Part shown: positions 1 to 64,000 of the stretch, piece after piece
How the letters are laid out: the number at the start of each line of letters is the position of its first letter
Numbering within the stretch: the stretch's first letter is position 1
Position numbers and translations under genes: made by a program
The notes under the pieces: model-generated
Seen by the model: only the letters and a program-made list of their open reading frames with translations
Told to the model about the DNA's origin: nothing
Database searches by the model: none
Assembly (NCBI GenBank): GCA_016124855.1
Contig: WGMX01000020.1
Span: forward strand, 372,001 to 436,000
DNA from: Anaerolineaceae bacterium
GTDB taxonomy: Bacteria > Chloroflexota > Anaerolineae > Aggregatilineales > Phototrophicaceae
Direction of reading: 5' to 3'
DNA length: 64,000 nt

Positions 1-1628
1 AGCATGACAATCAACTGCGCCATGATGATCTTGACGATGATGGCCAGCGGATAAACCGATGCGTAGCCTGCGTTGGGCAAGTCATTATCAGCTTGTTCCA
101 GCGTGAAACCCAGCACAGCCGGTTGGGTCTGCAATCCGGCTAACATACCGATCACCATACCCATAGGTATCTTAAGCAGTTTGTAGCCGATCCAGAGCGT
201 GAGCGTCGAGACTACAAAGACGATCACCGCGCCTACCACGAATATCGGTAGACCATTCCCTTGCACGAAGGTTGTGACGAAGGCATAGCCCGAGCGAGTG
301 CCGACACCCGCCAAAAAGAGAATGAATCCAACTTGGCGTAACGTGAGGTTAGCGCTGTAGGGCAAGTTCCAGACCAGCGGGCCAGTGCGTCCTAATGTGC
401 CGAGTACCATCGCGACAAGTAATGGGCCGCCTGCCGCGCCGAGCTTGAGGGTTAATCCGCCCGGCAGCGGAAACGGAATCGTTCCAAGCAGTAAACCCAG
501 TGTTAAACCCAAACTAAAGGTCAGGAAATCAATCTCGCTCAGCATCCGATACGAGTCGCCAAAGAACTGGCTGATGCCGTCCATCTGGTTGCGGGGCGCG
601 ACGACGCGAATGCGATCACCCAACTGCAAAACGGTGTTTTCCTGTGGCAAAAACTCGCTGTCACCCCGTTTGATGCGGGTGGCCAAAGCTCCATACTGCT
701 GGTAGATATTCAAATCTTGGATGCGATGTCCGGCAACGGTTGGATTAGAGACAAATACCCGCCGGAAATCAATCTGGTTGCGGTCATAATCCAACTGCTG
801 GCTGTGGACTTCGCCCAAAAAGCTGGTGACACTCTCAAGCTGATCTGCCGGGCCAATGACGCTCACCAAGTCGCCGTCGCATAAATGATCACGGACATTC
901 GAAAGGGACAATTGATTTTGATGCTGCAAGCGCCCAAAGATGACATCCCAATGATGTTGATGGGCCAGCTCGCCAATTGGTATGGAGGTCGCTTCGGGGC
1001 AGGTGACGCGTATCGTCCGGTTCTGGATATGGATTCCAACTTCTAATTGGGGGGCATTTTTGGCATCCTGCTTGTAATCAATCTTGAACCATCGCTGTAA
1101 GCAGGTAATTGCCAGAAGTGCGGAAATGATTCCCATCGGATAAGTGACGGAATAACCGATGACCGGTTCGCTCAACAGATGATCCAGATTCGCCTTATCA
1201 CCAAAGTTTTTGATGTAATCTAACGAGCTGGCAAGAGCCGGTGTATTGGTGAAGTTGCCCGAGAACATACCGGCTGTCAGCCCCGGACTGAGGTTTAACA
1301 ATACATGAGCGCCGAGCGTCAGCAGCGCACCCAAAACCAACATGCTGACGACCAACACGTTATAACGCAGACCTTTACGGCGCAGCGACGCAAAAAAACT
1401 GGGGCCGCTGCTCAGACCAATGGTATACACGAACATTACCAAACCCAATTGGTAAATGACTTCCGGAAGCTTTAGGTTCGGGTCAAGGGCGCCGACCGCC
1501 AGCCCCACGAACAGCACGGCAGCCACGCCGAGGCTGATCCCTTTGAACTTGATTCGCCCGAGAGGATAGCCAATGGCAGCTACAAAGAACAAAGTGAATA
1601 GAGGGTTATCGATGAGAAACTGAATCAC
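1..1628 (-). CDS. AspT/YidE/YbjL-type membrane transporter (C-terminus cut by window edge)
   Basis: The open frame reads leftward from a GTG at 1628 to the window edge (542 codons). An AGGGGA ribosome site lies about 8 nt upstream of the GTG. The architecture is that of the AspT antiporter-duplication family: an N-terminal half with about five hydrophobic segments, two soluble RCK_C/TrkA-C-type domains in the middle, and a second hydrophobic half rich in GxxxG motifs. Family members run about 550-565 residues, so only a few C-terminal residues should be missing. Known members exchange amino acids or organic acids across the inner membrane. The substrate here cannot be told from sequence. No operon partner is visible; a terminator hairpin at 1821-1846 separates it from the peptide gene upstream. 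Confidence 0.88.
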   Translation of the reverse strand, partial: MIQFLIDNPLFTLFFVAAIGYPLGRIKFKGISLGVAAVLFVGLAVGALDPNLKLPEVIYQLGLVMFVYTIGLSSGPSFFASLRRKGLRYNVLVVSMLVLGALLTLGAHVLLNLSPGLTAGMFSGNFTNTPALASSLDYIKNFGDKANLDHLLSEPVIGYSVTYPMGIISALLAITCLQRWFKIDYKQDAKNAPQLEVGIHIQNRTIRVTCPEATSIPIGELAHQHHWDVIFGRLQHQNQLSLSNVRDHLCDGDLVSVIGPADQLESVTSFLGEVHSQQLDYDRNQIDFRRVFVSNPTVAGHRIQDLNIYQQYGALATRIKRGDSEFLPQENTVLQLGDRIRVVAPRNQMDGISQFFGDSYRMLSEIDFLTFSLGLTLGLLLGTIPFPLPGGLTLKLGAAGGPLLVAMVLGTLGRTGPLVWNLPYSANLTLRQVGFILFLAGVGTRSGYAFVTTFVQGNGLPIFVVGAVIVFVVSTLTLWIGYKLLKIPMGMVIGMLAGLQTQPAVLGFTLEQADNDLPNAGYASVYPLAIIVKIIMAQLIVM

Positions 1629-1820
1629 GGTTGTATCCCCTAATTGGATTGATATTGGGTTGTTGCAAAAAGTACTGTCGAGAACAAAAGGTGTGTTGCT
1701 TTTTTTGAGTGTCGAAGACTGTTAAAATGGTATGTGAAAGGGAGAATTGGGGTAAGAAACAACTGTCATGCCTTTTTGTGACGAACTTCACAATGTGGCT
1801 AAGGGTCTTAATTCTAATCA

Positions 1821-1846
1821 AAAAGAGACACACAGGTGTCTCTTTT
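1821..1846 (-). terminator. Rho-independent terminator after the Nif11-type gene
   Basis: A perfect 11-bp stem (AAAAGAGACAC / GTGTCTCTTTT) closes a 4-nt loop. Read on the minus strand the stem ends in a run of T. It lies 60 nt past the stop codon of the gene ending at 1906. The other strand also carries a T-rich tail, so it may work both ways. Confidence 0.75.
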
Positions 1847-1858
1847 ATTTAGGGCTTT

Positions 1859-1903
1859 ATGATGACGGCGGCAGTGATTGATAACGTCTGCCGCCGTCAT
1901 CAT
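1859..1903 (-). repeat. Long perfect stem-loop just after the Nif11-type stop codon
   Basis: A 16-bp perfect inverted repeat (1859-1874 with 1888-1903) has a 13-nt loop and begins 2 nt past the stop codon. It has no T-run, so by itself it is not a classical terminator. With the hairpin at 1821-1846 it forms a double hairpin, which could stabilise the 3' end of the small mRNA. Confidence 0.7.
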
Positions 1904-1905
1904 TG

Positions 1906-2127
1906 CTAACGGACGTAATGGCGAAGTTGATCGGCGATTGCACTCTTGGGATAATGTTTCAAGGCCGCTGCTAAATCCTCGTGGGTGATCATGTAGCCTT
2001 TGCTGTTGGCGAAATCCACCACTCCGTCTAAGCTGTTGGGAGAGGCGACCGCGAACTGGGCTTGAAACTTGGAATCGTATTCCAGCTTCTCGATAAAATC
2101 CTGAGCCTGCATGGTTGTGACAGCCAT
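1906..2127 (-). CDS. Small Nif11-domain (Nif11-like leader) peptide
   Basis: The 73-residue protein begins at the ATG at 2127, which has an AAAGGAAA ribosome site 6 nt upstream. A longer in-frame start at 2184 lacks one. The first 55 residues match the Nif11 pattern: a helix with FIEKLEYD, then QAQF, then an acidic helix after a GYMIT turn. This domain is best known as the leader of ribosomal peptide natural products. The tail after the domain is short and basic, with no Cys or Ser/Thr-rich core and no Gly-Gly cleavage site, and no modification enzyme is encoded in the window. A stand-alone Nif11 protein of unknown role is therefore as likely as a precursor. It has its own promoter (2287-2314) and terminator. 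Confidence 0.8.
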   Translation of the reverse strand: MAVTTMQAQDFIEKLEYDSKFQAQFAVASPNSLDGVVDFANSKGYMITHEDLAAALKHYPKSAIADQLRHYVR

Positions 2128-2286
2128 TATCGTTTCCTTTCGTAGATTGAGTCTCGTCGGAAAATTTAAATAGGCTTCGACCACGGTTACGGATGACGAC
2201 TGGAAGTGAATAGGGTGAAAATCAGTGGAGATTTGCTTTGTGGGACAACGTCGCAGCCGAGATAGTGGTCACACATTACAATTTAT

Positions 2287-2314
2287 ATTATAGGCACTTC
2301 ATTTTTACACACAA
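2287..2314 (-). promoter_or_regulatory. Sigma-70-type promoter for the Nif11-type gene
   Basis: On the minus strand a TTGTGT -35 box (2309-2314) is followed after 16 nt by a perfect TATAAT -10 box (2287-2292). The predicted leader before the ATG is about 155 nt. The rest of the 305-nt gap between this gene and the next (2128-2432) shows only a small palindrome around 2375-2392. Confidence 0.6.
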
Positions 2315-2432
2315 CAGGCTATATGTCCTATTTTTAATCGGTAAGCGTGGCTAACCGTTCCCTGAAACGCGCTTGATTGGTGGCAGTGCCAATAACCTAT
2401 ATTTGTGCCAAATTTGCTTATTGCGGGTCTTT

Positions 2433-2918
2433 CTAGGGATGATCATACAGGTAGAAAACGTAATCCTGCGGCCCGGTTTTGACACCTAGATCATTCAGTA
2501 AACGCAGAATTTGGGCGCGGTGATCGGTGGCATGGTTCGCCACATGCAGCAGCACCTGCCACATGATGAGGTTTGCGTCCTCGCCTTGCAGCGGCTTGCT
2601 GGACAGCATATCGTCGCTGATACCCGCCAGATAATCGCGCATACGCGCCTCGACTGCATCGCCAAATGCCCGAACGAGGGCGCGGTCGTTCGTGTCTGGC
2701 GGATTGAGTTCGGGCGCGTTTTGATGCCCACGCAGATCACTAAACCATGCGTTATCCACGCTCATGACATGGACGATCTGGTTACGAACAGAGCCATACG
2801 AATAGCTGCTGGCTTGGGTGAACTGCTCTTGTGAAAGCGGCTCGATATACCGGTCCCATAGACTGCGGTTTTCGCTGAAGTGATACTCGTAGAAACTGCG
2901 AAAGTCATCAGCATTCAT
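2433..2918 (-). CDS. DinB-family four-helix protein
   Basis: The protein is 161 residues when started at the ATG at 2918, which has AGGAG about 8 nt upstream. The upstream in-frame extension to 3041 looks non-coding. The fold family is recognisable from the first-helix start with FYEYHF, the mid-protein IVHVMSVDNAWF segment, and the late NHATDHR motif, whose His residues (HxxxH plus the earlier His) form the metal site of DinB proteins. Members are metal-binding four-helix bundles, often thiol-dependent transferases or damage-inducible proteins; the substrate is unknown. It stands alone and is transcribed away from the LCP gene. Confidence 0.85.
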   Translation of the reverse strand: MNADDFRSFYEYHFSENRSLWDRYIEPLSQEQFTQASSYSYGSVRNQIVHVMSVDNAWFSDLRGHQNAPELNPPDTNDRALVRAFGDAVEARMRDYLAGISDDMLSSKPLQGEDANLIMWQVLLHVANHATDHRAQILRLLNDLGVKTGPQDYVFYLYDHP

Positions 2919-3449
2919 ATCGCTCTCCTGCTCTATATATGCGGCAAAATCTGACAGCTTATGATAGAACAAAAGTGCGAAAATGGCAAGTTGGAGTTTG
3001 GTTTGAAATCCGGTTTCCCTCCCATTAAGAAATAGATGCAAAACTCAGCATCACGATACGTTTGTAATCGGTTAGCATTCCATTTTCGAAAACAAACGGA
3101 AAATTGGTTCAAGCCTGATTTATAGGTTTTTTAGATCATCTGCTCAAGCCGTTTTGTTCATCAGTATCGCTGTTTTTCGGCTAAAATCATCTCATCACGA
3201 CAAAAATCGTAATCTTTCACCGTAATGTTGCCTGTTATCGCCTGTTTATCAGGTTGCCGTATAACGGACAAGGCACACCTTGTCCCTACATCATTCAATT
3301 TGCTTCGATCTATAGACAAACAACTACAGACCATAGATTTTTTACTATCGACTGCTGCCCGTAGCTCTGCCGTAGGTATTCCATCGAATGCCATTTCTCC
3401 GAAGCATGTTAAGCTAAGACCAATCACACATTCGGAGACTTTTTTCATC
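2919..3449. other. Divergent intergenic region between DinB-type and LCP genes
   Basis: This 531-nt gap holds the promoters of two diverging genes and one dispersed palindrome at 3266-3285. Open frames cross it on both strands but have no ribosome sites, and their translations resemble no family. I see no RNA gene. Confidence 0.5.
3266..3285. repeat. Dispersed palindrome, TAGGGAC type (copy 1)
   Basis: GGACAAGG and CCTTGTCC form a perfect 8-bp stem around a CACA loop, followed by CTACA. The same plan (TAGGG, G/C-rich stem, tiny loop, CCCTA or similar) recurs at 29621-29640, 31407-31426 and 41291-41316. Confidence 0.6.
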
Positions 3450-4751
3450 ATGTACCGCTTATTTTGTGCTGTTATCGGTTTGCTGCTTTTTGTGACTCCC
3501 ATCGCCGCCCAAGATGCCACGCCTGAACCCATTCCCGATGCTATGCCGCTGATTGACGAAGGTCATCAGGACATCGTTAACATCCTGTTGATTGGTGCTG
3601 CTACCAACAACCCCAATAACCCCGGCCTCACCGATTCCTTGATGATCATTTCCATTAACCGCACGGCTGGTGTTGTTTCGGCTGTGTCGATCCCCCGTGA
3701 CCTGTACGTTTATCTCGGTCGATTTAAGATGCAAAAGATCAACACGGCTTACTTCTATGGTGAAGAAAACCGTGTCGAAGGTGGTGGAATCAAAACGCTG
3801 GCCGACGCCATTTTGTATAACCTTGGCCTGAAAATCGACTACTATGTTCGTGTCAATTACACCGGTTTTGGTGACATTATTGACGCTCTCGGTGGAATCA
3901 ATATCACCGTTGATTGTGTCATCCGTGACTGGAAGTTGAAGTCGCCTGAACTGGACAAACAGGTAGCTGATAACTACGAAATCTATACCATGGATATTGG
4001 CCTGCAATACATGGATTCCGAATTGGCTTTGTGGTATGTTCGCAGTCGCAAAACCAGCAGTGACCTTGATCGTGGTCGTCGTCAGCAGGATATGCTCCGT
4101 GCCATCTGGCGTAAAATTCGTGCCAGCAATATGCTCCAAACTCTGCCGCAAACATGGAATGTTCTCTCACAAAATGTCATCACCAATATGACTCTGGCTG
4201 ACGCTGCTGGTATGCTGCCGCTGGCTTTGACCATCGATACCAGTGACATTCGTTATTTCACATTTCGCCAGAAGCATGAAGTTGTCAACGCATATTCGCC
4301 GAAAGGTCAGGCTATACTCGTTCCGCAACGTGAAGCCATCACTGAATTGATGCAGCAGGTCGTCCTGCCGCCCAACGCCAGCCAGATTAAACCACAGCGA
4401 CCGACGATTGCTGTCGTGAATGCCAGTGGTATGAAAACGCTGGATCAAGTCGCCGCTGATCGCCTCGAACTCGAAGGCTTTAAGACCACCATCATCAACG
4501 AAGATAATGTCCAATATCGCCAATATGACCACATCATCGACTATACCGGTGCTACTAAAGGCAGTCCTATCGGCAAAATCGCCAAGATTCTCCGTGTCAC
4601 AGACGACGGCATTGAGATCACGCCTGATGCTAACCGCCAGTACGATTACAAGGTGTATATCGGTGCCATGTACAAGTATTGGTCATGCACCCGTGATGTG
4701 CTTCAACCCAAGCCTGATCCGATTGAAGCTACACCACAGGTCGATGGCTGA
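3450..4751 (+). CDS. LytR-CpsA-Psr (LCP) family cell-wall ligase with LytR_C domain
   Basis: The protein is 433 residues from the ATG at 3450, with a GGAG site 12 nt upstream and a clean signal peptide right after the start (hydrophobic residues 5-19, cleavage near AQDA). A longer in-frame extension to 3225 lacks a signal and is rejected. The LCP domain covers about residues 38-215, with its hallmark RDLYV strand, the DALGGI segment and the SRKTSSDLDRGRRQQ block, whose Arg residues bind the polyprenyl pyrophosphate. A LytR_C domain follows near residues 320-400. LCP enzymes transfer glycopolymers from a lipid carrier onto the cell wall, outside the membrane. Classic LCP proteins have an uncleaved N-terminal anchor; this one may instead be released. 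Confidence 0.9.
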   Translation: MYRLFCAVIGLLLFVTPIAAQDATPEPIPDAMPLIDEGHQDIVNILLIGAATNNPNNPGLTDSLMIISINRTAGVVSAVSIPRDLYVYLGRFKMQKINTAYFYGEENRVEGGGIKTLADAILYNLGLKIDYYVRVNYTGFGDIIDALGGINITVDCVIRDWKLKSPELDKQVADNYEIYTMDIGLQYMDSELALWYVRSRKTSSDLDRGRRQQDMLRAIWRKIRASNMLQTLPQTWNVLSQNVITNMTLADAAGMLPLALTIDTSDIRYFTFRQKHEVVNAYSPKGQAILVPQREAITELMQQVVLPPNASQIKPQRPTIAVVNASGMKTLDQVAADRLELEGFKTTIINEDNVQYRQYDHIIDYTGATKGSPIGKIAKILRVTDDGIEITPDANRQYDYKVYIGAMYKYWSCTRDVLQPKPDPIEATPQVDG

Positions 4752-4815
4752 TTTGCTCGATTGAAATATGCTATGATGTGGCTCAAGTTCTTGAACTTTG
4801 AAAGGTTTTTGAGCC

Positions 4816-5754
4816 ATGCCGGTCACTATTCGAACAGCCATCCCTGAACAGGATTTTGACATGGTTGCCGAAATATTGAGCCTTGCTGAGCATGAACTTG
4901 TCACGAAGGAGCAACTGCTCGAAAATCAAAAACATGTTCCTATTGGTCAAATCCAATACCAAATTGTGGCTGAAATGGACAGCAAAATCATTGGTTATGG
5001 CACGGTATTTCATACGCCATGGATGAAAGACAATCGGTTTCTGGTCAAGGTTTGGACGCATCTCGACCAGCAGAACAAAGGCATTGGCAAGCAGCTTTAC
5101 GACACCGCATTTGCTTTCGCCCAATCCAACGGTGGTCAGACATTTGAAAGCAACGTGTTTGATAACGAACCACACTCACTGCGTTTTGTCGAAACACGCG
5201 GCTTCAAAATCCAACGGCATCTATTTGAGTCGGTCATCGACCTGACAACCTTTGATGCCAGCCGGTTTGATGGTGTTATTGAGTCCGTCAAGCAAAGTGG
5301 CATTCGATTATTTTCGCTGGCTGAAGTCGGTAATACGCCGGAAAATCTCCGTAAGCTCTGGGAAGTTAATTACGCCACATACATGGATGATCCCGGTACA
5401 ACTGGCACATTTCCTAATTTTGACGAGTTCCAAAAAATGACCATTGAATCCCCTTGGTTCAATCCGGAAGGTCAATTTCTAGCGGCTGATGGTGATACGT
5501 ATGTCGGCCTCGCGGCGATCCGCCACTATCCTGAAAAAGAGTCTTTTTACAACATGATGACAGGTGTTATACCTGCTTATCGTGGACGTAAAATAGCCCT
5601 TGCTCTCAAGTTGATGACTATCAAATATGCTCAGCAGCATAACGGCAAGACGATGACGACTGATAACGACTCGCAGAATGCGCCGATGTTAGCCATCAAT
5701 CGCAAGTTAGGGTATGTGCCAACACCCGGTGTTTATCGTTTGTCTAAGGACTAA
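4816..5754 (+). CDS. Tandem-GNAT N-acetyltransferase
   Basis: The 312-residue protein contains two GNAT folds. The first (about 1-150) has the acetyl-CoA loop region QNKGIGKQLY. The second (about 165-312) has the equivalent AYRGRKIALAL and ends with the NAPMLAINRKLGY motif typical of the C-terminal GNAT strand. Both loops look intact. Two-domain GNATs of this size include mycothiol-synthase-like and peptide N-acetyltransferase-like enzymes, but the acceptor cannot be named. It lies 64 nt after the LCP stop on the same strand and may share its transcript. Confidence 0.88.
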   Translation: MPVTIRTAIPEQDFDMVAEILSLAEHELVTKEQLLENQKHVPIGQIQYQIVAEMDSKIIGYGTVFHTPWMKDNRFLVKVWTHLDQQNKGIGKQLYDTAFAFAQSNGGQTFESNVFDNEPHSLRFVETRGFKIQRHLFESVIDLTTFDASRFDGVIESVKQSGIRLFSLAEVGNTPENLRKLWEVNYATYMDDPGTTGTFPNFDEFQKMTIESPWFNPEGQFLAADGDTYVGLAAIRHYPEKESFYNMMTGVIPAYRGRKIALALKLMTIKYAQQHNGKTMTTDNDSQNAPMLAINRKLGYVPTPGVYRLSKD

Positions 5755-5768
5755 AACAGCAACAAAAA

Positions 5769-5790
5769 AAGGCGACCTGTAAGCCGCCTT
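5769..5790 (-). terminator. Rho-independent terminator of the pseudo-receiver gene
   Basis: AAGGCG (5769-5774) pairs with CGCCTT (5785-5790). Read on the minus strand the stem ends in seven T residues. It lies just past the stop codon at 5813 and between converging genes. Confidence 0.75.
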
Positions 5791-5812
5791 CTGTACGGTA
5801 AATGTTCGAATC

Positions 5813-6178
5813 TCAGCCTAAAGTTGTCTGCCAATCAGCATCGGTGGTTTCGGCTATACAGCCAATGATCTCGTTGATGCTGGCATCGGCAGGTAGATGA
5901 TAAGTCACACGGTCGCTCCATACTTCATCACCACCGATGACAATCATCGGTTCAGCTTGCACCGACGCCAAATGGAAGTAAACTTCCTCAGCAATTTCCG
6001 GAACCGTTTGGGCATCCATCAGAATGACATCCGGTAGATAGCTGACGTACATGCCTAAGGCTTCAGTATCCGTTTGCGGTTGGTAGACCCACCAACCCAA
6101 CGGTTCAACAGCATTCAATAACTGTGTACCTTGTTCACTATTACCGACGAATAAAATCATTGGATGTTGAGCAGACAT
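5813..6178 (-). CDS. Degenerate (pseudo-) receiver domain protein
   Basis: The 121-residue protein has an AAGGAG site 8 nt upstream. It has the alternating strand/helix plan of CheY-type receivers, and the phospho-acceptor-like Asp remains in VILMDAQ. The acidic pair after strand 1 is replaced (FVGNSEQ), strand 4 has IGGD where Thr/Ser is expected, and strand 5 has HLPAD in place of the conserved Lys-Pro. Such proteins usually act without phosphorylation, as adaptor or ligand-controlled receivers. It follows the Ada-like gene by about 104 nt on the same strand and may be co-transcribed with it; no function linking the two is known to me. Confidence 0.75.
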   Translation of the reverse strand: MSAQHPMILFVGNSEQGTQLLNAVEPLGWWVYQPQTDTEALGMYVSYLPDVILMDAQTVPEIAEEVYFHLASVQAEPMIVIGGDEVWSDRVTYHLPADASINEIIGCIAETTDADWQTTLG

Positions 6179-6282
6179 GATGAGACTCCTTCATTGATGC
6201 GTGGCGCACGAAAGACGCCGTCTTCCTGTGGAAGTGAGTTAAAAATGGGATAAAAATGGACGGAACTAGATGATGAGAAGGC

Positions 6283-7143
6283 TTAATCTTGGCCTGACTG
6301 TTGGTGTTCGTATTCCACCAGCGCCTTTTTATTCCGAACCGAACGCTCGCTGTAGTATTTGGTGGCCTTACCATCTTTGCACTCGGCACGATGGCAGGGA
6401 ATGATAACGGCGGTGTGATTGGCATTGACCGCCTCGGCGACTGCACGCGCCGCTTTGGGATGGCCGATCATTGAAGCAATTTCGCCGTAGGTTCTGGTTT
6501 CGCCGTAGGGGATTTCCAGTAAGGCCGTCCAAACTTTCCATTGGAAGGCTGTACCCTGAACATCAAGCGGTAAATCGGTATGGGGTCTTGCGCCCTTCAC
6601 GAATTCCAACAGGGCTTTTACCCAATCGCACGCTACATCGGCACTCTCTTCAATTGTCGCTGCCGGATACTCATTCCGCAGGACTTGCTCAAGTTCAGCA
6701 TCGTTATTGCCGATGTGTACGGCACAGATGCCCCGTTCGGTCATACCGACTAAGATACGTCCAAGGTGACAATCGACAATGGCATAGTGGATGAACATGC
6801 CCTCGCCACCTTTGCTGTAGGTCGCGGGTGTCATGCCCATGGTTTCGGGCGCATGTTCATACAAGCGGCTGCTTGATCCATAACCGGCGTTGTACATGGC
6901 GTTGGTGACATTTTCACCTTCGCGCAAACGGCTTTTGAGGTCTTTCAGACGGTTATAATCGGCATACTGACGCGGGGTAATGCCAACGACACGCTTAAAA
7001 GTGCGCTGAAGATGAAAAGGGCTGACGTTAAACGCCGCGCTCATCTGATCCAATGTCGGCAACTCGGCTGGCGATTCTTGTATAAACCGTGCTAAACGGT
7101 TTGCCAAATCGACATCAAAACGCTCTTTCCGTGAATTCAGCAT
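6283..7143 (-). CDS. Ada-like protein: AraC HTH plus methylguanine methyltransferase, no Ada zinc domain
   Basis: The 286-residue protein has a strong AGGAGGGG site. Residues about 8-105 form an AraC-type double helix-turn-helix (SPFHLQRTFKR, TPRQYADYNRLKDLK). Residues about 115-280 form the alkyltransferase domain, with the acceptor Cys in PCHR and the NANHTAVIIPCHR hinge. Unlike its neighbour at 7413-8468 it lacks the N-terminal four-Cys Ada domain that senses methylphosphotriesters. The segment after PCHR is also rewritten: the usual VIRxDGxxGGY is replaced by AECKDGKATKYY, while the final helix still aligns. It is a diverged duplicate, and repair activity is plausible but uncertain. Confidence 0.85.
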   Translation of the reverse strand: MLNSRKERFDVDLANRLARFIQESPAELPTLDQMSAAFNVSPFHLQRTFKRVVGITPRQYADYNRLKDLKSRLREGENVTNAMYNAGYGSSSRLYEHAPETMGMTPATYSKGGEGMFIHYAIVDCHLGRILVGMTERGICAVHIGNNDAELEQVLRNEYPAATIEESADVACDWVKALLEFVKGARPHTDLPLDVQGTAFQWKVWTALLEIPYGETRTYGEIASMIGHPKAARAVAEAVNANHTAVIIPCHRAECKDGKATKYYSERSVRNKKALVEYEHQQSGQD

Positions 7144-7340
7144 TATCCCCTCCTATTATTTACAGTTTAAGGGATTTGGGTTGGCGAGTCTATCCGATTC
7201 TTGCGCGGTGGACTTACTTGGTCAGCAACGGTGTATTAAGGGTCAATTGAGAGATACTCTAGATATTGAAATTGGTCTCAGCGCATCACTATTTTATGGG
7301 AAGTAAATAAGATATCCTGCCTTGTCATGAAAAACAGTAA

Positions 7341-7365
7341 AGGGAAAAGGTCGTTCCTTTTCCCT
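7341..7365 (-). terminator. Terminator-like hairpin after ada
   Basis: A perfect hairpin (AGGGAAAAGG / CCTTTTCCCT, 5-nt loop) lies 48 nt past the ada stop. Read on the minus strand, a T-rich stretch follows. It separates the two Ada-type genes. Confidence 0.65.
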
Positions 7366-7412
7366 AGTATAGTTATCTCGAACTGCGGCGGATACAGCTA
7401 GGTGTCCTAGTC

Positions 7413-8468
7413 TTAGGCTTGTTCATGTTCGCGTTGGAGCAGGGCTTGTTTGCGGGCTAATCCCCATTTGTAACCACCCATTGTGCCGTCTTGACGGATG
7501 ACACGGTGGCAGGGGATGACGACCGCAATGTGATTGTTGGCGATGGCGCTGGCAACGGCCCGTGTGGCTTCGGGTTGACCCATTGCTTCGGCGATTTCGC
7601 TATAGGTGCGGGTTTCGCCGTAAGGGATCGCTTGCAGCGCTTGCCAAACACGCTGCTGGAAGGCGGTTCCGCGTATATCCAAGGGGAGTTCGAGGTGGGG
7701 CTGCTGGCCTTCGATATAAGCGAGGACACCGTCTAATGGTTCACGTAAACTATCACTGTCGGCTGTAATGTGTGCGCCGTGAAATTCGTCGTGGAGTTTT
7801 TCGACCATTGTGTCGGGTTCATCGTCGAGCATGACGGCACAAATACCCTTGTTGGTGGCGGCGGCGAGGACGTAGCCGAGTGAACTGGGGGCGATGGTAT
7901 AGCGAATGGCTAAGCCTTGAGCACCACTTTTATAATCGGCAGGAGTCATGCCCAACTTTTCGGGGGCGTTTTCATAGAGGCGGCTGCTGGAACTAAATCC
8001 GGCATCGTAGAGGGCTTCAGTCACAGTGTCACCTGCTTTCAAGCGTGTTTTGAGATGGTCAAGGCGGCGGGCAGCGATATATTCACGGGGCGAAATGCCT
8101 AAAGTGCGTTTGAACATGCGTTGAAGATGCTGCGGGCTGATGACGACGACACTACCGAGTTGATCCAGTGATAGGCGCTGGTCAAGGTGAGCATCGATAT
8201 AGCGGCAGATTTGTTCGGCGAGATCGGCTTCGAAGGCCTGTGTATTGGGGCTGCAACGTTTACAGGGACGGAAACCGGCAGCTTCGGCTTCGGCTGGTGT
8301 GCGATAGAACGTTACATTTTCACGTTTGGGTGTGCGTGCAGGGCATGATGGACGGCAGTAGATGCCGGTTGTACGGACGGCGGTGACGAATTTGCCGTCC
8401 TGTGTACGATCACGGTCAAGGACGGCTTGATAGCAGGCATTGTCATCTAAAATGGGGGTTGGCTTCAT
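7413..8468 (-). CDS. ada: Ada: bifunctional DNA methylphosphotriester/O6-methylguanine methyltransferase and regulator
   Basis: The 351-residue protein has full Ada length and domain order. Residues about 8-80 are the zinc domain with the Cys ligands in IYCRPSCPAR and FRPCKRC. Residues about 85-185 are the AraC HTH, and residues about 190-348 are the alkyltransferase with PCHRVIR and GGYKWG. It removes methyl groups from DNA phosphates and O6-alkylguanine; methylation of the zinc-bound Cys turns it into an activator in the classical system. The start has GAGGGT 8 nt upstream. Probable targets are itself and the Ada-like gene downstream. I did not find a clear Ada box. Confidence 0.95.
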   Translation of the reverse strand: MKPTPILDDNACYQAVLDRDRTQDGKFVTAVRTTGIYCRPSCPARTPKRENVTFYRTPAEAEAAGFRPCKRCSPNTQAFEADLAEQICRYIDAHLDQRLSLDQLGSVVVISPQHLQRMFKRTLGISPREYIAARRLDHLKTRLKAGDTVTEALYDAGFSSSSRLYENAPEKLGMTPADYKSGAQGLAIRYTIAPSSLGYVLAAATNKGICAVMLDDEPDTMVEKLHDEFHGAHITADSDSLREPLDGVLAYIEGQQPHLELPLDIRGTAFQQRVWQALQAIPYGETRTYSEIAEAMGQPEATRAVASAIANNHIAVVIPCHRVIRQDGTMGGYKWGLARKQALLQREHEQA

Positions 8469-8573
8469 GCGTTTTTACCCTCGTTTCGTTAGTGATTAGA
8501 CTAACAACAGCTTATCAGCATTACAAAAGAGGGACTATCCAATTATTGTCGTCAATGCGAGGAAGTTACAAGT

Positions 8574-8594
8574 AGCAAGTAGCAAGTAGCAAGT
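8574..8594. repeat. Three tandem copies of AGCAAGT
   Basis: The 7-nt unit repeats three times exactly and is flanked by TTACAAG on both sides. A related tract in the opposite orientation is at 33113-33150. Confidence 0.8.
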
Positions 8595-8635
8595 TACAAG
8601 ATGCAAGAGCAATGCAAAGGCAAAATACAAATTGA

Positions 8636-8653
8636 ACCACAGAGACACAGAGG
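8636..8653. repeat. ACCACAGAGACACAGAGG micro-element
   Basis: An 18-nt purine/CA-rich element of a kind I recognise as recurring in intergenic DNA of many bacterial genomes. A sister type (ACCACTAAGGCACGAAGG) occurs at 36004-36021. Function unknown. Confidence 0.45.
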
Positions 8654-9054
8654 AAGAGGAGAAAATCAAATGCAAGGGAGCAAATGTGCCTGATAAACAG
8701 GTGATATGAGGCTGTAATTGAACGAAAAAGACGATTTTTGAGGGAACGAAAATGAAAAAGACCTGCTTTGCAGGTGGAGCAGGTAAAAAAGGGCTTTTTT
8801 GAGGCCATTTATGAAGATAACGTTTGGAAGTTGAAACGGAGTTCGAACGATCAAACGTGAAAAACCGTGATAGAATTTTTGTTCTTAAGTTTGTGAAAGG
8901 GGATTACATGAGCCGGAGTGCACAAATTATGCCAGTCTTAGCCCTTCTTGTCAGAGGTAGGTATTTGACAAAAAATAGGTCAAATGTCGCGCCGCCGAGG
9001 GCTAAAGCCACACGGCTAACAGCCAGACAAGCGTACTGAAGGCGCTTCAAAGAG

Positions 9055-11124
9055 TCATTCGCTGGGAGGCAATTCAGCGACGAGTTTACGGGCTTGTTCA
9101 ACGAGGGCATCTGCCCAATTGAGTTCCTTTTGCAGCCAGTCTAAATCGCCATATCGTGGTTCGAGTTTGAGGAGTTCTTGCCAGAAGCGATTGGCTTCGT
9201 CCTTGTTGCCGAGCGCGTGGTGGGTGACGGCGAGGCCAGCTAAAGCGTACTCATAATCTTCTTTTAGTTCATGTGCCTTTTGATAGTCAGCTAACGCCTC
9301 AGAGTTTCGCTTCAATTCCAAGTAGACTTCACCACGATTGGCGTACCAACTCGAAGCTTTCGGACTGAGTTCAATGGATTTCTCAAAATCGGCAAACGCA
9401 CCGTCTAAATCATTTTTGCGAAAACGGGCAAAACCGCGATAAGCGTAGGCTGTGGAGTATTCAGGATTTTGTTCCAGAATTTGATTGTAAATGGTAATCG
9501 CTGTATCAAAATCTCGTTGACGAGCGTAAGCAAGCCCTTTATAAGCAATGGCATACCAATCATCCGGCTTGAGTTGAATGGCAGCATCAAACTTTTCGAT
9601 TGCTGCTGAATAATCTCGTTTATTGAAATACACCAATCCTTGGTTGTAATAGGGATAAGGAGATTTGGGGTCTAACTCAAGAGCCTGTTCAAACTCTTTC
9701 ATGGCTTCATCATATTTCTCTTGATGCCTGAAGGCTATGCCGCGATTGTTATAGAGGTTGGCATTTTTAGGATCTAATTCAATAGCTGTCGAATAATCGG
9801 CAATAGCCTCATCATAGTTTTTCAGCCTAATGAACAGAAAAGCACGTTCAAAGTAAGCTATTGCGGCTTTGGGTGCGAGACGAATGCCTTCGTCAAAACT
9901 CAGCTTTGCTTCGTCAAGGCGGTTCAAGCGACGGTAAACCGTGCCTCTATTTACAAGCCCATCAACGTAATTGGGGATTAGATCAATCGCTTTATTCCAA
10001 TCATCAAGCGAGTCTTGGAATTTGCTTTCCTTCATTCTTATCATTGCTCGATTTGCGTAAGCAATACCTAAATTCGGGTTCATCTCTATTGCTTTATTAC
10101 AATCCTTGGTAGCTTCATTATATTTGCCTAACTTGTAATAGACATGCCCACGATTGGCATAAGCCTCTGCTTTAGTTGTTCCAATCTCAATACCTTTGTT
10201 GTAATCCGCAAGTGCCTCATCAAGCTGTCCTCTCGTGTGGAGTATGCCACCCCGATTAAGATAAGCAGGCGCAAAATCAGCGTTCATTTCAATCGCAGCA
10301 TTGAAGTCTCGGAATGCGCTATCAAAATCTTTTAGATCAATATATATAAGTCCACGTTCTGTCATTGCATCGGGATAGTTGGGCTTTAATTCGAGGCAAT
10401 GATTGAAATTTTCCAATGCCAGCTCATACTGACCAAGCCGCGCATAAGAAACACCACGATTTAAAAAAGCTTCGAGAATTGTGTTATTAAGAGCGATAGC
10501 TTGCTCAGCATCCTTAGTTGCTTCAGGAAATCTACTAAGTTTGATATAAGCATATGACCGATTTGTGTAAGCGGTGGCATTCTGCGGATTAAGTTCGATG
10601 CTTCGCGTATAGTCGTTAGCTGCCAATTCATGTTCCGATTTTGCGCTGTAAGCGATTGCTCGACCAATATAGTAATCTGCTTTGTCAGCATCAAGCCGAA
10701 TAGCTTCAGATAAATCTTTGATTGCAACCTCTAAGTCACCCATCTTATATTCAGTTATGCCCCGGTCATAAAATAAACTGGCATCTAGAGGCGTTGCAGC
10801 GATTATGTTGTTAAGGTCGGCAATGGCCTTTTGATAGTGTCCAAGATTGAACCGAGCGCCGGCAACTGCTCTTAGATAGAGCGCAAGTGGCTTAAGCCGA
10901 AATGCTTGCTCAAAGTCTGCAAGGGCATTTTGAAATTCCCCTTTTCTGGCAGCAACTGTACCCCGCGCATAATAGGCGTGAGCAGAACGAGGATCAAGAC
11001 GAACTGCCGCATTATAGTGTTCAACTGCGGCTTCAAGGTTTCCTTTTTCAAGTTCTTCGTTGCCGAGCTTTATAAGGTCGTCAGCTGTTTGGGGTGGCGG
11101 AAATAACTTGCGGAAGAAATCCAT
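9055..11124 (-). CDS. TPR-repeat protein with 19 tandem repeats
   Basis: The 689-residue protein begins at the ATG at 11124 (GGAG 9 nt upstream) and carries a short MDFFRKLFPPPQ head. It then has about 19 back-to-back 34-residue tetratricopeptide repeats, recognisable by the AYxNRGxxYxxLGxxxEAxxDxxxAIxLxP consensus, and ends in a short basic-acidic helix. It has no signal peptide, membrane segment or enzymatic domain, so it is a cytosolic protein-protein scaffold. It begins 14 nt after the GNAT stop and is probably co-transcribed with it. The coding sequence is AT-richer than most neighbours. The partner is unknown. Confidence 0.9.
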   Translation of the reverse strand: MDFFRKLFPPPQTADDLIKLGNEELEKGNLEAAVEHYNAAVRLDPRSAHAYYARGTVAARKGEFQNALADFEQAFRLKPLALYLRAVAGARFNLGHYQKAIADLNNIIAATPLDASLFYDRGITEYKMGDLEVAIKDLSEAIRLDADKADYYIGRAIAYSAKSEHELAANDYTRSIELNPQNATAYTNRSYAYIKLSRFPEATKDAEQAIALNNTILEAFLNRGVSYARLGQYELALENFNHCLELKPNYPDAMTERGLIYIDLKDFDSAFRDFNAAIEMNADFAPAYLNRGGILHTRGQLDEALADYNKGIEIGTTKAEAYANRGHVYYKLGKYNEATKDCNKAIEMNPNLGIAYANRAMIRMKESKFQDSLDDWNKAIDLIPNYVDGLVNRGTVYRRLNRLDEAKLSFDEGIRLAPKAAIAYFERAFLFIRLKNYDEAIADYSTAIELDPKNANLYNNRGIAFRHQEKYDEAMKEFEQALELDPKSPYPYYNQGLVYFNKRDYSAAIEKFDAAIQLKPDDWYAIAYKGLAYARQRDFDTAITIYNQILEQNPEYSTAYAYRGFARFRKNDLDGAFADFEKSIELSPKASSWYANRGEVYLELKRNSEALADYQKAHELKEDYEYALAGLAVTHHALGNKDEANRFWQELLKLEPRYGDLDWLQKELNWADALVEQARKLVAELPPSE

Positions 11125-11138
11125 TGGCTTTGCTCCAA

Positions 11139-11660
11139 CTACTGAACGGGAATGTCGATCCAATAGCGGCGGGTGGGGACGGCGCGGTGGCTCAAGAGGA
11201 CGGTGTTTTCGAGGATGCCGCCGTTGGCTTCGATGACTCTGGCGGAACCGATGTTGTCATCGTCACAGGTGATGAGGGCGCGGGTGATGCCCTGCCGACG
11301 GGCTTTCTCCAAACCTAAGCGGAGGATGGCTTTGCCGTAACCTTTGAGGCGTTTGGTGGGACGGATTTCGTAGCCGATGTGTCCGCCAAATTGGAGCAGT
11401 CGATCATTGAGATAATGGCGCAGCGACAAGCGCCCGATGTAGATGCCGTCGTCAATCAACCAGAAATAACTTTCGGGAACCAGCCCATCACGCCGTTTAT
11501 CGGTGGACTGCCGTTCGAGATAGCGTACATAACCTTCAAAATTTTGATTCAGGGCGGCAGGGTCTTGTTCAAGGTTATGCAGTTCGGCGTGAAATTCGCG
11601 CAGCGCATCCAGATAGGTGAGTCGATAGATGGCATCCGGCGGCGAGAGAAAATAGGTCAT
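11139..11660 (-). CDS. GNAT-family N-acetyltransferase
   Basis: The 173-residue protein has one GNAT fold. The central GGHIGYEIRPTKRLKGYGKAIL stretch includes the strand before the acetyl-CoA loop and a variant (Q/R)xxGx(G/A) loop, and ALITCDDDNIGSARVIEANGG is the family's C-terminal motif. It resembles the predicted acetyltransferases of the COG3981 type. The acceptor is unknown. No strong ribosome site precedes the ATG. The TPR gene follows 14 nt downstream. Confidence 0.85.
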   Translation of the reverse strand: MTYFLSPPDAIYRLTYLDALREFHAELHNLEQDPAALNQNFEGYVRYLERQSTDKRRDGLVPESYFWLIDDGIYIGRLSLRHYLNDRLLQFGGHIGYEIRPTKRLKGYGKAILRLGLEKARRQGITRALITCDDDNIGSARVIEANGGILENTVLLSHRAVPTRRYWIDIPVQ

Positions 11661-11683
11661 GATGTGGATAGATCACTGAATTA

Positions 11684-11737
11684 GGACGGAGCAAAGAACC
11701 CCCACCCTAACCCTCCCCCGCAAGCGATGGAGGGAAC
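11684..11737 (-). repeat. Dispersed CCCTCC-GCTTGCGGG-GGGTTAGGGTGGGGG element (copy A)
   Basis: Read on the minus strand, CCCTCC, a GCTTGCGG core and GGAGGG fold into a hairpin followed by TTAGGGTGGGGGTTCTTT. The same order, with a longer centre, is at 32923-33003. Both copies lie 3' of a gene in the same orientation relative to it. Confidence 0.65.
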
Positions 11738-11800
11738 GATACATGAAAGTTACAGATATTTCCCTACGAAGAATACTCCGTATTAAAAGGTTAAAAATCA

Positions 11801-12115
11801 TTATTCAGTCTCGTTGCTATCAGGGGGCATAGCGTGCATTCGCCGCGCGTATTGAATGGCGTAGTTGATGCGTTTGAGTCCACCGACTTCACAGCCCAAT
11901 ACGTAGCCATCGGGGCGATTGTGGTCGATATTTTTGGGATGGACGAGTTCAGTAAACTCCGCGCCGGAAGTCTGGACGACGATTTCGCCTTTGCCCCAAA
12001 TTTCCTCGATGACGGTTCGCACCGAGTCTTCGACGGGTCCCGGTTCACCATCTACCATAATGACAAAATCACGGTCGTCCGGAAAGCGGACAACACCGAT
12101 GAATACCTTTAGCAT
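11801..12115 (-). CDS. Small conserved-looking protein of unknown function
   Basis: The 104-residue protein starts at the ATG at 12115, with GGAGG 6 nt upstream; the longer frame to 12181 has no such site. It is a soluble, mixed alpha/beta sequence with a strongly acidic stretch (DGEPGPVEDS), a WGKGEIVVQT strand and a basic C-terminal helix (AIQYARRMHAMPP). I do not recognise a family. It lies alone, between the GNAT/TPR pair and the STAS operon on the other strand. Confidence 0.65.
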   Translation of the reverse strand: MLKVFIGVVRFPDDRDFVIMVDGEPGPVEDSVRTVIEEIWGKGEIVVQTSGAEFTELVHPKNIDHNRPDGYVLGCEVGGLKRINYAIQYARRMHAMPPDSNETE

Positions 12116-12170
12116 GTGTGCCTCCATGTGTTTATTCATGAATGGATTATTTATACAGACCCCACCCCAA

Positions 12171-12195
12171 CGCCTCCCCAAAACACAGGGAGGCG
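12171..12195. repeat. Hairpin, degenerate third copy of the GGGTTAGGGTGGGG-type element
   Basis: CGCCTCCC (12171-12178) pairs with GGGAGGCG (12188-12195) around a 9-nt loop. The preceding bases (GACCCCACCCCAA) resemble the flanks of copies A and B. Confidence 0.5.
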
Positions 12196-12342
12196 CTTTA
12201 AAGACATTTTTAGTTACTGCAAAACAACTACATCTTTTAGCGTGGTGTTATTAAGCATCAGTATAAGAGCAAAGGGTTAAAGATGAAAGGATTCTAGGCT
12301 GTTATAGGGGTATAGCATTAAGGAAACGAAGTCTTTCTGAAT

Positions 12343-12387
12343 TTAACTCAACAGTTAAGTCTTGCAGTCTAATCCTTGTCGTATAAT
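12343..12387 (+). promoter_or_regulatory. Candidate promoter and operator of the STAS/PP2C/hybrid kinase operon
   Basis: A perfect TATAAT lies at 12382-12387, about 80 nt before the first gene. The -35 region is poor by sigma-70 standards (TTGCAG at 12362, spacing only 14). An inverted repeat TTAACT-CAAC-AGTTAA at 12343-12358 lies just upstream, where an activator or repressor could bind. Confidence 0.4.
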
Positions 12388-12468
12388 GAATTTAAAGTGC
12401 AACCAACGGAGATGGATTGATTTTGCGTTGGATTGTGGCGATACCGTTAAGGGAGGAGTGGAGTCATC

Positions 12469-12804
12469 ATGGAATTTTCGACACGGACTGCCAATCATGT
12501 CTCGATTGGCGAGATGCAAGGGCGCTTTGATGCATTGGAAGCTCCTAAACTGAGCACATGGTTGGACAGCGTCAGCGGTCAAAGTCCGGCACAGGTCATC
12601 ATCAACATGAGCGGTGTGACGTTTGTGGATTCAACGGCGCTTTCGACATTGGTCAAGGGGATGAAGCGCTGCCGCCAGCAAAACGGTGACTTATTGATCT
12701 GCGGCTTGCAGAAGCAGGTAAAGGTCATTTTTGAACTGACGCGCTTGGATAAGGCGTTTAGCATTTATTCCGACGAAGCTACCGCGTTACGTGCACTGGC
12801 ATAA
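12469..12804 (+). CDS. STAS-domain anti-anti-sigma factor (RsbV/SpoIIAA type)
   Basis: The 111-residue protein is one STAS domain with the VIINMSGVTFVDSTALSTLV core. The Ser or Thr after the Asp (VDSTALS) is the residue phosphorylated by the partner kinase in this family. The AGGGAGGAG ribosome site is strong. Its stop codon overlaps the start of the phosphatase gene (TAATG), so the two are translationally coupled. In the known scheme the unphosphorylated form binds the anti-sigma kinase encoded at 14345 and is reset by the PP2C enzyme encoded next. Confidence 0.92.
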   Translation: MEFSTRTANHVSIGEMQGRFDALEAPKLSTWLDSVSGQSPAQVIINMSGVTFVDSTALSTLVKGMKRCRQQNGDLLICGLQKQVKVIFELTRLDKAFSIYSDEATALRALA

Positions 12805-14339
12805 TGATCGCTGCCGCCGAACCTGTTCACCTGTTAGACGACTTTCTGGCTAGTAATCGGAAAACCATTTCCGCCATTGCTGAGTCATGGTTGGATTCGG
12901 GTGCAACAGCTTTCGGTATCAGCAGTGATGGACGTTGGTTGGCCTTGTGGCCGGAATCGCCAATCATCAGCGACCAAGGCGCACATGCCAGCCTGCGCTT
13001 GAATAACCAGACCGTAGCGGATGTTTGGGTCTTCGGTTTGGATGATGTCAACACGCGCTGTCGTCTGGAAGCGGACGCGATGATCATCGGCAGTTTGGCA
13101 GGGCAAGAAAGCGAACTGAATAACGTCACTTTTGAGCTGATCGACGCGCAAGATCAACTGCTGGCGCTGTATGATTTGACCGAGTCCATGCGTAACCGAT
13201 TGAGTATTGATGAAGCACTGTCGTCGCTGGTGCGCGAAGCCGGAAGACTGGTGAAGTCCAACGCGTGTTCGGCTTATCTGGCGTTTGATCCACCGGTGAT
13301 TGCGCAGTTTCCACAACCGATGATGAGTCCGTCGGCTTTGCAGCATATGGCCGAACAGGTCATCGCTAGCGGATCACGGTTGGTTATGAACAGCAGTGCA
13401 TCAGCCGATGACATGCGCGTTGAGTCAACCAGCATTCTGCTTGAGCCAATCTCCATTGATGGACATGTTGTCGGGGCGATGTGTTTACAGCGCGTGCGTG
13501 ATGTTTTCAAGTCACCGGATTTGAAAATGACACGGGCGGTCTGTGACCAAGCCGGCGCGCAGTTTGAAAATCTACTGCGGTATCGCGAATCGTTGGTGAA
13601 AACACGCATCCAGACGGAAATGGAACTGGCAAAAAATGTGCAGCTTCACTTGCTGCCACAGCGTTTGCCCAATGTCACCGGCCTTGATGTGTCTGCCGGT
13701 GCGCTGCCTGCCTCGCAAGTGGGCGGCGATTTTTATGATTTCATTGAACATCCGGGTGATCCGTTCATTTTGATGGTGGGTGATATTACGGGCAAGGGAA
13801 TGCCTGCCGCCATGTTGATGGCCATGACACGAACACTGCTGCGGAGTAAAACACGCTCCTTCGTTCGTCCGTCACCGCTCGATATTCTGGGATCGGTCAA
13901 TGATGAAATGTACGACGACTTCACCGAGCTGAGTATGTTCGCCACGGTGTTCGTCGGGCAGTATGACCATGCCGAGAAGATCTTGTATTACGCCAATGCC
14001 GGACATTCGCCTGTCATTTACTGCCCCGCTGGTGGAGAAGCAACCTTATTAGAGGCGGATGGTGCGCCGGTGGGCGTGCTGCCCAACAGCACATGTGAAA
14101 ACCAAGCCATCTATTTTAATCCCGGTGATGTGCTGGTCGCTGCGACGGATGGGTTTAGTGAAGCGAGTAATAACGCCGGTGAGCTGTTCGGTTATCAAAG
14201 GCTTTTGGAATTGGTGACGAATACCGCTCATACGTCCGCCCAGAATATTATGAGTACCCTATACCAAACAATCGGCCAATTCAGTGCAGGACGTGCACAG
14301 GATGATGACCAAACGGTGGTCGTCATTAAAGGAGTTTGA
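12804..14339 (+). CDS. GAF-linked PP2C/SpoIIE-type serine phosphatase (RsbU-like)
   Basis: The 511-residue protein has an N-terminal region with no clear family (1-110), a GAF domain at about 125-265, a short linker helix (TEMELAKNVQLHLLPQ, the usual RsbU coiled-coil switch), and a SpoIIE/PP2C domain at about 290-510. Metal-binding Asp motifs are visible: VGGDFYDF, VGDITGKGMPAA, AATDGFSE and the terminal QDDDQTVVV. It is predicted to dephosphorylate the STAS protein encoded one base upstream when the GAF domain or an interacting partner signals. Confidence 0.93.
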   Translation: MIAAAEPVHLLDDFLASNRKTISAIAESWLDSGATAFGISSDGRWLALWPESPIISDQGAHASLRLNNQTVADVWVFGLDDVNTRCRLEADAMIIGSLAGQESELNNVTFELIDAQDQLLALYDLTESMRNRLSIDEALSSLVREAGRLVKSNACSAYLAFDPPVIAQFPQPMMSPSALQHMAEQVIASGSRLVMNSSASADDMRVESTSILLEPISIDGHVVGAMCLQRVRDVFKSPDLKMTRAVCDQAGAQFENLLRYRESLVKTRIQTEMELAKNVQLHLLPQRLPNVTGLDVSAGALPASQVGGDFYDFIEHPGDPFILMVGDITGKGMPAAMLMAMTRTLLRSKTRSFVRPSPLDILGSVNDEMYDDFTELSMFATVFVGQYDHAEKILYYANAGHSPVIYCPAGGEATLLEADGAPVGVLPNSTCENQAIYFNPGDVLVAATDGFSEASNNAGELFGYQRLLELVTNTAHTSAQNIMSTLYQTIGQFSAGRAQDDDQTVVVIKGV

Positions 14340-14344
14340 GCATT

Positions 14345-14764
14345 ATGCAGGCATCAGAAGTCGTCCGGCTGGAATTACCAGCAAACGCCCGATATTTGAA
14401 CGTACTTGCGGTCTGCATTGGTGAAATGCTCAGCCGGGTAGATGGGATGTCTGATCCTCAGCAAACCATCTACAACATCCAATTGGCAGTGCATGAGGGC
14501 TGCACCAATATCGTAGACCATGCCTACGTTGATGACGGGGGACGGATTGCGGTTAACCTCATGTTGGGTTGGTCTCCGCCACAGATTATTGTGGAGCTGC
14601 ACGATAATGGTCGTTCGTTTGACCCTGACAGTGTGCCTGACCCCAATTTTGACGAACCGCAAGTGAGGGGTTATGGTTTGTTCTTGATGAGACAAATTAT
14701 GGATGAGGTGGTGTATGATCCGCAGCCCGGCCATAATTGCTGGCGCATGGTGAAATACTTGTAA
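14345..14764 (+). CDS. Anti-sigma-type HATPase serine kinase (RsbW-like)
   Basis: The 139-residue protein starts at the ATG at 14345, 10 nt after GGAG; a TTG at 14336 is too close to the ribosome site. It is a HATPase_c_2 domain with an N-box (AVHEGCTNIVDHAY), a G1 box (ELHDNGRSFDP) and a G2 box (GYGLFLMRQIMDEV). It should phosphorylate the STAS protein. In classical systems it also sequesters a sigma factor, but no sigma gene is in the window, so the output may be a distant sigma factor or another partner. Confidence 0.92.
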   Translation: MQASEVVRLELPANARYLNVLAVCIGEMLSRVDGMSDPQQTIYNIQLAVHEGCTNIVDHAYVDDGGRIAVNLMLGWSPPQIIVELHDNGRSFDPDSVPDPNFDEPQVRGYGLFLMRQIMDEVVYDPQPGHNCWRMVKYL

Positions 14765-14840
14765 AGTTTCTTGTTGGGGTTTCCAGTTAAACATTTGGCT
14801 TGCCATTTCAAACAGGGAATGGTGCGATAAAAAAGGAAGA

Positions 14841-15209
14841 ATGATTGTGGCAAAGATATTGATCGTCGAAGACTATCCGGTGACACAGCGTGTGCTCAGC
14901 CTTACGCTCAAAAACAGCGGGCATGATGTCCAAATTGCTAATCATGGACTTGAAGCGCTGGATCAGCTTAACCACGGCGCTGTTGATCTGGCACTGGTTG
15001 ACATTGCGATGCCAGAGATGGACGGTTTGGAACTGCTGCGCCAACTGCGCAATGACGAACGGTATAACGCTCTGCCGGTCATTATGTTGACGGCCAGTGG
15101 ACAAGACGAAGACCGTGCGGAAGCCCTGACCATTGGAGCAGATGGTTTTTTGACCAAACCAACCAGCTCGCGTGAGCTGCTCGAAACCATTAATCGTTTT
15201 GTTGGCTAG
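14841..15209 (+). CDS. Single-domain response regulator (CheY type)
   Basis: The protein is about 120 residues with all receiver landmarks: the acidic pair in LIVEDYP, the phospho-acceptor Asp in LALVDIAMPEMDG, Thr in MLTASG and Lys in LTKPTS. The ATG at 14841 is only 3 nt from AGGA, while a GTG at 14847 is 9 nt away and may be the real start. It has no output domain, so it works by binding a partner. It lies 76 nt after the RsbW-like gene and 5 nt before the hybrid kinase, and is the obvious phosphotransfer partner of that kinase. Confidence 0.92.
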   Translation: MIVAKILIVEDYPVTQRVLSLTLKNSGHDVQIANHGLEALDQLNHGAVDLALVDIAMPEMDGLELLRQLRNDERYNALPVIMLTASGQDEDRAEALTIGADGFLTKPTSSRELLETINRFVG

Positions 15210-15214
15210 GCAGC

Positions 15215-18200
15215 ATGAGCTTTTTTTCGGATAATCGGGATTCGTGGCCGCGAATCATCCGTCCTTCTGCTCATATTCCTAAGACAGAGTGGCGTAACGC
15301 ATCGTTATTATCCGGTTTGTTAGTGGCGCGTATAAGTATCCACATCGGCTTACTGCTGATACGCGTCCTGTATCTGATAGGCGGTCGTGAAGTCTCGTGG
15401 TTGGGTGTGGCGCTCAACCTTGCCGGTTTGGGCTTCTCAATTTTTATGTATGTCCTCAGCCGTGGTCGTCGTTATCGAACTGCGGCAGCCTTGTTCATCA
15501 TCGAAACCTCGATCATTCTGTTCGCTGCGGCAATTTATACCCCTCCCGGATACGACTTCAGTAAGACTCTTATTTATCTTGTTGTACCTATTTTACTTAC
15601 AGGACTGCTTTTTTCACTACGTGTGACGCTCCTGACGGCCTTGACCTTTAGCGCTGTCATCTTGATCGTTCTTCCTAATGTCATTGTTGTCCCTGACATA
15701 AACTGGATCATCCAGAGTATTTCCTTCATTACGGTCGTCTCGGTTTTTATCATCGTGTTTGTACGTCATCAGCAGTTTGCCGAGGCCGACCGCCAGCGTG
15801 GGCTAGAAGAACGCGAGCTGCAATATCGCCTTTTAGCGGAAAACTCGACGGATATTATTGCGCGTTCGACTGTTGAAGGGAAATTGGTTTACATCTCGCC
15901 GGCTTGTAAAGCCCTCTTAGGTTATGAACCTGCCGAAATGATGGGGCATACCTATAAAGAGTTTTCACATGAAGACGACATGAACTATGACGGCAGCATT
16001 GTTAAAGACGGCATCGCCCGTACGAATGATACCTTTACGTATGTTCATCGTATTCGCCACCGCGATGGCCACTACCTGTGGTTTGAAACGATTACCCGTC
16101 CAGTACGCGATCCAAAAACACATGCCATGATCGAGCTGCAAATCGCATCGCGCGATATTACGCAGCGCCGCGTGGTTGAAGAAGCCCTTCGTGACAGCGA
16201 AACACGCTACCGCCAACTGATTGAAGAAGCCAGTGAAGCCATCTTCACGACGGGGGTTGATGGACGTTTTACTTATGTTAATCCGGCCACACAGCACATC
16301 GTTGGTTATACACCGGATGAACTCATCGGTAAACATTTTACGATAGTACTTGATCCTTATTGGAAACATTTACTCCAGCGTTTTTATTACAAGCAGGTTA
16401 TCCAAAATCTTCCTGAAACGATTCTGAATTTTCCGATTCGCACGCGTTCCGGAGATCAGCGTTGGGTCGAGCAAACCGTTAAGCTCATCGTCCAGAATGG
16501 CGAGGTTACTCAACTGTCGGGCATTGTTCGTGATGTGACCGCACGACATGAGGCCGAACAAAATCTCCTGCTGACCCAATTTTCGTTAGACGCAGCACAG
16601 GATGCGGCATTCTGGATCAAGCATGACGGTCATTTTGCTTACGCCAACCGCGCCACCAGCACCTCATTGGGATACGATATTGATCACTTAATGACGCTTT
16701 CGATCAGTGATATATATCCGGATATTTCCCCTTCGTCGTGGCAGGCGTTGTGGAATCAAATTAAACAAGAGGGTGAATTTTCGAAAGAACTGACCAGCCG
16801 TAAACAGGATGGTACCTTGTTTAATGTCGAGATGGCTGCCAATTTCATGAGCTATGACGATCAGGAATTCGTTTTCGCCTTTGTGCGTGACCTGACATCG
16901 CGTAAGCAAATGGAAAGCGAGCTGGAACAGGAACGCGATTTTGCCCACCAAATCATGGAGAATATGGGTCAAGCGCTGGTCGTCAAGAGCGGCAGCGGCA
17001 GGCTCGAATATGTGAATCCGGCTGTCGCCAAGATGCTTGGCTATTCGACAACCGAGCTGTTGGGACGAAACTTTGACTCGCTGATTGTTGAAGACGATGT
17101 TGACATTTATCACAACAATGGAGAACTGCGGCTTAAGGGCAATACGACAATCTATGAAGTTCGGCTGAAATGCGCCGACGATTCAGTCGTTTATACGCTC
17201 ATCACCAGTGTGCCACGCTATAAAGATGGAGTTTACGTCGGGTCAATCGCCGTTATCACGGATATGAGTGACCACATGCGGCAAGAAGCTGAACGCAGCC
17301 ACTTGATAACCGAAGTGCAGAAAAACGCGGATTTGCTGCGGACGGTCATTGATTCCACGCCGGACTGGATTTTTGCTAAGAACCGGGATTTCCGTTACAT
17401 ACTGGTGAATAAAGGGTTTGCCGACGGTATTGGCAAGACCAACGAAGAAATTTTGGGTAAAACTGATGAAGAGTTAGGCGTTGCGCCTGAGGTCGTGTTC
17501 GGTGACCCGGCGAAAAACGTTTTTGGCACACGCAATGAGGACATGCTGGTTCTTTCTACGGGTAAATCGTATTTCAAACCTGATAACTGGCTGACTAAAA
17601 CCGATGGGACAACCATCGCGCAGGACACCCAGATTCATGCCCTGCTCGACATCAACGGACAGCCTTATGCTGTACTCGGTTTCTCGCGGGATATAACGAA
17701 CCGCAAACAAATCGAGGTGGCGCTGCAAACCGCGCATGATAAGGCATTAGAAGCCTCGCAGTTGAAGTCGGAATTTCTGGCAACCATGAGCCATGAAATT
17801 CGCACCCCGATGAATGGCATTCTGGGCATGTCGGAACTGCTGTTGGATACGCCATTAAACGTGGAACAGCAGGAATATACCAACATCATTCTGAGCGAAG
17901 GAAACTCCCTGCTGACAATCATTAACGATATCCTCGACTTTTCCAAGATTGAAGCGGGAATGATGATTCTTGAGAAAATCGAGTTCGTGGTGGTCGATGT
18001 CATTGACCGTGTGGTGGAATTTCTAAATCCACAACGGCAGGGCAAAAATGTCGTCATCATGAGTGATATCGCGTCAGATATTCCTTTCGTCATTAAGGGC
18101 GATCCAACCCGCTTACGACAAATTCTGATTAACCTTGTCGGGAATGCGGTTAAGTTCACACTTGATGGCGAAATCGTGGTTCGCGTAAAAGTGGAAAGCC

Positions 18201-19327
18201 GTGCGAGTGACCGTGTCACACTGCGGTTCGAGGTGAATGATACCGGAATCGGCTTATCCGAAGTGGCGCGCGAAAGGTTGTTCCAGCCTTTTATGCAGGC
18301 GGACAGCGGCACGACTCGTCGCTATGGTGGCACAGGGCTGGGCTTGGCGATTTCACGGCGATTGACGGCCTTAATGGGCGGCGAATTAGGCGTTGAAAGT
18401 GTCGAGGGTCAAGGGTCGACCTTCTGGTTTACGGCGCAGTTCGGACATGATGAAGGCATCAATACAGTCTTCCCGGAAATCAATATCAGCGGAATGCGCA
18501 TATTGATTGTGGATGACAGTGAGACACAGTGCGAAATCTTGGAACATTATCTATCCGGGCAGCAAACGGAAACCTGCAGCGTTCATACGCCGGAAGATGC
18601 GCTCAATAAACTGCGTGAAGCGGCTAATGACCGTAAGCCGTTTGATGTCCTGATTATGGATATGTTGATGCCCGGTATGAACGGCATCAAACTTGCCCAG
18701 CAGGTTCACAAAGAAACCGCGATTGCTGCCACCGGATTGATTGGTCTGACCAGTTCTGAAAACACCAAGCTAAAAAATGATGCTGAAAAACTGGGCTTCA
18801 AAGCGTATTTGAACAAGCCGGTAAAGCATAATGTACTGCTGGAAACCTTGGAGACCATTCATAAAGGTTCAAGCACGACGCGTAACGGCAAAGCGGGCCG
18901 ACCTAGAGCACAAACCCTGATTGTGCAGCCCAAAGCCAAGCGTGGTCGGGTATTGATTGTCGAGGACAATCAAATCAACCAAAAACTGGCGATGCAGCAG
19001 CTTGACCGGCTGGGTTTTGATGCTGATGGCGTTAACGACGGTCGTGAGGCAGTCAACCGGATTGAAGAACAACCAACCGGTTATCAACTGGTTTTGATGG
19101 ACATGCACATGCCCAATATGAACGGCATCGAAGCTACCCGTGAAATTCGCCGTCGCGAGGCGGGGACGGATGTTCATATCCCGATTGTTGCCATGACGGC
19201 CAGCACTGCGCCGGATGATCAACGGAATTGTTTTGAGGCGGGAATGAATGATTTTCTGTCCAAGCCGGTGGGCATCGAGTCGTTAAAACTGGTTCTCGAC
19301 CGCTGGGTCAAAGAAAAACAATCTTAA
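15215..19327 (+). CDS. Membrane hybrid histidine kinase: TM, five PAS, HisKA-HATPase, two receivers
   Basis: The 1,370-residue protein has an N-terminal block of about five or six hydrophobic segments (30-183). Five PAS/PAC units follow (about 203-325, 330-450, 455-570, 580-700, 712-835). Next come HisKA with His860 in MSHEIRTP, then HATPase (about 955-1075, NLVGNAVKF, DTGIGL, GTGLGL). Two receivers close the protein (about 1094-1215 with Asp1149; 1244-1362 with Asp1296). Both receivers keep the Lys near the end. It starts 5 nt after the receiver gene. With two receivers and no Hpt domain, the phosphoryl group probably needs a separate Hpt protein or passes directly to the neighbouring CheY-type protein. 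Confidence 0.95.
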   Translation: MSFFSDNRDSWPRIIRPSAHIPKTEWRNASLLSGLLVARISIHIGLLLIRVLYLIGGREVSWLGVALNLAGLGFSIFMYVLSRGRRYRTAAALFIIETSIILFAAAIYTPPGYDFSKTLIYLVVPILLTGLLFSLRVTLLTALTFSAVILIVLPNVIVVPDINWIIQSISFITVVSVFIIVFVRHQQFAEADRQRGLEERELQYRLLAENSTDIIARSTVEGKLVYISPACKALLGYEPAEMMGHTYKEFSHEDDMNYDGSIVKDGIARTNDTFTYVHRIRHRDGHYLWFETITRPVRDPKTHAMIELQIASRDITQRRVVEEALRDSETRYRQLIEEASEAIFTTGVDGRFTYVNPATQHIVGYTPDELIGKHFTIVLDPYWKHLLQRFYYKQVIQNLPETILNFPIRTRSGDQRWVEQTVKLIVQNGEVTQLSGIVRDVTARHEAEQNLLLTQFSLDAAQDAAFWIKHDGHFAYANRATSTSLGYDIDHLMTLSISDIYPDISPSSWQALWNQIKQEGEFSKELTSRKQDGTLFNVEMAANFMSYDDQEFVFAFVRDLTSRKQMESELEQERDFAHQIMENMGQALVVKSGSGRLEYVNPAVAKMLGYSTTELLGRNFDSLIVEDDVDIYHNNGELRLKGNTTIYEVRLKCADDSVVYTLITSVPRYKDGVYVGSIAVITDMSDHMRQEAERSHLITEVQKNADLLRTVIDSTPDWIFAKNRDFRYILVNKGFADGIGKTNEEILGKTDEELGVAPEVVFGDPAKNVFGTRNEDMLVLSTGKSYFKPDNWLTKTDGTTIAQDTQIHALLDINGQPYAVLGFSRDITNRKQIEVALQTAHDKALEASQLKSEFLATMSHEIRTPMNGILGMSELLLDTPLNVEQQEYTNIILSEGNSLLTIINDILDFSKIEAGMMILEKIEFVVVDVIDRVVEFLNPQRQGKNVVIMSDIASDIPFVIKGDPTRLRQILINLVGNAVKFTLDGEIVVRVKVESRASDRVTLRFEVNDTGIGLSEVARERLFQPFMQADSGTTRRYGGTGLGLAISRRLTALMGGELGVESVEGQGSTFWFTAQFGHDEGINTVFPEINISGMRILIVDDSETQCEILEHYLSGQQTETCSVHTPEDALNKLREAANDRKPFDVLIMDMLMPGMNGIKLAQQVHKETAIAATGLIGLTSSENTKLKNDAEKLGFKAYLNKPVKHNVLLETLETIHKGSSTTRNGKAGRPRAQTLIVQPKAKRGRVLIVEDNQINQKLAMQQLDRLGFDADGVNDGREAVNRIEEQPTGYQLVLMDMHMPNMNGIEATREIRRREAGTDVHIPIVAMTASTAPDDQRNCFEAGMNDFLSKPVGIESLKLVLDRWVKEKQS

Positions 19328-19344
19328 GTCCGGTTGCGTGCCGC

Positions 19345-19731
19345 TCAAACATGTCCGGTCATGATGCCGCGTACAAGGATGCCCGCTAATACAGCGAATC
19401 CCCACATATAACTGCCCATCGCCGGACGCTTTTTGGCCGTCACCTCAACGAAGATGAAAAAGGGCAGCGCCAGCACAGCGCCCAACCCGTAAATCATATG
19501 AACATCTTCATAGGGTCGCCCGCCGATAAGATACATGACGATACCGAGCAGGGATTGCGCCAGCATGACACCGGCAACGGTATACACGGCTCGACGATAC
19601 CAGCGCGTGACATCAGCATGACGCAGCAGGCCGATATACAGCCCTAAGGCAAACATGATGACCGCTGCCAGCAGCCCAAGACGGCTAATCCAATAGTGTA
19701 TTGTGGTCAACAAGGGATATAAACTGGTCAT
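19345..19731 (-). CDS. Small four-helix integral membrane protein, unknown function
   Basis: The 128-residue protein has four predicted membrane helices: about 8-34, 45-68, 78-97 and 105-124. Several His residues lie near helix ends (IHYWIS, RHADV, DVHMIYG), but they do not match a heme-binding family I can name. No strong ribosome site precedes the ATG. It converges on the hybrid kinase gene and follows the zinc-finger gene by about 50 nt on the same strand, so those two may be co-transcribed. Confidence 0.65.
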   Translation of the reverse strand: MTSLYPLLTTIHYWISRLGLLAAVIMFALGLYIGLLRHADVTRWYRRAVYTVAGVMLAQSLLGIVMYLIGGRPYEDVHMIYGLGAVLALPFFIFVEVTAKKRPAMGSYMWGFAVLAGILVRGIMTGHV

Positions 19732-19782
19732 TCTTGCAATTCTTTTACAGACGCAGGCTGCCGCGTCAGGTTTGCGTTTCGG

Positions 19783-20079
19783 TTAGTGCTGGTCGTTTTC
19801 GTCGCGCTGCTGGCGGATTTTCTGTTCCCACGGCTTTTTGGCTTGGCCGGTATAACCCATCGCCCGCAGACGCTCCGTTTCCAAGTGTTCTAGCTGGTCG
19901 GACACGCGTTCATAATCCGCCGCAGGTATGCGCTTGTCAAGCCCGTTTGCTTCACGGTAAATGTAGCCGATGCCGCCGCACCAGTCACAATCTTGGGCTG
20001 CGCCGTCTTCATCTTCAAACCAGCCAAATCCCTCGCACGAGGGGCAAGGCACGATATTCATTGCTATTTGCGCTCCCAT
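19783..20079 (-). CDS. Small DnaJ-type zinc-finger protein
   Basis: The chosen start is the ATG at 20079, with GAGG 5 nt upstream, giving 98 residues. In-frame upstream starts (20133, 20178) lack a ribosome site. Two CxxCxGxG-like motifs (CPSCEGFG and CDWCGGIG) form a single zinc-binding knuckle pair of the DnaJ cysteine-rich type. No J domain is present. The C-terminal half is a charged helix. Proteins like this may bind unfolded or partner proteins, but the function is unknown. Confidence 0.7.
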   Translation of the reverse strand: MGAQIAMNIVPCPSCEGFGWFEDEDGAAQDCDWCGGIGYIYREANGLDKRIPAADYERVSDQLEHLETERLRAMGYTGQAKKPWEQKIRQQRDENDQH

Positions 20080-20419
20080 GTGAACCTCAGCGTCTTCATT
20101 TCCGTATTGTATTAGAAACAACGGGTTTGTCATGGGTGACTTCAGCCTTGATGCCAAGCGTTTTGCGAGAGGCTTCATAGACGGTTTAGCCCAACATGAG
20201 AATTTGATGAGTTGATAATTTGCTTATTCAGAATATGTATATAATAATTCCGGTTGTGCGAAGTAAACGTTCTAAATGTGTTTCTTAACAAACTTATTCA
20301 TTTGAGCCGTCGTACTTCAAAAAGTTTCACTCACTCATTCGTTTTTTAGAAGAACTCCACTTTTTCTCCAAAATTGCTTGTTAAGATCGCTGTCCACTGT
20401 TTTTTTGGAAAACAATCAC
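20080..20419 (+). other. Divergent promoter region before the membrane glycosyltransferase
   Basis: The AT-rich 340-nt gap contains TTGATA at 20212-20217 and TATAAT at 20240-20245. Their spacing (22 nt) is too long for one standard promoter, so the assignment is open. I see no RNA gene or repeat. Confidence 0.35.
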
Positions 20420-21973
20420 ATGACCTCTCGTAATGTCTACAGTTTGTTTGTATTTGCGGTCTTGTTCGTATGCTACAGTTATTTCGTTCCGGTTGATAAT
20501 TGGGCTGTGACTTCCCGGGTCGCGCCGGTTTACGCGCTGGTTGATGAAGGTGTCCTCAATATTGACACTTATCATCTGATGACCGGTGATAAAGCCTACT
20601 TTGAAAATCATTATTACACCGATAAGTCCATCGGCCCGTCGCTGTTTGCTGTTCCGGTTTATGCCATCTACAAAGCGTTGGCGACCCGTCCCGAATTCCA
20701 GCAGGTGCCGATTGATGATCCGGCGCATCCTGCTTTGTCAGCGCTATACCGGTCAAGAGCCTTAGAATGGATGACGCTGGTTGTTGTCATGCTTCCTTCG
20801 GCATTATTGGGTGTGGTGGTTTTCCGGTTCGCGGCGCGTTTCACCCGACATGATTTTTACGCCTGCATCTTGGCGCTGGTCTACGGGTTGGCGACCATTG
20901 CCTTTACTTACAGCCGGATGCTTTTTCAACATCAGACCACGGCTTTGGGTTTGTTTGTGGGTTTCTTTCTCTTGTGGAAAGTGATTTACGAAAAGGCTGA
21001 TTTGCGCTGGTTGTGGGGCGTCGGATTCTTTTTGAGTTTGGCTTTTATAAGTGAATATGTGGTGGCGATATTCGGCGGCCTAATTTTTTTGTGGGCTGTC
21101 TATAAGCTGCGAAACCGTCGTGCTGTTTTCTACATCATTCTAGGTGCACTGCCGCTCTTACTCGTCAATTCGGCTTACAATCTGCTGGCCTTTCATTCAC
21201 CGCTGCCAGTTGGATATTCGTATTCGTTGTGGGCGTCTACAGTGCACGAACACGGCTTTATGGGCATCTCGCTGCCTTCCCTGCGCGTACTGGGCGAAAT
21301 CACGTTTGGCAGTTTTCGCGGGTTGTTTTTTATCTCACCGGTTCTGCTCCTGATTATTCCCGGTTTATATCTGATGTGGCGGGAGCAGCCTAAATATCGT
21401 GAAGTGGTTGTGTTAATCAGCGTAATTGTGATCGGCTTCTTCTTGTACAACGCAGGTTATCTGGTGTGGTGGGGTGGTTGGAGTACCGGACCGCGCTTCT
21501 TAGTTCCGATGCTGCCGTTCATGATGCTGCCGATGGCTTTTGTTTTGAATCGGTGGCTGCGGCATAAGGTGGGCATCGGTGTCATTGCGCTGTTGATTGC
21601 TGCCTCGACGCTCAACGTGTGGATTCAATCGATTGCCTTTTTGGGGCTGTCGCCGGATATTGTTGATGTACCGGCTGAGATCGTGAACGGCGCAACCGCG
21701 TCACCGGAAAAGATGGCGGCACAAGCGGCTTATGTCGTGAAGACGGTTGAAAATGGCGGCTATATCGCCAATCCGCTGTTTGATTTCGCTATTCCGCATA
21801 TTCAAAGTAATGATATTGCGCTGAATGTTGGCCGCTTATATGGTCTGGTCGGATTACAAAGTTTAATGATTTTGTGGATAAGACTGGCGTTGATTGTCAT
21901 TGCTGCCGTATTCGTCTGGTTCCTAACACGAACACGGCAGCACAAAGCCGAAATGCAGCCGATTAAGCACTAA
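20420..21973 (+). CDS. Polytopic GT39/PMT-like membrane glycosyltransferase
   Basis: The protein is 517 residues from the ATG at 20420, with about eleven hydrophobic helices. The long first external loop carries DEGVLNID and YYTDKSIGPS, where acidic residues of PMT/ArnT-type enzymes act. A later STGPRFLVPMLPF motif is common in bacterial members. These enzymes transfer a sugar from a polyprenyl-phosphate carrier to a lipid, glycan or protein on the outer face of the membrane. The acceptor is unknown. Its stop codon overlaps the left copy of a 56-bp direct repeat (21971-22026). Confidence 0.78.
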   Translation: MTSRNVYSLFVFAVLFVCYSYFVPVDNWAVTSRVAPVYALVDEGVLNIDTYHLMTGDKAYFENHYYTDKSIGPSLFAVPVYAIYKALATRPEFQQVPIDDPAHPALSALYRSRALEWMTLVVVMLPSALLGVVVFRFAARFTRHDFYACILALVYGLATIAFTYSRMLFQHQTTALGLFVGFFLLWKVIYEKADLRWLWGVGFFLSLAFISEYVVAIFGGLIFLWAVYKLRNRRAVFYIILGALPLLLVNSAYNLLAFHSPLPVGYSYSLWASTVHEHGFMGISLPSLRVLGEITFGSFRGLFFISPVLLLIIPGLYLMWREQPKYREVVVLISVIVIGFFLYNAGYLVWWGGWSTGPRFLVPMLPFMMLPMAFVLNRWLRHKVGIGVIALLIAASTLNVWIQSIAFLGLSPDIVDVPAEIVNGATASPEKMAAQAAYVVKTVENGGYIANPLFDFAIPHIQSNDIALNVGRLYGLVGLQSLMILWIRLALIVIAAVFVWFLTRTRQHKAEMQPIKH

Positions 21974-22026
21974 CCGCCTGTTTGACCTTCCTTGAGTTCC
22001 AGTGGAATGTATTCCAGATTATTCCA
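21971..22026. repeat. 56-bp direct repeat, left copy (fragment of PBP2 gene tail)
   Basis: Identical at 54 of 56 positions to 23148-23203, the true 3' end of the PBP2 gene. Read on the minus strand it still encodes the last 18 residues of that protein (W-N-N-L-E-Y-I-P-L-E-L and on), ending in TAG, but the frame is closed by a TGA not far upstream. It is a non-functional gene fragment. Confidence 0.9.
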
Positions 22027-22086
22027 TGCATGAAGGCCAAGGCTCGATCATAGATTTCATTACAGATTGTCTCTCCTTAAGAAAGA

Positions 22087-23037
22087 TTATGTAATTGGTG
22101 GCTCAATCACAATAGGTTTGTTGAAATCCGCAAATCTGATACTGCTGTTAGTGATCTGATTTATGATAATCGGAGAACTATTGTTAGAAACAATCGTTGT
22201 CGGATTGGTTCTAATAACCGATGTAGTTTCAGTACGGTAAATCATCTGATCGTCTACACCGATCCAATACGTGACCTGATAAATTGTATTTTCACCGAGT
22301 TCCATACGCTGTGTTTCGATGTCGGCAGCTTGGTCAATATTGAAGGTGCTAAGTAATTTATCAAATTGTCCATTTTTAAATACTTCAACTCCGTCAAGAG
22401 TGACTTTTATTCCTTTTACTTTGACTTGTTCATTGAAATTCTGTATGGGCAGCTCTTGAATGGACAAAATAGATTGTTCACTGATTGGAAGCAAAATAGC
22501 TATCGAAAAAGTTCGGAGATAAATGTTCACATCAAGAAACTCTGATCCAGAAAAGGCTGGTATTTGGTCAATTCGCGCCCAACCTTTTGGGAATTGTTCG
22601 GCATTGGAGGAAGGCGTTACATTACTAAACTGAAGGTAGAACTGTCCATCCACAACGACGGCATCAAACTGTTGAGTTGTGTCGCCAACAAACGGGGCGA
22701 CATCATTTTCGCCAACAGAGGTGTGTTGCTCCTTAATTGTGATTTGTACATCAGTTAAATCGAATTTTTTTGCAACTTGCCCTGTTATTGTTTCATAGAC
22801 TGCTTGATTAATTTGGGTATCTGTTCCATTCAGGTGTGAAACAGTTTGTTCGCTGCTGCGAAAATCACCTGTAACACTGTAACTCGTCAGTTCTCGAAAA
22901 CGATCAATCGCAGCCTGCAAATCTTGAATGAGAACCTTTTGATCTTCTGTAAAAAGTGTTTCTGCTGTAGTGACTGATAAGCTGAATAGACTTAAAACAA
23001 CTGCCAATAAAATTGTGCCGAAAAGATTTTTATTCAT
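22087..23037 (-). CDS. Exported protein of unknown function in an inserted segment
   Basis: The 316-residue protein has a signal peptide (residues 1-25, cleaving near TTAETLF). The rest is beta-rich, with repeated short hydrophobic strands, and ends in a Thr/Ile/Pro-rich tail. I do not recognise a family; the overall look resembles secreted lipoprotein-like lipid-binding folds, but no lipobox Cys is present. The coding sequence is clearly AT-richer than the PBP2 and glycosyltransferase genes beside it. It sits between two copies of the PBP2 gene tail, which suggests it was inserted there. Confidence 0.75.
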   Translation of the reverse strand: MNKNLFGTILLAVVLSLFSLSVTTAETLFTEDQKVLIQDLQAAIDRFRELTSYSVTGDFRSSEQTVSHLNGTDTQINQAVYETITGQVAKKFDLTDVQITIKEQHTSVGENDVAPFVGDTTQQFDAVVVDGQFYLQFSNVTPSSNAEQFPKGWARIDQIPAFSGSEFLDVNIYLRTFSIAILLPISEQSILSIQELPIQNFNEQVKVKGIKVTLDGVEVFKNGQFDKLLSTFNIDQAADIETQRMELGENTIYQVTYWIGVDDQMIYRTETTSVIRTNPTTIVSNNSSPIIINQITNSSIRFADFNKPIVIEPPIT

Positions 23038-23146
23038 GTGAGCTCTTATTCACTTAAACTATAAGTTTCATCGAATTCGAGTGCCTAATATTAACGTGAA
23101 TAGGTCGCGAATGATTGTACAAATCGCGACCATAAAAACTATGTTC

Positions 23147-25408
23147 TTAACCGCCTGTTTGACCTTCCTTGAGTTCCAGTGGAATATATTGCAGATTATT
23201 CCACCAGTAGGGGAAGGGGGCTTGTTCGGCCTTGAAATAAGTATCCAGCACGCGGCGGACAATCGGCGCGGCGGTTTCCGAACCTTCACGACCGAATTCG
23301 ACCATCGCTACAATCGCGATTTGCGGATCATCTTTCGGCGCGTAGGCAGCAAACCAGCCATAAGGTTCGACACGTCCTGATTGGGCGGTTCCGGTTTTGC
23401 CACAGGCCACGTAAGGCGCGTTGTACTGGGACTCTTTGCCGGAGTAGCCATAAAATACGAACGAGGCTGTTCCGTAAGTCATATCCGAAACGACACCGCA
23501 CATGCCTTCGCGGATAGTGGCGATGGTTGCATCACTTAAGCCCATCGTGCCGGCGATTTTAGACTGCGCCGTATAAGTTACGGGCAGTCCATCAACACCC
23601 CCAACCTTTTCGACGATATACGGCTGGTAAAGTGTGCCACCGTTGGCAATGCCAGCCACCATCCGTGCCATCTGCAAAATGCTGACCTGCACACCGCCTT
23701 GACCAATGGCTTCGTTGATGCCCTGTTCAACGCTGGTCGGGTTGGGCAGCGTACCTGCCGCTTCGGTTTCCGGCAGATCAATGCCAGTGGGTGTGCCGAA
23801 GCCCATCTTGCGGGCGTAGTTCATCAACACGTTCGTACCAGCACGGGTATAAAGCCGCGCGCCCATTTCGTAAAAGAACGGATTGCACGAGGCCATTAAG
23901 GCCTGCGCCATCGTCACTTCACCGGCTGGCTTGCTGAAATCAGATTTCGGGTCTTCGAGCGCGCGCCAATCGGTACGGACAGGCAGGGTATCGCCATACT
24001 GCTGACCGTGCCATTCTAAGGTACAGTTGAAGGTCGGCTCGGTCATCATCTTTTCGGACGAGGCGGCTGCCGTGGTGACGATTTTGAAGGTCGAACCGGG
24101 GAAGTATTGATCTTGAATCGTCCGGTTACGAAGCGGCGCGCGCGGGTCTTGCACATTGACCGAGATTTCATCGGGGGCGGGCGAATCGGTGCCGTTGTAA
24201 ACACTCGGATCAAAGAACGGCCAACTGACCATCGCTAAGATCGCACCCGTTTTAACATCAATGGCGACCAAACCTGCACCCGGTGAATGGGTTGGGCCGC
24301 CCCAATTTCCTGCCGCATAATTGTAAGCATCAGCCATCGCTTGTCCGGCGGTCATTTGCAATTCGCGGTCGATAGTCAGCGTTACAGACTGCGGCGTCGT
24401 TCCCTGCCGGCCACCGAGTTCGCGCAGCACCACGTTGGATGGCGAGATGACCTGTAAAACCTGTTCCGGTTTGCCTGCCAACTGCTTTTCATACAACTGC
24501 TCTATGCCCATCTGCCCGATGAGATCACCTTCGCGGTAGCCGTCATTTTTGAGCGCATTCAACTGGTCTTGGGTGGCGTAGGCAATATAACCGGTGATTT
24601 GTGAGGCTGCACCTTCACCGATATAGGTGCGCGTATCACGCGGGAAACGTTTGACCGCACATTTTTGGTCAAGTTCCTGCGCGTTGGCGGTGTCGGTGTC
24701 TTTATCAACTTCACCCAGATAGAAAATGGTGACCGGATCGTAGCTGGCAAAATATTTTTCCAGATCATAACGCCGCCGTTTTAGGACGCGTCCCAATAGG
24801 TCGAGACAGTCACTTTCGCCAGCCATATCCTGCCGCGCACTGTAGAGCGCCACCATCGTGCCTTCTTGATTCACCAACAGTTGACCATTGCGGTCATAGA
24901 TATTGCCGCGCGGAAGCGGTCGCGATTTAACCACTACCTGTGATCCGCCAACTAATCCATTCACGATGTCCATGCTTGACCACGCGATTCCCCAGCGATT
25001 CTGGGATTTGATCAGACGCATGGTGCGGTTTTTGTCGGCAACTGTGCCAAAAACTGCGGACGAGAACTCCACGTCGTAGGTGATGGCTGCTGACTCGCCT
25101 TGAACGGTCACTTTATTGAAGGTATAGGTGATTTTATCCGGCGCGATTTTGCTCATCGCATCTTGATAAATTTTCTGGAATACAGGGAAGGTATATTCCT
25201 GCTGGCTCGGCACGCTCAAGTCGCCATACATGGCCTCATAGTTGGCGGCTTTCCAATTATCCAAAAAACCTTTAGCGACATCATCCGGCGCGCTCACATT
25301 TTGAAGAATCGGAACAATACTGCTGCTCGACGGACTGGACGTACCGGCGCAGGCCGCCAGAAAAACCAGCAGTAGAATGGTCAAAATGGTTAGTTTACGA
25401 CGCGGCAT
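23147..25408 (-). CDS. Lipoprotein class B penicillin-binding protein (transpeptidase)
   Basis: The 753-residue protein begins with a lipoprotein signal peptide ending in LAACAG. An NTF2-like MecA_N-type domain occupies about 40-150. A PBP dimerisation domain follows, starting near the RGNIYDRNG motif (about 165-335). The transpeptidase domain (about 375-735) shows all three catalytic motifs: STFK (active Ser), SCN and KTGTAQ. It cross-links peptidoglycan outside the membrane. The MecA_N domain is the type found in PBP2a-like enzymes; low beta-lactam affinity is possible but cannot be concluded. The last 56 bp exist again at 21971-22026. Confidence 0.95.
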   Translation of the reverse strand: MPRRKLTILTILLLVFLAACAGTSSPSSSSIVPILQNVSAPDDVAKGFLDNWKAANYEAMYGDLSVPSQQEYTFPVFQKIYQDAMSKIAPDKITYTFNKVTVQGESAAITYDVEFSSAVFGTVADKNRTMRLIKSQNRWGIAWSSMDIVNGLVGGSQVVVKSRPLPRGNIYDRNGQLLVNQEGTMVALYSARQDMAGESDCLDLLGRVLKRRRYDLEKYFASYDPVTIFYLGEVDKDTDTANAQELDQKCAVKRFPRDTRTYIGEGAASQITGYIAYATQDQLNALKNDGYREGDLIGQMGIEQLYEKQLAGKPEQVLQVISPSNVVLRELGGRQGTTPQSVTLTIDRELQMTAGQAMADAYNYAAGNWGGPTHSPGAGLVAIDVKTGAILAMVSWPFFDPSVYNGTDSPAPDEISVNVQDPRAPLRNRTIQDQYFPGSTFKIVTTAAASSEKMMTEPTFNCTLEWHGQQYGDTLPVRTDWRALEDPKSDFSKPAGEVTMAQALMASCNPFFYEMGARLYTRAGTNVLMNYARKMGFGTPTGIDLPETEAAGTLPNPTSVEQGINEAIGQGGVQVSILQMARMVAGIANGGTLYQPYIVEKVGGVDGLPVTYTAQSKIAGTMGLSDATIATIREGMCGVVSDMTYGTASFVFYGYSGKESQYNAPYVACGKTGTAQSGRVEPYGWFAAYAPKDDPQIAIVAMVEFGREGSETAAPIVRRVLDTYFKAEQAPFPYWWNNLQYIPLELKEGQTGG
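23148..23203. repeat. 56-bp direct repeat, right copy (true PBP2 3' end)
   Basis: This is the functional 3' end of the PBP2 gene, matching 21971-22026 except for two substitutions. The two copies bracket the exported-protein gene at 22087-23037. Confidence 0.9.
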
Positions 25409-25544
25409 AGCACCCGCCTCTTGCTCCTATTAAACACTGTCCGGCCTACTATAACGGTGTGGAAGTGGCACGTAAAGGCGGCGTTGGCCAATCGGCGGGT
25501 GACTAGGTAAATACTAATATTGTGTTGCTGAAGGCTGGCTGATC

Positions 25545-25766
25545 CTAAGAATTGACGCGGGTTGAGGTGGTGTCGTCTTGCTGTTTGGCCGCATCTTCGC
25601 CTTCGGCTTTGAGGGGCATCACACCCGTAATGCCACCACTGTCGAATTCAGGAATGGTGGGCGGCTGCGGCGGTTCATATGCGGCATCCGGCTTATTTTC
25701 AACACGTTGGATAAGTCCGGTTTCGGTTCCGGTACGGCGCTTCGGTTCAGGTTTATCGTGACCCAT
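25545..25766 (-). CDS. Small hydrophilic protein, unknown
   Basis: The 73-residue frame starts at the ATG at 25766, with AGGAG 7 nt upstream. The sequence is rich in Pro, Glu, Lys and Thr (KPEPKRRTGTETG, YEPPQPPTIPEFD) and is probably disordered. No domain is recognisable. The ribosome site is the main support. It lies between the PBP2 and SDR genes on the same strand. Confidence 0.5.
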   Translation of the reverse strand: MGHDKPEPKRRTGTETGLIQRVENKPDAAYEPPQPPTIPEFDSGGITGVMPLKAEGEDAAKQQDDTTSTRVNS

Positions 25767-25862
25767 GTGCTGCTCCTGCGCTGAATGATAAACGCATTGT
25801 AAACCAGATTGTAACATCTAGTCTATAGCGTCATATGCGCCGTACCGCCTAAACCAACCGAT

Positions 25863-26738
25863 TTACACGGCAGCGGCTGACGCGATTCCGGTTAACTGCT
25901 CACTGATTTCCCACAAACGTTTTTGTGCCGCTTCGTCATAGGACGCCGGTGATGACCGCTTGGGTTTCGATTTATCGAAATATTTACCGGTCACGCCTTC
26001 GACTTCTGGTGATGAAGCCAGATACACACTGGTCTTGGCGCCATCTTCCACTTTAATGGCAAAGACCGTAATAATCCCCATCACAAACTGCATCAATCCC
26101 TTGTTGTTCTTGCCAAAGCCGGTGTTGACAAAGCCCGGATGCAGCACGTTAGCGGTGACACCTGTGCCAGCCAAGCGCCGTGCTAATTCGTAGGTGAACA
26201 TCACGTTCATCAGTTTGGATTGGGCATAGGCTTTAAACCCGCCCATACCATAAGCGGTGTTCTTGAATTGCAGGTCATCGAAATCCAACGCCCCGCCCGA
26301 TTGCGCCTCGGACGACACATTGACGATGCGTGACGGTGCGCTGGCCTTCAACATATCCAACAGCAGATTAGTAAGCAGGAAGTAGCTGAGGTGGTTGAGC
26401 GCGAAGGTCATTTCGTAGCCATCGACTGTTTCCTGCCGCGAATTGAACACACCACCGGCATTGTTCAGCAGCACATCCAAGCGCGAAAACTGCTTTCTAA
26501 AATCATCCGCGACCCGCCGCACTTCAGCCATGGATGACAAATCCGCCAGCAGCGCATGAACGTCATTATTGCCACTGGCTGTTTGTATTTCGCGCAGCGC
26601 CTCATCAGTTCGGGCTTTGCTGCGCCCGATGATGACGACCTGCGCCCCCATTTGGGCGAGATCTACTGCCGCTTGTTTGCCGATGCCGTTGGTTGCCCCG
26701 CTAATGAGAACGGTTTTACCTTGCATTGTGTTTGCCAT
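25863..26738 (-). CDS. Short-chain dehydrogenase/reductase (retinol-dehydrogenase-like)
   Basis: The 291-residue protein is a classical SDR. The nucleotide loop is SGATNGIG, the NNAG motif is present, VNVSSEAQ carries the catalytic Ser, and YAQSK carries the Tyr and Lys. The Arg after strand 2 (IIGRSKAR) favours NADP(H). The PGFVNTGFG loop and the C-terminal PxSYDEAAQKRLWEISE pattern are those of the RDH11-14-like bacterial SDRs. The substrate is unknown. It diverges from the Uma2 gene. Confidence 0.92.
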   Translation of the reverse strand: MANTMQGKTVLISGATNGIGKQAAVDLAQMGAQVVIIGRSKARTDEALREIQTASGNNDVHALLADLSSMAEVRRVADDFRKQFSRLDVLLNNAGGVFNSRQETVDGYEMTFALNHLSYFLLTNLLLDMLKASAPSRIVNVSSEAQSGGALDFDDLQFKNTAYGMGGFKAYAQSKLMNVMFTYELARRLAGTGVTANVLHPGFVNTGFGKNNKGLMQFVMGIITVFAIKVEDGAKTSVYLASSPEVEGVTGKYFDKSKPKRSSPASYDEAAQKRLWEISEQLTGIASAAAV

Positions 26739-26870
26739 ATCAGGTTCGCCTTATTCAATTAACCAGTCTGCTGATTTTGCCATTATAGGCTTAACACTCC
26801 CTGAATATCAGCTAGTAAAAAGTACAGTCAATAATGCTACAATGGGCATCATAGAGGTTTTGGAGGTGTT

Positions 26871-27434
26871 ATGACCGACCAAGCGAAAATGAAGATCACT
26901 TTAGACGATCTGATGACGGAAGATTGGGTCGAGGTCATTAATGGTGAATTGGTGGAGATTGATACCAATATGATGGGCTTTACGCACACCTTAGTGATCC
27001 ACAACAGCTACGACATCCTAAAACCCTTTGCTCAACGTCAAAATCTCGGCTACGTTCATGGCGATGGTCTGAAGTATGTTCTACACATAGATGAAATTGG
27101 TATTCAAACTGCGCGTACACCCGATTTGGGTTTCATTCGTAAAGCGCGTGTGCCAAATTTTGACCATGAACAGCCTTTTCAGGGCGCTCCTGACTTTGCT
27201 ATCGAGGTGGCATCGCCGGGGCAAACATCAGGTGTATTGTTAGATAAGGTCGCTGATTTTCTCAATTTTGGTACAGAAGAGGTGTGGTTAATCTACCCGA
27301 TGCGTCGTGAAGTTTATCGCTATCTTCGAACTGAAGTTGCGCCCGATGTTTTTCACGACACGGATGAAATCGTGTCAACATTATTTCCCGGTTTAGTCAT
27401 CAAAGTGGCCGATTTGTTTGCTGTACCCGAGTAA
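26871..27434 (+). CDS. Uma2 family protein (DUF820, PD-(D/E)XK nuclease fold)
   Basis: The 187-residue protein has the family signature: an early GELVEI strand, RTPDLGFI, PDFAIEVASPGQ (the Asp and Glu of the PD-ExK core) and KVADFLNFGTEEVWLIYP. TTGGAGGTG precedes the ATG. Uma2 proteins are abundant in Chloroflexota and Cyanobacteria, and their biological role is unsettled. It is followed 4 nt later by a DUF2442 gene, so the two form a small operon. Confidence 0.9.
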   Translation: MTDQAKMKITLDDLMTEDWVEVINGELVEIDTNMMGFTHTLVIHNSYDILKPFAQRQNLGYVHGDGLKYVLHIDEIGIQTARTPDLGFIRKARVPNFDHEQPFQGAPDFAIEVASPGQTSGVLLDKVADFLNFGTEEVWLIYPMRREVYRYLRTEVAPDVFHDTDEIVSTLFPGLVIKVADLFAVPE

Positions 27435-27438
27435 CCCG

Positions 27439-27705
27439 ATGATACCTGACAGGGATCGCCCGATTGCGATTGACTTTACCGGTGCTGATTTGTGTGTGAC
27501 TTTAGCCAATCAGCGGCAGATCACGATTCCCCTTGCGAACTTCCCTGTATTATTGAAGGCCACATCCCAACAACGTGCCCATGTTCAGCTTAGTTTAAGC
27601 GGCATCTACTGGCCTGAATTGAACCTCGATATTTCGCTGCTGGAATTACTCGGTGGCCTAAGTGCTTCTTCACGCAGTCATAAACCCCGTTTCTGCGAAG
27701 GCTAA
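27439..27705 (+). CDS. DUF2442 family protein
   Basis: The 88-residue protein starts at the ATG at 27439, 4 nt after the Uma2 stop, and is probably translated by coupling, since no clear ribosome site exists. The central LANQRQITIPLANFPVLL and the IYWPELNLDISLLELL signature identify DUF2442. Members often accompany toxin-antitoxin or DUF4160 genes. Its pairing here with Uma2 is noted without a known function. Confidence 0.88.
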   Translation: MIPDRDRPIAIDFTGADLCVTLANQRQITIPLANFPVLLKATSQQRAHVQLSLSGIYWPELNLDISLLELLGGLSASSRSHKPRFCEG

Positions 27706-27814
27706 CTAAAACACGTTCAATAAGGTCAATCTCAAACACGATTTTGTGCTGCCTCTTGACCGATTATTTTTATCCGGGTAAAATTCATTTATTGATTTAG
27801 TTGAGGAATTTATT

Positions 27815-28417
27815 GTGCAGAACACGTATACCTGTTTTGGTGGGCATCAATGCCTCGCATCCGGTTCGCTGGCGAAAGTGGCCTTAGCAGTCAAACGGGC
27901 AGCCGAAAATGGCACATCTGAGTCCATCTTGATTTTTGACGACGCCACCGGACGATCTATTGATGTGGATACACGCGGTTCAGATGCCGAGATTCTTGCG
28001 CGTTTGAATCCGCCTGCGTCTGCTGCTGAATCCGATGAGCCGCCGGACGAGTCGCGCGGTCGGGGTCGTCCGAAATTGGGCGTGGTTGCCCGTGAAGTGA
28101 CGCTGCTCCCACGTCATTGGGAATGGCTGGCCTCCCAACCGGGCGGCGCGTCGGTCACGCTGCGGAAGTTGGTAGAGGAAGCACGGCGCAACAATGCGGA
28201 TAAAGATAAGACACGGCGGATGCAGGAACGCGCCTATCGCTTTATGTCGGCGCTAGCGGGCAACATGGTCAATTTCGAAGAAGTGTGCCGTGCGCTCTTC
28301 GCCAACGATCAACCACGATTTACGGAACTCGCTGCCCCGTGGCCTGACGATGTACGGACATACGCCATCCAGCTAGCTTTTGAGGATAACGATTACGACA
28401 AGGACGCTAACACATGA
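27815..28417 (+). CDS. DUF2239 family protein
   Basis: The 200-residue protein starts at a GTG preceded by TTGAGGAATTT. It has the family landmarks: an N-terminal YTCFGGHQCLASG strand, an acidic/basic linker (RGRGRPKLGVV), and the conserved REVTLLPRHWEWLASQPGGAS helix-turn. The function is unknown. It may bind DNA, judging by the basic linker, but this is inference. Its stop overlaps the next ATG (ATGA), so it is coupled to the DUF1330-like gene. Confidence 0.9.
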   Translation: MQNTYTCFGGHQCLASGSLAKVALAVKRAAENGTSESILIFDDATGRSIDVDTRGSDAEILARLNPPASAAESDEPPDESRGRGRPKLGVVAREVTLLPRHWEWLASQPGGASVTLRKLVEEARRNNADKDKTRRMQERAYRFMSALAGNMVNFEEVCRALFANDQPRFTELAAPWPDDVRTYAIQLAFEDNDYDKDANT

Positions 28418-28860
28418 CAGATCACAACACGCCCACAACGTATCTCGAACCGACGCAAGAATCGGGACGCGCGTTCGTCATGCGCCGGATGCAGGGCAAT
28501 ATTATCATGCTCAATTTGCTGCGCTTCCGCGAGGTTGCTGACTATTCCGCAACGCCTGAACTCGCGCCAGAAACGCCGATCAGCGGCGCGGCGGCCTTTC
28601 AGAAATATATCGACCACACCTTGCCGTATCTCCACGAAACTGGCGGCGATATCAGCTTTTTAGGATCAGGTGGTCACTTCCTCATCGGGCCACAATCAGA
28701 ACGCTGGGATTTGGCGATGATGATACGCCAAACCAGCGCCGAATCATTTCTGGCGTTTGCTTCGCATAAAGACTACTTGGCCGGGATGGGGCATCGAACA
28801 GCGGCTGTAGAGGATTCGCGCCTGCTGCCGCTCACGGAAGTGACCGCCGCGACACCTTGA
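28414..28860 (+). CDS. DUF1330-like ferredoxin-fold protein
   Basis: The 148-residue protein begins within the stop codon of the DUF2239 gene. It contains the MLNLLRFRE strand, an AFQKYID helix, and SERWDLAMMIRQTSAESFLAFASHKDY, which is the DUF1330/dabb-like pattern. These are small dimeric alpha/beta-barrel proteins of unknown activity. A strong terminator at 28876-28905 closes the two-gene operon. Confidence 0.82.
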   Translation: MTDHNTPTTYLEPTQESGRAFVMRRMQGNIIMLNLLRFREVADYSATPELAPETPISGAAAFQKYIDHTLPYLHETGGDISFLGSGGHFLIGPQSERWDLAMMIRQTSAESFLAFASHKDYLAGMGHRTAAVEDSRLLPLTEVTAATP

Positions 28861-28875
28861 TATGTGCCATCAAAT

Positions 28876-28905
28876 AAAATCGGGAGGTTTGTGCCTCCCG
28901 ATTTT
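28876..28905. terminator. Bidirectional rho-independent terminator
   Basis: A perfect 12-bp stem (AAAATCGGGAGG / CCTCCCGATTTT) has a 6-nt loop and T-rich tails on both strands. It lies between converging genes ending at 28860 and 28934 and can serve both. Confidence 0.85.
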
Positions 28906-28933
28906 ATGTTATACAAGATCAATCTGAAATGCT

Positions 28934-29332
28934 TTAAGAGTCGATTGCGTTTTTCTCAATCGCTGTTTCAACCAGCTTTAGACCTTCTTCGTAAGTTTTC
29001 ACAAAACGTACCCGGTCACGCATTGCCGGGAACATATCCAGCGCGATTTTGGTAAAAACTTCAATCATGCGAGATTGGATGACAACGATAAATTGTGAGA
29101 CGTTCTTCGGTACTTGGGTGAGTGTGGCGCGGCCTTGTAACAGCACATTACCTTGTGGCATAAAACTGGTCTGGCTCATGTCGGTAAACATGATGACAGG
29201 AGAGGGAGCCGCGTCCGCCATGCCGCGTGCGACCTCCTGAGCGTGGGCAAGTTCTTCCCATGTCCAGTTGCCTTCATATTTTTGAAAAACAACGCGCTGG
29301 GTGTCGTCATACCAACTTGTCGTGATCGGCAT
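28934..29332 (-). CDS. Small soluble protein with suspected SpoIIAA/STAS-like fold
   Basis: The 132-residue protein starts at the ATG at 29332 with GGGGGA 4 nt upstream. The order of elements (an N-terminal strand SWYDDTQRVVFQKYEGNWTWEEL, a long helix, the PVIMFTDMSQTSFMP strand-loop, then a helix and the FIVVIQSRMIEVFTKI segment) resembles SpoIIAA-like STAS proteins seen in Chloroflexota, but a phosphorylatable Ser is not evident. Function unknown. Confidence 0.7.
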   Translation of the reverse strand: MPITTSWYDDTQRVVFQKYEGNWTWEELAHAQEVARGMADAAPSPVIMFTDMSQTSFMPQGNVLLQGRATLTQVPKNVSQFIVVIQSRMIEVFTKIALDMFPAMRDRVRFVKTYEEGLKLVETAIEKNAIDS

Positions 29333-29719
29333 ATAATCCCCCAATCAAAATGCACACGGTTTTCCTGTTCAGCCCCTAAACCTGAGTATAGAGGAATATT
29401 TCCTGAACAAAAATAAAGATTCGTATTTTATTACAAGGGGTGATGCCATTGATGTAGGAACAAATGGAGTACTGCGGGAACACTGCACTCCGCTAGAAGA
29501 TTTTGGGCCGAGTAGTTCGACAAGATCAGAATGAAGCACAAACAAGGGTTTATGGTTATTTATTATTTAATGTGGTAAACGATGGTTGAAATTTTTGTTT
29601 CGACCAAACGTATTTCGTAGGGACGGCATACATGCCGTCCGTTACCTATTACCATTCCAATTAGTAAATTGCCATAAACCCCTTGTCCGGAATTTAAATG
29701 AAGGTTGTTAATCCCCCCG
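29333..29719. other. 387-nt intergenic region with one dispersed palindrome
   Basis: Apart from the palindrome at 29621-29640 I see no gene, promoter of good quality or RNA feature in this gap. Confidence 0.5.
29621..29640. repeat. Dispersed palindrome, TAGGGAC type (copy 2)
   Basis: GGACGGCAT and ATGCCGTCC form a perfect 9-bp stem with an AC loop, preceded by GTAG. It lies about 80 nt past the stop of the RsiV-like gene and has no T-run. Confidence 0.65.
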
Positions 29720-30448
29720 TTATGTGTTTCCGAAAGGCGGAACAAGCAGCGTGTGCAGCGTGGTTAAGGGGATTTCGACCTTTTGCGGTCCGGCTGCATA
29801 AGCCGCGACTTGATACGGGTCGAAGAAGAAAATAATGGATTTATCGGTCAGTGCCCAATTTTTATAGTTGTCATGATTGTTCGGGTCTGTCCCCGGATCA
29901 AACATAATCGGGTCTACCATATCCCCCAGATGGGTTTTTAAGTCTTCCTGTGCCAGTTTCGCGATGATGTCATAAGGCACTTCTCCGTTGATGAAAAGGT
30001 CGCTCAACATCAGTTGTTTCCCCTTTTTCACGTCGAAGGTCATGGTGGTGTAACCGCTGTTGGGATGTGCGCCGCCGGTATAGAAGCTGATATTAAACAC
30101 GACCGTCTGAATCTCATCCGAAAACGTGTAGATTTCGTTGCTGATATTCATCTCCCAGTTATTTACATGGGCGGGCAGGGTGTAATCTGGTGTGTAGGAC
30201 GAGATGAACGATTTTTGCTGGTCGGTAATGAAGGTGTCGATAACCTTTGCCACTTCGGGATACTGTGCCATCTCCAGTGGATAATCTACATCGACCCGTA
30301 CTCCCACGCTGACCACGCACTTTTGCGTGTCGGTCATCCAATTACCGTCTTTGCTGTAACAGGCATCTTCCTGCGCGGCGGCGGGCAGTAAACCTAACCC
30401 CAACAAGCTCATCATCACCGAAAGACAAACCAAGACTCGAGTTTTCAT
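29720..30448 (-). CDS. Exported RsiV/DUF3298-like protein
   Basis: The 242-residue protein has GAGGAG 9 nt before the ATG and a signal peptide (residues 1-25, cleaving after AAAQ). The body matches the DUF4163-DUF3298 pair: an N-terminal strand region (VDVDYPLEM), then FYTGGAHPNSGYTTMTFD and the LSDLF motif, ending in VAAYAAGPQKVEIPL. In RsiV this fold binds lysozyme outside the cell. Here there is no transmembrane anti-sigma segment, so it is a free secreted relative of unknown ligand. Confidence 0.85.
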   Translation of the reverse strand: MKTRVLVCLSVMMSLLGLGLLPAAAQEDACYSKDGNWMTDTQKCVVSVGVRVDVDYPLEMAQYPEVAKVIDTFITDQQKSFISSYTPDYTLPAHVNNWEMNISNEIYTFSDEIQTVVFNISFYTGGAHPNSGYTTMTFDVKKGKQLMLSDLFINGEVPYDIIAKLAQEDLKTHLGDMVDPIMFDPGTDPNNHDNYKNWALTDKSIIFFFDPYQVAAYAAGPQKVEIPLTTLHTLLVPPFGNT

Positions 30449-30624
30449 GTTGTAATCTCCTCAGCGAATAGTCTTACAAATGTCATTATTGAGCCAACAT
30501 TCTGCCAGCACAAGTGAGGTCTGTGGCAAATCCAAACGGTAGAGGGCAGCCGTATATCAAGCGTAGAAAACGAAATCTGCTATGCTTAACAAAATACCCT
30601 TTCACCCCAATTGGAGCGAATGAT

Positions 30625-31395
30625 ATGAACCCTTACCTGCAACCACCGGGATTTTTGGGAACAGGCGCGAGTTTATTGGCAGATATTGCACTGCTGGCTT
30701 ATATCTTGTTGATTGTTCCCGGCATGATCGCGGGTTTTGTCTTCGCCCGCCGTGGCAAACACCGTCCGCATCACAAACGCACCATGATTATGATCACGGC
30801 TGTCAACTGGCTGTTGATTATTTTTCTGATGCTGTTCGCTTACAACTATGATGTAGCAGGTAACATCGCCAGCCAGCCTACCAACGCCCGTTATCTTATG
30901 CCGACCATTCACGGGATATTAGGTTTAGTCGCTCAACTGCTGGCAACTTATGTCATCTACCGGATGCTGCGCGAGGATAGTCAGGTTGCCGCCGCTAAAG
31001 CACGCGGTGAAAGCGGTCAGCAGCTTTCAAATTATTGGTTTAAGAGCGCTAAACCGGTCATGCGCCTCACCATTATCCTGTGGCTGATTACCGCGCTGCT
31101 CGGCATATTCAATTACCTCATTCGCTACGACATCTTGCCTGCCTTCAACAGCAATCGAAGCGTTACACCCGCTGTGACAGTCGAACCGGCAGCCACCAGC
31201 GAAGCGCTCACCGCTGTAACGGACGAACCGGCCACGACTGCCGAGCCAGCCACAACCGACGAGCCAGCAGTGACGGTTGAACCCGCCACAACCGCTGAAA
31301 TTGCACCAACCAATACCCCTAAACCGCGACCAACCGCTACTCGCGCGCCAGCCACGACACCTGAACCGGGGGCAACGCCTGAAGTCACGCCGTAA
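30625..31395 (+). CDS. DUF420-like membrane protein with Thr/Pro/Glu repeat tail
   Basis: The 256-residue protein starts at the ATG at 30625 with GGAG 9 nt upstream. About four or five helices fill residues 10-180. HRPHHKRTMIMITAVNW resembles the DUF420 pattern (a His-Lys/Arg pair before a helix), and PTIHGILG adds another conserved-looking His. After residue about 185 comes a low-complexity tail of repeated EPATT and DEPA units that ends in a TxTPKPRPTAT stretch. Such tails are typical extracytoplasmic linkers in this phylum. The function of DUF420 is unsettled; some members neighbour heme-copper oxidase genes, but none are present here. Confidence 0.75.
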   Translation: MNPYLQPPGFLGTGASLLADIALLAYILLIVPGMIAGFVFARRGKHRPHHKRTMIMITAVNWLLIIFLMLFAYNYDVAGNIASQPTNARYLMPTIHGILGLVAQLLATYVIYRMLREDSQVAAAKARGESGQQLSNYWFKSAKPVMRLTIILWLITALLGIFNYLIRYDILPAFNSNRSVTPAVTVEPAATSEALTAVTDEPATTAEPATTDEPAVTVEPATTAEIAPTNTPKPRPTATRAPATTPEPGATPEVTP

Positions 31396-31406
31396 ACCTA
31401 GCGTAG

Positions 31407-31432
31407 GGGCGGAACCTGTTCCGCCCTTTTTT
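31407..31432 (+). terminator. Rho-independent terminator built from a dispersed palindrome (copy 3)
   Basis: GGGCGGAAC and GTTCCGCCC form a 9-bp stem with a 2-nt loop, followed by six T. It is preceded by GTAG, so it belongs to the TAGGG-type palindrome family. It lies 11 nt past the stop codon of the DUF420-like gene. Confidence 0.85.
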
Positions 31433-31549
31433 AAGATTAACTCTCTGTTAGTTATCGTGACATGTGCAAGGCATTGTTCAGACGGTGCAATTTTGAGGCG
31501 AGTGTGGCACACTATAGACCTCTCAGGACATAAATAGGCTGGAACAAAA

Positions 31550-32908
31550 ATGCCAACGATTAATCTGGTTACAGAAATCCCCGGGCCAAAAAGTAAAGCG
31601 ATGGTGGCACGCCGTGAAGCCGCAACCGCGCGTGGTGCATCTAAACTAACGCAGGTGGCCGTCGAAAAAGCCGAAGGCGCAGCCGTCGTCGATGTGGATG
31701 GCAATACCTTGCTGGATTTTGCGGGCGGTATCGGTGTGTTAGCGGTCGGTCACTGCCCGCCTAATGTGGTCGAGGCACTGCAAAAGCAGGCCGCCGAACT
31801 CATCCACATGTGCGCCATTGTCGGTACTTATGAACCTTATGTCCGCACCGCCGAACTGATGAACGAAATCACCCCCGGCGACTATCCCAAGAAAACCGTT
31901 TTGCTTAACAGCGGAGCCGAAGCGCTGGAAACCTGCGTCAAAATCAGCCGTGCTTATACCGGTCGTCCCGGCATTATCGTCTTTGAAGGCGCATATCACG
32001 GGCGCACCAACATGACCCTTGCTATGACCAGTAAGTACGGTCTATTCAAGAAAAGTTTTGGCCCATTCGCCCCCGAAGTGTACCGCTTGCCATTCCCCAA
32101 TGTTTATCGTCGTCCGGCGAGCATGACCGAGGAACAATACGTTGATGATTGTATCGCCCGTTTGGAAAATGCTTTAATCGCCCAGATTGATCCAAGTGCT
32201 GTAGCGGCCATCGTCGTTGAAACCGTACAGGGCGAAGGCGGCTTTATCGTCCCACCGGCCAGATTCTTGCAGCGTATTCGTGAAATTTGTACTCAATACG
32301 GCATCGTCTATGTGGCGGATGAAGTGCAGTGTGGTTTTGGACGCACAGGCAAATTGTTCGCTGTCGAACACTATGGCATCGTCCCTGATTTAATCGCTTC
32401 CGCCAAATCCTTAGCAGCCGGTATGCCTTTAGCAGCCGTCACCGGTAAAGCCGAAATTATGGATGGCCCACATCCCGGCGGGTTGGGCGGAACCTACAGT
32501 GGCAATCCTTTGGCCTGTGTGGCAGCTATTGAGGCCATCGGCATGATCCGCCAGCCTGAATTTTTGGAACGTGCCACCCAAATTGGCGACCGTATCCGTC
32601 AGCATTTGCTCGACTTACAAGCCGAAGTGCCGCTGATTGGCGACGTCCGCGGCTTAGGGCCGATGATGCTCATGGAACTCGTCCGTGACCGTGATCTGAA
32701 AACACCTGCGCCGGATGAAACGCTAATGCTGACTCAGGAATGTCTCAAACGGGGCTTGATCGCCATTCGTTCCGGTTTGTACAGCAACTGTATTCGCTTC
32801 TTGCCGCCCCTCAACATCACCGACGAGCAGGTCGATGAAGCCATGGGAATTATTGCTGAAGCCGTGCGCGTGGTCGAAACCCAGCGCCGCGAAGCCGTCA
32901 AAGCCTAA
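31550..32908 (+). CDS. gabT: Class III PLP aminotransferase, probable 4-aminobutyrate aminotransferase
   Basis: The 452-residue protein covers the full class III fold. Landmarks are the FAGGIGVLAVGHCPP region, the phosphate-binding NSGAEALE, GAYHGRT, the VETVQGEGG segment, VADEVQCGFGRTG with the Asp that contacts the PLP ring, and SAKSLAAGMPL with the Schiff-base Lys. This pattern fits GABA/5-aminovalerate-type aminotransferases. It converts GABA plus 2-oxoglutarate to succinate semialdehyde plus glutamate in the cytosol. The typical dehydrogenase partner is not adjacent. A REP-like element follows the stop. Confidence 0.9.
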   Translation: MPTINLVTEIPGPKSKAMVARREAATARGASKLTQVAVEKAEGAAVVDVDGNTLLDFAGGIGVLAVGHCPPNVVEALQKQAAELIHMCAIVGTYEPYVRTAELMNEITPGDYPKKTVLLNSGAEALETCVKISRAYTGRPGIIVFEGAYHGRTNMTLAMTSKYGLFKKSFGPFAPEVYRLPFPNVYRRPASMTEEQYVDDCIARLENALIAQIDPSAVAAIVVETVQGEGGFIVPPARFLQRIREICTQYGIVYVADEVQCGFGRTGKLFAVEHYGIVPDLIASAKSLAAGMPLAAVTGKAEIMDGPHPGGLGGTYSGNPLACVAAIEAIGMIRQPEFLERATQIGDRIRQHLLDLQAEVPLIGDVRGLGPMMLMELVRDRDLKTPAPDETLMLTQECLKRGLIAIRSGLYSNCIRFLPPLNITDEQVDEAMGIIAEAVRVVETQRREAVKA

Positions 32909-32922
32909 TCTCATTTGATTTC

Positions 32923-33003
32923 CCCTCCCTCGCTTGCGGGCGACCTGCGACTGAGCGCAGCGCAAGGTAGCAGGGAGGGTTAGGGTGGGGGTTCTTTCTC
33001 CGC
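32923..33003 (+). repeat. Dispersed CCCTCC-GCTTGCGGG-GGGTTAGGGTGGGGG element (copy B)
   Basis: CCCTCCCT (32923-32930) pairs with AGGGAGGG (32972-32979), then TTAGGGTGGGGGTTCTTT follows. Relative to copy A it has about 33 extra bases in the centre. It lies 3' of gabT in the same orientation that copy A has to its upstream gene. Confidence 0.65.
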
Positions 33004-33165
33004 CCTGTTTCCCCTCAAAAGTTTGTAAACTCGAACGCAAACCCCTTGATTTTAATGAACTTTTGTTCTATGATTAAATGAAGCCAATGCTATCAGATTT
33101 TAACAAACGGACTTAAAACTTGTAACTTGTCGCCCGAATCTTGCAACTTCTGCACAGCGGTGGCA

Positions 33166-33332
33166 TTACGAGAGCAATCCGCTGCAAAAGTGTCAATTCA
33201 GCGCCATCAAGCGAGCGTCCCGCCGACACAAAATGTCAATTCAGCGCCGCGCTCTCGTAAATCCGCCGGACATTTCAGCGGATAAACTGCAAAATTTGCA
33301 CATTTCGCTGCATAATTCGCATATTGTGCAGC
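33166..33332. repeat. Nested inverted and direct repeats upstream of the TIR-WD40 gene
   Basis: TTACGAGAGC at 33166-33175 is matched by GCTCTCGTAA at 33251-33260. Inside lie two copies of TGTCAATTCAGCGCC (33191 and 33234, 43 nt apart). A second smaller stem (33307-33332) follows. No coding frame fits. Confidence 0.7.
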
Positions 33333-33466
33333 AAAAATCACAAAACCAGATCAATACATTCTTGTAATCATGTCGTCAGGTGTTAGGCGAGGGAACAGGG
33401 TTTGTGCTATGATGCCATTTGACAATTGTGTTGCCATTCTCTCAGACCGAGGCTCCAGTACCACTT

Positions 33467-35992
33467 ATGACCGACGTATTTATTTCTTATTCCCGCAAAG
33501 ATAAAGAATTCGTCCATCAACTCAATGACGCCTTAGCCGCCCAAAATCGCAATACATGGGTTGATTGGGAAGACATCCCCGCTACGGCGGATTGGTGGAA
33601 AGAAATCGCCTCCGGCATTGAAGAAGCGGATGCTTTCGTTTTCGTCATTAGTCCCGATTCGGTGCGTTCGCAGGTCTGTCGCAATGAAATTGACCATGCC
33701 ATCGCCAATAACAAGCGCTTCATCCCGCTGCTGCGGCGCGAAATCACCGATGCGGCTGACCAAGCCAATATGCCGTCGGTCGTCAGTTCTCACAATTGGA
33801 TTTACTTCCGCGAGACAGATAACTTCGACAACGCGTTCCTGTCATTGGCGAACGCCCTCGATACCGATTTGGGCAATGTGCGAACCCATACGCGGCTGCT
33901 GGTACGCGCCAAAGAATGGGAAACGGGTAATCATGACCCCAGCCTGCTTTTACAGGGTGACGACTTACGCAAAGCCGAACTGTGGTTAGCCCAAGCCGTT
34001 GCCAAAAAACCTGCCCCCACTCCCCTTCACGCACAGTATATTACCGCCAGCCGTCAGGCCGCGACCAACCGTCAGCGCCGCTTATTAGCCGGTGTCAGTG
34101 TTGCGCTGGTCATTTCGATAGCACTCGCCATTCTATCCCTGTTTCTGTTTGGCGAAGCCAATACCCAGCGCGGCATTGCCGATAGTAAGGCAGCAACAGC
34201 CACTTTTGCACAGGGGCAAGCCCTTCAGGAAGCGGATCGTGCTAACAACAACGCCGCTACCGCTACTATCGCTCAAGGTAAAGCTGAAGAACAGGCCGTG
34301 ATCGCCGCCAACAACGCGGCGACCGCTACCGTTGCACAGGGACAAGCCCAGCAGCAGGCTACGGCTGTATCGCAGGAACGGTATACCTCGCAAAGCATCG
34401 CCATGTCCGGTCAATCACAGGTTGAACTGGATGGTGTTCGGCCTGAGCGCGCGGTGATTCTTGCGCTCAGTGCTTTCCAGATTAGGGCGACATGGCAGGC
34501 CGAACGTGCGCTGGCTCAGGCTGTCGAAAAGCTTCTGGAAAAGCGGGTACTCAGCGGCGACACAGACATCGTAACGGGTGTTGATTGGTCACCGGATGGC
34601 AAACGGTTGGTCACCTCTAGTAATGATGGCACGGCACGCCTGTGGAATTTAGCCGGAGATCAATTGGCGGTATTAACGGGACATGAAGGCGCGGTCACAC
34701 GGGCATTATGGTCGCCGGATGGCAGCCTGATTGCCGCCAGCAACGCCGATGGAACCGTCCAGATATGGTCCGTGAGTGACAACAATCCGAAGCTGCTCTA
34801 TACATTGACCGGTCACACCAAGAAGATTAACAATCTCACTTGGTGGGGCAGTAGATCTGGCAGTCGTGAATATGACAAGCAAGAAATCGTCACCGCCAGC
34901 GATGATGGTACGGCCAAAATTTGGGATGCGGAAAAAGGCACACTTCTTTTTACATTAACCGGTCACAAAGGTGTCGTGAATTACGCCGCGTTTTCGCCGG
35001 ATGGCACTCGGATTGCCACAGCCGGCACGGATAACACCTCTAAAATTTGGGACGCGACCTCCGGAGATTTACTCTTTACACTCAGTGGACATAAAGCCAG
35101 TGTCATCCGTGTGGTCTGGAAAGGCGACAACACACAGGTCGCTACCGCCAGCGCCGATAACACCGTCAAAGTTTGGGATGCCGCTACCGGACAAGAAGTA
35201 TTTACCCTTGTGGGACATATCCGGCAGGTGACGCGCGTGGCGTGGTCACCGGATAATACCTACATTGCTACCGCCAGCGCCGACGCTACCGCGAAGATAT
35301 GGAACGCGGCAGATGGCTCTGTGGAGCGCACCTTATTCGGTCACGAAGCGGAGGTCAATGGGCTGGAATGGTCACCGGGGGGCAGCCGTTTAATCACGGT
35401 GAGTTCGGATGGTACTGCCAAGATATGGTACACCGAGAGCGGCGGCCTATTGCTGACTTTTAGGGGACACATCGGTACCATCTACAGCCTCAACTGGTCG
35501 CCGGATGGCAATTATTTCGCTACCGCTGGGGCTGATCATACTGCCCGTATCTGGCAAATTTGGCGCAACGCACAGGCGCTGATTACCTTCTCGCGTAAAT
35601 GCTGTGTGCCGCGTACCCTGACTGATGAAGAAAATATTCAGTTTGGGCTATCGACAGCGACACCTGCACCTTCACCCACACCCGCGCCCGCAAGCTGTAC
35701 CAGTGACCTGCCGTCGCGGCTGTACCCGGGTGCGCGTGGACGGGTTACCTCAAGTGATACCGATACGACGGCGGTCAGTGTCCGGCGCGGCCCTGCCACA
35801 ACCTACGAGCGTATTGGTCGCGTTTCGCCGGGGCAAACGTTCCAAGTGGTGAGCGGCCCGACCTGCGGCGAAGGTATGGCGTGGTTCGAGGTCCTTTACG
35901 GCATTGGTGCGGTGCGTGGTTGGCTGGCGGAAGGACAAGCCGGAGTCTACTTTGTCGAACCGATTTATGGTGCTTATGACGCTGGCGGTTGA
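33467..35992 (+). CDS. Receptor-like TIR-TM-WD40-SH3 protein
   Basis: The protein is 841 residues from the ATG at 33467; the TTG at 33419 adds 16 unlikely residues. Residues 1-140 form a TIR_2 domain (VFISYSRKDKEF, the WVDWEDI loop, and Glu74 in CRNEIDHA at the position of the NADase Glu). An Arg-rich stretch precedes one membrane helix (about 206-228). Then come three roughly 22-residue repeats ending NNAATATxAQGQA, a helix (ERAVILALSAFQ), eight WD40 repeats (about 363-700) and, after a Thr/Pro linker, an SH3-type domain (about 745-835) of the kind attached to exported proteins in this phylum. Positive-inside logic puts TIR in the cytosol and the propeller outside. It is probably a sensor with NAD-cleaving or signalling output. 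Confidence 0.88.
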   Translation: MTDVFISYSRKDKEFVHQLNDALAAQNRNTWVDWEDIPATADWWKEIASGIEEADAFVFVISPDSVRSQVCRNEIDHAIANNKRFIPLLRREITDAADQANMPSVVSSHNWIYFRETDNFDNAFLSLANALDTDLGNVRTHTRLLVRAKEWETGNHDPSLLLQGDDLRKAELWLAQAVAKKPAPTPLHAQYITASRQAATNRQRRLLAGVSVALVISIALAILSLFLFGEANTQRGIADSKAATATFAQGQALQEADRANNNAATATIAQGKAEEQAVIAANNAATATVAQGQAQQQATAVSQERYTSQSIAMSGQSQVELDGVRPERAVILALSAFQIRATWQAERALAQAVEKLLEKRVLSGDTDIVTGVDWSPDGKRLVTSSNDGTARLWNLAGDQLAVLTGHEGAVTRALWSPDGSLIAASNADGTVQIWSVSDNNPKLLYTLTGHTKKINNLTWWGSRSGSREYDKQEIVTASDDGTAKIWDAEKGTLLFTLTGHKGVVNYAAFSPDGTRIATAGTDNTSKIWDATSGDLLFTLSGHKASVIRVVWKGDNTQVATASADNTVKVWDAATGQEVFTLVGHIRQVTRVAWSPDNTYIATASADATAKIWNAADGSVERTLFGHEAEVNGLEWSPGGSRLITVSSDGTAKIWYTESGGLLLTFRGHIGTIYSLNWSPDGNYFATAGADHTARIWQIWRNAQALITFSRKCCVPRTLTDEENIQFGLSTATPAPSPTPAPASCTSDLPSRLYPGARGRVTSSDTDTTAVSVRRGPATTYERIGRVSPGQTFQVVSGPTCGEGMAWFEVLYGIGAVRGWLAEGQAGVYFVEPIYGAYDAGG

Positions 35993-36003
35993 GAATATGT
36001 TTT

Positions 36004-36021
36004 ACCACTAAGGCACGAAGG
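36004..36021. repeat. ACCACTAAGGCACGAAGG micro-element
   Basis: A purine/CA-rich element between the TIR-WD40 stop and the next gene, of the same style as the one at 8636-8653; it continues with ACTCAAAGGAAAGGA, which also supplies the ribosome site of the following gene. Confidence 0.45.
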
Positions 36022-36050
36022 ACTCAAAGGAAAGGAAATAGGTGAAAGCA

Positions 36051-36446
36051 ATGTCCACAATTCACATTCAAACTTCCGTTGAACAATTGCTTGACTCTGT
36101 TGCACAGCTTCCACCAGATGAATTAGCATCACTTACTGAAAAGATTATTGCCTTACGTGCTAGTCACGCGGCCCCTCACGTTGAGCGAGATGAAGCTGAA
36201 TTATTACTTCAAATCAATCGTGACATGCCATCTGAAATACGACATCGCTATGACGAACTCATTCACAAACGACAAGCTGAAACGCTGAGCGATGATGAAC
36301 ATGCTGAACTCATTGATCTCACTCAACAATTTGAACAACGAGAAGCTGAACGTGTCACGGCGTTAGCGAATTTAGCCCGTTTACGTCAGATTTCGTTGCC
36401 CGATTTGATGACAGTACTCGGTATTGAAGCACCGACTTATGACTGA
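36051..36446 (+). CDS. Small acidic helical protein paired with an HNH nuclease
   Basis: The 131-residue protein is started at the ATG at 36051; a GTG at 36042 is also possible. It is almost wholly helical and charged: a first helix (VEQLLDSVAQLPPDEL), a middle block with ELLLQINRDMPSEIRHRYDELIHKRQAETLSDDEHAEL, and a final LMTVLGIE. I recognise this arrangement from cyanobacterial and Chloroflexota proteins encoded directly before HNH nucleases. It overlaps the nuclease gene by 8 nt. An antitoxin or immunity role is an inference from pairing only. The pair is AT-richer than the flanks. Confidence 0.75.
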   Translation: MSTIHIQTSVEQLLDSVAQLPPDELASLTEKIIALRASHAAPHVERDEAELLLQINRDMPSEIRHRYDELIHKRQAETLSDDEHAELIDLTQQFEQREAERVTALANLARLRQISLPDLMTVLGIEAPTYD

Positions 36447-36864
36447 CGAAAGAATTACATCAGAACTCCGACAGGTTGTGATTAATCGTGCGCGCGGATG
36501 TTGTGAGTATTGTTACAGCCAAAACCGATTTGCGATGCAATCATTTTCTGTCGAACATATCAAACCCTTGAGTAAGGGCGGTCTATCAACTGAAGATAAT
36601 CTCGCATTATCTTGCCAAGGTTGCAATAATCACAAATATAATAAGATTGAAAGTCATGATCCTGCTACCGATCAGAACGTCCCCTTATTTCACCCTCGTC
36701 AACAAAAATGGTCAGATCATTTTATTTGGAATGAGGACTATACCCTTGTAATTGGGATTACAGCGACCGGACGTGCAACGGTTGAGGCATTACAGTTGAA
36801 TCGGAGCGGGCTAGTCAATTTGAGAAGAGTTTTATACCAGATGGGCGAACACCCACCTCTATAA
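36439..36864 (+). CDS. HNH endonuclease
   Basis: The 141-residue protein starts at the ATG at 36439, inside the end of the preceding gene. CCEYCYSQ and CQGCNNHK supply the two CxxC zinc pairs, and FSVEHIKPLSKGG with the NLALSC helix supplies the HNH catalytic His and Asn. This is the compact McrA-like HNH fold. The C-terminal half (GRATVEALQLNRSGLVNLR) is conserved in the same group. It probably nicks or cuts DNA in a metal-dependent way. Target unknown. Confidence 0.88.
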   Translation: MTDERITSELRQVVINRARGCCEYCYSQNRFAMQSFSVEHIKPLSKGGLSTEDNLALSCQGCNNHKYNKIESHDPATDQNVPLFHPRQQKWSDHFIWNEDYTLVIGITATGRATVEALQLNRSGLVNLRRVLYQMGEHPPL

Positions 36865-36871
36865 ATCCGAT

Positions 36872-37534
36872 TTACCCAAACAACCCCGTATAATTTTCGC
36901 GGCAGTGACAGGCTGGTTGTGCTTCAATCCCCGGCCAGTGAATGTTTGCCAGCATGGTTTGTAAAGTGCACATCGGTAAACCAACCACATTGGTATAACA
37001 GCCCTCAAGTTGGGCTACAGGTTTGAACACCGGATGCTGGATAGCGTAGCTGCCCGCTTTATCGAAGGGATCGCCGGTCGCGATATAAGCATCAATTTCC
37101 GCGTCGCTGTAGTCACGCATGGTCACATCGGTACGTGTAACTTGAGTTGTGCTGGTTTGCACTTCACCATCGGCTAGGACAAACAACGTTATAGCCGTAC
37201 AAACCTGATGTACCCGTCCACGCAGGCGTTGGAGCATGTCACGGGCATCGGCTGCGTCCATCGGTTTACCGAGGATGACACCTTGTCCATCAATGCCCAT
37301 CGTATCCGCGCTGAGGATGACGACCGTATCAGCCGCAAGAACGGTTGATGGTATGGTCAAGCGCGTGGCAACGGCTTCCGCCTTTTCGCGGCTGAGTCGT
37401 TGTACATAATCCAGCGGCGCTTCGCCTGTACGTTGGGTTTCATCAATTTCGGGTTTGTGAATGCGGTAGGGGATGCCAAGCGTGCCAAACAACTCGCGGC
37501 GGCGTGGAGAACTTGAAGCCAGAATGAAATCACT
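36872..37534 (-). CDS. maf: Maf-like nucleotide pyrophosphatase
   Basis: The 220-residue protein starts at the ATG at 37534 and opens with FILASSSPRRRELF, the phosphate-binding SSSPRR loop of Maf. VLAADTVVIL, LGKPMDAADARDML and the DPFDKAGSYAIQ stretch with its Lys/Gln follow. Maf proteins hydrolyse non-canonical or methylated nucleoside triphosphates (dTTP/UTP or modified bases). A Cys-containing C-terminal tail of about 15 residues is longer than usual. It converges on the HNH gene. Confidence 0.92.
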   Translation of the reverse strand, partial: SDFILASSSPRRRELFGTLGIPYRIHKPEIDETQRTGEAPLDYVQRLSREKAEAVATRLTIPSTVLAADTVVILSADTMGIDGQGVILGKPMDAADARDMLQRLRGRVHQVCTAITLFVLADGEVQTSTTQVTRTDVTMRDYSDAEIDAYIATGDPFDKAGSYAIQHPVFKPVAQLEGCYTNVVGLPMCTLQTMLANIHWPGIEAQPACHCRENYTGLFG

Positions 37535-37682
37535 CATGAGCAGCCAACACACGGATAAATAATGGTTGTGTGAAAATGTGGGTTGAGAGCAGATTTAGCG
37601 AAGATGTGTTGGCGGATTTGAACATTTTTAGGGACTTAAACCCGCCATAGTTATGTGCTTTCGAAAGAATAGAGCCTAAAGC

Positions 37683-38195
37683 CTATTCTTCTTCGTCCTC
37701 GAACATATCCGCCAGCGAATGCGGATGACCATGATCGAGTTCTTCCGGTTCGGCCTCACGCAGACCGATAATGGTGACATCGAAGTTGAGTGTCTTACCC
37801 GCCAATGGGTGGTTGAAGTCCACTAAAATCGTGCCATCTTCAATTTCGACAACGGTACCTTCATAGATATAACCCTCATCGTCTTCAACTTCGACAATCA
37901 TGCCCAGTTCGAGATTTTCCGAGCCGGGAATTTCATCCATGCTGAACTCGTCCATCTCTTCGTCGTCGTAGTCGCCGTAAGCTTCTTCCGGCGGGACAGT
38001 CACCTGTACGCGGTCGCCAACCTTTTTACCGGTCAGGGCTGCTTCAAGACCGGGGACAATATTTTCCGCGCCATGCAGATATTCCAGTGGTTCGTCTTCG
38101 CCTGCCCGGCCCATTTCTTCACCATCTACGACCAGCAGGTAGGTCATGCTGACAACCACGCCGTCTTCGATTTTTTCAACGCTCATTTTGCTCAT
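37683..38195 (-). CDS. SlyD-like FKBP peptidyl-prolyl isomerase
   Basis: The protein is about 170 residues (ATG at 38195; 38186 also possible). It has the SlyD plan: FKBP strands split by an insert-in-flap domain, with EPLEYLHGAENIVPGLEAAL and PEEAYGDY at the ends of the first half, the flap region in the middle, and DFNHPLAGKTLNFDVTI as the closing FKBP signature. The C-terminus is acidic with only a few His, so nickel storage is less likely than in E. coli SlyD. It catalyses proline isomerisation and acts as a chaperone in the cytosol. Confidence 0.92.
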   Translation of the reverse strand: MSKMSVEKIEDGVVVSMTYLLVVDGEEMGRAGEDEPLEYLHGAENIVPGLEAALTGKKVGDRVQVTVPPEEAYGDYDDEEMDEFSMDEIPGSENLELGMIVEVEDDEGYIYEGTVVEIEDGTILVDFNHPLAGKTLNFDVTIIGLREAEPEELDHGHPHSLADMFEDEEE

Positions 38196-38323
38196 TCTCA
38201 CTTTCAAGGCCCGTGTATTCAGGCCAAAACGCGCGCATTATAACGGTTGGTCAGGTGAAAAGATAGGACGCGAATTATAGATTTTGTATAAGAATTCGGC
38301 AGTCTGTAACCATCAGCAGCCGC

Positions 38324-39214
38324 TTATTTTTGTGAGTCGAAGAACGCCCAGATAACCTGTGTAGCGTTAATGTCGCGGTTGACGGAGCCAATGATTCGTT
38401 TAGGGAGATACTGTGAACCGCCCGGCCATGTGTGTCCACCATTTTCAATGCGATACAGAACTAAGGGGGCGCTGCATGACGGATAAGTGCGTTTGTTAAC
38501 GCGGCTGCCATCGCTTGGGTCACTATTGGGCAGTGCCTCCTCAGTCGGATCACCTGTACAGCCATTGTTGGAGGCCCAAATGGTCATGGTGTCGTCGGTG
38601 GAGATAACATCGCCGCGTTTACGGGCGACCGCACCCCCATTATACGGAACAAGAGGGTCAGTCGTGCCGTTGATCGCCAGCAGCGGAACAGGATTTGAAG
38701 GTTTGCAGTCATAGCCTTTGACGAGGTTGCCCGCCACAGGCGCGGCAGCCGTAATCTGGTCGCTGAGTTCACAGGCCAGCCGGTAGGTCATCATGGCTCC
38801 GTTTGATATGCCGGTGACAAAAACACGCTCGATGCTGTACTGATGTTTAAGTGCAGCGATCAGCGCCCTGATGAACGCCACATCATCCGCTTGCGTCCGT
38901 CCTTGAATGAATTCACGGCTGTCGTTCCATTGGCGGTTGAGTCCGTCCGGATAAACCACCAGAAAACCTTTTTCATCCGCCAGCGCGTTAAATCCAGTGA
39001 GGCGGCGCATTCCGCGTCCCTGTCCACCGCCACCATGCAGCGCAATCACCAACGAGGTTGCCTGATTGGCTTTGACAGAAGCAGGCGCATAAAACTCGTA
39101 AGTACGTTCAAGCCCATCAACGGTGATTGTACTGCTGTGTTGAGCACGGACGCGGCGAAAAAGTCCGAACGAAACCAATACCATTATCAGGAGTGCAGCC
39201 AGCGCAGGACGCAT
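38324..39214 (-). CDS. Exported esterase of the PHB-depolymerase/LpqC family
   Basis: The 296-residue protein begins at the ATG at 39214 (GAGG 8 nt upstream) with a signal peptide. The alpha/beta-hydrolase landmarks are HGGGGQG (oxyanion loop), VVYPDGLN, GISNGAMMTY with the nucleophile Ser, NGTTDPLVPY with the acid Asp, and GGHTWPGG with the catalytic His. This is the order of the Esterase_PHB family, which includes extracellular polyester depolymerases and feruloyl esterases. The substrate is unknown. A longer in-frame extension upstream is rejected because the signal peptide lies here. Confidence 0.88.
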   Translation of the reverse strand: MRPALAALLIMVLVSFGLFRRVRAQHSSTITVDGLERTYEFYAPASVKANQATSLVIALHGGGGQGRGMRRLTGFNALADEKGFLVVYPDGLNRQWNDSREFIQGRTQADDVAFIRALIAALKHQYSIERVFVTGISNGAMMTYRLACELSDQITAAAPVAGNLVKGYDCKPSNPVPLLAINGTTDPLVPYNGGAVARKRGDVISTDDTMTIWASNNGCTGDPTEEALPNSDPSDGSRVNKRTYPSCSAPLVLYRIENGGHTWPGGSQYLPKRIIGSVNRDINATQVIWAFFDSQK

Positions 39215-39326
39215 GATGTTTTCCTCTGCATAAAATGTGTTGGACAGAGGTTTACATAAAGATGTTACAGCGAGATCAGCGAAGTGTAAAATCTTTCGCA
39301 CACAATCAATGCGTCCTTTGGTTCGG

Positions 39327-40577
39327 TTATGCAGGCAGTGTTTCTTTTTCTTCCTGTTTTGGCTCTTTATCGTTTTCGGACGTGTTGTCTGTGATCGGTG
39401 GCGCTGGAGTATTAATGACAGCCAAGTCATCCTCTGCATCAGCTAACCCGACTGCCGGCGGTTCTTGCGTGTCTTCACCTGCCCATTTGCTATCTGCGGG
39501 CGCAGCAGATGCTGAACCTTTGTCCGGTGGTGCGCCGCCTAACGCTTGACTCATGGTATTGTCGCTCTGGGTAAGCAGATCACGTGTTTGGCTCATCCAA
39601 ACGTCAATTTCATTGCCAAAAATGCCTTCCGCTTTTTCAATGAAATCTGCTTGATTTTTAGGTATATTTCGGAAAGCTTGGTCGTGAATATTCCACTCAC
39701 GATAATGTAATTCAACATCCTGAGCCGCTTTAAGATAAATATTGTAGGTACGCCCGTACATCATAAGAGTCGCCAGCGCGGTAACGGTGAACACAGCCGT
39801 CGTCGTCAGTGCTACCCACGCCTCAAAGTGCAGAAACGTGAGCAGTGAACCAGCCGCGACGATAATCAGGTTAGCCAACTGCCAACGCTGCATTTTGCGG
39901 TAATCGCCATAGCTTTTATCTTGATACCACTTTTTCTGCTCGATTAGCCGTTTCGTGACATAAGTGTCGAAATCGAGTTTGCCAAATCCATTTTTGTCGA
40001 TGCTGACGGATTGAATTTGCTTGACCAGATTTTCATCATCCGGTAAGGGAAGTTCATCCGTTGTGATATTTAAGCCGGAGAAATTACCCGCCTTCGTCAA
40101 AGCAGCAGATAAGGACTTCTGGTTTTCTTCCGCTGATTTAGAAAAGTAATCCCCCGCTTCGGTGCGGTATAGAAAGATTTCGCGGCGAATTAATTCCGCA
40201 CTATAACGATATTTTGCCCACGATTGGCTGGGGATAAACTGCGTGGCATAGGCCATGATCCCTGTCGAAATCAGCGGGAACAAAAACAGGGCAAAGCGAA
40301 CGAGTTCAGTAAATCCTGCGCCTAAAACAGAACTGACAAGTAGAGCAATGATGGTATTCGACGTAAAAATAATTGAGATGAAACTGGTGAGAAACGCTAA
40401 CATCAGCACAACAGTGCGTATCCTGACGTGTTTGTATTTTTGCTTATTGGCGGCAGTATCAAACTGTAGGAAGTGAATCCACGCTGAACGCAGTGTGTAA
40501 TCAGACGATAAACCGGGTGCATTAAGCTGGGATTCAGACATGTTGGGCGGAGACTGAAGGGCAGTATCGGTACTCAT
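39327..40577 (-). CDS. DUF4231/SLATT-like membrane protein
   Basis: The 416-residue protein starts at the ATG at 40577, 6 nt after GGAGG. It has two similar modules, each a pair of close membrane helices followed by a long basic-acidic helix: about 50-165 (helices, then YRYSAELIRREIFLYRTEAGDY) and about 215-320 (YVTKRLIEQKKWYQDKS, two helices, then YNIYLKAAQDVELHYREW). This is the DUF4231 pattern, related to the SLATT two-helix family that is predicted to form pores in nucleotide-signalling defence systems. An acidic, Pro-rich disordered tail closes it. No adjacent nucleotide sensor or synthase is encoded here. Confidence 0.82.
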   Translation of the reverse strand: MSTDTALQSPPNMSESQLNAPGLSSDYTLRSAWIHFLQFDTAANKQKYKHVRIRTVVLMLAFLTSFISIIFTSNTIIALLVSSVLGAGFTELVRFALFLFPLISTGIMAYATQFIPSQSWAKYRYSAELIRREIFLYRTEAGDYFSKSAEENQKSLSAALTKAGNFSGLNITTDELPLPDDENLVKQIQSVSIDKNGFGKLDFDTYVTKRLIEQKKWYQDKSYGDYRKMQRWQLANLIIVAAGSLLTFLHFEAWVALTTTAVFTVTALATLMMYGRTYNIYLKAAQDVELHYREWNIHDQAFRNIPKNQADFIEKAEGIFGNEIDVWMSQTRDLLTQSDNTMSQALGGAPPDKGSASAAPADSKWAGEDTQEPPAVGLADAEDDLAVINTPAPPITDNTSENDKEPKQEEKETLPA

Positions 40578-40664
40578 CATATCCTCCACAAAATAACAGC
40601 AATATGTTATTTACTGAAAATTGACTATATTTCTGGATTGTATGGTGATATAAGGTTGTAAATC

Positions 40665-40702
40665 AACCTGAACCCCCACTAATTGGTGGGAAAGATCAGG
40701 TT
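40665..40702 (-). terminator. Two-part hairpin after the GNAT gene
   Basis: AACCTGA (40665-40671) pairs with TCAGGTT (40696-40702), with an inner CCCAC/GTGGG stem. It lies just past the stop at 40707. The T-run is weak, so termination is probable rather than certain. Confidence 0.5.
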
Positions 40703-40706
40703 ACTA

Positions 40707-41246
40707 TTACGGAGGTAGAAGTGGGGTGATGTCGAGCCAACCATAGGCGATTTCTTCAAGCGTTTCGCCGCCGATTTCTGTGTTTTTGCTGCCTACACGC
40801 TGACCGCCTAACGCTTCATAAAAGCCGATACCGATCTTGTTAGTTCCCAGTACCCAAATAAGCATGTTGTGGTAGTGATGTTCAATCAGCCATTCTACAA
40901 CCGCCTGCACCAAGCGTCGGCCAATACCTTGCCCGTGATAAGCTTCAAGGATGTAGATCGCTGAAAGCTCTCCTTTGTAGACCGGATGCCCATCGCGTTC
41001 CGGGCCGCCGGAGGCAAAGCCCACGACTTGTCCATCAGCGTCTTCAGCCACAAAGAAACAATATCTGCGACTCGAGTCGGTTAGCCATGTATGCCACACT
41101 TCTGCGCGCCGGTTAACGTCGATACTGACGAGGAATTCATCCGGCATCAATCCGGCGTAGGTCGTGCGCCAACTGGCCGTTTGTACGTCGGCGATGGCCT
41201 GTGCATCTGGTGGTTCGGCAGGGCGAATATGAATTGGGGAAGGCAT
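40707..41246 (-). CDS. GNAT-family N-acetyltransferase
   Basis: The 179-residue protein (ATG at 41246, AGGAGGG upstream) is a full single GNAT domain. HIRPAEPPDAQAIADV is the N-terminal strand-helix, LSAIYILEAYHGQGIGRRLV is the acetyl-CoA loop with an intact QGIG-R, and IWVLGTNKIGIGFYEALGG is the C-terminal motif. It resembles the broad RimI-like/phosphinothricin group. The acceptor is unknown. Confidence 0.9.
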   Translation of the reverse strand: MPSPIHIRPAEPPDAQAIADVQTASWRTTYAGLMPDEFLVSIDVNRRAEVWHTWLTDSSRRYCFFVAEDADGQVVGFASGGPERDGHPVYKGELSAIYILEAYHGQGIGRRLVQAVVEWLIEHHYHNMLIWVLGTNKIGIGFYEALGGQRVGSKNTEIGGETLEEIAYGWLDITPLLPP

Positions 41247-41290
41247 CAATAATCCCTCCTTTATGCTGCGGGGTTAAAAATACGATGATG

Positions 41291-41316
41291 TAGGGGCTGC
41301 CACCGGCAATCCCCTA
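41291..41316. repeat. Dispersed palindrome, TAGGGG type (copy 4)
   Basis: TAGGGG and CCCCTA enclose an inner TGCC/GGCA stem. It lies 15 nt past the cyclophilin stop and has no T-run. Confidence 0.55.
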
Positions 41317-41330
41317 CTGGATAGGTACGC

Positions 41331-41819
41331 CTAGCTTTCCTTGATGGTGATCGACTCGATTTTGTCGCCCTGCTTAATGGCGTTGACGACTTTTTGACCA
41401 TCACCCATAACTTTGCCGAACACCGCATGTTTGCCGTTCAGCCATGCTGTTTCAACATGGGTGATAAAGAACTGTGAACCGTTGGTATTCGCGCCTGCGT
41501 TCGCCATGCTTAGTACGCCGGGGCCGTCGTGCTTCAGCTTGAGCGCTGCTGGCTCGTCATTCCACTTGTAACCAGGGCCGCCTGTTCCACGTCCGTCTGG
41601 ATCGCCACCTTGAATCATGAAGTCAGCGATTACACGGTGGAAGTTCAGGCCATCATAAAATCCGTCTTTTGCCAGAAAAACGAAATTGTTAACGGTGATA
41701 GGGGCTTCTTTGGCAAACAGTTGAATATCAAATTCGCCCTTACTGGTCTTGAAGTGTGCGACATAATTTTTAGCGGGATCAATCTGCATCGCTGGTGGGG
41801 CGCTGTATGACTTAGCCAT
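41331..41819 (-). CDS. Cyclophilin-type peptidyl-prolyl isomerase
   Basis: The 162-residue protein has AAGGAC before the ATG and no signal peptide. The active-site motifs are [41 protein letters not shown] (with the Gln and Phe of the pocket) and [11 protein letters not shown]. It is a cytosolic cyclophilin that isomerises X-Pro bonds. The upstream flank is the divergent region shared with the receiver pair. Confidence 0.95.
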
Positions 41820-42189
41820 GTGGTTTGTCCTTTTCTATAGACCCAAAAAAGAGTGAGTGCCAACACGAATATGTGCGCTTCACTACGGTTAGGATAGCAG
41901 AAATTAAGATGAGGAGCGACCCTATCTCTGCATCTGGAGCAAACATCTAGCCTTTCTGGAGGCTAATGTGCTGTACAATTAAAGGGAGGATTGACTGAAG
42001 TAAGCTGCAACCTGTTTGAGTTTTGTCATAAAAGATCATAGATTCATGTTCATAAACTGATCTTCATGAATCAATCAAGATTGTGTTGTATGATAATTGA
42101 TACAGACAGCACTCTTTATACAGGGTGATGCGGAATTCAATGCCAGTATTGATGATGCGACTGGCGCGAATTAAGGGAGCGAGAGAGGT
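41820..42189. other. 370-nt divergent region between cyclophilin and receiver genes
   Basis: The gap contains an 8-bp perfect inverted repeat GATTCATG (42041-42048) and CATGAATC (42065-42072), a possible operator or stem-loop, and a TATGAT box at 42089-42094 without a good -35 partner. No gene is seen. Confidence 0.45.
42041..42072. repeat. 8-bp inverted repeat upstream of the receiver pair
   Basis: GATTCATG and CATGAATC are perfect complements separated by 16 nt, a spacing fit for a dimeric regulator. It lies about 17 nt before a TATGAT box. Confidence 0.5.
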
Positions 42190-42564
42190 ATGCCAACTGT
42201 TCTGTATATCGAAGATAACCGTGACAACCGGATGTTGGTACGGCGGATATTGATGGCTTCAGACTATGACTTTCAAGTCTTCGAAGCCGACAATGCCCGA
42301 ACAGGCATTGAAATGGCACAGCAAAGTCCGCCTGACCTCATTTTAATGGATATGAGTATGCCTGAAATGGATGGCCTGACAGCCACACGGATGATACGGG
42401 GTATTGACCATTTGCGTGATATTCCGATTGTGGCTCTGACGGCTAACGCCATGGAAGGCGACCGCGAAAAATCATTAGAAGCCGGATGCACCGGGTACAT
42501 CCGCAAACCGGTTGACGTTGATAAGCTACCCGAAGAAATCATACATTATATCAGGAGTCGCTAG
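42190..42564 (+). CDS. DivK-like single-domain response regulator
   Basis: The 124-residue protein is a complete receiver: LYIEDNRDN (acidic pair), LILMDMSMPEMDG (phospho-acceptor Asp), VALTANAM (Thr) and YIRKPVD (Lys). It has the DNRMLVRRIL first-helix pattern common in receivers that follow hybrid kinases. A GAGAGG site is close to the ATG. The second receiver gene follows by overlap. Confidence 0.93.
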   Translation: MPTVLYIEDNRDNRMLVRRILMASDYDFQVFEADNARTGIEMAQQSPPDLILMDMSMPEMDGLTATRMIRGIDHLRDIPIVALTANAMEGDREKSLEAGCTGYIRKPVDVDKLPEEIIHYIRSR

Positions 42565-42566
42565 TG

Positions 42567-43013
42567 ATGAGCGAAGTCCAACCGACCAATGTTACACCCC
42601 ATACGACCATCGAGCCGGGCGAAGCTCATGTGCTAGTGGTGGAAGATAACGTACCCAACTTTGTTCTAATTGCCCGGATGCTGGCGTTCATGGGTGTGCA
42701 GCGCTGCGAGTGGAAGACTTCCGGTTGGCAAGTGGTACAGTTCGCCGATACGCTGCCCCGCGTAGACTTGATTTTGATGGACATTCGTCTGCCTTATGAA
42801 GATGGCTACCAAGCACTGCAAAAAGTGCGGGCGCATCCTCGCCTGAAGGACACCGTTGTCTGTGCTGTCACGGCTGAAGCCAGCGAAGACCAGATGCGCC
42901 GTGCAAAGAAAGCCGGTTTTAACGGTTTCCTCGGCAAGCCCTTGGATGCCGACAAATTTCCCGTCCAGATTCGCCGCCTCCTTTCGGGTGAAGAAGTCTG
43001 GGAATGGAAGTAG
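42567..43013 (+). CDS. Single-domain response regulator
   Basis: The 148-residue protein begins at the ATG at 42567 (or a GTG at 42564 overlapping the previous stop), behind AGGAG. A 20-residue Thr/Pro-rich N-terminal extension precedes a complete receiver: LVVEDNVPNF, LILMDIRLP, CAVTAEASE and FLGKPLD. It is encoded as a pair with the upstream receiver. No kinase is adjacent, so the partner may be the giant kinase downstream or the hybrid kinase at 15 kb. Confidence 0.92.
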   Translation: MSEVQPTNVTPHTTIEPGEAHVLVVEDNVPNFVLIARMLAFMGVQRCEWKTSGWQVVQFADTLPRVDLILMDIRLPYEDGYQALQKVRAHPRLKDTVVCAVTAEASEDQMRRAKKAGFNGFLGKPLDADKFPVQIRRLLSGEEVWEWK

Positions 43014-43055
43014 TTTGTAACAGCTTATAAAGCACCATTAACCGGATTATCAAAG

Positions 43056-43076
43056 AGCGCTGTAAAGCGCTTTTTT
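43056..43076 (+). terminator. Rho-independent terminator of the receiver pair
   Basis: AGCGCT (43056-43061) and AGCGCT (43066-43071) form a stem with a GTAA loop, followed by a T-run. It lies 43 nt after the stop codon at 43013. Confidence 0.75.
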
Positions 43077-43229
43077 GTTGCCTATCGTCGTCTACTTATG
43101 TGAAAGTTGTGGAGATTTGTTAACTGTTTAATGAGAGGGCTTCAAAATTTAACAATTATGGTGGACATAGGGATAGCTGCTTGATAAGGTCTTTCCGTTA
43201 GCAGTCCAGCCTAAATTTGGAGCTTTGCA

Positions 43230-44585
43230 ATGTTGAACCCTGTTTTTAAACGAAACACGACGGTATCCATGCTGATGCTTTGCGTTATCGTCACACTTTT
43301 GTTTGGTTTGTCGCGGCCTGTAGCGGCACGACCTTTCGCCGCACAAACAACCCCGGCTAAACCACAATCGGGCTACATTCTGGTATCGGTATTATTTTCA
43401 AACGAAACTTATCTTCTGAATGAAGACCAGCAGGTTGTCCATACATGGAAGCTTGCTCATCCGTCTGCCGGTTCTGCCTATCTTTTGGATAATGGCGACC
43501 TGCTGCAAACCGGAGCGATAGACGAGTCGGATACGTTTCCTGATGCGGTTCATACCGGCGGCAGCGGATACATCAACCGCTATAGTTGGGATGGCGAACT
43601 ACAATGGGAATATGTCCTGAACAGCAGCACCCAGTTGCAGCACCACGATATCCAACCGATGCCTAATGGAAACGTGATGATTATCGCCTATGAACGCTTC
43701 ATGAAAGATGCAGCGGTTGCCGCAGGCCGTAAGCCTGATTTGTTTCCACCCGACCGCAATGAAATTTGGTCGGAAGCCCTGCTAGAAATTGATCCCTCTA
43801 CCAACAAAACAGTCTGGGAATGGCACGTTTGGGATCATCTGGTTCAAGACCAAAACCCGGAAAAGGCGAATTACGGAAAGCCTGCTGAACATCCTGAATT
43901 GATTGATATCAATTACGGTTATGATTTTCCCAACTATACCGAAAACATCACCACCAATATCGAGTGGCTGCACGCCAATTCCGTAAACTACAACGCGAAG
44001 CTTGATCAGATTCTATTCAGCGCCCGTCAATTCAATGAGGTGTGGATAATTGACCACAGTACTACCTCCGCCGAGTCGGCAGGTCACAGCGGCGGACGTT
44101 ATGGCAAGGGCGGCGATTTGTTGTACCGCTGGGGAAATCCTGCTGCCTATCAATCGGGTGATCCTGTGAACGACCGCATCCTTTATTTTCAACATGATGC
44201 GCGCTGGATACCCGATGGATTTCCGGGTGCCGGGAATTTCACCGTATTCGATGATGGCTCTTATGAAGGACGACCTACTTCGCGCATACTGGAAGTAAAA
44301 ATCAACAATAATGCTGATGGTGGGTACGATTTGTCGCCGGGGAAAATTTCTTCTGCCGATATTGTGTGGAAATATGACATCACCAGCGAGTACTCGTTCA
44401 TTCTGGGCGGCGCACAAAGACAGGCCAATGGCGATACATTAGTGGTAGATGGTTACCACAGCCACGTTCTGGAAGTGACCCCTGACGGGAAAATTATATG
44501 GGATTGGCACGGGCCGGAGCAATCGTACCTCTTCCGTGCGGATCGCTACCCACTGGATTTTCCTGCTTTTGTAGACAATAGCTGA
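43230..44585 (+). CDS. Exported arylsulfotransferase-family protein (ASST type)
   Basis: The 451-residue protein has a signal peptide (about 1-34). The rest is a beta-propeller-like series of strands: GYINRYSWDGELQWEYVL, LQHHDIQPMPNGNVMIIAYE, IWSEALLEIDPSTNKTVWEWHVWDHL, NIEWLHANSVNYN, and FQHDARWIPDG. The repeated H-D/N motifs on inner strands are those of the Arylsulfotran_2 family, in which His residues carry the sulfuryl group from one phenol to another. Secretion fits the periplasmic or extracellular site of known enzymes. The substrates are unknown. It lies alone between two terminators. Confidence 0.85.
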   Translation: MLNPVFKRNTTVSMLMLCVIVTLLFGLSRPVAARPFAAQTTPAKPQSGYILVSVLFSNETYLLNEDQQVVHTWKLAHPSAGSAYLLDNGDLLQTGAIDESDTFPDAVHTGGSGYINRYSWDGELQWEYVLNSSTQLQHHDIQPMPNGNVMIIAYERFMKDAAVAAGRKPDLFPPDRNEIWSEALLEIDPSTNKTVWEWHVWDHLVQDQNPEKANYGKPAEHPELIDINYGYDFPNYTENITTNIEWLHANSVNYNAKLDQILFSARQFNEVWIIDHSTTSAESAGHSGGRYGKGGDLLYRWGNPAAYQSGDPVNDRILYFQHDARWIPDGFPGAGNFTVFDDGSYEGRPTSRILEVKINNNADGGYDLSPGKISSADIVWKYDITSEYSFILGGAQRQANGDTLVVDGYHSHVLEVTPDGKIIWDWHGPEQSYLFRADRYPLDFPAFVDNS

Positions 44586-44620
44586 TAACTTCACCCTGAA
44601 AAATCGCTCCCCTATCATTG

Positions 44621-44657
44621 AACCGGAGTGCCGCTTATGGGCAGCTCCGGTTTTTTA
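44621..44657 (+). terminator. Rho-independent terminator after the ASST-type gene
   Basis: AACCGGAG (44621-44628) pairs with CTCCGGTT (44645-44652), extended by a short inner stem, and a T-run follows. It lies 35 nt past the stop codon and separates this gene from the GAF cluster. Confidence 0.85.
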
Positions 44658-44855
44658 TTTACACCACCAAGCCTAACGAAATCAACCACCAAATTATTGC
44701 GGAGGATTAAGATTGCGTTGTGGCAATGTATCCTTACGGTTTCGCTTTCTAAAATTCGTATATGATGTGTTCAGATAAAGACTTTTAACCAGTCCCTATC
44801 GTTTGTGTTGTCATAAACCCGTAACCCGCAAATATGCAGTTATCGAGTAATTTTT

Positions 44856-47800
44856 ATGCCAGAACTATCCAATTCTGAAAATCAAAGTAATTTGCTTCAA
44901 CGACAGGCCGCCGCAAGCCACGAACTCACTTCCTGTGTAACCTTTGTTGATATGGTGACGGCCATTGTCGGCAATATGCCGCTGGAAAATGGGCAGTTCG
45001 TCGCCATCAACCACATTACTTACGATCTCAGTAATCAGTTGTTTCGTTTACAAATACTGGCGTGGGCAGATCAAAATCAAGCGTCTGAAAACGGCGCTGC
45101 TCTGGAAATTCCGCTGCCCGGCAGCAAGTATCCCTTAGAAGCCGACGCCGACGACTATCAGTCGGCGCTGCTCATTCATCAGGTACAGGGTAACGAAAAA
45201 CTAAACGCTGCTTACGGCGATTGGTTGGCGGCTGATAACGTGGTTTCTTTCGCCAGTTTCCCTATCCGGTTTGCGGGGCATATCATCGGGACTTTGAGTA
45301 TCAATTCCAGAACATCACCCGTGAACTTGAGCGCGGAAGCTCTAACCCAATATCAACTGCTGGCGAATCAATTAGGAGCGCTTATTCAGGTGAATAATCT
45401 GAATATGGAAGTCGCGTTCCGGCAGGAGTTGATTCAACGCCAATCACGCACGTTTGCTGAATTAACCGCCAGCATGAATTTCGAGCAAATGGCGGCAGCC
45501 GTCGCTAAACATATGCTGCCCATGCGCGGACGTTTCTTGGGCATCAGCCAATTGGTGCGTGACGAACAGGGGAACATTAATGCGTGGCGTATCCTGACGA
45601 GCGCCAACCGCGAACACGTCTATAGCTGGGCTGATACACCCCCCTTGTTATGGGAAGGAATCGCACCTGCGTTGAAAAAGGCGGCGCTGGCAGGTAAACC
45701 CTTCCTTATGCCCTCCATTCGTGATGCGCGACCCGACGAAAACAGCCCTGAACTCCATAACCTGCTGTCTGCAATTCATGTCGAAAGTTATGTCAGCATT
45801 CCGATGCTGGTTGATGAACAACCGGCTGCAGCGCTGCTCATTATGAGCCGTACACCCAACGACTTCACTTCGGACGAGGTTAACGCCTTCGCCAACCTCG
45901 GCGACCAGATGGGTACGCTGATTCACTCGCGTGCCTTGTTAGAAGAAGCTCAGGATACACAAAAGCTGGCGCTGCAACTGGTGCAAACCAACCGTAACAT
46001 CACCTTGACCAACAATATGGATGACATCGGTCAAGCGCTGCTGGCAGCGATGCCCCCGAGTGTGACCGGTTTGACAATTGCCTTATTCAGCCGTCCGATA
46101 CAAGGACGTGACAAACCGAGCAATCTGGAAACGGCGGTACTTGCGGATCATCAAGGAGTCCATGGTTTAGAGCGTATTGATCGTCTTTCAGGCGACACAG
46201 CCAATTTCGTAGATACAGTGCGCTTACTGCAAAACAGTGAAGTAGTGGTGCAATATCCATCGGATAAACAGGTTGTGCTGCCGCCGCAGAGTTTGGCGGC
46301 TTTGTATGCCAGCGGTGCAAATCGCATCACCGTGTTGGGTTTACAAACCGGCACAAAGCTAATCGGTGTGTTGGGGTTAGCCTCTAATGAAGCCTTGGAC
46401 AAAACACCGCAGCAGGGCGCTAATCTCCGCGCCATCGCCGACCAGATTGGTATCACGCTGGAAAATCGCAGCTTACTCGCCCAGACAACCGAAAGTCTGA
46501 ACTTGGTGCAGATGCAGTTTGAGACATCAAACACCATTTACCGCAGCACCAATCCCGGGGAAATCCTCGAAGCCATTTACCGTTTTGCGGGATCAACTTA
46601 TCAACGCGCCCAAATTGCTCTTGCTGAACCGGATAGCGATCCGCCCGTCATGCGCATTGTGGCTGAGATTCAAAACGGTAAATCGGTGTTGACTGATGCC
46701 ATTGTTCCGCTGGATTCGTTTCCGGCACATCAAACGCTCAGATCGTTGGAAACCCTGTACATTCCTGACGTAGCAACGGATACCTATCTCAGCGATAGTG
46801 AACGTGCAAATCTCATCGATCAGCAGATTGACTCGATGCTTATTGTGCCGATGGTGGTCAATGTCAACTTCGTCGGGGCGCTGGCTTTCATCAACCGCGT
46901 TCAATCCGCTCCTACAACCACCAGTATGCGGGCGCTGCGCCACATGGCTGATTTAGCGGCAGTCGTAGTAGAAAACCGGTCACTGCTGCAAATCACCGGG
47001 CAGTCGCTGGAAGAGACTCAGTTGCTTTACGAAATTAACCGTGCGATTTTAGGCGCTCAGGATACGCTCGACGTGCTGCGCGTCATACGTGAACTGCTAA
47101 CGCCGGATGCGGCTGTTATCTCTGAATTGAGTGTGACTTACGACGACTCGTACGAAATTGACGATCTGATGGTCAATTATCTGAATACGCCTGAAAGCGA
47201 ACAGGCCGTTCAGATGCCATTAAAAGATCAAATTGGCAAAGAAGCTCTGGCCAAATTGCGAGACTATTGGGATACGCATTCTTCTGTCGTGACCATTGTT
47301 GAAGACTTGGAAACTTCTGACCGCGATTACCCTATAAGTGATTTCATACGGATGTCGGGTGCGCGGAGCTTCGTCAACATCGTCGTGCGACAGGGCAGCC
47401 GGGTACACCAAGTGATCAACATGTCGTTCCCTGAAGCACGTCAGTTCAGCGCAGCCCAACAGCGGTTGTATGTGTCGCTCAGTGATCAAATCGGCATCGT
47501 CATGCAAAATCATCGCCTGCTGCGTGAGGCACAACAAAGCGCAGGCGAAATGAGCAAACGAGTCGGTCAGTTACAGGGCATTAATCAAGTTTCGGCGCGT
47601 ATCCTTCGTGCCAGCGACGAATCATCTATGGTCAACGAAACCAGCGAAGCGCTCGTCAAGCTGCTCGGCATTAATCACTGCGGCATCACGCTGGTTGATC
47701 CAAAAGACCCCGATTTTCTGTTTGTTGCCGGTGAATACCCGCAGCAGGGCGCGCTAGATGCCCGTTTGCCGCTCAAAAATAACCCGTTATGGGAGGCGCT

Positions 47801-49283
47801 GCAAAAACGGAACTTCCAACCCTTGTATATTTCCAGCCGCGAAGACCAACTCATCGAACCCGCAACCCGACAAATTTTAACGAGTATGGGCGTATACTCT
47901 CTGGGTATCGTTCCGATTGTCGCCAACGGGCGCATCATCGGCGGCGTTGGCCTTGATATGACCTCCCCCACCGGAAAAATTACACCGGAAATGTTGGAAC
48001 TGGCGCAAATTCTGACCGTTCCGCTGAACATCGGTCTGCAAAATCTGCGTCTGCTGCGCAACATCCAGAGCGGCGCTGATCGTTTGAGTGAACAGGTCGA
48101 AACCCTGCGTGACCTCCAACAAATTGAGTCCCATATCAGCAGTGCTCAAGATGAAGCCACCTTGCTCAAGCAGGCGGCACAAGATGTGACTCACTTCCTT
48201 AAAGCTGATCACTGCGGCATTGTGCTGCTAGACCCCAACCAAACAGTCGGCACGGTCGTCAGCGAGTATCCTGAACAAGGGACTGTGGGAACCCAATTCG
48301 CAGTCAAAGGAAATCCGTTGTTCGATTTTCTGCATGGCGACAGCTACCGTCCCGTTGTCATCAATGACGTTGAAACCGATCCAATTCTTGATGAAAGCAA
48401 CCGCGATTTTCTGAGAAAAGTCGGCACGAAAGCGATCATTGTGCTGCCGTTGTTGGTTCATGACCGTGTCATTGGTTCGTTAGGGATTGATTTGTTTACA
48501 GCCGCGCAGTCAATAAGTCCGGAAATGATTGACTTGGCGCAAACCGTATCATCACAGATTGCGATTGCGCTGCAAAACCGTCGTCTGGTGACCGAAGCGC
48601 AGCGCCGTGCTGCGCAGCTTCAGCGTGTCGCGGCCTTCAACCAAAAGGCGCAGGCCTCGTTGGATAGAAGCCAAACACTCGAAATCATGATTGCTGAAGC
48701 CAGCCAGATGCTGTCGCATAACCACATTAGCATCAGTTTGCTGGATAAATCTGACCAGCAGCTTAAAGTCGTAGCCCAGCGCACGGATGATAATTTAGAC
48801 CTGAACACCAATAATGGCGACATCATCCCACTGAACGGACAAATGAAAAATGTTTGGGAAAATGCGCAGCCGTTGTATATCCCTGATTTACGAGCCGTTG
48901 CCCATGAAATGGATGTCGGTGTGACCTTGCGTTCGTGGCTGGTTCTACCGGTTAAAGAACACGGCGCTGTTGTCGGTATCGTTAGTGTGGGTAGTGATCA
49001 GGCTTCAGCCTACAGTCAAACCGATATATTCCTGTTTAGCCAGTTGGTCACCCAATTCGGTGTGGTTATGGAAAATATCGAAACCTACCGCCAGAACCAG
49101 CAGTTAGCACGAAATGAATCCCTTGTAAACGATATTTCAGCCCAACTTCAGCGTCAACTTGATATTCAAGGTATGCTGAATGTAACGGCTGCCGAGCTGG
49201 GCAAAGCCATTGGAGCGCGTCGTGCGCGTATCCGCTTGGCGACCACCATTCCTGAAACCGATTCTCAATCAAGTGCGGAGTAG
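44856..49283 (+). CDS. Soluble multi-GAF protein (eight GAF domains, no output domain)
   Basis: The 1,475-residue protein is a chain of about eight GAF domains of 150-180 residues joined by helices. They begin near residues 18, 195, 375, 550, 725, 910, 1090 and 1250. Most have the two hallmark ends: a start such as LVQTNRNITLTNNMDDIGQALLAA and an end such as DQIGITLENRSLL. There is no signal peptide, membrane helix, kinase, cyclase or phosphatase domain. The protein ends in a truncated GAF start (IRLATT) like the next four gene products. Its stop is 5 nt before the next ATG. It probably acts as an input or scaffold subunit of the kinase encoded downstream. Confidence 0.85.
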   Translation: MPELSNSENQSNLLQRQAAASHELTSCVTFVDMVTAIVGNMPLENGQFVAINHITYDLSNQLFRLQILAWADQNQASENGAALEIPLPGSKYPLEADADDYQSALLIHQVQGNEKLNAAYGDWLAADNVVSFASFPIRFAGHIIGTLSINSRTSPVNLSAEALTQYQLLANQLGALIQVNNLNMEVAFRQELIQRQSRTFAELTASMNFEQMAAAVAKHMLPMRGRFLGISQLVRDEQGNINAWRILTSANREHVYSWADTPPLLWEGIAPALKKAALAGKPFLMPSIRDARPDENSPELHNLLSAIHVESYVSIPMLVDEQPAAALLIMSRTPNDFTSDEVNAFANLGDQMGTLIHSRALLEEAQDTQKLALQLVQTNRNITLTNNMDDIGQALLAAMPPSVTGLTIALFSRPIQGRDKPSNLETAVLADHQGVHGLERIDRLSGDTANFVDTVRLLQNSEVVVQYPSDKQVVLPPQSLAALYASGANRITVLGLQTGTKLIGVLGLASNEALDKTPQQGANLRAIADQIGITLENRSLLAQTTESLNLVQMQFETSNTIYRSTNPGEILEAIYRFAGSTYQRAQIALAEPDSDPPVMRIVAEIQNGKSVLTDAIVPLDSFPAHQTLRSLETLYIPDVATDTYLSDSERANLIDQQIDSMLIVPMVVNVNFVGALAFINRVQSAPTTTSMRALRHMADLAAVVVENRSLLQITGQSLEETQLLYEINRAILGAQDTLDVLRVIRELLTPDAAVISELSVTYDDSYEIDDLMVNYLNTPESEQAVQMPLKDQIGKEALAKLRDYWDTHSSVVTIVEDLETSDRDYPISDFIRMSGARSFVNIVVRQGSRVHQVINMSFPEARQFSAAQQRLYVSLSDQIGIVMQNHRLLREAQQSAGEMSKRVGQLQGINQVSARILRASDESSMVNETSEALVKLLGINHCGITLVDPKDPDFLFVAGEYPQQGALDARLPLKNNPLWEALQKRNFQPLYISSREDQLIEPATRQILTSMGVYSLGIVPIVANGRIIGGVGLDMTSPTGKITPEMLELAQILTVPLNIGLQNLRLLRNIQSGADRLSEQVETLRDLQQIESHISSAQDEATLLKQAAQDVTHFLKADHCGIVLLDPNQTVGTVVSEYPEQGTVGTQFAVKGNPLFDFLHGDSYRPVVINDVETDPILDESNRDFLRKVGTKAIIVLPLLVHDRVIGSLGIDLFTAAQSISPEMIDLAQTVSSQIAIALQNRRLVTEAQRRAAQLQRVAAFNQKAQASLDRSQTLEIMIAEASQMLSHNHISISLLDKSDQQLKVVAQRTDDNLDLNTNNGDIIPLNGQMKNVWENAQPLYIPDLRAVAHEMDVGVTLRSWLVLPVKEHGAVVGIVSVGSDQASAYSQTDIFLFSQLVTQFGVVMENIETYRQNQQLARNESLVNDISAQLQRQLDIQGMLNVTAAELGKAIGARRARIRLATTIPETDSQSSAE

Positions 49284-49288
49284 GGCTT

Positions 49289-50998
49289 ATGCGCCGCTTA
49301 TTAGAGCAGCTGTACGATGTTTCCCGTTATGACAACCTAATCGAAAAAGATCGGGCGCGGTTGGTCTATACCATAGCCTCCGCCTTGATTCTGATTAACC
49401 TGTTTTTCATTGGGTTGATCGTCTTTGCCCCAAGAAATGCAATCCCTGATCCGGCAGTCCCTGCGTCTACCGTCGATACCAATATCTTTCTTGTTGGATT
49501 TACGGTCTTTGTTTTGGGTCTTATCGCTTCGTTCGTCGTAACGCGTCGGGGAAACAGCCGGTTGGGCAGTGTGCTGCTTGTCTCTCTGACAACCTTGATT
49601 TTTGGTGGGCTTGTCATTGTGACTGGAGCCTACAGGAGTCAAGATGGCTTTGCACTTATTATCGCAATTGCTATCCCGGGCTTGCTTTTAGGTGAGCGCG
49701 GTTTACTGGTAGGGATAGGATCCGCTGTCCTAATCTATATCGCAAGTGTGAGTTTGCGATCTGAATCCCGAACAATCAATCTTAGTGCTTCAAATGAAGC
49801 AGCAATCACTGTAACGCTCATATTCATTATAGGATCGCTGATTTACGCTTATTTGCGTTTTGCGCGCGTCAGCCGTATTGAAGGCGCGGCTACCGCCGAA
49901 GCCGAACGTATGAAACTGGCACAGCTTACCAGCCTCATCACCAGTCGTATTTCCCGTCGTTTGGCTCCTAGTGAAGTGCTGCGCAATACGGTCGAGGAAA
50001 TACGCACAAGCTATCCCGACATTTACCATGCTCAAATTTTCCTCACCGAACCCAGCGGTGTCGCGCGCTTAGTCGCCAGCACCGGTGAAGTCGGAAAGAT
50101 GCTGATTGACCGTCAGCACAGTTTGCCAATCGGCAGCCAGAGTGTAATCGGACAAGTGACCCTCAATAACCAAACGGTCATCGCGCGTTCTAATTCCAGT
50201 AACTCGGTGCATAAACGCAACGAATTTTTGCCGGATACAGTCGTCGAAGCCGCTTTCCCGATGCGTATCGGTGATGCCGTAATTGGCGCGCTCGACTTAC
50301 AAAGTAAGAAACACGACACCTTTACCGATGAAGAAATGCCCATTTTTCAGTCGCTGGCGGATAATGTCGCGATTGCGATTGATAATGCGCGCTTATTTGA
50401 AGAAACCGAACGGCGCTTGCAAGAAAATCAACAGCTTGTCGCACAGATGCGCCAATCTAGCGAAGAAGTTAAACGTCTGAACGAACGTTTGACAGGCCGC
50501 TTCTGGAAAGATTTTCTGAACCAGCAAAACGCCTCATCCCTCTTGCTCGATTTGGAGAGCAGCTCGGCAGTCGTTGATAACACATGGACACCGTCTATTC
50601 GTGAAGCCATCACATCTAATCAGTCGATACAGTCCAATTCCACCGATACCAAATTAGTGACGGTTCCATTACGCGTGCGCGGGCAGGTCATCGGCGCGAT
50701 GGAATTTGAAATCGATCAGAACGGTACGGTATCCGCTGATGACATTGCCATGATGGAAGAAGTGAGCGAGCAGTTAGGTCTGGCCGCCGAGTCTAACCGT
50801 TTATACGAAACCAGCCAGCGCATCGCCCAGCGCGAGGCGTTGGTGAATGAAATCTCGACCCGCTTACAGAGTGGCACAAGCGTCGAAATGACCCTGAACA
50901 GTGCCGCACGCAGCCTGAAGGATGTACTGAAAGCCAATCGGGTGGCGATCCGTCTGGGCAAACCACCTGTTGAAACCATGAATGGGGACAACTCATGA
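49289..50998 (+). CDS. Integral-membrane GAF sensor (paralogue 1 of 3), no kinase domain
   Basis: The 569-residue protein has about six N-terminal membrane helices (about 25-190). A helix leads to a GAF domain (about 215-370) with ASTGEVGKMLID, SVIGQVTLNNQ and VHKRNEFLP. A coiled linker with a FWKDFL motif follows, then half of a second GAF (VPLRVRGQVIGAMEFE) and a truncated GAF start ending NRVAIRLG. No catalytic domain is present. The stop overlaps the start of the next gene by 4 nt. The N-terminal helices differ from the Cache-type sensor of the fifth gene, so the protein probably senses within the membrane or through its GAF. Confidence 0.85.
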   Translation: MRRLLEQLYDVSRYDNLIEKDRARLVYTIASALILINLFFIGLIVFAPRNAIPDPAVPASTVDTNIFLVGFTVFVLGLIASFVVTRRGNSRLGSVLLVSLTTLIFGGLVIVTGAYRSQDGFALIIAIAIPGLLLGERGLLVGIGSAVLIYIASVSLRSESRTINLSASNEAAITVTLIFIIGSLIYAYLRFARVSRIEGAATAEAERMKLAQLTSLITSRISRRLAPSEVLRNTVEEIRTSYPDIYHAQIFLTEPSGVARLVASTGEVGKMLIDRQHSLPIGSQSVIGQVTLNNQTVIARSNSSNSVHKRNEFLPDTVVEAAFPMRIGDAVIGALDLQSKKHDTFTDEEMPIFQSLADNVAIAIDNARLFEETERRLQENQQLVAQMRQSSEEVKRLNERLTGRFWKDFLNQQNASSLLLDLESSSAVVDNTWTPSIREAITSNQSIQSNSTDTKLVTVPLRVRGQVIGAMEFEIDQNGTVSADDIAMMEEVSEQLGLAAESNRLYETSQRIAQREALVNEISTRLQSGTSVEMTLNSAARSLKDVLKANRVAIRLGKPPVETMNGDNS

Positions 50999-52623
50999 CA
51001 CCGATTTCTCAGGGTTCTGATCGCGCTCCGGTGCTCGTCAACCGCACTCGTGATCGCTACTTGTATGTATTGATCGTGTTTATTACGTTTGCCAGCATGT
51101 TAGGCGCTGTGTCGATTTCGATCTCATCGGAACCCAATCAGTTTCTTTTAGGATTTACGATAAGCCTCTTCGTCATGAGCGTGATTGCATTAATCGTGTT
51201 GTGGCGCGGCCATATCACACTGGCAATTTACATAGTCATTCTTCAGTCAGTGGTCGGTGTATTCGCTACGAGTCAAATTGACATTTGGTGGATGCTGTTT
51301 GACGCGATACTTGCGGCGATTACGGCATCAGTACTTGCGGAACGTAACTTTTATCGAATTGTGATGACTTTGGTATTAGGAACAATTTTAGCGCTGATTA
51401 TTCATTCCATTCAGATCGACAAGATTGGCAATGGACAACTCGTCCCTTACTTGGTGATCATGCTCTGTGTGACGATTGTCGGTGTGACCACGCGCTATTT
51501 CACTATCCAGTCGAGAAAAGCTGCGGAAGTCGCCGCCAGCAGTGCAAACCTGCTGCAAGCGGCAGCCGCTACCAGCGAAATCATCGGCAAGCTGTTGAAG
51601 CTCGATGAGTTGTTATCACAGGCCATCGAACTTATCCGTGAGCGATTTGCCTTTTATCATGTTCAAATTTTCTTACTCGATGAAGCAGGCGAAAACGCAC
51701 AGCTCGCCGCCAGTACCGGCTCGGTCGGACAGATGTTATTCGAACGTCACCACAGCTTGCCGGTTGGCAGCCGCAGCGTTATCGGACGTGTGACCAGCAG
51801 CGGTCAGCCCGTAACCGCCAATGACACCGACCCTTTTTATCATCGCAACGAACTGCTGCCCAATACCCGTTCGGAACTGGCGCTGCCAATTTTGGACGGT
51901 GACAAAATTATCGGTGCCTTGGATGTACAAAGCCGACGTTACGAAGTCTTTACCACCGAAGTAATTCAAGCGCTGCAAGTGGTGGCAAATCAATTGGGTA
52001 TCACCATTCGTAATGCACGCTTGTTTGAAGAACAAGAGAAAACCACCAATGATGCACGGCGTTTGTTCCTTGAATCAGAAACCAACCTCCGTGAAATCCA
52101 GCGTCTGAATCAGCAGTTAACCCGTTCCGGTTGGCAGGATTATCTTCAGACCGGTAAGCCGGTCAGCGGTGTGACCCTGAATGGCACAGCGATAACCCCT
52201 GCCGCTGAATGGACGGACAGCTTGCGCGCGGCGACCCGCGCTCGTCAGGCCGTTACCACCGAGCGTGAAGGACAGAAGATTATTTCTGTACCAATGGTCT
52301 TGGATAACGAGGTCATCGGCGCGATTGAAGTCGAGGCTACTGGCACAACCCAAGAGTCGGACATTACCGAAATGGTGAATGCGGTTGCCCAGCGTTTGGC
52401 GCTCAGCCTTGATAAAGCCCGCTTATTTGAAGAGTCGCAAGAAGCCACCGCCCGTGAACAGCGCATCAACGAAATTGTCACCCGCTATCAAAGCGTGAAT
52501 AACATTGATGAATTGTTACGCATCACCCTCCTAGAATTGAGCCAGTCATTGGGGGCAACACACAGCAGTATCCGCTTGGGTACAGCACCGGTTGTCAGCC
52601 TGAACGGAGAAGGCCACGCATGA
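50995..52623 (+). CDS. Integral-membrane GAF sensor (paralogue 2 of 3), no kinase domain
   Basis: The 542-residue protein repeats the architecture of the preceding gene product: about six helices (20-175), a GAF (about 195-350) with ASTGSVGQMLFERHH and YHRNELLPNTRSE, a linker with GWQDYL, half a GAF (VPMVLDNEVIGAIEVE) and a truncated GAF start ending SSIRLG. It overlaps both neighbours by 4 nt, so the three genes are translationally coupled. The GAFs are much more alike than the membrane parts, pointing to old duplication with separate evolution of the input half. Confidence 0.85.
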   Translation: MTPISQGSDRAPVLVNRTRDRYLYVLIVFITFASMLGAVSISISSEPNQFLLGFTISLFVMSVIALIVLWRGHITLAIYIVILQSVVGVFATSQIDIWWMLFDAILAAITASVLAERNFYRIVMTLVLGTILALIIHSIQIDKIGNGQLVPYLVIMLCVTIVGVTTRYFTIQSRKAAEVAASSANLLQAAAATSEIIGKLLKLDELLSQAIELIRERFAFYHVQIFLLDEAGENAQLAASTGSVGQMLFERHHSLPVGSRSVIGRVTSSGQPVTANDTDPFYHRNELLPNTRSELALPILDGDKIIGALDVQSRRYEVFTTEVIQALQVVANQLGITIRNARLFEEQEKTTNDARRLFLESETNLREIQRLNQQLTRSGWQDYLQTGKPVSGVTLNGTAITPAAEWTDSLRAATRARQAVTTEREGQKIISVPMVLDNEVIGAIEVEATGTTQESDITEMVNAVAQRLALSLDKARLFEESQEATAREQRINEIVTRYQSVNNIDELLRITLLELSQSLGATHSSIRLGTAPVVSLNGEGHA

Positions 52624-54311
52624 ATAGGTTTAACCGCTTTCGCCAACAGCTTTTTGGTGTGCGCCATTTGTATAGCAATCCGCTGGATGCTCAACGCGCA
52701 CAGGTTTTGACTGTACTCACGGTAGTCATTGCTGTTGTACTGGTGATGACCTTTGCTTTCTTTCAAATCCCTGAAATTTTGCGAAACGGCCCGACTGATC
52801 CGGTCAATACATTGATATCGGTGGCGGATCTGGTGGCCTTGGTCTTCGCCTACCGCCAAATTCAGCGTGGCAAACTGAACCTCGCCATTTGGATTGTCGT
52901 TGGATTGGTCATCATCGGCGCGGTGCAAAGCATCTTGCGCGGCGGGCCGAATAGTACAGCCACCATCAGTAACAGTACGGTCGTCTTACTGCCAGTACCC
53001 ATTGTTTTAGCTGGAACGCTCTTATCTCGTCGGGGTATGTTTGGGGTTTCCGCTCTGACATTTTTGTTGGTTATCATCGCGGCGGTTGCCCAATCCGCCA
53101 ATGGCACACCCTTTACCTATATACCTGCTGAAGTGGCTGTTGCCGATGTGGTGACCATTATCCTGACGCTGCTGGTGACGGTCGCTATTCTGGGTGCATT
53201 TCTCGGCTCGCTCCAACGCATAGCCAATGAGTCGTACCAGTTGACCGCTCTGCGCCAGTGGATTAACCAACTGGGCTCAGACCTCAGCGCAATTCATGAC
53301 GAGACAACCTTACTAAACACGGCCATTACCCGCATCCGGCAGGTCGTTGTTCAGCGCTTCGTTGAAATTTATATCATCAATGAGGATGGGAATCTGGTCT
53401 TGCCGTCTGGTGGCACTCAGCGCCGTAAAATTATTCGCTCGATTGAACCTAACATTTTGGCGGAAGCCGCACGCACACGTACTGTGTTAGTCACATCCTT
53501 GGAAGATGCGCCGGAGCGCCATACGCATATGGCGGCATCCACCAGCTATGCGGCAGCCGTACCGATCATGGTGAATGACAACCTGATGGGAGTACTCGAT
53601 TTTCAGGATGTGCAGCAGTTTTCAGCCAACGAACTGGAAAGCCTGCAAGAACTGGCTGGTTTACTGGCGCTGAACTGGCAGCGTGTACGGGTTACGACCG
53701 ATCTGCAATCGCGGGTTGATGACCAAGAACTAACCATCACCCGTCTGCAAACCCAGCTTCAGGACTTTAGCCGCCGTCAGCAGCAAGATGTCAGCGAAAT
53801 TTGGGGCGGCTATATTCAAGGGCGCGGTAAGCAGGCCATTGGTTATAACCTGAGCGGCGATTCGGCGGTTCCGGTACAAGCCAGTGATCTTCCCGGCGAT
53901 TTGGTGAATACCCTGAAGACCGGACAGCTTGAAGTTTCGACGCAGGGCAACGAGCAGGTCGTTAATGTCCCCATTAAGTTCCGTGATACCAACTTGGGCG
54001 CGATGTCTTTCGCTGTGCCTGCGGATCAGCCGTTGAATGACCGGCAGATCGAAGTCGCGACGATCGTGGCTGAACGTCTGGCGCTGGCTCTGGAAAACAC
54101 GCGCTTATTCGAGCAAAGCCAGTCACAGGCGTTTCGTGAACGCAAGGCGAGTGAAGTCGCGACAGCGCTCATCGGTGCGACTGATGTACGGGTAGTCTTG
54201 AATATGGCAGCCGAACAATTTAAGGAAGCGTTAGGCGCAGTGAATACACGGATTTATATCCAACCGGAAACCATGATGGAACCGCTAGCCCAAACGCAGC
54301 AGGAGCAGTAG
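52620..54311 (+). CDS. Integral-membrane GAF sensor (paralogue 3 of 3), diverged, no kinase domain
   Basis: The 563-residue protein has the same plan: about six helices (30-200), one GAF (about 220-365), a linker with IWGGYI, half a GAF (VPIKFRDTNLGAMSF) and a truncated GAF start ending TRIYIQ. Its GAF has lost the ASTGE motif and the HxRNELLP motif that its siblings and the giant kinase share, so its ligand or role has probably changed. GGAGAAGG precedes the ATG. The stop is 2 nt before the next start. Confidence 0.85.
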   Translation: MNRFNRFRQQLFGVRHLYSNPLDAQRAQVLTVLTVVIAVVLVMTFAFFQIPEILRNGPTDPVNTLISVADLVALVFAYRQIQRGKLNLAIWIVVGLVIIGAVQSILRGGPNSTATISNSTVVLLPVPIVLAGTLLSRRGMFGVSALTFLLVIIAAVAQSANGTPFTYIPAEVAVADVVTIILTLLVTVAILGAFLGSLQRIANESYQLTALRQWINQLGSDLSAIHDETTLLNTAITRIRQVVVQRFVEIYIINEDGNLVLPSGGTQRRKIIRSIEPNILAEAARTRTVLVTSLEDAPERHTHMAASTSYAAAVPIMVNDNLMGVLDFQDVQQFSANELESLQELAGLLALNWQRVRVTTDLQSRVDDQELTITRLQTQLQDFSRRQQQDVSEIWGGYIQGRGKQAIGYNLSGDSAVPVQASDLPGDLVNTLKTGQLEVSTQGNEQVVNVPIKFRDTNLGAMSFAVPADQPLNDRQIEVATIVAERLALALENTRLFEQSQSQAFRERKASEVATALIGATDVRVVLNMAAEQFKEALGAVNTRIYIQPETMMEPLAQTQQEQ

Positions 54312-54313
54312 CG

Positions 54314-56548
54314 ATGGCAATTCTCTCTCGTGTCTTAAATGTCACCCGCTGGCCGTTGTGGGTAAAAATTTCGCTAGGGCTGGTCGTCGCGGTAATCATT
54401 CCGCTCATCATTGGTGGCTTCATTATTCAAAGTGGCTTTGTGTCTTACAGCCTGAATACCGAAAAAGACATACTCGATCAAGCGGGCAAGCAGCAGCTTA
54501 AGGACCTCACAGCCGTCTTACAGAAGGCGGAATCAAACCTGACCACACTTGCGACAAGCGAAGAACTGAGTTCGCAATTTATACAATCGCTTGAATCAAC
54601 CGGTGTGAATTTCCAAGACGCGCGCGGAATATCACTAGATATGCAGCGTGAATTACTGCAAATTGGTAATTTTCAAGCCATACAACTGGTCAATCTCAAG
54701 GGCCTGATCGTTGCGCAGGCCACAACCAAGCAGTTGTTGACGAAGCGTGGTTTTGATTCACAGTCCGCCGCCTTTATTGCGGCCCAGAACGGCGCACAGA
54801 GCAGCATTATTAAAACCGTCTCGGTTTCTAATGATCCTAATCTGCTGATTGAGTACACATACGCCATAAGCAATGAAGAAAACCAGATTATCGGTTATCT
54901 TGTGGCAACGCTTGATAATGCTGTCGTGCTCCAATATCTCGATGTGGGCGAAAATATTGATAGTTACCTTGTCACAGCCGGACAAAACCCGCTCGTGATT
55001 AAGCGTCAAGGGGTGGTCAAGGGCAGCACTTTAGCCGACTCGGTAGCGGTCAAGCGCGCTTTTACCGGGCAAACTGCGACCACCACTTATGTTGCCGGTT
55101 CACTGCAAAACAATGTCGAGATTTTGGGAAGCTATGGCTCGATTGCAAATCCGGCTGCGACCAACCAGACTTTGTTTGCGCTCGTAAGCGAACTTCCCAC
55201 CAGTGCCATACCCAATCCAGTCTTGGAATATCTGGGCGGATCGCGCCTGTTCGTCGCCGGTGTGGGCTTGGTGATTGTGATATTTCTGTTAGCCGTGTTG
55301 GGAAATCAGATGATTACGCCGCCCATTAATAATCTCCGTCAGGCCATGCAAGCGGTGGTCGATGGTGATTTTAATCATGACGTTGTCACTGGAGATCGTT
55401 ATGACGAGATTGGTCAGCTTAATGCCACCTTCATTGACATGCGGGCGCATGTTCGCGGCTTAATTGATGAACTTGAAGGCCGCATCGCTTCTCGTACCCG
55501 TGACATCAGCGCTACACAGGAAGTCGGTCGTTTCGCGGCGTCGCAGCGCAATCTGCAAACCTTGATGGAACAGATCGTGGAACTCATTACCGAGAAATTC
55601 CCCGATATTTATCATGCCCAAATCTTCTTGCTGGATGCCGACCGTGAATATGCCGTGCTGCGTGCCAGTACCGGTGAACCCGGCAAAATCATGTTGGCTC
55701 GCGGTCACAAATTGATGGTAGGCAGTGTTAGCGTCATCGGGCAGGTGACCGGACAGGGAGAATTTGTCGTTGCCCGTGACACCGGAACCAGCCAAGTCCA
55801 CCAGCGCAATGAACTGCTGCCGCTGACCCGCGCTGAACTGGCCATTCCGCTAAAAGTCGGTGATGTGACCATCGGCGCACTCGACGTTCAAAGCCGCGTT
55901 CGGGATGCATTCGGTAAAGATGAAATCACCATTCTGCAAACGATGGCTGATCAAGTTGCCGTCGCCATCGAAAACGCCCGCTTGTATCAAGACTCGGTGC
56001 GTCGCTTGGAAGAAATCGAGCGCATTAACCGTAATTCTACCCTCAAAGCGTGGCAGGAATACCTAAATGCACAGCGTGAACGTGAGCTTTCCAGTGAGGC
56101 AGGTATCATCAGCGGGACTGATTTGTCGGCCATTCGTAAACAGGCCGTTCAGCAAAACCGCATCGTCGTGGGCGCGGTCACTGCTAACCAGACGGTTCCG
56201 ATTGCTGTGCCGGTACAGTTACGCGGACAAATCTTAGGTGCGGTCGAGTGGGAAATTCCCGCGGCGGATCTGAGCGAAAACAAACTTCAACTCGCGCAAG
56301 AACTGGCGAACCGTTTGGCCACCAGTTTGGATAACGCCCGCCTGTTTCAGGAAAGCCAGCGCGCCGCTGAACGTGAACGCGTGGTCAATAATATTGCCGC
56401 CCGCCTCACCCCACAAACCGAAATCGGCGACATTTTGCAAACGGCTGTGCGCGAAGTCGGTCAGGCGCTCCGTTCGCCACAGGTCAGCATCCGCCTGCAC
56501 CGCACCAACGGCAGTGGCAGTAACGGTAATGGAAGCACTCACAACTAA
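54314..56548 (+). CDS. Cache-like/HAMP/GAF transmembrane sensor, no kinase domain
   Basis: The 744-residue protein has a first helix (about 18-40), an extracytoplasmic region (about 41-310) with a dCache-like pattern (KQQLKDLTAVLQKAESNLTTLA at its start), a second helix (about 315-335) and a HAMP domain (TPPINNLRQAMQAVVDGDF). A GAF (about 395-555) follows with ASTGEPGKIM and VHQRNELLPLTRAE. Then come a linker with AWQEYL, half a GAF (VPVQLRGQILGAVEWE) and the truncated GAF start ending VSIRLH. It adds an outside-sensing branch to the cluster. AGGAG precedes the ATG. There is no kinase and no methyl-accepting output. Confidence 0.88.
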   Translation: MAILSRVLNVTRWPLWVKISLGLVVAVIIPLIIGGFIIQSGFVSYSLNTEKDILDQAGKQQLKDLTAVLQKAESNLTTLATSEELSSQFIQSLESTGVNFQDARGISLDMQRELLQIGNFQAIQLVNLKGLIVAQATTKQLLTKRGFDSQSAAFIAAQNGAQSSIIKTVSVSNDPNLLIEYTYAISNEENQIIGYLVATLDNAVVLQYLDVGENIDSYLVTAGQNPLVIKRQGVVKGSTLADSVAVKRAFTGQTATTTYVAGSLQNNVEILGSYGSIANPAATNQTLFALVSELPTSAIPNPVLEYLGGSRLFVAGVGLVIVIFLLAVLGNQMITPPINNLRQAMQAVVDGDFNHDVVTGDRYDEIGQLNATFIDMRAHVRGLIDELEGRIASRTRDISATQEVGRFAASQRNLQTLMEQIVELITEKFPDIYHAQIFLLDADREYAVLRASTGEPGKIMLARGHKLMVGSVSVIGQVTGQGEFVVARDTGTSQVHQRNELLPLTRAELAIPLKVGDVTIGALDVQSRVRDAFGKDEITILQTMADQVAVAIENARLYQDSVRRLEEIERINRNSTLKAWQEYLNAQRERELSSEAGIISGTDLSAIRKQAVQQNRIVVGAVTANQTVPIAVPVQLRGQILGAVEWEIPAADLSENKLQLAQELANRLATSLDNARLFQESQRAAERERVVNNIAARLTPQTEIGDILQTAVREVGQALRSPQVSIRLHRTNGSGSNGNGSTHN

Positions 56549-56611
56549 AGTTAACAGTCTAGCAGGATAATTTTATCGTATGCTAGTAGTACTGGGTACA
56601 TAAAACGATCT

Positions 56612-59600
56612 ATGGTAAATAATATGGCGCGTAAAAAAGATCCACTCAACCGATCCCGTTCGCTTCACCAGCAAATGATGCGGCGTATCGCACCGATTGT
56701 CATTGTCGGATTCATCGTCATGACCGCCATTGCTGTCTTGCTGCATCGTTCCAATCTGGAAATCCAGCTCAAGAGCGATCTCAAGCAGACCTTGGATGAA
56801 CGCAGCGCGTTAGTTGATCAATTTTTCACCAAGCTGGAAAATGACCTCAATTATCTTGCGCGTGTTGATGTTGCGCGGCGCTTAGCCGCATATAGTGTTG
56901 ATCCGAGTACCTCACCGGTAGGCGGCATCACGTGGGAAACGTCCCTTGCGACAGATATGGTGGATGTCGCTAATGAGAACCCTAACTTTTACAATCAACT
57001 GAACTTTGTTACGGTTAAAGGTTCAGTGTGGGTACAGGTAATTAATAAAGGCGGCTTGCTGTCGACCATTTTCCCATCAGACAATAAAGATTTCGCAAAA
57101 GATGCCAATTTCAACAGCATCAAGTCCAATCAGATAACAATTTCGTCCATTGTTTACGGCACATCCGCTGATAATAAACCAACCGCAGTTATTACCGCTT
57201 ACGCGCCAATAGTCGAAAAAGCCCAGAATAATAAGCTGGTGGGTGTCATCGCCGTCAAAGTCAATGCGGATGCCAGTCTTATTCAACCGATCTTGACAGC
57301 GGGTGCGCAAGATAACCATGACTTTTTGTTGGTGAACCGCAACGGACTGCTCATCAATAATGGGCAAGCACTGAAGGATAGTAATCCGACGCTGAGCAAG
57401 TTGTTGGCCGAAAATCCCGGCAACATTGAATTGAGTGTTCTTGGTTCAAATACTATTGCATCGCGCATCGTGTCCAACCACGGTATTCCCGATATGCCGT
57501 GGACACTTATATTACTTGACCAAGGTAATGCTGCCATACTTTACGGTGAAGGGTTGGGCGGAATCGCAGCCATCATTGTTATCGGGGCGATAGCCTGTGT
57601 CTTAGCGCTCTGGTTGATTAATCGTATCCTCAACCAATGGTTAGAACCGCTCAGCGCGACTCGCACACTGGCCTATAATTTAGCCGCCGGACAGATGGAA
57701 GACACGCTGCCGCCTCTGGCTAACAGTGATGAGTTGGGCCAACTGACGGATTCCTTCAAACATATTTCGCGCCGGATGAGTGATCTTTCGCAGGAACTCG
57801 AATTAAATGTCCTAACCACTCAGGAGCATTTGAATCTGGTCACGGAGCTCACGCGCGAATCCAATAACCTCCAATCCGCCGATGAACTGCTTGAACTGGC
57901 TACCGAGCGCGTCTGTGAAGCATTCAAAATGTATCATGGTCAAGCCTATCTGCTTGATGATATTGGCCTGAATGCCTATCTGTCGTACAGTCGGGGCATT
58001 GTCGGCAAGCGTTTGGTCGAGCAGGGCATTCCGGTTCAAGTGGGTTCTGCATCACCCGTCGGCGAAGCCGCTGCCAGCGGCAAACCGGTTATCGTAAGCG
58101 ACACGCTTAATCCCGGAAGAGTGCCGTATATGGCTAACCCTGTTCTGCCAGATACGCGCGCTGAAATTGCTGTGCCGCTTATGGCAGGTGAACAGGTCAT
58201 CGGTGTAATCGACCTTCACAGCAACAACCCGCGTTTGTTTGATGATGCCGAGATCACCGTTTTGCAGCTCATTTGTAACCAGATCGGCGCGGTGCTGCAA
58301 AAGCTGCGTCAAATGAGCGCCTACGAAAACCGAATCGAACAGGAAGATAGCCTCAACCGCCGCCTGACACGTTCTGCTTGGACTGAAACCGAAGAACGCT
58401 ATGCGCTCTCCGATTCTTATCAGTACAACCTGATTGACGTCGTTCCCACCGCCATGATGGACGACAACATCGAGGCATTGAGTGCGCCTATTACCATTCG
58501 CGGTGAAGTCATCGGCACGCTGGCGGCAGCCGCACCTGAAGGAATGCCCTTCACGGTTGGTGATCACGCCGTGCTTCGGGCGGTTGCTGACCGCGTCGGT
58601 CTGGCAATTGAAGGCGCCCGCTTGTTTCAGGAAACACAGTCCAGCCTTGCGATTACCTCCGTTCTGTACCAACTCAGCCGTTTGCTCAATCAAGCCACAG
58701 AACTGACAGAAGTGGTTAAAGCGGTTATCACAGCCGTCACGTCGGATGCTGCCAGCGGGCAAATCTGGCTGTTTGAGGAAAACACCAACCAGACCGAAAG
58801 CGGTTGGTTGCAATTGGCTGCTGATTGGTATGTTGACGAACAGGTTGTCCGTACCGGTGGTGAATTCCAACTCAACATTAATGACTCGTCGTTTCTGGGC
58901 AGCTTGAGCGATATGCAGGTCAAAGTCATCAGCGATGCGACCCGCGATACCCGTTTGGACAGCGAACTGAAAGGTACACTGCGCTTATTGGATGCGCGTG
59001 CGGCGATTTTCATTCCGTTTAGTGTACGTGGTCAGTGGCGCGGTATTCTCTCACTGCTGTTCACGGATGCCCGCGAATTCAGCGAAAGTGACGGACGCAT
59101 CTACACCGCGTTGATCGATCAGGCCGGTGTTGCCATTGATAACCGTCTCCTGATTCGCCAAACAGAGATGACTCTGAACCAGAATGAACGCTTGTATGTT
59201 GCCAGCAGCCAAATTAATACCGCCCAAACACCGGTCGAATTGATCAGTGCGGTACAGGCTGCTACACCCGAAATCAGCCTGCGTTTTGAACTTGGGCTGC
59301 TCGAAGGTCAGTTGGATAACACCGGTTGGCCCACATTAGTGCGCATCGTGGCGCGCGCTGAAGGTGTCACGGCACAAGCTGCCGACTCACTGCAAGCCTT
59401 GGTTGTCGATGCCAACTCACCGCTGCGTAAACGTGAAGCGCTGTCTGTCGAAATGCTGGGTGGACATACCCTCATCTTCCCCATGTTCAGCGCCAACCAA
59501 CCGATTGCGATGCTGTATGTCACCAGTCCCCGCACCTATACCATTTCGGAAGAAGACACCGAAATTTACAAGGCGCTCGCCGGACAAATCAGTACCGTGT

Positions 59601-62600
59601 TGGAAAATCAGCGTCTGCTGCAAAGAACATCGACCGCACTGGACGAAACACGCCGTTTGTATACAGCCAGCCGTTCTATTTCCAGCGCGCAAGATATCGC
59701 TGCCGTTTATAAAGCAGCCAGTGAGCATCTGGTGCAGTCTGCCGGACAAATCAGCCGCTTGACCGTGCTGTTAGCCGGGCCAAACGCTACTGTAGATGCT
59801 GCCTATTTTGATGTGGCCTATACATGGACAGAAAATCCGCAGCCCGACGCACCAGTATATGACCGGATGCGTGTGCCTGCCGACATGCTGCCAATTGGCA
59901 AACTAATGGCCGTCGCAAAAGACAGCCTCTATTTTGATGATCTGACCACCAATTTGGCGGAGAATAATCCGCTGCGTCAGACCTTCGAAACGTGGGGAGC
60001 GGTAAGCGCGATTGTCATCCCGCTTCAAACCCAGCGCCAATGGTTAGGCGTGGTGGTTGCCGAATCCCAAAGCCCACGTGCTTTCGATGAGCAGTACATC
60101 CGCTTCACCCGCGCGGTGTCCGATCAGGTCGCTATCGCCGTCGAAAACAGAATGCTGTTCGAAGAAGCCCGCAGCGAAGCCCAACGTGCGCTGACGCTGG
60201 CGGAAGTTGGTCAGATGGCGGCTCAAGTCAGCACCGACTTCGAGCAAAACATTAACTTGGTCTTCCAACGCGTAGCTCAAGCCGGCAGTTATGACCGTTG
60301 GCTGCTGCTCCTCGGTAACGAAGTTGACGTCAACAAATTTGATGTCTACAGCAGTCATAATCCGGTGGACGCGGATTTCTTCGCCCAAACCAGCTACGAC
60401 ACTCAGATGAGCCATTCGATCATCGACAGCTACCATACCGAAGAGATGATTGTCATCAACGATCCGCAGCGCTATCCGGCATTCACGGGATGGAAGAGCG
60501 CTTCACTGGAATTACTGGGAAAGCACATGGTTGCGCCGGTTTATTCCAGCGGTGATACCGTCGGCGCGCTGTTGATTGGACGCGGTTTAGAAAGTCCCGA
60601 CTTGGATGCGCGTGATGAACAGCTTATCCGCACCTTAGCGGCACAGATTTCAGTCGCGGTCGATAATCGCCGCTTGTTCCGTGCTGCTGAACAGGAACGC
60701 GAATATCTGCGCTCAATTCTGGAAACCATGCCCACCGGTATTGTGGTGCTTGACCCCGAAACACTTATGCCCATTCAGTCCAACGCGCAGGCTGAAGTAC
60801 TGCTCGGCAAACCGATCAATTTTGCTGTGCCCTTTGACGTTAAAGACTATAACCTCATCCGTACCGGTACCAACGTGCATTATCCCGAAGCCGAACTGCC
60901 CATTAACGTTGCTGCTGTCAGTGGTACAGCATCCTTCGGTGACGATATTGCCGTCGTCCATGATGACTTCCAGAATGATCTGCTGCTGAACGCCGCCCCC
61001 ATTTTTGATGGTCGCGGAAATGTAAATGCTATCGTGGCCGCCTTTCAAGACATTAGCAACCTGCGTGGCCTTGAAAATACCCTTCAGAACAGCTTGCGTG
61101 AACAAATCGCGCTCTATGAAGCCACCCGTTCTCTATCCGAAGCCACCTCTTTGGAAGATGCGCTGGACGCGACGGTTGCGCAGTTGTTCATGCTCGATCC
61201 GATGGACGGTTATATCGTACTGCTGGAAGAGAACACCGGTGCGCTCCTGCCTGTTCGTGGTGTCCTGTCTCCAGAACAATTCAATCTCTCTCAAGACCTC
61301 TTCCGTTCTGATGTCCTGATGATTACCGATTTGCATAATCAAACCGAAATCAGCGAGGAGCAGCAGCAAGAATTACTGAACGTGGGGGCGGAAGCTATAG
61401 CCGTCGTGCCCATGCGTACCCGTGACATCTTGCAGGGTTGGATTGCGGTTCTCTATAACCGCGTGCTCGACTTTAGCAACGACAACGAACGCTTCCTGAC
61501 GACCCTTGCTGATAACGCCGCCGTCGCCATTGATAACCGTAACCTTCAGCTCCGTACCGAAACCGCTTTCGACGAAGCCACCATTCTGTACGAAACCAGC
61601 CGTAGCTTGGCGAACGTGTCATCGCCGCAGCAAATTGTTGATGCGGTTGTCACCAAGCTGCGGTTGACCAGTGCCAATCAGGTATTCATGGCCATTCCGG
61701 CTACCGAAACCAACAGCGAAGATTTGGTCGTCATCGCCAACTGGCAGGCTGATGGACAAAGTGGTATTAACCTGCTCGGCGTGACCCTCAATCCCGATCA
61801 ATTCCCGGCATGGCGACAGGTTTCAACCAACTCGCTGTTGACCATCGACGATATTTTCCAAGAACCTGACCTCAGCGAACTTGAACAAATGGGTCTGGAA
61901 AGTACTGATGCCCGCGCTTTGGCTGTCATTCCGCTGCGTGCCGGTAATCGCCGACTCGGTGTCATCTGGATCGCTTCGTCGCAGCCGCACAAACACACCG
62001 AACGTGACCGTCGTATTTATCAATCCTTTGCGGAACAGGCTTCGCTCTCAATGGAAGCCACCCGTCTGCTGGAACAAACCGACCGTCGTGCGCGTCAGTT
62101 GTCTATTTCGGCACAGGTTAGCCAGATCGCCAACTCCATCTTGGATTTGAACGTGCTCATGCCGCGTTTGGTGGATTTAATCCGTGATGCCTTCCATTAT
62201 GATCATGTCCAGATTTTCTTGATGGACAATAAAGATCAGTTTGCGGAACTCCGCGCCAGCACCGGTGAACCCGGTCGGCAGCTTCTCGCCATCAATCACC
62301 GTTTGGCGAAAGGCTCGAAGTCGGTTATCGGTCAGGTGACGACCACCGGACAGCCCGTCATCGCCTTGGATACGGCTGATGCGCACGTCGTCCATCGTCC
62401 GAACCCGTATCTGCCGTTAACACGTTCTGAAATGGCGCTCCCCATCATCGTCAAGGGCAAGATTGCCGGTGCGTTGGACGTGCAGTCCAATACACCCAAC
62501 GCCTTCGGTGATGACGACGTGAATGTATTGACGACCCTTGCCAACCAGATTTCAGTTGCGCTGGATAACGCGCGGCTGTTCGAACAAGCGGAAACCCGTG

Positions 62601-64000
62601 CGCGCGAAATGGGCTTCCTCTTCAACGTAACCGCGACCGCTTCCTCAGGCGCTGACAAGACGCTGAACGAGTCGTTGGCAGATGTTGTGTCGCTGGTGCG
62701 TGAATCGCTGAATGCCTTGAACGTCAGCCTCTATTTGTCCGAAAGTTATACCGACCAGTACGGCGAATCCTATACCTTACTGCGCGCGGCGGCTTTGGCT
62801 GGTTCTGACCAACCCCTTTCTGAAGTGTCGGAAATCTTGGTCGGCAGCTCTGAAAATGCGCTGAGTCAAGTCGCTGTCGAGGGCGAGCCCCGTATTTTCA
62901 ACAATCTGGACGATGAACCGAACTACCTGCCGATTTCAACCGATGCCAAAGCGGCTATTGCTGTGCCCATGATTTCCGGTTATCAAACCATCGGCATCAT
63001 CGCCTTGGAAGATCGTCGCGCCAACAGCTACACGGCGGAAACACTCAACCTGATGGGCGCATTGACCAACAGTCTCTCCAGTATTATTCAGAACACACGG
63101 CTGCTGGAACAAGTGCAGCGCTCCAACGAACAGCTTCGTGAACTTGACCGCCTCAAGAGCGACTTTTTGGCGAACATGAGCCATGAACTGCGAACACCGT
63201 TGAACTCCATCATCGGTTTCAGCCGCGTCATCCTCAAAGGTATCGACGGCCCGCTAACTGAAATGCAGGAGCAAGACCTCAGCACCATCTATAACAGCGG
63301 TACACACTTGCTCGGCCTCATCAACGACATTCTCGACCAAGCCAAAATCAACTCCGGTAAGATGGATATTCATCCTGACTACTTTGACATGAAGGCGGTA
63401 GTCGAAGGCGTGCGCTCAATTGGTATCGGCCTCATTAAAGACAAGTCAGTCGATATGCGCTTGGAAATTGCGTCTGGTTTGCCCAAAGCCTTTGGCGACG
63501 AATTCCGTACCCGGCAGGTGCTGCTCAACCTTGTATCTAACGCCTCCAAGTTCACACAGCAGGGTTCGATTATCGTCCGTGTTTATCTGGATAAGCACGC
63601 TGAAACTGGCAAAGACATGATGCGTGTCGATGTTCAAGACAGCGGTATCGGTATCGCTGAAAAGGACATCCCGCTGCTGTTCGAAGCCTTCCGTCAGGTT
63701 GACTCGTCTCTAACGCGTACCGTCGGCGGTACCGGTCTGGGTCTGCCGATTGCCAAGAACCTCATCGAGATGCAGGGCGGTCAAATGCTTGTGCATTCGG
63801 TGGTGAATGCCGGTTCGACCTTTAGCATCACGCTGCCGCTTGGCCCGGCCTCTGATGAAGCAGAGGATGACTCCGGCACGCCGTCTGAAACCGTTTCTCA
63901 GAACGGAAATAATGGAAACGGCACCAACAAACCTGCCGACAAACGTGCTACGTCCGTCATGAGTGCGGTCATGTCACCATCAACCCCCAAGAGTTTGAAT
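56612..64000 (+). CDS. Giant transmembrane multi-GAF histidine kinase (3' end beyond window)
   Basis: One frame stays open for 2,463 codons to the window edge. The ATG at 56612 or 56624 is the start; neither has a clear ribosome site. Residues about 28-46 and 315-340 are membrane helices around a dCache-like outer region, then HAMP. About ten GAF domains and one PAS (starting SILETMPTGIVVLDPETL, near residue 1370) follow. HisKA begins near residue 2180 with His2191 in MSHELRTP, then HATPase with NLVSNASKFT, DSGIGI and GTGLGL. A Ser/Asn/Gly-rich linker ends the window, and a receiver could follow. It is the only kinase in the six-gene cluster and lies 63 nt after it. It shares the linker W motif (SAWTET) and the ASTGE GAF with the kinase-less sensors. 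Confidence 0.92.
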   Translation, partial: MVNNMARKKDPLNRSRSLHQQMMRRIAPIVIVGFIVMTAIAVLLHRSNLEIQLKSDLKQTLDERSALVDQFFTKLENDLNYLARVDVARRLAAYSVDPSTSPVGGITWETSLATDMVDVANENPNFYNQLNFVTVKGSVWVQVINKGGLLSTIFPSDNKDFAKDANFNSIKSNQITISSIVYGTSADNKPTAVITAYAPIVEKAQNNKLVGVIAVKVNADASLIQPILTAGAQDNHDFLLVNRNGLLINNGQALKDSNPTLSKLLAENPGNIELSVLGSNTIASRIVSNHGIPDMPWTLILLDQGNAAILYGEGLGGIAAIIVIGAIACVLALWLINRILNQWLEPLSATRTLAYNLAAGQMEDTLPPLANSDELGQLTDSFKHISRRMSDLSQELELNVLTTQEHLNLVTELTRESNNLQSADELLELATERVCEAFKMYHGQAYLLDDIGLNAYLSYSRGIVGKRLVEQGIPVQVGSASPVGEAAASGKPVIVSDTLNPGRVPYMANPVLPDTRAEIAVPLMAGEQVIGVIDLHSNNPRLFDDAEITVLQLICNQIGAVLQKLRQMSAYENRIEQEDSLNRRLTRSAWTETEERYALSDSYQYNLIDVVPTAMMDDNIEALSAPITIRGEVIGTLAAAAPEGMPFTVGDHAVLRAVADRVGLAIEGARLFQETQSSLAITSVLYQLSRLLNQATELTEVVKAVITAVTSDAASGQIWLFEENTNQTESGWLQLAADWYVDEQVVRTGGEFQLNINDSSFLGSLSDMQVKVISDATRDTRLDSELKGTLRLLDARAAIFIPFSVRGQWRGILSLLFTDAREFSESDGRIYTALIDQAGVAIDNRLLIRQTEMTLNQNERLYVASSQINTAQTPVELISAVQAATPEISLRFELGLLEGQLDNTGWPTLVRIVARAEGVTAQAADSLQALVVDANSPLRKREALSVEMLGGHTLIFPMFSANQPIAMLYVTSPRTYTISEEDTEIYKALAGQISTVLENQRLLQRTSTALDETRRLYTASRSISSAQDIAAVYKAASEHLVQSAGQISRLTVLLAGPNATVDAAYFDVAYTWTENPQPDAPVYDRMRVPADMLPIGKLMAVAKDSLYFDDLTTNLAENNPLRQTFETWGAVSAIVIPLQTQRQWLGVVVAESQSPRAFDEQYIRFTRAVSDQVAIAVENRMLFEEARSEAQRALTLAEVGQMAAQVSTDFEQNINLVFQRVAQAGSYDRWLLLLGNEVDVNKFDVYSSHNPVDADFFAQTSYDTQMSHSIIDSYHTEEMIVINDPQRYPAFTGWKSASLELLGKHMVAPVYSSGDTVGALLIGRGLESPDLDARDEQLIRTLAAQISVAVDNRRLFRAAEQEREYLRSILETMPTGIVVLDPETLMPIQSNAQAEVLLGKPINFAVPFDVKDYNLIRTGTNVHYPEAELPINVAAVSGTASFGDDIAVVHDDFQNDLLLNAAPIFDGRGNVNAIVAAFQDISNLRGLENTLQNSLREQIALYEATRSLSEATSLEDALDATVAQLFMLDPMDGYIVLLEENTGALLPVRGVLSPEQFNLSQDLFRSDVLMITDLHNQTEISEEQQQELLNVGAEAIAVVPMRTRDILQGWIAVLYNRVLDFSNDNERFLTTLADNAAVAIDNRNLQLRTETAFDEATILYETSRSLANVSSPQQIVDAVVTKLRLTSANQVFMAIPATETNSEDLVVIANWQADGQSGINLLGVTLNPDQFPAWRQVSTNSLLTIDDIFQEPDLSELEQMGLESTDARALAVIPLRAGNRRLGVIWIASSQPHKHTERDRRIYQSFAEQASLSMEATRLLEQTDRRARQLSISAQVSQIANSILDLNVLMPRLVDLIRDAFHYDHVQIFLMDNKDQFAELRASTGEPGRQLLAINHRLAKGSKSVIGQVTTTGQPVIALDTADAHVVHRPNPYLPLTRSEMALPIIVKGKIAGALDVQSNTPNAFGDDDVNVLTTLANQISVALDNARLFEQAETRAREMGFLFNVTATASSGADKTLNESLADVVSLVRESLNALNVSLYLSESYTDQYGESYTLLRAAALAGSDQPLSEVSEILVGSSENALSQVAVEGEPRIFNNLDDEPNYLPISTDAKAAIAVPMISGYQTIGIIALEDRRANSYTAETLNLMGALTNSLSSIIQNTRLLEQVQRSNEQLRELDRLKSDFLANMSHELRTPLNSIIGFSRVILKGIDGPLTEMQEQDLSTIYNSGTHLLGLINDILDQAKINSGKMDIHPDYFDMKAVVEGVRSIGIGLIKDKSVDMRLEIASGLPKAFGDEFRTRQVLLNLVSNASKFTQQGSIIVRVYLDKHAETGKDMMRVDVQDSGIGIAEKDIPLLFEAFRQVDSSLTRTVGGTGLGLPIAKNLIEMQGGQMLVHSVVNAGSTFSITLPLGPASDEAEDDSGTPSETVSQNGNNGNGTNKPADKRATSVMSAVMSPSTPKSLN

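Follow-up and report, generated by a model that had tools for sequence, protein, structure and literature searches.

A recurrent row of kinase-less GAF proteins with a shared truncated GAF end beside one hybrid histidine kinase: a candidate many-input sensory system in Chloroflexota

The locus described here raises the question of how five consecutive GAF proteins that carry no kinase of their own would pass on what they sense. They are encoded in a 64,000-nucleotide stretch of Chloroflexota DNA (the window, meaning the whole stretch analysed), where genes t1 to t5 precede a single GAF hybrid histidine kinase, and a sequence-only reading had suggested that the five proteins pair with this kinase so that many inputs converge upon it. 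The main clue to an answer, absent from that reading, is a truncated GAF domain, hereafter the stub, which all five proteins share at their ends.

The gene row and its recurrence

The analysis of positions and junctions (Table 1) confirms that five consecutive kinase-less GAF genes are followed by one GAF kinase, with spacings from t1 through t5 to the kinase of 5, -4, -4, 2 and 63 nt. Solely GAF-type models, together with HAMP in t5, exceed the Pfam cut-offs in t1 to t5; no kinase, cyclase, phosphatase or MCP model does so, and the curated NCBIfam models all stay below their cut-offs. The description of the five as GAF-rich stands in that each contains GAF, but t2 to t5 are not long chains, each having one full GAF, one small GAF and the stub. 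The input halves that had been assigned were upheld for the six membrane helices of t3, favoured by hydropathy and by the AlphaFold model, and for the HAMP domain of t5; the dCache match in t5 falls below the Pfam cut-off, and its model shows a cache-like extracytoplasmic part flanked by two helices (all structure models are single-chain AlphaFold models). By Pfam, the kinase comprises about ten GAF matches, HisKA with its H-box, HATPase_c and two receivers, and in the window's genus it also has its own dCache-like sensor region between two transmembrane (TM) helices.

The cluster proved larger than first described, as two stand-alone receivers lie upstream of the receptors and a threonine synthase-receiver gene (ThrC-REC) lies downstream, outside the window. 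An arylsulfotransferase-like (ASST) gene at 43230-44585 separates the small receivers from t1 and was seen in none of the other genus loci that show two receivers and the first receptor. Given this gene and a gap of 200 nt between kinase and ThrC, a single transcript is not proven in the window. A further GAF-containing ORF is located at 12804-14339 (GAF match at contig C57 385206-385559).

Table 1. Features of the cluster, in window coordinates unless a contig or locus is named
Feature	Coordinates	Strand	Supporting detail
Stand-alone receiver (REC), 124 aa	42190..42564	+	Pfam Response_reg 1e-27
Second stand-alone receiver, 149 aa	42564..43013	+	Pfam Response_reg 1.2e-18
t1, soluble multi-GAF protein, 1475 aa, C-terminal GAF stub	44856..49283	+	
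Stub region of t1	49071..49280	+	
t2, 6TM-GAF-small GAF-stub, 569 aa	49289..50998	+	
Stub region of t2	50786..50995	+	
t3 (P0003), 6TM-GAF-small GAF-stub, 542 aa	50995..52623	+	AlphaFold pLDDT 91, pTM 0.70
Stub region of t3	52411..52620	+	Helices 454-500 and 504-519 (AlphaFold), no strand assigned after
t4, membrane-GAF-small GAF-stub, 563 aa, GAF most divergent	52620..54311	+	
Stub region of t4	54099..54308	+	
t5 (P0005), dCache-like-HAMP-GAF-small GAF-stub, 744 aa	54314..56548	+	AlphaFold pLDDT 87, pTM 0.46
Stub region of t5	56318..56545	+	Helices 655-698 and 704-718 (AlphaFold)
GAF hybrid histidine kinase, 2738 aa	56612..64828, past window end at 64000 (contig C57 428612-436828)	+	
Kinase GAF9, residues 1839-1991	62126..62584	+	Most conserved kinase GAF, best match of the GAFs of t1 (last), t2, t3 and t5
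Threonine synthase-receiver gene, 3' of kinase, outside window	contig C57 437029-438720; L001 12030-13721		

The gene row is more than a chance arrangement. Conservation of gene order, which the sequence-only reading had put forward as a check, was borne out in 15/15 same-genus genomes searched, with the row interrupted by contig ends in G002, G003, G004 and G013; in 11 of these 15 genomes the five receptors and the kinase start share one contig (the first receptor being cut in G009 and G010), and the cluster also occurs in many other genomes of the class. Binning contamination was considered as the origin of the cluster, the assembly having 9% contamination, and was rejected on the presence of the row in every same-genus genome searched. 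In a midpoint-rooted tree of 98 receptor modules, t1 to t5 mostly group, at uneven support, with the receptors at matching positions in other families of the order. The tree also shows several copies of t5 in G019 and G020, and separate expansions in loci from outside the order. The number of receptors per kin locus ranges from 0 (G018, G025) to 10 (G020).

Junction medians were -4 nt between receptors (n = 360), 16.5 nt between receptor and kinase (n = 64) and 18 nt between kinase and ThrC (n = 77), where a GAF frame running off the locus end was scored as kinase and 13 named loci judged to duplicate genome contigs were left out (these are kept in the following tally). Receptors lying far from any kinase, which had been named as evidence against a common array, are not clearly seen among the 73 named loci: the last receptor is followed by the kinase, or by a GAF frame mostly cut by the locus end, in 54 (in 14 of them after a ParA gene), and the remainder consists of 5 runs that reach the locus end, 13 loci classed as "other", which by eye look like contig ends or ORF-caller failures, and 1 locus without a receptor. 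In 32 of the 41 regions where the stretch ahead of the first receptor is visible, small REC genes lie no more than four genes upstream of that receptor.

Three loci labelled Bacteroidetes, Pleurocapsa minor and Phycisphaerae (L004, L033 and L049, respectively) hold the same kind of receptor and are probably mislabelled or mixed assemblies, and locus L237, from a genome placed outside the class (G279), presents stub receptors, a GAF kinase and ThrC-REC in a row. A literature search limited to titles and the starts of abstracts, with few subscription papers covered, returned no description of this system.

A shared truncated GAF end

All of t1 to t5 terminate in an identical type of truncated GAF, made up of a long helix, a short helix and first-strand sequence, followed by a short variable end. 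Across all loci, and with counts de-duplicated by sequence, 447/456 kinase-less GAF proteins that are complete and distinct carry the stub at their end, and the median tail beyond it is 13 residues. Broken down by set, it was found in 104/105 proteins of the kin loci, 102/104 of the ThrC-anchored loci and 305/311 of the named loci; since the stub model was built from the kin loci, and the named loci are biased for the stub because they were retrieved by a pattern at its start, only the ThrC-anchored count, from a set not found via the stub, represents a fair test. Of the nine misses, two resemble the stub by eye and one is unclear; the others appear to stem from N runs, frame errors or false ORFs. 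Errors of ORF calling or a frameshift were considered as the source of the stub and rejected, given that in the window the next gene opens its own membrane segment and that the same end recurs in hundreds of proteins.

The stub is at or near the conservation maximum in each receptor, with 66-85% identity. Among 12 genus genomes (66 pairs), its mean identity is 73, 72, 70 and 85% in t2, t3, t4 and t5, respectively, and in t1 it is 66% in the genus; the input regions of the receptors reach 26-30% in the same 66 pairs, the full GAF domains of t2, t3, t4 and t5 reach 68, 57, 33 and 72%, and the residues beyond the stub reach 27-45% (12 genus genomes). Windows slightly more conserved than the stub number three in t2 and one in t4. 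The simpler account that GAF starts are always well conserved was set aside, as control segments agree with it only partly: the stub-equivalent segment in the receptors' own GAF has 31-69% identity, and the kinase GAF starts have 44-72%, the start of GAF9 being at 72%.

When the window's own genome was searched with an 11-row stub alignment, the five own stubs scored 88-105 bits and other GAF starts at most 32 bits; the high scores are partly built in because the alignment contains those five, and the result to be taken from it is the wide margin over every other match in the genome. A fold search retrieved general GAF structures alone (PDE GAF tandems and phytochromes). These features bear on the view that the stub is a functionless relic of receptors cut from larger multi-GAF kinases. 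Receptor architecture appears to resemble the N-terminal part of the kinase, as if cut inside GAF3, yet the stub's identity across the genus and its presence in nearly all of the 456 proteins argue against a relic, as does the divergence of the residues beyond it, and we regard this view as highly improbable.

The kinase, its ParA-type neighbours and the threonine synthase-receiver fusion

Within the kinase, GAF9 is 76% identical in the genus, compared with 41-58% for the other kinase GAFs, and is the best kinase match for the GAFs of t1 (its last), t2, t3 and t5, the GAF of t4 being the exception. Because it is both the most conserved kinase GAF and the best match of these four receptor GAFs, GAF9 is proposed as a pairing site, next to GAF10 and HisKA.

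A second view of the kinase is offered by one locus type in which the last receptor and the kinase are separated by a gene for a ParA-like ATPase, with a match to Pfam AAA_31 and an NCBIfam ParA score under the cut-off. By tblastn, this gene is present in 30 loci, a few of which are the same contig twice, and was not found in the window's cluster or in kin loci L105-L146. The ParA-type loci are mostly labelled Anaerolineales or Anaerolineae and include the isolate Levilinea saccharolytica (L038). No hydropathy peak of at least 1.9 was present in the kinases of the 17 ParA loci with complete kinases or in 4 more added by tblastn, while a looser cut-off of 1.6 gave weak internal peaks (1.61-1.89) in 8/17; all 82 complete receptors of those 17 loci have at least one hydropathy peak at 1.6. 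The suggestion that many inputs feed one kinase is backed in part, by membrane receptors beside a kinase lacking a strong membrane helix and by the common conserved stub. Kinases of the window's genus, with a dCache-like sensor of their own and two TM helices, could also receive input other than that of the receptors.

The same observations weigh on the possibility that the kinase-less proteins work by themselves, as homodimeric sensors or as ligand sinks, and share only their expression with the kinase, which they would not contact. GAF proteins commonly homodimerise, and the sensor-like region of the window's kinase would also suit such an arrangement; the lack of any output domain above cut-off in t1 to t5, a common stub better conserved than the inputs, an order that recurs across families and, in ParA-type loci, membrane receptors next to a kinase lacking strong TM helices all speak against it, and we consider it unlikely.

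At the N-terminus of ParA-locus kinases is a basic peptide, K..RL..LF, after which most have a stretch rich in Pro and Ala. The basic N-terminal motif is present in 21/21 distinct ParA-locus kinases versus 1/44 others, that one being a look-alike inside the protein; these 65 kinases are complete ORFs with ThrC within two genes, ParA having been assigned by tblastn, and the count was repeated after exceptions had prompted a single widening of the motif (to R or K, within the first 200 residues). As the ParA loci are related by descent, the 21 cases are not 21 independent events. Three papers report that partners of ParA/MinD work via a positively charged N-terminus (PMC10241942, PMC12462528, PMC7993993), and by analogy the kinase N-terminal peptide may act like those of ParA-activating proteins. 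A ParA-type ATPase beside a candidate cargo protein with a basic N-terminus, as in ParA/MinD positioning systems, is found in the ParA-type loci only. In two loci, an S-adenosyl methyltransferase-like gene, not ParA, separates the receptors from the kinase (L207 13261-14064 and L210 11757-12560, in the orientation used for the analysis), assigned from Methyltransf_19 in L207 and from a shared motif only in L210.

ThrC-REC, encoded downstream of the kinase, scores 180.5 bits with TIGR00260 against a cut-off of 167.1 and has a C-terminal receiver (Response_reg); its best-scoring model, NF006050, gives 275.9, under the cut-off of 303. The SFKDR motif, whose lysine presumably binds PLP, and the zinc-ribbon cysteines are invariant in 10/10 aligned ThrC-REC proteins, as are the receiver phosphoacceptor D494 and K546. 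Three other strong threonine-synthase-like matches in the genome do not extend into a receiver. ThrC-REC was found in 81/249 genomes of the class (E 1e-110) and, in a phylum sample, in 23/201 genomes, 6 of them outside the class. Within the genus, ThrC-REC comes after the kinase in G000 and in ten of its relatives but was not seen adjoining the array in G010, G014 or G015; it was not seen there in G021 either.

A ThrC-anchored set of 60 regions was taken from 105 matches listed, mostly the best-scoring, excluding loci that had been retrieved before and some that lie at contig edges, and L192, L203 and L204 were dropped from it because the ORF caller kept no ThrC gene. A GAF kinase lies immediately upstream in 42 of the 57 regions parsed, 30 of these 42 having at least one stub receptor as well and 12 having none. 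The other 15 comprise some short contigs, one region with a kinase one gene further and six from family f18, in which no ThrC-REC region of this set showed a GAF kinase. L241, L242, L244, L245 and L246 encode a longer variant (707-812 aa) that matches threonine synthase and has two receiver matches, and a GAF kinase is immediately upstream in 4/5 of them; L243 encodes a 646-aa form behind a kinase without a GAF match. A small REC-HisKA-HATPase protein also occurs (423 aa at L143 15044-16315, and similar).

This neighbourhood raises the possibility that the receptors signal via another partner recruited by the stub, whether the small receivers, the ParA-like ATPase or kinases encoded elsewhere. 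The frequent upstream receivers and the position of ParA directly between receptors and kinase would fit such a scheme, as would the kinase-match gene without GAF that comes after ThrC-REC in 31 junctions. No ParA gene was detected in the kin loci, however, and it is the GAF kinase that forms the common neighbour across families and whose GAF9 resembles the receptors' GAF, which makes signalling through another partner quite unlikely in our estimation.

A proposed many-input system and its relation to known systems

Considering the receptors without an output domain, the ParA-locus kinases without a strong membrane helix and the one conserved element together, the most economical interpretation has the receptors acting on the kinase via the stub. 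We judge it reasonably probable that the cluster is a sensory system in which many inputs reach one kinase, with the receptors acting through this shared kinase and the stub as the coupling piece. Receptors would pair among themselves and with the kinase via their GAF, helix and stub modules, with GAF9 near HisKA as the candidate favoured site, and each input would shift the activity of the common kinase. Phosphate would then pass to the kinase's own receivers, to the small receivers and to the receiver on threonine synthase, the latter two steps being proposed on the basis of established two-component chemistry, and phosphorylation might either change threonine synthase or let the enzyme report. 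Where ParA is present, the complex would probably be a positioned cluster. We infer both the physical contact between receptors and kinase and the role of the enzyme.

Such a system, if true, would allow inputs to be added or swapped without extra kinases and would account for the rows of kinase-less GAF genes in Chloroflexota. It would also tie a phosphorelay directly to an amino-acid biosynthetic enzyme, and it would supply three predictions: the stub as interaction element, GAF9 as docking site and the kinase N-terminal peptide as ParA activator.

The layout resembles that of a chemoreceptor array or a stressosome, without the defining domains of either in t1 to t5 and the kinase. With chemoreceptor arrays (MCP-CheW-CheA) it shares a set of membrane receptors whose inputs vary and whose cytosolic part is conserved, a single kinase and stand-alone receivers, and in ParA loci only also the lack of a strong TM helix in that kinase and a ParA-like ATPase; ParC/PpfA position chemoreceptor arrays, according to PMC10241942. 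Unlike those arrays, the cluster has a HisKA hybrid kinase and a proposed GAF-based coupling. No MCP signalling domain was matched by Pfam up to E 0.1 in t1 to t5 and the kinase or, among relatives, in two receptors scanned; Pfam likewise gave no CheA or CheW domain in t1 to t5 and the kinase, and CheW was not matched in two single-contig genomes with a ParA-type operon (G052, G235). In the window's own genome, CheW occurs solely on contig C50.

As in the stressosome (RsbR paralogues, RsbS and RsbT), where paralogous sensors with variable inputs feed one switch kinase, sensors here differ in their inputs; the cluster departs from it in having membrane receptors, a HisKA-type histidine kinase and receivers, and STAS had no Pfam match in t1 to t5 and the kinase. 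The cluster's kinase is itself one of the multi-GAF hybrid histidine kinases, with HisKA, HATPase_c and two receivers, and differs from them in being accompanied by 0-10 kinase-less truncated-GAF receptors across the kin loci. ParA/MinD activators such as PomX, ParB and TlpT share the short positively charged N-terminus, and the Ala/Pro-rich, likely unstructured stretch of PomX, as PMC7993993 describes it, has its likeness here as well, whereas the candidate peptide in this case would sit on a histidine kinase. ThrC-REC resembles threonine synthase (TIGR00260) in passing the curated cut-off and keeping SFKDR and the zinc-ribbon cysteines, and differs from it by the C-terminal receiver. A more far-reaching reading, which we hold to be somewhat less likely than not, would be a third architectural kind of bacterial sensory array beside chemoreceptor arrays and stressosomes, one in which interchangeable kinase-less receptors would couple to one hybrid kinase through truncated GAFs, would in some lineages become ParA cargo via the kinase N-terminal peptide and would directly control threonine synthase through phosphorylation of its fused receiver.
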